Virus record (IMG/VR): IMGVR_UViG_3300032156_000422
Span: 1 to 20,071 of that record
From: a virus
DNA: 20,071 nt
Reading direction: 5' to 3' (one strand)
Below, piece by piece: positions 1 to 20,071 of this stretch. The number at the start of each line of letters is the position of its first letter. Within the stretch, counting starts at the first letter, position 1. A program made the position numbers and the translations under genes. Under the pieces are notes generated by a model. The model did no database searches. It saw only the letters and a list, made by a program, of their open reading frames with translations, and was not told the DNA's origin.

Positions 1-266
1 GTTATCAAACTGCCGGTAGCTGAACTTAATAAGCTAGTCGTTCCGGCTTGAATCGCGGGAATGCCAATTCCAAAACTATTTGAAACGGCATTCGTTGCAG
101 TTGCGGCAGTTGTTGCGGTAGTGGCATAGGTTGAATTAATTGAGGAAGTGACAACATACTTGTTTAACGGAATACCATTGATAACCAAACTACTGTTTAT
201 ATCCGTGGTCAACGTGACCGTGTTGTAAACCGGAATCCAAACCATGTTGTAATAATAGAATGACAT
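1..266 (-). CDS. Partial fibre-like tail protein, runs off left edge
   Basis: An open frame starts with ATG at 266 and stays open for 88 codons to the left edge, so only the N-terminus is present. It starts 5 bases after the stop of the preceding tail gene, as expected in the same operon. The visible part begins with an aromatic stretch (MSFYYYNMVWIPVY), followed by Thr/Val-rich strands. A Thr/Ala/Ser repeat region (STYATTATTAATATNAVSNS) at about residues 53-72 resembles the TASYA-type repeats of the next two genes upstream. Such repeats are common in trimeric phage tail fibres. There is no clear Shine-Dalgarno site. Function is inferred from position and composition; the domain that would define it lies outside the window. 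Confidence 0.6.
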   Translation of the reverse strand, partial: MSFYYYNMVWIPVYNTVTLTTDINSSLVINGIPLNKYVVTSSINSTYATTATTAATATNAVSNSFGIGIPAIQAGTTSLLSSATGSLI

Positions 267-271
267 AATTA

Positions 272-1801
272 TCAATGAGTATTGCAGAACGCACAGGCAC
301 CTTGACCGTCACTGCCACTTGTAACTAAATATTTTGGAACGACATACCATTGCATTGAACCACTGCACAAAATCAATGTTTGGTCAGGAGGAAGGCAAAA
401 ACCGTTATCAGGACAACCGGGAGCCCAGCCAATTCCCCACCAAGCATTTCCACAAGCCAAAGGTGCCCAAAGTACCATAATCCTTTTGTTGTTAATGCTC
501 ATGGTTACTTCAAACGTTTGCATACTTTGGCCGGGTATTCCGTAACCATACTGATAAGCGAAAGATGACGTTGGCCGCCAACCATTATAGTTTTCAATAA
601 TATCATGCAATGTTGACATTTGAGATGTGTTAAGTCCGCGACCAATCCAGCCAAGTCCCACTGTTGCATTTGCATTTAGTGCAAGACCGCCAATATTAAC
701 TGATGCAATATAAACATTTTCACTTGCTTGTGTAACATCTGCTGTAGTTGTTATCGGACTATAATTGTAAGTCTTGGAATATTGTTGAGTTGCGGAACCA
801 CTTCTTGAAACAATAATTGTTCCTGCTCCCTGAACTGCATTGCTAGCTGTGTAGAATGCTACCGATGGACTATTCGCCAAACCACCAGCTAAATTTCCAG
901 CAGGTGGGCCGGAAGTATAACCACCAACACTTACTTGTAAATTGTCATTACCCATCGGATACGTTATGACATAAGGTTCTTGCAACCATTCAGCTAAAGA
1001 TATATCGGTTGAACTGCCAATGTTGGCAGGATTGAAATTAGTATCGCCATAATTTCCATTCCACGGTGGTTTATTATAAATACTATTGTTGTTATGGACA
1101 CCCCAATTGCCGTGTGCAGCGTTGGAACTGATATAAGGACCGTTCCAAGTTATATGGTATGAGTTATCATTTTTCAGACTATATGCGTTGATGTAGGCAG
1201 TATTGCCAGCGAACGGATAAAGCGCATAGCACAAATCCCACAACGAAGCCGATTTTAACCCTTTTACCAAATTATCCACAGCAAACCATACTGACATACT
1301 ATTTGGATTATCACCAAGACCAGACGAACTTAAATATGTATTTGTAGCAGGGTCAAAGATACTGCTTGTATCCAAGTTCAGGGGACTAATGATAAATCCG
1401 CAACTATTGGTCAAGAAATTCGTAGCATGGTCAAGGTAATAACAACCGTTGGAACTGGTGCATAATGTCCCTGATACTGAACTGGTGAAATCTGAACCCG
1501 TAATGCAAACTTGAACCAATTGCCAATGGGTAATGTCTGCAATGTTTACAGAGCCAGAAATGGTTATGCTGTTTGTGAAATTATTTGTGCCACTTGAACC
1601 GCCGCCAGTTCCACCACCGTCGCCACCATTCATTGCGTATGACGCCGTAACCGCATAACTGGATGAAACCGCACTTCCACTATTTGCTTCAATCAGGTTT
1701 TCAAGGTAGTAGAAATTACTGTTTACCTTTGACCAAGCCGAATAGGGCAAATCGCCTATTACGTTGTTTGTGTCAATTCGTGAATATGAAATCGGTGTCA
1801 T
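272..1801 (-). CDS. Putative tail fibre / receptor-binding protein with lamin-G-like region
   Basis: A 509-residue protein. The N-terminus (about 1-45) is polar and may dock to the tail. Residues 45-58 carry Ser/Ala/Tyr repeats (SSSYAVTASYAMNGG), followed by a Gly-rich linker (GGDGGGTGGGSSG). The middle part (about 170-390) has the pattern of fibre proteins with a concanavalin/lamin-G-like fold: a segment on 'LWDLCYALYPFAGNTAYINA', then a Trp/Asn-rich stretch, then a segment ending near 'MSTLHDIIENYNGWR' (about 410). The C-terminal 90 residues are rich in Trp, Cys and Pro (CGNAWWGIGWAPGCPDNGFC) and may be a separate receptor-binding tip. The start is ATG at 1801, 10 bases after the previous stop, with no evident Shine-Dalgarno site. 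The role in host recognition is inferred from composition and from its place at the distal end of the tail genes. Confidence 0.6.
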   Translation of the reverse strand: MTPISYSRIDTNNVIGDLPYSAWSKVNSNFYYLENLIEANSGSAVSSSYAVTASYAMNGGDGGGTGGGSSGTNNFTNSITISGSVNIADITHWQLVQVCITGSDFTSSVSGTLCTSSNGCYYLDHATNFLTNSCGFIISPLNLDTSSIFDPATNTYLSSSGLGDNPNSMSVWFAVDNLVKGLKSASLWDLCYALYPFAGNTAYINAYSLKNDNSYHITWNGPYISSNAAHGNWGVHNNNSIYNKPPWNGNYGDTNFNPANIGSSTDISLAEWLQEPYVITYPMGNDNLQVSVGGYTSGPPAGNLAGGLANSPSVAFYTASNAVQGAGTIIVSRSGSATQQYSKTYNYSPITTTADVTQASENVYIASVNIGGLALNANATVGLGWIGRGLNTSQMSTLHDIIENYNGWRPTSSFAYQYGYGIPGQSMQTFEVTMSINNKRIMVLWAPLACGNAWWGIGWAPGCPDNGFCLPPDQTLILCSGSMQWYVVPKYLVTSGSDGQGACAFCNTH

Positions 1802-1811
1802 AATGTTGTTT

Positions 1812-2561
1812 TTATGGTGAAGTCGTCCAAATCAGATTACCACCTGATGTGTGTGGATAAAAGGTGTCGCCTTCTTGGGTCACAATCGGACCATGCCATG
1901 CTCCATTGGAATCTATCCTTGATAAAACATTAGTGTCAGAATCCATTACTTCCAATGCGTCATTTGATTGACCACCAATCATCCTTATTGCTAAACTGAC
2001 ATTATCACTTGCTATATTTACAATTTCAGTAGAAGCAATCGGGACAGGTGTATTTGACATGAAACCATTTACCAACTGAATATTTGTTCCGCAGAATTGT
2101 GCCCTATCCCATTGATGGTCGTTTGCGTAGGTTCCGCCCATCCAAATAACATTATCACTACCGGCATTATTTACATGCGTTTGAATGTATGTTGCTTGTT
2201 GTGAATCGGTCCAACCAGCCGTTTCTGTTGGAACAATCCGCAATTGTGCTGATAAACCGTTGGATGCGACACTTCTTAAAATGAGATTACCATTATTATC
2301 ATAAATGGTAGGAGCGTTGCCGTTGTCTGTTGAAATTAATATGGAGTGCAAACAACAAATATTCCCGTTTACGGCGATACTACTTCCACTTTGGTAAATT
2401 AGACTGGATGAAATGTATGAAGCACTAATGGCACTTTTAACGTAAGAAGCCGTATTTGCCCATGAAGCCGTTATGTCAGCAGAGCCATAAAACGAAATTG
2501 AACCACTGGTTACAGTATGAGTGACCGAAGCTGAAGTTGTGTTGATGTAGGACAACGACAT
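1812..2561 (-). CDS. Putative tail fibre protein with TASYA-type repeats
   Basis: A 249-residue protein with a Ser/Thr-rich N-terminus. A heptad-like repeat array at about residues 27-52 (ADITASWANTASYVKSAISA) matches the repeat type of both downstream fibre genes. The remainder is Asn/Asp/Gly-rich and predicted to be beta-rich, including the segment DNNGNLILRS near 88-97. The C-terminus (SRIDSNGAWHGPIVTQEGDT) resembles the ends of phage fibres in which a short 'D..G..hG' segment closes a beta helix. No peptidase or chaperone domain is visible. It starts with ATG just after the stop of an endonuclease gene; the leader is AT-rich without a good Shine-Dalgarno site. The fibre assignment rests on repeats, composition and context. 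Confidence 0.55.
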   Translation of the reverse strand: MSLSYINTTSASVTHTVTSGSISFYGSADITASWANTASYVKSAISASYISSSLIYQSGSSIAVNGNICCLHSILISTDNGNAPTIYDNNGNLILRSVASNGLSAQLRIVPTETAGWTDSQQATYIQTHVNNAGSDNVIWMGGTYANDHQWDRAQFCGTNIQLVNGFMSNTPVPIASTEIVNIASDNVSLAIRMIGGQSNDALEVMDSDTNVLSRIDSNGAWHGPIVTQEGDTFYPHTSGGNLIWTTSP

Positions 2562-2564
2562 ATA

Positions 2565-3047
2565 TTAATTGTTCCATTTTTTTAGGTATTCAATTGCACT
2601 GTTTAACGATTGAATGTTCTCATTAAATATTCCGATACCCCGATTACAATAATTACAAAGCAAACCGCGAACCTGATTTGAAGAATGATTATGGTCAACT
2701 GATAGCGCCTTATTACATTCACTTTGATGTTTTCCACATATTGAACAACACCCGTTCTGTTTATCAAATATTTTATTATATTGTTCTAATGTCATCCCAT
2801 AGAGTAGTTGTAATGAACGCTTTCTATAATATTCTTTGTTATGCTGGCTTGTATTACGATAACGTTTTAGAATTGCGTTTTGTTGTTCAGGGTGTTTCTT
2901 ACGCCATCTATAAATATATTTCTTAGCACGTTCATAATAACACTTCTTACATACTCCTATTCGTCCAACCTTATCATGTTTAAGTTTGTATTTCGGAAAT
3001 TCTGTTTCCTCTTTTCTCTCATTACAATGTTTACAACATTTTACCAT
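2565..3047 (-). CDS. Homing-type endonuclease, endonuclease VII family
   Basis: A 160-residue basic protein. The C-terminal half matches the recombination endonuclease VII family (beta-beta-alpha metal fold). Cys101, Cys104, Cys131 and Cys134 are the expected zinc ligands. Asp118-His119-Asn-His121 is the catalytic DHxH motif, and Asn135 follows the second Cys pair in the place of the T4 enzyme's metal-binding Asn62. The motif 'QVRGLLCNYCN' is typical. An extra N-terminal zinc-finger-like segment (Cys5-x2-Cys8 and Cys33-x2-Cys36) may bind DNA. All key residues are present, so it is probably active. It sits alone between two fibre genes, as free-standing homing endonucleases do, rather than in a recombination module. 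It is clearly related to the copy at 11433-11894. A debranching resolvase role is possible but less likely given this position and a second copy. Confidence 0.85.
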   Translation of the reverse strand: MVKCCKHCNERKEETEFPKYKLKHDKVGRIGVCKKCYYERAKKYIYRWRKKHPEQQNAILKRYRNTSQHNKEYYRKRSLQLLYGMTLEQYNKIFDKQNGCCSICGKHQSECNKALSVDHNHSSNQVRGLLCNYCNRGIGIFNENIQSLNSAIEYLKKWNN

Positions 3048-3060
3048 GTTAATAAATATA

Positions 3061-6000
3061 TTAGATGTTATTTAAACACGCGGTAATTTCGTCATATTGA
3101 AATTTTGCCATTGGAAATTGAACCGCAGTTGCAGCCGAGCCGCCATACACATCTTCGCCAAATCCTATGTCACCATAATTAGCTTGTGGATAAAAAAAGA
3201 AATTTATGAATGAATTACAGAATTGATAGCCCATCGGTGCAAAATTTGTCAGATAGTTTATATCCATGTTTATGTAATAGCTTATGAAGCCATAACGGGT
3301 GTTTTGCCAAATCGGTTGCCAGTTGGCCCAAGCTTCAAGAATGACAGGTGTATCCGATTGCCAGACCAAAGAATTACCATGAGCAACCGCCCAAAAGACT
3401 TCAATATCTCCTGTATCTCTTGAACCACTTGGAATTGTAATTGTGTAAGGTCGGCCAGAACCGCCTGCACCTTCACTGCCGCCGGATTCGCCAGCTCCTT
3501 GACCTGAACCACCTGCCCCAATACTTGAATTGTCCGAATAGAACGGAGCAAACTGCCACGTTCCGTCATACTGTAATTTGTTCTGGCCTATTGCTACATT
3601 GATTTGTGGCCCACTTGAAGGAGTAATTGAAATACCGGAACTGTTTATTACCGGCAGTCTTGTAGCACGAATCTTGAAAATGACGTAACCCTGTTGTGGA
3701 ACAGGTTTCAATCCAACGAAAGTTGGATAATTGCTGGGGAACGTATAGAACTGCGTGAATCCCGGCGGTATGTCTGCAATCACGTTTGAAAAGCATTCAT
3801 GGGTCGTCGGGTTGAAACTTAATTCGCGTGGAACAACTCCCGTATCAATTTCAGTCAGTATATCAAAATAAACCGAATCTGTGTTGTTGTTTTGAATTGC
3901 ATAATTGAAACCACCATTCCGAATTGTATCTAAATATCCGACCCCGCCATTATTTGGAATCCTAACCTGTTTGTTTGTTGTTTTGAAATTATAGGTGCTC
4001 GGGTCACTTGGATTTGGAAATCCGGTGTTACTGACATAAATAGACATGGTAAGATTAGACGGCAATGGCCCGCCGTCATATATCTTTACGCCTCCATTCA
4101 AAGACGAAGATTGTCTTAGATTTATTTTAACCGAAGTCACGTTGCCGGGAACTGATATGGAATAATAAGCTTGGGAACCACTTGAAAGAACTTGGCCCGT
4201 ATAAAGACCTAAGTTTTGATTTGGATTGCCCCATGTTCCCCATGTTAAAGGCATCTGTGAACCCGTATTCATTACCAACCATTGTGCAGGCTGTGGTTGC
4301 ATTGACTGACGTATCAGATTGTACCTTGGCAAGCCTGTATCATGTATGTAAGGAGTTGAACCACTGACAGAACTTGTGAATACCTGCGAACCTGAAATAT
4401 AAAGTGTAAATTGAACTGTTCCCTCTTGTAACAAGGCTTGTTGCCTCATTGAACTTGCATAGATTGGACTATTGTTGTCATAAGAATAATCAGGTGGATT
4501 ATCCACCATATTATATGATTGTGTTCCAATGGTAATAATCGGCTCATTAACTACATAAGGTATATTTTCTGAAACTGCAATTGGCGTTGAGTGAAACAAA
4601 TCCCCGTAAACCTGACCAACATAATTAGGCAGGTCTTGGTCAATAAAAACGTTGTTACCACCAACCGGCAATGAGTTGGCAAGCCAACATCCTTTTACTG
4701 TCGGGTCACTTATTTGCCAAAAGGCTCCACCATAAACATTATTGACAATGAAATCAGAATTACCACTTGGCATATCCTGACTATTGATAAGCATACAAGT
4801 TGAAGTCGGGTGAATAGCTTCAATCGGTACGGATTGGGCATTGCTTGAATAAATTAATCTGTGCGTGGTAAACGGCCCACCAGCAAAAGAATAACCAGCC
4901 GGAGCACCACTTGCAGTAAATTGAAGTATCCCCGCTTCATTTGTTCCAACCGATTTGCTAATATGGGCAACCAAAGCATATTGTGTATGGTTGGTTGAAG
5001 CTACCGTTGTCCAAGTTATGCCGGTTGATGGTGTCGCAGACACCGTTCCAAATGAGCTTACCAACGGTGCAGGACCATTTGTTGGCCCATTCAATAACCA
5101 CCATGCAACACCCGTCCAATTGCCTGCAACCGAAGCCGAATAATCCAGTTCCGCCATATTCGCCAATGTTCCCCAGCCAACGTCAACACGCCTGCCTTGA
5201 CTTAGAGTAAGCCCGTCCAAGGCGTCATTAAGTGAATAAACAAACTTTACATTTTTGTAGCAGGTGAATGAATTACTACTACCAAGATAAGACATACCGC
5301 CAAGACTTCCATAAAGTTCCCCCTGTCCACTTAAATTCAACATTGGAAATATCGGGTAGTAGTAAAATACTGTGTAAACATCGGTGTCCAAATAGCCGGG
5401 TCCATTCTCAATTGGAAAAACATCCGGGTCATTCACACCAACGCACCACGGCCCGGATAAAATATTACTATCACTGTTGAAAAGGTAATCAGCACCAAGT
5501 CCGATATTGTGCATCAAGTTGTGGTAATCAGCCTTTATCCTGTTCAACGTGGTATTCCAAGACATAGGATTGTGTTGCGTGTACGGTTGCGGCCAAGACG
5601 CATCTGAATAGGCATTGTTTGAAACATCAATGTAAGCCTTTGCACCGTTGTTTACATAAGGGAAGATATACTTTTCAACAATGTAACCGTCTGCACCACC
5701 GGCTGGTGCATCCCAAGACCAATTTATCAAGAAAGTATCCGGTGTTGTATCGGAAGTAGCAACGCCTTTGGCCGGGGTCAGACAATAACAACGTTTGCCG
5801 CCAACAACTTTGTAAGGATAAACATTTACATAAAGCGTGTATGAATAGCTTAATGGATATGCACCGGAATTGTAACTTCCAGCATTATAAACAAATGAAC
5901 CGATTACGTTAGATGCAGGTAACGTATTATTCGGATAAGTCGGGAATTCGTAAGCTGGTTGAGTCTGTTTTGTCGGATTGAAATAATCATAATCATATTC

Positions 6001-6123
6001 GTGCATTGACCACGAATTGGTCAGCACCGCGGCATTTACGATTGGCAACAATGTTGAATTGGCAAGTGAAGCCAAGTTGTCCATGTCGGCTTGTGTTATA
6101 GAGTTGCCAGAAATAACACTCAT
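3061..6123 (-). CDS. Large distal tail / baseplate or fibre protein (unrecognised)
   Basis: A 1020-residue protein, the largest in the window. I start it at ATG 6123, which overlaps the TGA stop of the upstream nuclease gene (ATGA); a TTG two codons earlier is the alternative. The N-terminal 40 residues look helical. Residues about 90-180 show alternating Tyr/Val strands and a fibronectin-III-like pattern (FLINWSWDAPAGGADGYIVEKY split around residues 131-152). Residues about 190-215 are helical, and the rest is Ser/Asn/Gly-rich and beta-like. A Gly/Ser/Glu linker lies at about 866-892, followed by an aromatic C-terminal domain (IFWAV-type strands, INFFFYPQANYGD). Its place after the tape measure and distal tail genes suggests a tail-tip hub or large fibre. 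I recognise no enzymatic motif and no named family. The tail assignment is by position. Confidence 0.6.
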   Translation of the reverse strand: MSVISGNSITQADMDNLASLANSTLLPIVNAAVLTNSWSMHEYDYDYFNPTKQTQPAYEFPTYPNNTLPASNVIGSFVYNAGSYNSGAYPLSYSYTLYVNVYPYKVVGGKRCYCLTPAKGVATSDTTPDTFLINWSWDAPAGGADGYIVEKYIFPYVNNGAKAYIDVSNNAYSDASWPQPYTQHNPMSWNTTLNRIKADYHNLMHNIGLGADYLFNSDSNILSGPWCVGVNDPDVFPIENGPGYLDTDVYTVFYYYPIFPMLNLSGQGELYGSLGGMSYLGSSNSFTCYKNVKFVYSLNDALDGLTLSQGRRVDVGWGTLANMAELDYSASVAGNWTGVAWWLLNGPTNGPAPLVSSFGTVSATPSTGITWTTVASTNHTQYALVAHISKSVGTNEAGILQFTASGAPAGYSFAGGPFTTHRLIYSSNAQSVPIEAIHPTSTCMLINSQDMPSGNSDFIVNNVYGGAFWQISDPTVKGCWLANSLPVGGNNVFIDQDLPNYVGQVYGDLFHSTPIAVSENIPYVVNEPIITIGTQSYNMVDNPPDYSYDNNSPIYASSMRQQALLQEGTVQFTLYISGSQVFTSSVSGSTPYIHDTGLPRYNLIRQSMQPQPAQWLVMNTGSQMPLTWGTWGNPNQNLGLYTGQVLSSGSQAYYSISVPGNVTSVKINLRQSSSLNGGVKIYDGGPLPSNLTMSIYVSNTGFPNPSDPSTYNFKTTNKQVRIPNNGGVGYLDTIRNGGFNYAIQNNNTDSVYFDILTEIDTGVVPRELSFNPTTHECFSNVIADIPPGFTQFYTFPSNYPTFVGLKPVPQQGYVIFKIRATRLPVINSSGISITPSSGPQINVAIGQNKLQYDGTWQFAPFYSDNSSIGAGGSGQGAGESGGSEGAGGSGRPYTITIPSGSRDTGDIEVFWAVAHGNSLVWQSDTPVILEAWANWQPIWQNTRYGFISYYINMDINYLTNFAPMGYQFCNSFINFFFYPQANYGDIGFGEDVYGGSAATAVQFPMAKFQYDEITACLNNI

Positions 6124-6671
6124 ATACAATACCCCCGATATTTTGTTATCATTTTATTATTATTATAAGCAAGTACACGTTTGAATTCTACCAATGGTTC
6201 GCCGATTTCTTCAAAGTGTTGAATTATGTTTCGTTGACGTATTTTATCTCTTTTACTTTGCCCAAAACACTTATGATAATCTGTATCATATTCTATCCAA
6301 ATGTGTTTGTCTGAATCATATCCATCTGCGTCATATCCAATATCAAAAAACCGTTTGGGTTTATATTTACTATTTGTCTCTTTGTTATATTTATCAAACC
6401 ATTCAACTGCACCCTTATCTATACAACAGGGAATTCCATTTTTTTCAAGTCGCTTTAATACTCCAATTCTTATTTTCCTTTTAACATCTTCCGTTCTACA
6501 TTTTCCATATAGATAACATTTATTACCCCTTAGTGATTTAGATATTCTTTCTTTGTGTGACTCTGAACATTTGTGGCCCAATGTATATTTATTACCAATT
6601 AATGATTCAGAAATGTTTCTTTTCCATTCCTTTGAAAACCTTTTACCAATGTTTGGTTTTACATTTCTCAT
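6120..6671 (-). CDS. Homing-type endonuclease: NUMOD3 repeats plus Vsr-like nuclease domain
   Basis: 183 residues from ATG 6671. The open frame extends further upstream, but that part lies inside the preceding tail gene in another frame. ATG 6671 is 4 bases after that gene's TAA, so I choose it. The N-terminal half has NUMOD3-type DNA-binding repeats at about residues 12-28, 35-51 and 59-74 (for example SKEWKRNISESLIGNK). The C-terminal half has a conserved acidic pattern, DGYDSDKHIWIEYDTDYH (116-133, with Glu127, Asp129, His133), then KRDKIRQRNII (140-150). This fits Vsr-like, PD-(D/E)XK-related homing nucleases. The copy at 9196-9885 shares the same pattern. The stop overlaps the start of the downstream tail gene, so the insertion leaves both neighbours intact. 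The exact nuclease superfamily is an inference from motif spacing. Confidence 0.75.
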   Translation of the reverse strand: MRNVKPNIGKRFSKEWKRNISESLIGNKYTLGHKCSESHKERISKSLRGNKCYLYGKCRTEDVKRKIRIGVLKRLEKNGIPCCIDKGAVEWFDKYNKETNSKYKPKRFFDIGYDADGYDSDKHIWIEYDTDYHKCFGQSKRDKIRQRNIIQHFEEIGEPLVEFKRVLAYNNNKMITKYRGYCI

Positions 6672-6675
6672 ATAG

Positions 6676-7062
6676 TTATAACCATGTTCCAAGTTGTCCC
6701 ATAGGAAGTTGAATCCAGTATCCATTGCCCGTCCAAGGTGGCTGACCACTAAATGGAGTAAGTGATATTGCAACGTAAGTACCTGCATTGCTACCAAATG
6801 AAATGATTGATTGATTGAACTGGTTGTATGTTCTGGTAGGGTCATATTCACCAACAAAAGGAATGACTGCACCAGCACCGGCAGCCGCTTGTTGATTCGG
6901 TTTCTTTACAACGGTTAAACTTGTTCCGTATGAAGTTTGGGTAACAAGAATATCAGATGAAGATTTTAATGTATTACGTTTGCACCAATCCAGCAACTTG
7001 TTCCAAGCACGTCTGAAACTGGTGTCTGCGGGAGAAACAGAATGTGGTAGATAATTATCCAT
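6676..7062 (-). CDS. Small tail protein with possible carbohydrate-binding fold
   Basis: A 128-residue protein. Residues 1-35 look helical and basic (SFRRAWNKLLDWCKR), perhaps a docking segment. Residues 40-60 are a linker ending in an Ala/Gly stretch. Residues about 68-120 show the spacing of small aromatic sugar-binding modules of the CBM5/12 kind: GEYDPTRTYN, then a strand 'SIISFGSNAGTYVA', then Pro-Pro-Trp and a final 'GYWIQL'. This resembles modules attached to phage fibres and chitin-acting enzymes, but I can judge only by pattern. The gene begins with ATG in a very AT-rich leader and is followed after 4 bases by a nuclease gene. A tail accessory protein that binds cell-surface sugars is a reasonable guess. 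Confidence 0.5.
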   Translation of the reverse strand: MDNYLPHSVSPADTSFRRAWNKLLDWCKRNTLKSSSDILVTQTSYGTSLTVVKKPNQQAAAGAGAVIPFVGEYDPTRTYNQFNQSIISFGSNAGTYVAISLTPFSGQPPWTGNGYWIQLPMGQLGTWL

Positions 7063-7079
7063 AATAAATAATTAAATTA

Positions 7080-7883
7080 TTATAACCGTGTTCCATAAAT
7101 ATTTTGTGGCCAAAGTCCCGAAACAAAATCTTGGTCAACAGTTATTGTAAGTCCATTTGTGTCAAAAACAGGTGGTTGTTTTATCCAACCAAAAAGATAG
7201 GGAATACTGACGCCGTAATCCGTCAATGTCTGGTCCGTGCCTGTACTCATTATTGCCACAATATTTGATGGTATGCCAATTGCAGTAGTTAAAGTTGATA
7301 CGGAATAAATACGACCAACATTGCTTGTATAACTTGTAAGATTGTAGTTACTCGGCATTGTTATTGACTTATGCAAAACGGGATTCCTTATCGGGATGGT
7401 TTTAAATCCCCGTGTGAACATTGACCAAACCACCGCACTTGCACTATTTGCAACATTGGTATTAAAACAACTTGCTGTTTCATTATACTTCGGTGGATTG
7501 GTAAAATCGTATTCAAGTGCCTGAATTGACGCGGTGGTTAGTTGACCAATCCACGCAATCTGGCTACTATTACAATGAAGGATTTCTTTGTCTGTTATAT
7601 CATATTTTAAGTTCCATTTGACAGTAGCAAAACTTCCGCTTGCACCTTGGGTTATGGGTGTAACACCGTCACCACCCATTTCACAATTTAGGGTTGCGGT
7701 CATTTCCCACGGATTGCCCTCTTTAATATTTACATCCCAACCAGCACCGTAATAAATTGACGCACTTGCAAAAACTATTGATGACGATGGACTAGAAAAT
7801 GTATGCGTGGTAGTAGGATACTTATTCTGTTTCCAATCATACACCCTTGGGCCATAGCCACCTGTTCCGATATAATCATTCAT
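7080..7883 (-). CDS. Distal tail protein candidate (unrecognised)
   Basis: A 267-residue, mostly beta-type protein, rich in Ser, Thr, Tyr and Asn, with no signal peptide or membrane segment. It lies directly after the tape measure gene, the place of the distal tail / minor tail proteins (gpM/gpL or Dit) in siphoviruses. I do not recognise its family. Features visible: Tyr/Gly-rich N-terminus (YIGTGGYGPRVYDWKQNKY), a central strand-rich region, and a C-terminal 'GWIKQPPVFDTNGLTITVDQ' segment at about 230-250. Start is ATG 7883, 12 bases after the tape measure stop, with no evident Shine-Dalgarno site. Coding status is strong because it fills the gap between neighbours in the same direction; function is inferred from order. 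Confidence 0.5.
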   Translation of the reverse strand: MNDYIGTGGYGPRVYDWKQNKYPTTTHTFSSPSSSIVFASASIYYGAGWDVNIKEGNPWEMTATLNCEMGGDGVTPITQGASGSFATVKWNLKYDITDKEILHCNSSQIAWIGQLTTASIQALEYDFTNPPKYNETASCFNTNVANSASAVVWSMFTRGFKTIPIRNPVLHKSITMPSNYNLTSYTSNVGRIYSVSTLTTAIGIPSNIVAIMSTGTDQTLTDYGVSIPYLFGWIKQPPVFDTNGLTITVDQDFVSGLWPQNIYGTRL

Positions 7884-7895
7884 ATAATTTTAATA

Positions 7896-9194
7896 TTATT
7901 CATAGTCGCCAGAATCGCCATTATTGTTGCCTGTATCTTCTGTATTTGTTGCAACGGTCTTTAACAACTCTGTTTGTTTTTGAGCCTCTGATAATTGGTT
8001 TTTTGCTACATCCAAAGCACTTGTAACATTTCCTATATTCCTGAAAGATGCACCAAACATATTGCCCGATTGAGTAAGTGAATCTGAATATACTTTCATT
8101 CCCTTTGACCCCTTTTCTTTTACAGGGATAACGGCTGAATCGCCTTCTGGTTTATTGCTTTGTCTAGCTGCCGCACGTTGAGCCATTAATGAAGTTTTCT
8201 GTTTGTTAATATCCATAAACCCCTTGTCCATATCTTTAATAAAACCAGTACCCGAAGTTTCAAGAGCCTTGCCTATGTCACTATTTGCAAAATCGCTTAC
8301 TGCACCTGACACAACTCCTTTTATTCCGCCTTTGTTATAATTATCAACTACTTTACTTGCTCCTTTGGCTGCGGCCACGATTGCGTCTTTGGTTCCTTTG
8401 ATTGGATGTTTAACAAACTCAATAATGTCGCCTATCTTCTTCTTTACTATGTCAAACATATTTATCCATAATAGAAACAGGTTCTTTAGGTAAGCATTAA
8501 CGATTAACAATCCTTCCTGAAATCCTTCCAATGCCTGACTAATCCACGGTGCAATGGTTGCCATCAACATATTACCCATTACCGCCATTTCATCCTTTGC
8601 TTGAATCATGTTGGCAATGTCCTTATCTTCCATGATTGCACCCCTGCCTTTAAGTTCAGCCACCTTTGCACCAAAGTTTTGTAATGAGTCACCAATTGCA
8701 ATCAAGTCACCACTTGCACCTTTTAATCCCAAACTCTGCAAGGCTACTCCTTCCGTTCCGGTTGAACCGTGTGCCCCTGCACTGGCAAGTTTGGCTGCCA
8801 TACCAATTTTGTTACTTGGTTTTGATAATTCACCTGTATCAATTCCCAAAACTTTGAATGCAGCCAGTGCTTTTGCATTTCCACCCAAGGCTTTTGACCT
8901 AGCCATTTCTATCTTTTTAAACGCAGTCTCTACTGTTTCAAGGCTTGACCCTGCTTCCCTTGCGACAATGCCCAAGGCTTGGGTTTCTTCGGTGGTTATT
9001 TTCATTCGCAAGGATGCCTTGTCTATCGTATCGGCATAATCCATTGTCTTTGATATAATGGAAGTAACAGCACCCACAGTAAATGCACCAGCTACCATTC
9101 CCTTCAATCCTTGAAGGTTACTTCTTACACCTTTTATAGCCGTATCAAACCCTGATTTGTCGGCTGTAAGAATCACACGAACGCGAGAGGACAT
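7896..9194 (-). CDS. Tail tape measure protein
   Basis: A 432-residue protein with the features of tape measure proteins: an N-terminal beta segment (VRVILTADKSGFDTAIKGVR), a Gly/Ala hydrophobic segment at about 30-48 (MVAGAFTVGAVTSIIS), long helical Lys/Ala/Glu-rich stretches, and a second hydrophobic region at about 205-245 (MLMATIAPWISQALEGFQEG and following). The N-terminal 'DKASLRMKITTEETQALG' pattern is common in phage tape measures. The protein sets tail length and helps DNA entry. At 432 residues it is short, implying a tail of roughly 65 nm by the usual 0.15 nm per residue. The start is ATG 9194 with a good AAAGGAGAG site at 9205-9213, inside the end of the upstream nuclease gene. 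Confidence 0.85.
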   Translation of the reverse strand: MSSRVRVILTADKSGFDTAIKGVRSNLQGLKGMVAGAFTVGAVTSIISKTMDYADTIDKASLRMKITTEETQALGIVAREAGSSLETVETAFKKIEMARSKALGGNAKALAAFKVLGIDTGELSKPSNKIGMAAKLASAGAHGSTGTEGVALQSLGLKGASGDLIAIGDSLQNFGAKVAELKGRGAIMEDKDIANMIQAKDEMAVMGNMLMATIAPWISQALEGFQEGLLIVNAYLKNLFLLWINMFDIVKKKIGDIIEFVKHPIKGTKDAIVAAAKGASKVVDNYNKGGIKGVVSGAVSDFANSDIGKALETSGTGFIKDMDKGFMDINKQKTSLMAQRAAARQSNKPEGDSAVIPVKEKGSKGMKVYSDSLTQSGNMFGASFRNIGNVTSALDVAKNQLSEAQKQTELLKTVATNTEDTGNNNGDSGDYE

Positions 9195-9195
9195 A

Positions 9196-9885
9196 TTAAT
9201 TTAACTCTCCTTTCAATACATCAATCATTCCATCTTCACCCATTCCAGTTTCGTTAATACGGATAAATCCTTTAAGTGGTTTGCCAATTATTTTATAATA
9301 ATTGATAATATTGTTTTGTCTTATTAAATCTTTTTTAATGCTATTTGGACGTAAATGAATTGGTGTATCAAATTCAAATACAATATGTCTAATAGGGTCA
9401 TATCCATCTACAAAGTATCCTAGTGTGTCAACATATACGTTTGGATGAACTATGTTATATCCCATTTTATTAAGTTGATTAAAATATTCCGTTGCACCTT
9501 TATCAATACCCGGAGCATATCCTAATGATAATATTCTATTGGCTACACTAATCCTAATTTTGTTCTTTGTTTCTGCACTCTGTCTTTTACCCTTTAACCA
9601 ACACGGTTTACCCATACACGATTTAGATATTTGTTTTCTTTGATGGTCTGTATGTTTGTGTCCCTTATGGGACAGAGACATTTTCTTTATAGAAATATCA
9701 GAGTGTTTTTTGCCCAACATAGGATGAAGATTATCATTCCACATATTTATTCCTTTATTCCAAGCAACTTGTAAACCTTTCTTGTCTTTATTCCAAGGTG
9801 TTTGACCCTTATGAGCATTAATTAGTTTCTTCCTATATTCAGGATTTTTCCATCTTAATGTTGCTGCTTTACTAAAGTTAGACAT
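9196..9885 (-). CDS. Homing-type endonuclease: NUMOD3 repeats plus Vsr-like nuclease domain (second copy)
   Basis: A 229-residue, Lys-rich protein. The N-terminal part (about 5-115) has 'WNK' and 'SISIKKMS/KRKQISKS' type repeats of the NUMOD3 DNA-binding kind. The C-terminal part shares the pattern of the copy at 6120-6671: IDKGATEYFNQLNK (128-140), then DGYDPIRHIVFEFDT (160-174, with Glu171 and Asp173), His177, and KKDLIRQNNII (184-194). The fit is to Vsr-like homing nucleases, though I could not align it to a reference. It starts at ATG 9885, overlapping the end of the chaperone gene by 8 bases, with AAAGG about 6 bases upstream. It ends 1 base before the tape measure ATG. The key acidic residues are kept, so it may be active. 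Confidence 0.75.
   Translation of the reverse strand: MSNFSKAATLRWKNPEYRKKLINAHKGQTPWNKDKKGLQVAWNKGINMWNDNLHPMLGKKHSDISIKKMSLSHKGHKHTDHQRKQISKSCMGKPCWLKGKRQSAETKNKIRISVANRILSLGYAPGIDKGATEYFNQLNKMGYNIVHPNVYVDTLGYFVDGYDPIRHIVFEFDTPIHLRPNSIKKDLIRQNNIINYYKIIGKPLKGFIRINETGMGEDGMIDVLKGELN
9205..9213 (-). promoter_or_regulatory. Ribosome binding site of the tape measure gene
   Basis: Reads AAAGGAGAG on the minus strand, with its 3' end about 10 bases before ATG 9194. It lies within the last codons of the endonuclease gene (encoding Lys-Gly-Glu), so an essential structural gene is translated from a site located inside the mobile gene. Confidence 0.7.
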
Positions 9886-10489
9886 TTTTGCCTTTCAATT
9901 TTTCCATCAATTCACATTCCTCTTTTGATATAATATTCAGTGTTCCCTGCTTATGTGCATATAGGATGAAATCTGCAAGGGTTTCATTGTATGGTAAGTT
10001 TAGACATTCTTCCCGTGTGTAGTTGCATTCAGTCATCAAAATTGATTTAATTGAATGTTCCACCGCGATTGGATTAACGCTAATGTCCGCGCCCGAATTG
10101 TTACAAACTTCGTAGTAGTAAGGTGGCGTGGTTCCGTTCTTTATGTATTGAACAAACAACTGAATTTCAATTTGTAAACTGAATAATTCGGTTGCTTCAA
10201 TTTCTTCCACCGTTTTATTTACATACTCAACAAGGTTTTTCTGTAATTCCCCACTTCTTGTTTCTTCCATGAATTCGTCATAGGTGGTTGAACATACCAA
10301 CACAGCGAATACCAATTCAGCAATTAAATCTCTGTCAGTTAATGTTTCATCAATTTTATCACGCATGAACATAGAATCTTCTTTCTTCAAAATCATTGCA
10401 TGACCCAAAGAAAAGGGATACAATCGCAATCCCATGACAGGGGTTGTTAATTGCAATACTTGTTTGGTATAATCCTTGTAAGTATTCAT
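9878..10489 (-). CDS. Tail assembly chaperone candidate
   Basis: A 203-residue acidic, mostly helical protein between the tail tube and tape measure genes, where tail assembly chaperones (lambda G/T position) are found. The N-terminal segment 'LRLYPFSLGHAMILKKEDS' (about 22-40) has the 'PFtLGHa..L' pattern of phage proteins at this position. The middle (about 60-120) is Glu/Leu/Ile-rich. It contains several Cys (CNNSGADIS, ECNYTREECLNL) with no clear zinc pattern. I see no programmed frameshift that would give a longer form; the downstream gene is a nuclease in another frame. It would act in the cytoplasm by binding the tape measure before tube assembly. The leader has no clear Shine-Dalgarno site. 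The call is by position and weak pattern. Confidence 0.5.
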   Translation of the reverse strand: MNTYKDYTKQVLQLTTPVMGLRLYPFSLGHAMILKKEDSMFMRDKIDETLTDRDLIAELVFAVLVCSTTYDEFMEETRSGELQKNLVEYVNKTVEEIEATELFSLQIEIQLFVQYIKNGTTPPYYYEVCNNSGADISVNPIAVEHSIKSILMTECNYTREECLNLPYNETLADFILYAHKQGTLNIISKEECELMEKLKGKNV

Positions 10490-10495
10490 ATTGAA

Positions 10496-10509
10496 AAACT
10501 TACAAGTTT
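10496..10509 (-). repeat. Short inverted repeat after the tail tube gene
   Basis: AAACTTACAAGTTT forms a 5-bp stem with a 4-base loop and is followed on the minus strand by TTC. It sits just after the tube gene stop (10512) and before ATG 10489. It may slow or attenuate transcription after an abundant product, but the stem is short and AT-only apart from one G-C pair. Confidence 0.3.
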
Positions 10510-10511
10510 AA

Positions 10512-10898
10512 TTATGGTAATGTGGACGTAGCAGTTACGAACTGGGTAATTTCCATATCGGCCTTTGCAAAGTCGTCATTCTTCCAAACTATACTTGGCG
10601 TTCCCGTTACTGCCCAATTGCCCGCTGCATCGGCTGAATGGGGATTTGTGAACGTTGCAGTATCTAAAATATTTGGTAGTGATATTGCACTACCAGACGA
10701 TTGAAGTATGACCGAAATGGTTGCTACTTTTTTTCTTTTACTTGCAGAGATACCAAGAAACTTGTTAGATGCGTCAGTTACTTCTTTGATTTCTGCTTCC
10801 CTTTGGATTTTGAAATCAACTACTGAACCACTTAAAGTTGTCGTGGAAATTCCTGCACAACTGAATATTACGTTATTTGAGCTTAATAAATCACTCAT
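10512..10898 (-). CDS. Major tail tube protein candidate
   Basis: A 128-residue beta-rich protein upstream of the chaperone and tape measure genes, in the position of the tail tube protein (lambda V, HK97 gp6). It shows the alternating strand pattern of tube proteins: 'VVDFKIQREAEIKEVTDASN' at about 26-45 followed by 'KKVATISVILQSSG', and ends with an 'ADMEITQFV' strand. The resemblance to the common tube motif (strand, 'i.dvt....', basic strand) is suggestive only. It is small for a tube protein but within range. A good Shine-Dalgarno site (10903-10912) fits an abundant product. No sheath gene lies next to it, so the tail is probably non-contractile. Confidence 0.55.
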   Translation of the reverse strand: MSDLLSSNNVIFSCAGISTTTLSGSVVDFKIQREAEIKEVTDASNKFLGISASKRKKVATISVILQSSGSAISLPNILDTATFTNPHSADAAGNWAVTGTPSIVWKNDDFAKADMEITQFVTATSTLP

Positions 10899-10902
10899 AT
10901 TA

Positions 10903-10912
10903 TTTTTCCTTT
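10903..10912 (-). promoter_or_regulatory. Ribosome binding site of the tail tube gene
   Basis: AAAGGAAAAA on the minus strand, close to the ATG at 10898. Its core matches the sites before the major capsid and gpW-like genes. Confidence 0.6.
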
Positions 10913-10923
10913 ATTGTTATTTT

Positions 10924-11388
10924 TCAAAAAGAAGTCCTAGAACAAATCACTTCAAACTTTTGGCTGGCCATCCAACCATCCGCTATTGGTGTTACTTCTA
11001 GACCATCTTCCACCATCGAATGATATTTAATATCAACCGAATTAAATGACATTGTTGTTTCAATGTCATCTACTGTTAAAAACGGGTTGAATACTAAATC
11101 ACTTACCGTTTCAAAATCTGTTGCAGTTGTTCCTTCACCGTATAAATCAGTTACACGGATTGCTCGCGTTGTCAATTCCAACTGTGCTTTACATATTCCA
11201 AGTTTGTTATATGGATACATTGGTGTTTCATCAAAACACCTGATTACAATATTTGGATACTTTACCCCCTGTGTATCTGCTTGGTCGAATTGACCGTAAA
11301 TATGCCATGTTGAGCCAGTCCAATTACTTGCCAATGAACTTAAAATTACTTTCTTTGCTGCATCAATTATTTTGTTTTGGACTAACAT
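10924..11388 (-). CDS. Tail terminator / minor tail protein candidate
   Basis: A 154-residue protein between the neck genes and the tube gene, matching the place of lambda gpU-type tail terminators. The N-terminus is helical (NKIIDAAKKVILSSLASN), followed by strands and a conserved-looking segment 'KYPNIVIRCFDETPMYPYN' (about 43-61), typical of small tail-completion proteins that list 'P.i.i...'. The C-terminus ends in a strand (SQKFEVICSRTSF). Its usual job would be to cap the tube at the head end and join it to the neck. The start ATG 11388 has AAAGAG a few bases upstream; 43 bases separate it from the preceding nuclease gene. Family not recognised with certainty. Confidence 0.5.
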   Translation of the reverse strand: MLVQNKIIDAAKKVILSSLASNWTGSTWHIYGQFDQADTQGVKYPNIVIRCFDETPMYPYNKLGICKAQLELTTRAIRVTDLYGEGTTATDFETVSDLVFNPFLTVDDIETTMSFNSVDIKYHSMVEDGLEVTPIADGWMASQKFEVICSRTSF

Positions 11389-11432
11389 ATCTCTTTATAA
11401 ATAGTAAATTGATTACGAACGATTGAACTTAT

Positions 11433-11894
11433 TTAGTTATTACTGAACTTGGATAGGTATATTATTCCTGATTTCAAAACATCCATATTATCCTTAGCAT
11501 AACCAAGCATTGGATTACAATGATGACACAATAATCCTCTAATTCTATTTGTTGTATGGCAATGGGCAAAAGATAACGACTGTTTTTCTTCAGATTGATG
11601 TTTGCCACAAATTGCACAACAACCGTTTTGCGAATTAAATATCTTATTGTAATCTTCTAATGTAATTCCATAATTATATTTCAAATTATGGTTACGGTCA
11701 TAATCAGGATTATTCTTTCTGTATTCTCTAGCATTCCTATTATATCTTTCCCTATGGCACGCATATTTTTCTTTATGATATTTATTAAGTTCCTTTACTT
11801 TTTCAGGGTTATCCTTACGCCATTCTTTTGCCCGTTGTGAATATTCTTCTTTATGGGCCAAATAGTATGCTCTTTTATATTCTTTACTTTGCAT
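11433..11894 (-). CDS. Endonuclease VII-family homing protein with altered active site
   Basis: A 153-residue basic protein. The N-terminal 65 residues are a Lys/Arg/Tyr-rich repeat region (YKRAYYLAHKEEYSQRAKEW and onward). The C-terminal half is an endonuclease VII fold: Cys93-x2-Cys96, 'RIRGLLCHHCN' with Cys123-x2-Cys126 and Asn127. The catalytic motif reads Ala110-His111-Cys-His113 instead of Asp-His-x-His. In T4 endonuclease VII the equivalent Asp40 binds the metal ion, so this copy may be inactive or weakened. The codon is GCC; GAC would encode Asp, a one-base difference. It is related over the whole C-terminal half to the copy at 2565-3047 (shared 'NKIF..QNGCC.ICGKHQSE'). It starts 2 bases after the neck gene's stop. 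It is not frame-shifted, so it may be recently inactivated or adapted. Confidence 0.8.
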   Translation of the reverse strand: MQSKEYKRAYYLAHKEEYSQRAKEWRKDNPEKVKELNKYHKEKYACHRERYNRNAREYRKNNPDYDRNHNLKYNYGITLEDYNKIFNSQNGCCAICGKHQSEEKQSLSFAHCHTTNRIRGLLCHHCNPMLGYAKDNMDVLKSGIIYLSKFSNN

Positions 11895-11896
11895 TG

Positions 11897-12508
11897 TTAT
11901 GACCTATTAAATTTATCGGCGGGAATTCCAAGTTTTTTTTCCAAGTACGCAACCATATCAGAGTTAATCTTGGTGACACCCGCGTCTGCTCCTTGTTGTT
12001 TTAGTTGTTCAACAAAACTTTTGTTGCCTGAACCCTCAACGTCATTCCAAAATGACCCTTCATAAGTGCTACCTGTTTTTCTTACTGGTTCTGCTCCGCC
12101 GTAAGTTGACCGTGTGACACCTGATATGGATGCGAATGCCTTACCAACTTTTCTTAACAATATTTTTATTCCCGGCAAATAACCGGCTTTCACAAATGCT
12201 ATATGTGAAGTTCTTTTACCTTTTAATTTCTGCACTTCTGCTTCCAAGTCAAATATATCTTCACCACTTGCTTCTTTCTCTTTAATAACAATCATTTCGG
12301 CAACTGAACGATTCGGGTATTTTGATGACCTTTCATTCAGGGATGCGACTATGGTTGATTTGTTAGCCTTTGGTGTTTGTTTTAATGATTCACGGCAACC
12401 ATCGTACAATTTAAAATTTATAGCGTCCTCTGTTGTCTTTGAAGTTTCGTTCAAATACAAATTGAGATTGCGTTGAAACGTCGCGTCATCTACATGGACA
12501 CTTATCAT
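11897..12508 (-). CDS. Neck / head-tail joining protein candidate (gp10- or gpZ-like)
   Basis: A 203-residue protein following the first neck gene, in the place of lambda gpZ or HK97 gp10. The N-terminus (VHVDDATFQRNLNLYLNETS) is typical of proteins that begin with a strand and a helix ahead of a basic core. The middle is basic and helical (VQKLKGKRTSHIAFVKAGYL, about 92-111), then 'GVTRSTYGGAEPVRKTGSTY'. The C-terminus is a helix with 'INSDMVAYLEKKLGIP'. Such proteins complete the connector and aid head-tail joining. The start is ATG 12508, 6 bases after the previous stop. No family can be named with certainty; the placement is consistent with the expected gene order. Confidence 0.5.
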   Translation of the reverse strand: MISVHVDDATFQRNLNLYLNETSKTTEDAINFKLYDGCRESLKQTPKANKSTIVASLNERSSKYPNRSVAEMIVIKEKEASGEDIFDLEAEVQKLKGKRTSHIAFVKAGYLPGIKILLRKVGKAFASISGVTRSTYGGAEPVRKTGSTYEGSFWNDVEGSGNKSFVEQLKQQGADAGVTKINSDMVAYLEKKLGIPADKFNRS

Positions 12509-12514
12509 AAATTA

Positions 12515-12835
12515 TTATCCTACTCCGGGAGCCTCACAGACATAAATCCAATAAACATTATGAACTGGTTTTTTTATCTGTTTCACCAGCATAGAGTAGC
12601 CTTGATAAGTTATGTAATCATGCAACTCCGGGTAAATATTCGGGGTGAATTGGTTCAATCTGACATTCATCCTAAAATCTGTATTCTCATCAAAGACGGG
12701 AGTAGAGTTTTTAATTGCGTCGTTTAATGTATTCGGGATACAAGCAAACGTTTCAGTTTTCCAAAGAAAAGTTGGATTACCCAAAGTATTTTCCATTTGA
12801 ATTATTCCGTTCAATATGAAATCTGTTAAAGCCAT
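12515..12835 (-). CDS. Small neck / head completion protein candidate
   Basis: 106 residues from ATG 12835. A longer open frame reaches into the capsid gene, but the ATG at 12835 (MALTDFILNGIIQMENTL) is the only start that avoids overlapping the terminator and the capsid gene. It is placed directly after the major capsid gene, where head-completion and connector proteins (lambda FII type) lie. It has a helical N-terminus, then strands with aromatic and polar residues (RMNVRLNQFTPNIYPE, YITYQGYSMLVKQI). I recognise no named family. The upstream leader contains only a weak purine-rich site (AAGAAA). Confidence 0.5.
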   Translation of the reverse strand: MALTDFILNGIIQMENTLGNPTFLWKTETFACIPNTLNDAIKNSTPVFDENTDFRMNVRLNQFTPNIYPELHDYITYQGYSMLVKQIKKPVHNVYWIYVCEAPGVG

Positions 12836-12847
12836 GATATTATATTT

Positions 12848-12892
12848 CTTAAAAGAAATGGAGTAAGCAGGTTTTATCCTACCTACTCCATT
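12848..12892 (-). terminator. Rho-independent terminator after the capsid gene
   Basis: On the minus strand a hairpin with outer stem AATGGAGTA/TACTCCATT (9 bp, 12857-12865 with 12884-12892) and an inner AGG/CCT pair is followed by TTTCTTTT, as in intrinsic terminators. It lies in the 82-base gap after the major capsid stop at 12918 and before the next ATG at 12835. It probably trims or attenuates late transcription after the most abundant product, since neck and tail genes continue in the same direction. Confidence 0.7.
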
Positions 12893-12917
12893 ATTGTTTA
12901 GTAAATTATTTATTCTG

Positions 12918-13778
12918 TTAAGCCGTGACACTCCATCTTGCTGCACTGCCTGCTCTACCACGGGCAACACCTTCAATAAGATGAGCACGTCCACGAATAA
13001 TACCGCCAACAGCATCTTCAAGCAAATCTACTGCGATTGTAAGTCCTGTTGGTTCATCTACAATCAAAGTACGATTGTATCCGTTTAACACAGGTGGAAG
13101 ACGGAGTGCGATTGCAACTGCGTCTGGTGTTGCGAAATATACATAAGTATTGTCTGTAAGTTTTGGCACTCTACGAACAGTAGCGTCACCATACTGGAAT
13201 GCGTCTCCGCCTTTGGAAACTATATCCCACATACCGTAACCACTTGATTTAGCATCGGCTTGCATTTGTGAATAATTTGCTGTTGGGCAAAACATGGAAA
13301 TTTCCCCTTGTGAACCTGAGAAAATCAATACGTTTGAACCGGATTGAATTAGTCCGAATTTGACAGCGGAGCCACTGATTGCTCCAACTGTCCCACAATT
13401 AAGTGCAAGGGCAGCGTAAGCTTTCTTTTCTACTTCATCCAAAACAGAATTGACTGCGGATTCCATTCTACTAACAAGGAAATCTTGTGTATAAGTGCCG
13501 GATTCCAATGGTGATAAGAAAAATTCTTTATACAGCGGCTCTTCTAACGTAACATCAACTGACGAAACTGTTTCGGTTGCGGCAGTATAAAGGTTTGTTG
13601 AATTCCATTGTGAAGCACTTGTGGTTGATTGATAAGGGACGTTTACTACGTTTCCTTTACCTTGAATTGCAGCGGAAAAGTCCGAAGCAAATGTTGACAG
13701 ACGTTGGCAGCGTTGACGGAGCGCAGGCATAAATTGGTCTGTGGTTATAACACCGTATGATGGTAATGTATTACCCAT
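12918..13778 (-). CDS. Major capsid protein
   Basis: A 286-residue protein following the protease and scaffold genes and preceding neck genes. The N-terminus (MGNTLPSYGVITTDQFMPAL) leads into a helical, Arg-rich segment. A 'GNVVNVPYQSTTSASQW' strand at about 42-58 and 'LEEPLYKEFFLSPLESGTY' (about 78-96) fit HK97-fold capsids, including P22-like relatives. A helix then runs through 'VLDEVEKKAYAALALN'. Strands near 200-225 (ATVRRVPKLTDNTYVYFATP) and a C-terminal Arg/Gly stretch complete the pattern. It would form the head shell. The AAAGGAAAG ribosome site lies at 13788-13796, inside the end of the scaffold gene. Its codons look less AT-rich than the fibre and nuclease genes, as expected for an abundant product. 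Identity is by fold pattern and order. Confidence 0.75.
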   Translation of the reverse strand: MGNTLPSYGVITTDQFMPALRQRCQRLSTFASDFSAAIQGKGNVVNVPYQSTTSASQWNSTNLYTAATETVSSVDVTLEEPLYKEFFLSPLESGTYTQDFLVSRMESAVNSVLDEVEKKAYAALALNCGTVGAISGSAVKFGLIQSGSNVLIFSGSQGEISMFCPTANYSQMQADAKSSGYGMWDIVSKGGDAFQYGDATVRRVPKLTDNTYVYFATPDAVAIALRLPPVLNGYNRTLIVDEPTGLTIAVDLLEDAVGGIIRGRAHLIEGVARGRAGSAARWSVTA

Positions 13779-13781
13779 ATA

Positions 13782-14282
13782 TTATATCTTTCCTTTAAAT
13801 TGTTTTTTGTTTAATTGTTTCTTTTCTTTCAAAATTTCTTTGTTGTTTTGAAGAAAATATACTGACATTTCGTTTGGACTAAGTTTAGCCAAAGCATCCA
13901 AGTGTGGAGTTTTAGCCGTGTTGTCCGGTTGAACGTCAATAATTACATTAGTTCCTTGTGAGGCAACCAATGCAATTGATTCTGCCACTACTGACTCTTT
14001 CGTGGCGGAAATTTGTTTTTGTGAATCTTCTTTTACCTTTACCAACTCTTTGTCTTTGTCGGCTAATTTGGTTTCGTATTCACTTTTGAGGGTGTCCAAT
14101 TCTTTCTTATGGGCATCCTTCATTTGTTCGGCAGTCTGAGCCGACTCAATAAATTCTTTGTTTGTCTTTTCAAACTCTTGAAGTTTCAAAAGTTGTGTGT
14201 CCCTGTCGGCAGTCATATCAACCAATCCTTTTTTCAGGCGGTCAATCTCTGCGTTTGCTTTTACTAGATTTAAAAAAATCAT
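13782..14282 (-). CDS. Scaffold protein candidate (coiled coil)
   Basis: 166 residues from ATG 14282, with a purine-rich site (AGAAAGAAC) upstream. A longer frame extends into the protease gene in a different frame, but ATG 14282 fits the protease stop at 14302. Residues about 10-100 form a strong coiled coil rich in Glu, Lys, Asp and Gln (LKSEYETKLADKDKELVKVK). A following segment 'VASQGTNVIIDVQPDNTAKT' resembles the end region of some phage scaffolds, and the C-terminus is basic (LKEKKQLNKKQFKGKI), as needed for binding the coat protein. It sits between the protease and the capsid gene, the usual scaffold place. Unlike lambda Nu3 it is not nested in frame in the protease gene. A decoration protein is less likely given the coiled coil. 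Confidence 0.65.
   Translation of the reverse strand: MIFLNLVKANAEIDRLKKGLVDMTADRDTQLLKLQEFEKTNKEFIESAQTAEQMKDAHKKELDTLKSEYETKLADKDKELVKVKEDSQKQISATKESVVAESIALVASQGTNVIIDVQPDNTAKTPHLDALAKLSPNEMSVYFLQNNKEILKEKKQLNKKQFKGKI
13788..13796 (-). promoter_or_regulatory. Ribosome binding site of the major capsid gene
   Basis: AAAGGAAAG, 9 bases before ATG 13778, located in the last codons of the scaffold gene. The same 9-base site precedes the gpW-like gene, and a near match precedes the tube gene. Confidence 0.7.
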
Positions 14283-14301
14283 ACGATTGTTCTTTCTATA
14301 A

Positions 14302-15186
14302 TTAGTTCTGACTTTCGGAAAGAAGCTGAATAAATTGCTCCAGACCGTTAATTGTTCCATCTGTCAAATTGGTTCCCAGTTCAATTGCTTCTCTACCGTA
14401 GAATGGTTGGCCCTGCATGAATTCATCCTTAACTGCACCACGATTGGTTATAACCATTGATTTGAATTCGTTGTTCATTGTGATTATATCATCAAGTATC
14501 TTGACTTTTTGTTCATTATTAAGAGCAATGAATTCGGAGCCGATTGTTTTTTCTGTTCCACCCTGAAACGTAGTTACGATTATTCCCATATCTGGCAAAG
14601 TGCTTTCGGTAACTCCGTTTGAACCACTTAAAGATAATGGACTAGCTCCTATAACCGTTACACATTCGCAGTAAGTTCCAATTGAGCCGATTAAGGATGA
14701 AGGAGAGGCGATTATATTGGTGCAATTACTGGCAATCTCATACGCCATTGAACACATATAACCCGAAGTGTAAGCATAAATTGGTTTGATGGTTGATAAT
14801 TGTTTAATTAGTTCACAAGTTTCTGCTCCGTGCATTGTATAACCACCACCCGAATCAAAGTTAATTACTACTTTGTTTACAGATTCGTCACTAATAGCCA
14901 GTTGCAAATCTTCACAGAAATCTTGTAATGAAATCAGGTCATAATATTTTTCTTCTTCCTCTGAACATTTATTGATTGTGAAACCACAGAAATCTAAAAT
15001 AGCAATGTCACCGGATTTAACGTAAGGAACATCTGCAACGGTGGCGGGAATAAGGTCATCCATAAAATCAGCCTTGATAGCAGATTCAATCTTTGTCTTA
15101 AACGCATTGTAATAATCCGGCGTTGCCAATATTGGCTTACCTTTATTGGCGTTATATTGTGCAATTAAATTAGTTGAGATATTCAT
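14302..15186 (-). CDS. Prohead protease, S49 (SppA/ClpP-like) family
   Basis: A 294-residue serine protease. Residues 104-115 (NKVVINFDSGGG) form the strand and oxyanion loop typical of SppA-type S49 peptidases. 'YAYTSGYMCSMAYEIAS' (137-153) contains the nucleophile, probably Ser146. 'SPSSLIGSIGTY' (161-172) is the conserved GSIG segment. 'GGTEKTIGSEFIALNNEQK' (209-227) matches the region holding the catalytic lysine of bacterial SppA, here probably Lys213. In phages of this order the enzyme matures the portal, scaffold and coat proteins. It lies between the portal and scaffold genes, and all catalytic features are present. The start ATG 15186 follows the portal stop by 3 bases. Confidence 0.85.
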   Translation of the reverse strand: MNISTNLIAQYNANKGKPILATPDYYNAFKTKIESAIKADFMDDLIPATVADVPYVKSGDIAILDFCGFTINKCSEEEEKYYDLISLQDFCEDLQLAISDESVNKVVINFDSGGGYTMHGAETCELIKQLSTIKPIYAYTSGYMCSMAYEIASNCTNIIASPSSLIGSIGTYCECVTVIGASPLSLSGSNGVTESTLPDMGIIVTTFQGGTEKTIGSEFIALNNEQKVKILDDIITMNNEFKSMVITNRGAVKDEFMQGQPFYGREAIELGTNLTDGTINGLEQFIQLLSESQN

Positions 15187-15189
15187 AAA

Positions 15190-16797
15190 TTAATTATTGG
15201 ATAGTGTTGCAGTTCCGTCTTGGTTGTTATCTGGTATAATTGGTTCAGGTGGTTGTGTAGTAGTGATTATACTTATATCGCGTTTGCTTAACCATTCTCT
15301 TGCTTCTCTTTCTTCTGGTGTTACATTTTTATAGTCATTTGCAAGTTTCTTTGCTCTATCGAATAAATCTCTTGTCTCTTTGTCTCCTTGTTCACTGACA
15401 ACTAACCAATCAGTTCCACGCTTCGCACATATTTCTTCTTTGGTGCTAATACCAAGTTTCAATGATTCAATTTGCGCTGCGTTGTCATACCCCGTGTCGC
15501 AAGTAATCAATGCCGGTTTTGAGAACGTCCAATGCATAAAAGTTTTGTTATCCGTCATTGGCACTAATCCCAGTTGCATTGCAGTTGCTAACCCATATTG
15601 AGTTATCGCTTTTGCTCTGCGTTCCAAAAGCCGTTGACGATATACAACCAATTTGCGGGCTTGGTCTTGAATGGTTCTTACACTTGTTCCATTCAAACGA
15701 CTCGGAGTGATTAGTTCAATAAACCATCCTATTGAAGCAACTGCTTCACTTGAAATTCTAAAAAGAAATTGCTCAACATTCGGGCTGGGTCTGTCAAAAT
15801 TAAATGGTTGAATATCTGAACCATCCAAGGACGAAATGAATTCAGTTGCACCTGCATTGACCGATTCAAAAAATACCTTGCTTTGGCTTTGACCGGGAAC
15901 TGCAACCGATGTTGCTGGTTTGGCTGTCTCTACTCCAAATATTCTTTTGCCTTTGGGAGCAACACCCTTGCTATTCTTGTGAATAATACCTTTACGGGAA
16001 AAGTTCTTAACAGTTATTTTCAGTAAATCGTTTATGTCCCTAATATCCATCAATGTTGTAACCGCATTGGCAATCTTACTTACACCGTGGACGGCTCCAT
16101 CCCACATTGCTTCAAAGCAATAATGACAATTAAACAAAGAAATATACTGGTCGTCATCCTTGGTTGGACCAAGAATACATAATGCAATCGGCATATTATC
16201 ATTATTAAAAACAACACCGTCATAGATTTTGTATCCATTATAAGAGCCTTTAGCCGATACTATTGTTTCACCATCCCTGCTTCCTATAAGGTCTGTTGGT
16301 ATAAGTTGGATTCGTGGCAGTCCTGATTTAGTATTTCTGTAAAGCATCAAAGAACCACCGCAAACGTCACAATCTTTACCCGTTAAAAAAAGTGTGTCTT
16401 GAAATGAATAATTCTGGCCCTGCCAATTAACATTTGGGTAATAATCATTTATCAACCAATTTTCTGCCGCAATTACCCATTGTTTGTCTATATCTTCTTT
16501 TCCTTTTCTTATATCACCGGCAAAGTTTGGTTGCCACGCGTCACCTACGCACACTTGGTTCTTATTAACTATTGCGGCGGATACAATCGGCATTTTTGCA
16601 AACAAGTCCCTGCCTAATCTTATCTGTTCCCGTCTTTCGTAAGGTAGAATTATTTTTTCAGGAGTAGGATTGATACTATACCAAGTCGGCATGTACCGGG
16701 TGTAATCTGTCGAAGGAGTCGCAAGCAATGATTGTTTAACATTTGGTTTACTTACCAAACTTTTTCTTTTATTTTTTGAACCAAGTCTGCGACCCAT
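15190..16797 (-). CDS. Portal protein
   Basis: A 535-residue protein between the gpW-like gene and the protease, as in lambda-type heads. The N-terminus is basic (MGRRLGSKNKRKS). 'YERREQIRLGRDLFAKMP' (about 53-70), followed by 'VSAAIVNKNQVCVG', matches the 'R..ar.l....p....i....vvG' start of lambda-family portals. The C-terminal half has long helices (TIQDQARKLVVYRQRLLERR at about 379-398) and 'TKEEICAKRGTDW', a segment common in these proteins. The portal forms the 12-fold DNA channel and docks the terminase. It is close to the usual length for the family. Start ATG 16797 has AGGAATA upstream. The last 30 residues are Thr/Pro-rich and flexible. Confidence 0.85.
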   Translation of the reverse strand: MGRRLGSKNKRKSLVSKPNVKQSLLATPSTDYTRYMPTWYSINPTPEKIILPYERREQIRLGRDLFAKMPIVSAAIVNKNQVCVGDAWQPNFAGDIRKGKEDIDKQWVIAAENWLINDYYPNVNWQGQNYSFQDTLFLTGKDCDVCGGSLMLYRNTKSGLPRIQLIPTDLIGSRDGETIVSAKGSYNGYKIYDGVVFNNDNMPIALCILGPTKDDDQYISLFNCHYCFEAMWDGAVHGVSKIANAVTTLMDIRDINDLLKITVKNFSRKGIIHKNSKGVAPKGKRIFGVETAKPATSVAVPGQSQSKVFFESVNAGATEFISSLDGSDIQPFNFDRPSPNVEQFLFRISSEAVASIGWFIELITPSRLNGTSVRTIQDQARKLVVYRQRLLERRAKAITQYGLATAMQLGLVPMTDNKTFMHWTFSKPALITCDTGYDNAAQIESLKLGISTKEEICAKRGTDWLVVSEQGDKETRDLFDRAKKLANDYKNVTPEEREAREWLSKRDISIITTTQPPEPIIPDNNQDGTATLSNN

Positions 16798-16813
16798 ATT
16801 GTTTATATTCCTA

Positions 16814-17050
16814 TTAAATTGTCATTGAGAAGTCCGGCGTTAATTCTGTAATTAAATTACCGTTGTATTCATCCCAGTAGAAATCAATCGCATCCACCAG
16901 TTCTTTTGTAGGGGCAGCAATTACACCTTTGATGGTTGTTCCTTCACTTGCAAACTCTGTCAGTTGAACACCGGCCAGCATATCGGCTTGCACCTTTTCT
17001 TGTAGTTGTTTTACAAAATCTGGTTTGTAGTAGAGTGGATTGATATACAT
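16814..17050 (-). CDS. gpW-like head-tail joining protein candidate
   Basis: A 78-residue protein between the large terminase and portal genes, exactly where lambda gpW lies. Its pattern (helix 'YKPDFVKQLQEKVQADMLAG', then a beta segment 'VQLTEFASEGTTIKGVIA', then a helix 'TKELVDAIDFYWDEYNG') fits the alpha/beta gpW fold, though gpW itself is shorter. It would help stabilise DNA in the filled head and join the tail. A strong AAAGGAAAG site lies at 17056-17064, just after the terminase stop. The assignment is mainly positional. Confidence 0.5.
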   Translation of the reverse strand: MYINPLYYKPDFVKQLQEKVQADMLAGVQLTEFASEGTTIKGVIAAPTKELVDAIDFYWDEYNGNLITELTPDFSMTI

Positions 17051-17055
17051 ATATT

Positions 17056-17064
17056 CTTTCCTTT
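17056..17064 (-). promoter_or_regulatory. Ribosome binding site of the gpW-like gene
   Basis: AAAGGAAAG, 5 bases before ATG 17050. Same 9-base site as at the major capsid gene. Confidence 0.6.
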
Positions 17065-17068
17065 ATAA

Positions 17069-18958
17069 TTAGTTGATAGTTTCGGTATTCGTTATATTTT
17101 CTTCTTCCTCTTTCACTTCACCAGCATCCAAACACCCATATAAATCCATACCCACCAAAATTTCTTTTTCACAATCCCAAAAGTGTGCAGGTGTATTCGG
17201 TTTATCCACATACTCAAAATCTGCGGTATTACCTTTTAACTTCCTTTGCAGGACAACTGCATTAAGATGGTCTGTATATTCTTGGGTAACATCTACTGCT
17301 TCCCATTTCTTGCCTTTACCATCCCTTAAAGTTTCAAGTATTTGTGAGTAACGAAATGAACTGAATGTAACGTGAGTTAATATCTTTCCTTCATCTTCTT
17401 CTCCATCGGCCAAAGCAACGGGATATTCCTTCGGTTCTGCATATCTATACCATTTATTATCGTCGTGTCTGAAACCCTTTGCGCCTGAACCTTTCAATGA
17501 GATATAACTTGTCCAAATTGTTTCACCGTCAATCTCCGCCCATCTTCCGTGTTTGACACACTCTGCATAAATCGTTTCCGTCTTGGTTCCGTTGCCTGAA
17601 TCCACCAAGACAAACCTATAATCAATCTTGTGTCTGTCTCTGATTGCATCCAACTCATTCAAAGTGTTACAAGTTCCTTGTGCAATCAATCTGCTTTCAC
17701 CCATTCTATTACACGCACGAACAACGTAATAAAAAAACGGTTCAGTTGCTTGGCAATCCACTCCCATAAATCTAAATGCTTCGGTTTCACCGAATGGTTT
17801 TGATATGTCATAACTACTCAATTTAATTTCGGTTCTTTGTCTCTTTACAAATCCATCCCAGAAATCAGCCAAGTCCGATTTGATGAAATCTTCCAAGTCA
17901 TCCGTGTCACCAAAATAATCTTTCTTCTGGGTTGCTCCCAAAAATCGTGTAGTCAATTCTGCAAACGGTATTTTTACATTACAAAGATTTGTAAACCGAA
18001 AACTTTTAACAGTAGAATTATCACCACAAACTTTAATCCACTCTCCGTTATGCAATATATGTTCCCTGTTTTGTGGATTATCCGTTACTTGATATTTACA
18101 CTCTTTACATTCCAATACTGATTGTTTGCTACACTCTTTCATTAGCCATCTGTTATTAGCATCCTTGGTTGAATTATTATTTGGCCAAACAATTCCATAT
18201 CTTGAACCATCGGTCCTTTTACCTTGAAACTCAAAGCGTTGAAGTTTGTTGCATTTCGGGCAAGTCCATCCATACTCATATACTTCGCCTGAATAAAATT
18301 GCTCATACCAAGGACTGTCTTTTATTCCACCTTGGGAAAAGAACATACACTTACTAACACCCTTGTAATCATCCATTCTGCGTTTAGCATTTTTTATGAT
18401 GGATGAACCTTTTACTTTTTCCACTTCATCCCAAAATATCCGGCCATAACCCAAACTATTAAATGTGTTTTCTTTTGGAGAAGTTACAATGACAGTGGAA
18501 TGCAGAAACTTAAACCTGCCTTCGGTGACAGCATACTTGCTATTTGTATCAATTAAATCTGCAACAGGTTTGCAACTCTTTAGCAGGGGAATCATTCGCA
18601 AGTCAGTAACTTGACCGGCCTTTTCTTCCGTTACTTGCAACCAAAGAATATCAATCGCAGCCGAAATTAAATCGTGCAGGAAACATATTTCAGCAATTAA
18701 AGTTTTACCACTTCTTGGCGGAGCCAAGATATTAACTTCACGGACAAACGGGTCTTGGTAAGCATCAAATATTTTCTTGAAATGTGGACTGATTGAAACG
18801 TCAAACGGGCCTTTGATGGTGTAACCTGAATACAGGGATACGTTATCTTTTGCCCATTCATATATGAGGCGGGCGTCACTTGGCTTGTATGCATTCCTGA
18901 ATACGTCAATCAAGTCATTCTTAAAAGAATTATCTAAACTGGTTGTTACTTCATTCAA
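17069..18958 (-). CDS. terL: Terminase large subunit, GpA family
   Basis: A 629-residue packaging motor subunit with ATPase and nuclease parts. Walker A is APPRSGKT at 79-86 (Lys85), and the Walker B-like stretch is GRIFWDEVEKVKG (172-184). A zinc-ribbon-like segment has Cys233-x2-Cys236 and Cys284-x2-Cys287. The nuclease part has 'FMGVDCQ' (Asp401) and 'FVLVDSGNG' (Asp453), the acidic sites of the GpA nuclease. Length fits the GpA family (lambda gpA 641). It would cut concatemers, probably at a cos site, and drive DNA into the head through the portal. The frame opens with TTG at 18956-18958, sharing bases with the TGA stop of the preceding HNH gene; no in-frame ATG lies close by, and AAGGAG at 18970-18975 supports this start. 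Confidence 0.9.
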   Translation of the reverse strand: MNEVTTSLDNSFKNDLIDVFRNAYKPSDARLIYEWAKDNVSLYSGYTIKGPFDVSISPHFKKIFDAYQDPFVREVNILAPPRSGKTLIAEICFLHDLISAAIDILWLQVTEEKAGQVTDLRMIPLLKSCKPVADLIDTNSKYAVTEGRFKFLHSTVIVTSPKENTFNSLGYGRIFWDEVEKVKGSSIIKNAKRRMDDYKGVSKCMFFSQGGIKDSPWYEQFYSGEVYEYGWTCPKCNKLQRFEFQGKRTDGSRYGIVWPNNNSTKDANNRWLMKECSKQSVLECKECKYQVTDNPQNREHILHNGEWIKVCGDNSTVKSFRFTNLCNVKIPFAELTTRFLGATQKKDYFGDTDDLEDFIKSDLADFWDGFVKRQRTEIKLSSYDISKPFGETEAFRFMGVDCQATEPFFYYVVRACNRMGESRLIAQGTCNTLNELDAIRDRHKIDYRFVLVDSGNGTKTETIYAECVKHGRWAEIDGETIWTSYISLKGSGAKGFRHDDNKWYRYAEPKEYPVALADGEEDEGKILTHVTFSSFRYSQILETLRDGKGKKWEAVDVTQEYTDHLNAVVLQRKLKGNTADFEYVDKPNTPAHFWDCEKEILVGMDLYGCLDAGEVKEEEENITNTETIN

Positions 18959-19413
18959 TTATTTCTTAACTCCTTATTGTCGTGGTATTGAGCAATCATC
19001 TTACAAGCCAGAATAAATTGATTATAGGTAAGTTGTTGTTTCATAATATTTATAAACCCACAACAGAATACAATGTTTTCTTTGGTGTAACCCTTAGAAT
19101 TATCCAATCTATCAAGTGAAATCGTAGTATATTTATTACACTCCAAAGTTAAGGCTAATCCTGTATAATGACATACCAAAGGCATTGATTGTAAATCTTT
19201 CAATTTTAATTCAAACGTATGTCCACGTATTTTGGCGTTTCCCTTCCAATGAATAAATCTACCATTTAACGTTTCCGCATATTTTTTATACATTTTTCGT
19301 CCTCTATTAGAATTATAATATTTATTCCTATATTTTTTTAATTGTTCCCTGTGAGATTGTCTATATTTGTCATAATATTCTTTATAGTATCTATAATGTG
19401 CTTTAGTATTCAT
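18955..19413 (-). CDS. HNH-type homing endonuclease between the terminase genes
   Basis: A 152-residue basic protein. The N-terminal 60 residues are Lys/Arg/Tyr-rich (YYKEYYDKYRQSHREQLKKY), similar in style to the N-terminus of the endonuclease at 11433. The C-terminal half fits an HNH group common in phages: 'LVCHYTGLAL' (79-88), then 'TISLDRLDNSKGYTKENIVF' (97-116), then 'FINIMKQQLTYNQFILAC' (120-137). In this group the 'SLDR.DN..GYt..N' stretch stands in for the classical HNH core. It lies between small and large terminase, a common entry point for HNH genes, which in some phages assist cos cutting. The start is ATG 19413, 4 bases after the small terminase stop. Its end supplies the large terminase ribosome site. 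Confidence 0.8.
   Translation of the reverse strand: MNTKAHYRYYKEYYDKYRQSHREQLKKYRNKYYNSNRGRKMYKKYAETLNGRFIHWKGNAKIRGHTFELKLKDLQSMPLVCHYTGLALTLECNKYTTISLDRLDNSKGYTKENIVFCCGFINIMKQQLTYNQFILACKMIAQYHDNKELRNN
18970..18975 (-). promoter_or_regulatory. Ribosome binding site of the large terminase gene
   Basis: AAGGAG, 11 bases before the TTG start at 18958, inside the last codons of the HNH gene (Lys-Glu). It supports TTG as the real start. Confidence 0.6.
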
Positions 19414-19417
19414 ATAC

Positions 19418-19948
19418 TTATTTACTTACATTCCACTTCTCTTTTTCCAACGCATCCAAAAATAAATTACATATCTCGTCATTACTCTTTGATAATATTA
19501 CACCCATTTCAGTCAGCGATTTTCCCAAAAGACGATGAGGCAATTCCTGTTCCTTTGAACGAACCATAATATTCCTTGAACCTTCAATACGTTTTAAGAA
19601 ACTGATTACCTTATTTTTGTCTAATGTCTGTTCCTGTCTATCCCTCAAATCCATTTCGGCGATTAGTGCCTGTGCCCGTTCCTTTCGTTCTTTCCATTCA
19701 CTCTTTGTTTTACTTTTGGGTGCATCGGGATTGGTTTCAAGGTATTCGTCTATCTTGTCTTTATTTTTGTTATACCAATCAAAAAATTTATTACCGTCGC
19801 GTGTTAAGTAATAACGACCAGTTGCCGGAAACAATGGGCAGTTGAGTTGTTTACATGCGTTGATTTCTTCTATTGGTAAGTTTACCAAACGGGCGAATGC
19901 AGAAGCACTACTACAATCGTTTAAGACAAGTTTTTTTTTATAGGCCAT
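19418..19948 (-). CDS. terS: Terminase small subunit
   Basis: 176 residues from ATG 19948, with AAAGGA (19960-19965) 11 bases upstream; a TTG at 19972 in the same frame is the alternative start. The N-terminal part 'SASAFARLVNLPIEEINACK' (about 14-33), followed by 'CPLFPATGRYYLTRDG', is a winged-helix pattern as in lambda Nu1-type DNA-binding subunits. A charged helix follows (EWKERKERAQALIAEMDLRD), then a helical C-terminus with 'SRNIMVRSKEQELPHRLLG'. It would bind the packaging start site and load the large subunit. It is the first gene of the cluster visible here, and its product acts with the large terminase, now separated from it by a nuclease gene. Confidence 0.8.
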   Translation of the reverse strand: MAYKKKLVLNDCSSASAFARLVNLPIEEINACKQLNCPLFPATGRYYLTRDGNKFFDWYNKNKDKIDEYLETNPDAPKSKTKSEWKERKERAQALIAEMDLRDRQEQTLDKNKVISFLKRIEGSRNIMVRSKEQELPHRLLGKSLTEMGVILSKSNDEICNLFLDALEKEKWNVSK

Positions 19949-20071
19949 AGACGGATGGTTCCTTTGATTCAAGTTGCGTCAGGCGCAATCGTGGCGTTAA
20001 TGCTGACTGGTTTAGGGAGAGTTGGTCTATATTCATTGAGCATTGTGCGCTTATTGACTGCGCTCGTAACC
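19949..20071. other. Non-coding stretch upstream of the small terminase
   Basis: About 120 bases that look less AT-rich than the rest of the window. It has a small inverted repeat TTGCG-TCAGG-CGCAA (19974-19988) and two copies of TGCGC (20046-20050 and 20059-20063). In lambda-like phages the cos site and its binding sites lie next to the small terminase gene, so this is a candidate location, but nothing here proves it. No clear promoter is seen. A 39-codon open frame on the plus strand starts at 19955 and leaves the window; I do not call it a gene. Confidence 0.4.

Follow-up and report, generated by a model that had tools for sequence, protein, structure and literature searches.

The window analysed here is a stretch of 20,071 nt from IMG/VR record IMGVR_UViG_3300032156_000422, whose source is an uncultured tailed phage of the lambda/GpA type. 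Its head-tail genes are colinear on one strand (minus) and run from the terminase genes to two tail-fibre-like genes (Table 1). The phage belongs to a group without a close relative in the searched phage database, and a megablast search with the window sequence found nothing among the phage records. When portal and TerL alignments were searched against genomes of bacteria and archaea to look for a host, no relative was found. For the portal protein, only distant similarity was seen, to Verrucomicrobia phage P8625 and Akkermansia phage Moulinsart. Among metagenomic contigs, a single-protein TerL search of viral contigs returned nothing, and alignment queries were needed to recover relatives (designated here by G and L numbers). 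The tail-fibre-like gene at 272-1801 has a 28% local match to a gene of one of them, G022.

Table 1. Features of the window; percentages are identities to orthologues in the relatives named.
Feature	Coordinates	Strand	Evidence or remark
TerS, terminase small subunit	19418..19972	-	phrog_57 E 2.3e-5; G001 ortholog 42%
HE5, free-standing HNH-type endonuclease, TerS/TerL junction	18955..19413	-	phrog_3322 E 2.6e-21, phrog_3118 E 1.2e-17
Terminase large subunit (TerL), GpA/lambda type	17069..18958	-	PF05876 E 2.1e-21
gpW-like head-tail joining protein	16814..17050	-	small conserved gene, named by position; G001 ortholog 46%
Portal protein, lambda type	15190..16797	-	PF05136 E 1.2e-10; 69% to G001
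S49 head maturation protease	14302..15186	-	PF01343, phrog_53
Scaffold-like coiled-coil protein	13782..14360	-	position; 63% to G001
Major capsid protein	12918..13778	-	phrog_283 E 3.5e-8
t203, conserved head-tail/tail gene upstream of HE4	11897..12508	-	58% to G001, 66% to G022
HE4, EndoVII-type, catalytic Asp to Ala	11433..11894	-	PF02945 E 4.5e-21
Displaced native t203 3' end (AATAAGTTCAATCGTTCGTAATCA)	11410..11433	-	non-coding remnant directly after HE4 stop
t154, tail gene downstream of HE4	10924..11388	-	51% to G001, 56% to G022
chap, putative tail assembly chaperone upstream of HE3	9878..10489	-	pre-tape-measure position; 42% to G001
HE3, NUMOD3 + Vsr-like homing endonuclease, putative, chap/TMP junction	9196..9885	-	PF07460 E 1.8e-13
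Tape measure protein (TMP)	7896..9194	-	phrog_9483 E 3e-8
t128, tail gene upstream of HE2	6676..7062	-	38% to G001, 45% to G022
HE2, NUMOD3 + Vsr-like homing endonuclease, putative	6120..6671	-	PF07460 E 4.6e-10
Large tail protein, 1020 aa	3061..6123	-	47% to G022
HE1, EndoVII-type (DHHRN) homing endonuclease	2565..3047	-	PF02945 E 1.6e-22; active-site motif intact
Two tail-fibre-like genes, 1812-2561 + 272-1801	272..2561	-	ORFs

The initial annotation had listed five nuclease reading frames lying between structural genes of the same strand. All five are present on the minus strand, intact and open, and they represent three nuclease types of known homing families, identified by the EndoVII motif and Pfam profile (HE1 and HE4), by NUMOD3 (HE2 and HE3) and by PHROG evidence of an HNH type (HE5). 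Their coordinates held for four of the genes; the ORF called at 6120-6878 starts too early, as the initial ~70 codons read through the upstream structural gene (6676-7062) out of frame. The true start of HE2 is most likely the ATG at 6671, and the apparent deep overlap with the structural gene is explained by the wrong start codon. The summed length of the five genes, 2646 nt or 13.2% of the window, agrees with the earlier estimate of about 2.6 kb of 20 kb. Their GC content is 0.28-0.315 compared to 0.355-0.432 for the structural ORFs (Mann-Whitney p=4e-4), so that every structural gene is less AT-rich than each of the five, which are foreign in base composition; the same contrast was seen in the relative G012 (MWU p=3e-4). 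No group I or II intron or other Rfam family was found in the window, and the five genes are therefore all free-standing. They lie at stop-start boundaries and are read with the operon, often overlapping the start or stop codons of their neighbours (for HE2, its stop codon and the following start codon overlap as ATGA), and several carry a Shine-Dalgarno-like sequence near their own 3' end. Given this position, direction and 3' sequence, the structural genes should stay unbroken by insertion.

HE1 and HE4 are both short free-standing proteins with a C-terminal EndoVII motif. The HE1 motif, CSICGKHQSECNKALSVDHNHSSNQVRGLLCNYCN, fits CX2C...DHxH...R...CX2CN of the F-CphI-type DHHRN enzymes. In EndoVII-motif homing endonucleases the D and the first H are essential, and a C-terminal motif characterizes the homing clade, while an N-terminal motif marks the EndoVII resolvase clade (PMC6083498). 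HE1 and HE4 do not fit the T4 Endonuclease VII resolvases (full-length gp49-like proteins with the motif in the N-terminal part), because of the C-terminal position of their motifs. HE4 has AHCH where DHxH is expected, and the D is kept at 24 of 24 other loci. Since the D40A mutant of T4 Endonuclease VII is inactive and still binds DNA (PMC6083498), HE4 is probably catalytically dead; by the catalytic residues of the EndoVII-motif family, it would count as related to that family and not as a working member.

For HE2 and HE3, the C-terminal nuclease domain has no Pfam match and no sequence-level PDB match. A Vsr-like (EDxHD-like) domain is the candidate from modelling. In an AlphaFold model of a NUMOD3 enzyme (pLDDT 79.6), Foldseek matched the C-terminal domain weakly (E 0.14-0.57) to 1vsr (prob 0.84) and 3r3p (prob 0.47-0.51), and six residues (D160, D163, E171, H177, D186 and R189) are invariant over 43 homologues. 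The tree of the NUMOD3 enzymes clusters the three chap/TMP endonucleases (99/67), places HE2 beside genes from other junctions or from different phages, and contains one 100/100 group that covers three different junctions. This mixing of sites and phages indicates that the enzymes are in part inherited site-specifically and in part jump. The idea that the C-termini of HE2 (RGYCI) and HE3 (LKGELN) are remnants of t128 and chap was largely dropped, as homologues elsewhere end similarly.

HE5 is of HNH type by PHROG evidence only, with no Pfam match at E<=0.1 and no obvious canonical first HNH His. Its nearest relative, 70% identical over 104 aa, lies immediately upstream of TerS in G022, G023 and G024. 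Between the window and G022, TerL is 31%, TerS 26% and portal 33% identical, and the far higher identity of HE5 than of TerL in the same genome pair shows that HE5 moved horizontally. A terminase-associated packaging HNH protein of the HK97 gp74 type, which should be conserved beside the terminase genes across the lineage, does not fit HE5, as the gene is absent at the TerS/TerL junction in six relatives (G001, G003, G004, G017, G021 and G022).

Comparison with syntenic IMG/VR relatives found each of the five junctions empty in at least one of them. All five are empty in G022 (L209) and in G023, and G022 by itself covers all five. G001, with TerL 64% and portal 69% identical to the window, keeps the gene order, and the four of its junctions for which a gene-by-gene comparison is possible carry no endonuclease. 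In the group of G022, G023 and G024 (tail protein 47% and t203 66% identical to the window; the G024 contig ends inside chap), the sole endonuclease is the HE5 homologue on the opposite side of TerS. The HE1 site is empty in G022, with 30 nt, and in G017, with 15 nt; the HE2 site is empty in G001, G002, G012, G014, G017 and G022; and the HE3 site is empty in G001, G022, G014 and G021. The chap/TMP junction is the only occupied site shared, with HE3 homologues in G012 (46%) and G017 (49%), and a pattern of the same five genes everywhere was not found. More distant members carry endonuclease genes at other junctions, six in G012, three in G017, two in G014 and one each in G021 and L204, so that, across the family, about 14 of 17-18 junctions hold an endonuclease gene in at least one member; the relatives are metagenomic contigs only, and positions shared by descent are partly assigned by position. 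In the comparison of G012 and G017 (70-84% nucleotide identity over most shared tail genes), insertions lie exactly between stop and start codons. GIY-YIG genes were found in the family in G014 and L204 only, and a Pfam HNH (PF01844) search found none in the family, yet the same profile misses HE5 too. Together, the empty sites and the different junctions occupied in different relatives support the earlier suggestion of a lineage under repeated invasion.

The sequence around HE4 bears on how such a gene may have entered. The last 21 nt of t203 (11917-11897, encoding DKFNRS and a stop) are repeated directly after the HE4 stop, where the remnant frame reads N-K-F-N-R-S-stop exactly at the expected place; the two copies differ synonymously except in the first codon. 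The G001-like end of t203 reads AAGTTCAACCGTTCATAATCA, and the remnant matches the real t203 end of G001 at 20 of 24 positions, better than any other stretch on the two strands of the window. Against G001, the remnant scores 17/21 and the in-gene copy 15/21; against G022, the in-gene copy scores 16/21 and the remnant 12/21. In G022, t203 and the next gene are 2 nt apart with no such element after t203. The HE4 locus shows the pattern of a C-terminus-replacing mobile ORF, a replacement end together with a displaced native end, on a short length of 21-24 nt. As a general rule, duplication of the upstream gene end or the downstream gene start by insertion was rejected (16 HE junctions in five genomes; permutation p=0.31), naive local alignments being uninformative on this question in AT-rich DNA.

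On this sequence evidence, the five genes are very probably free-standing, selfish homing endonuclease genes that settled one by one at the boundaries of the morphogenesis operon. We infer cleavage and homing as their activity: each enzyme would cut its own site, in or near a neighbouring structural gene, on the genome of a co-infecting phage without that endonuclease gene; repair templated by the endonuclease-bearing genome would then copy the gene plus some flanking DNA. HE4 is probably at a late stage, with the catalytic Asp lost, and its locus very probably retains an insertion scar: the native t203 3' end of the recipient lies behind HE4, and the working gene has a different, near-synonymous end.

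It is highly unlikely that some or all of the nucleases have instead been domesticated, either as terminase-associated HNH proteins (HK97 gp74-like) or as EndoVII resolvases clearing branched DNA for packaging. HE5 does adjoin the terminase genes, where packaging HNH proteins occur (PMC10448857; Skunavirus HrdP, PMC12724721), and T4 EndoVII is a Holliday junction resolvase (PMC6083498). However, HE5 is missing at TerS/TerL in the six syntenic relatives and lies beyond TerS in G022-24, G001 manages without any of the four comparable genes, and HE1 and HE4 carry the motif position of the homing clade, with HE4 lacking the catalytic Asp. That same D to A change in the EndoVII active site, together with the lack of an obvious HNH His in HE5, would fit a state in which all five are decayed former homing endonucleases nearing loss, with no current invasion. 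This is an improbable account, if less so than domestication: the five frames are open, the DHxH...R...N motif of HE1 is complete, the D-E-H-D-R residues that do not vary among the 43 homologues are retained in HE2 and HE3, and different relatives are occupied at different sites.

For the t203 repeat, there is a small probability that it matches by chance or is a regulatory element conserved downstream, and is not a scar. The repeat is short, at 21-24 nt, and flanking repeats are absent at other junctions, but no other position on either strand of the window matches the G001 gene end as well, it lies in frame and at the expected place, its copies are near-synonymous, and the element is missing in G022. 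Returning to the homing interpretation, we suggest tentatively, as a possibility at somewhat less than even chance, that HE4 is a phage homing element that enters a structural gene within its 3' end and replaces the lost codons near-synonymously, in an operon where nearly every junction is open to unrelated families. If so, the codons supplied by HE4 would both repair t203 and destroy the cleavage site, and a strategy of fungal mitochondria would be present in a phage with an EndoVII-type enzyme.

Mobile elements of this kind are already known from T4, ICP1, lactococcal Skunavirus and T7-like phages. The density of such genes, which the initial annotation regarded as notable, is high and has precedents: homing endonucleases make up 11% of the T4 coding sequence (PMC10448857), Skunavirus genomes carry 1-8 HNH endonuclease genes at 11 insertion positions, variable in presence and position among 89 genomes (PMC12724721), and a T7-like phage carries several such genes. 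As with the seg and mob genes of T4-like phages, which are often promoter-less cassettes riding on host transcripts, intronless endonuclease genes lie here between conserved genes (PMC2988022). Unlike that system, the phage is of another type and all five genes are inside one head-tail operon; the families are EndoVII, NUMOD3 with a putative Vsr-like domain and HNH type, instead of GIY-YIG (seg) and HNH (mob). The Skunavirus genes are all HNH, and those that are mobile are almost without exception I-HmuI-like and sit mainly in the replication module (PMC12724721), whereas several catalytic families occupy about 14 positions of the morphogenesis module here. ICP1 and the "HEG islands" resemble the present case in having homing endonuclease genes clustered at terminase, capsid and tape measure genes and domain shuffling among them, and differ in their T5orf172 and IPA-HNH families (PMC10448857).

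Likenesses to individual enzymes and insertions are also partial. The C-terminal EndoVII motif of F-CphI/DHHRN enzymes is common to HE1 and HE4, and HE4 differs by its Ala (PMC6083498). Compared to I-Bth0305I and Vsr, the predicted fold of HE2/HE3 weakly matches 3r3p and 1vsr with invariant D, E, H, D and R, but these proteins have N-terminal NUMOD3 repeats, and no similarity to any solved structure is detectable in their sequences. The mobile ORFs of fungal mtDNA (in atp6, atp9, cox2 and nad3; PMC3630166) share with HE4 a near-synonymous gene end before the element and a displaced native end after it, the displaced copy being nearer to the empty relative; the HE4 case differs in involving 21-24 nt of a phage tail gene, in being single and in concerning an EndoVII-type enzyme that is probably dead.

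In this phage family, unrelated homing endonucleases appear to have landed time and again in the essential head-tail operon, and almost all of its junctions exist in matching forms with and without an insertion. For annotation, these genes should not be taken as structural or packaging functions. The family offers a natural data set on how such elements choose their sites, on how they remain harmless at the boundaries of essential genes and, with HE4, on how an element dies.

All genes of the linear, 20,071-base IMG/VR virus contig lie on the minus strand, in the order TerS, HE5, TerL (GpA), gpW-like, portal, S49 protease, scaffold, major capsid, head-tail connector, t203, HE4, t154, tail-tube-like, chaperone-like (chap), HE3, tape measure (TMP), t267, t128, HE2, large tail protein, HE1 and two fibre-like genes. 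The initial annotation placed five nuclease genes (HE1 to HE5; 2646 nt in total) among these structural genes, which was confirmed with one start-codon correction (for HE2, 6671 is preferred over 6878). No tRNA or Rfam RNA was found in the window, and thus no recognised intron. The base composition of the five genes is foreign, with a GC content of 0.281–0.315 compared to 0.355–0.432 in the structural ORFs (Mann-Whitney p=4e-4). The same holds for the related viral contig G012 (0.360–0.394 versus 0.424–0.504; p=3e-4). The fibre-like proteins of the window and its nearest relatives (L008 and L209) carry many repeated SYALTASYA-type segments.

Coordinates of the nuclease genes and other features in the window and related viral loci
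Feature	Locus	Coordinates	Length (nt)
HE1	window	2565–3047	483
HE2	window	6120–6671	552
HE3	window	9196–9885	690
HE4	window	11433–11894	462
HE5	window	18955–19413	459
Major capsid	window	12918–13778	
Major capsid	L191 (G001)	5957–6883	
Portal	window	15190–16797	
Fibre-like	window	272–1801; 1812–2561	
Fibre-like	L209 (G022)	17047–17688	
chap/TMP endonuclease	L177 (G012)	13664–14356	
chap/TMP endonuclease	L183 (G017)	13293–13925	
59-nt match	L177 / L183	11818–11876 / 13776–13834	59

HE1 and HE4 are of the Endonuclease VII type (PF02945) and share 48% identity over their alignment. The DHHRN motif is complete in HE1. In HE4, AHCH replaces DHxH; related loci yielded 24 further distinct EndoVII motifs, all of which keep the D. 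Since the D40A change in T4 EndoVII abolishes cleavage while retaining binding (PMC6083498), HE4 is probably a dead enzyme. HE2 and HE3 combine NUMOD3 repeats with a C-terminal domain in which D160-G-Y-D163, E171, H177, D186 and R189 are invariant across 43 homologues. The HE3 AlphaFold model (pLDDT 79.6) matched 1vsr, the Vsr structure, with a probability of 0.84 and 3r3p, the catalytic domain of I-Bth0305I, with one of 0.47–0.51, each with E-values above 0.1; a Vsr/EDxHD-like domain is likely and not proven. The endonuclease/HNH-type assignment of HE5 comes from PHROG only.

Named phages are only distant relatives of the window. The viral contig G001 (IMGVR_UViG_3300049893_000522) has the same gene order (TerL 64% and portal 69% identical), and four of its junctions lack an endonuclease: TerS/TerL (where the genes overlap), t203/t154, chap/TMP (1-base overlap) and t128/tail. 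G022, G023 and G024 are also colinear (t203 66%, t154 56%, large tail protein 47%); G024 stops within chap, and the five-site comparison covers G022 and G023, both empty at all five junctions. In L209, TerS/TerL overlap by 4, t203/t154 are 2 nt apart, chap/TMP overlap by 1, and t128/tail and tail/next gene are separated by 12 and 30 nt.

Other junctions are occupied in other members. G012 (26 kb) carries six endonuclease genes (S49/scaffold, scaffold/capsid, between two tail-tube-like genes, tail-tube/chap, chap/TMP, and an HNH_3 gene after the tail protein on the opposite strand), G017 three (connector/t203, before the tail-tube gene, chap/TMP), G014 two (gpW/portal, GIY-YIG; S49/scaffold), G021 one (portal/S49) and L204 one (TerL/gpW, GIY-YIG plus NUMOD3). 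With the window included, about 14 of 17–18 junctions hold an endonuclease gene in one member or another; the scans made of G002, G003, G004, G006, G011 and L195/L196 found no endonuclease. Retention of the same five genes in all relatives, which the initial annotation had named as the refuting outcome, was not seen, and these empty and occupied sites support the repeated invasion initially proposed. Across most shared genes from t203 to tail, G012 and G017 are 70–84% identical in nucleotides; their insertions have precise stop-codon/start-codon boundaries, and some of the endonuclease genes have a Shine-Dalgarno-like stretch at their end, such as GGAGGATAAAGCGATG. L182 (G016, 4991 b), a short viral contig that apparently lies outside this phage family, packs three NUMOD3-type endonuclease ORFs into its 5 kb.

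HE5 has moved horizontally: it shares 70% identity over 104 aa with its G022 homologue, compared to 31% for TerL, 26% for TerS and 33% for portal in the same genome pair, and lies downstream of TerS in the window and upstream in G022. A target in or near terS is suggested. In the NUMOD3 tree, the three chap/TMP genes (window, G012, G017) cluster (support 99/67), HE2 groups with the G017 connector/t203 gene and a gene from a 78 kb phage contig, and a 100/100 group takes in G012 and G017 genes from three different junctions; these groupings show that the genes are inherited at one site and also jump to others. Over their first 44 residues, the chap/TMP enzymes of G012 and G017 are the same, but their nuclease halves diverge, which suggests that domains were replaced. 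Endonuclease genes at different junctions of these two contigs share a 59-nt stretch with 81% identity, which points to shuffling among endonucleases. Cleavage, target sites and homing are what we infer for the HE genes.

Immediately 3′ of the HE4 stop lies AATAAGTTCAATCGTTCGTAATCA (N-K-F-N-R-S-stop), identical at 20 of 24 positions to the true end of the G001 t203 homologue, the top match in the window on both strands. The in-gene t203 end, GATAAATTTAATAGGTCATAA (D-K-F-N-R-S-stop), differs from it only synonymously in the K, F, R and S codons, the first codon (D/N) being the exception. Compared with G001, the remnant matches better (17/21, versus 15/21 for the in-gene end); compared with G022, the in-gene end does (16/21 versus 12/21). 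The natural reading of this short sequence, a single case, is that HE4 arrived with the donor's t203 3′ end: the two would have entered together, and the insertion would have displaced the native end downstream. Mobile endonuclease ORFs of fungal mitochondria show the same arrangement; there, too, the displaced native end resembles the empty relative more than the other copy does (PMC3630166). Flanking duplication as a general feature was not found across 16 junctions (permutation p=0.31).

The major capsid proteins of the window and G001 share no BLAST similarity and are related at the profile level only (hhalign probability 99, 16% identity); the genes flanking them on both sides are 51–69% identical. 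Since the capsid and tail genes of the window are mostly nearer G022 and its head genes (TerL, portal, scaffold) nearer G001, a recombination boundary lies near the scaffold/capsid junction. The portal shows distant similarity (22–23%) to Verrucomicrobia phage P8625 and Akkermansia phage Moulinsart. A host search found no relative among 84,980 prokaryote genomes.

T4 has 12 free-standing, intergenic homing endonucleases (PMC2988022), and homing endonuclease genes (HEGs) make up 11% of its coding sequence (PMC10448857). In many phages, terminase, capsid and tape measure genes are sites of HEG clustering (PMC10448857), and Skunavirus siphophages carry 1–8 endonucleases per genome, over 11 positions in all (PMC12724721). 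The T7-like Salmonella phage RN5i1 has several EndoVII/HNH genes, two among late structural genes. Given these phages, the operon is a striking example of a kind already known; what is less usual is that several catalytic families are mixed and that so many positions of one morphogenesis operon are used.
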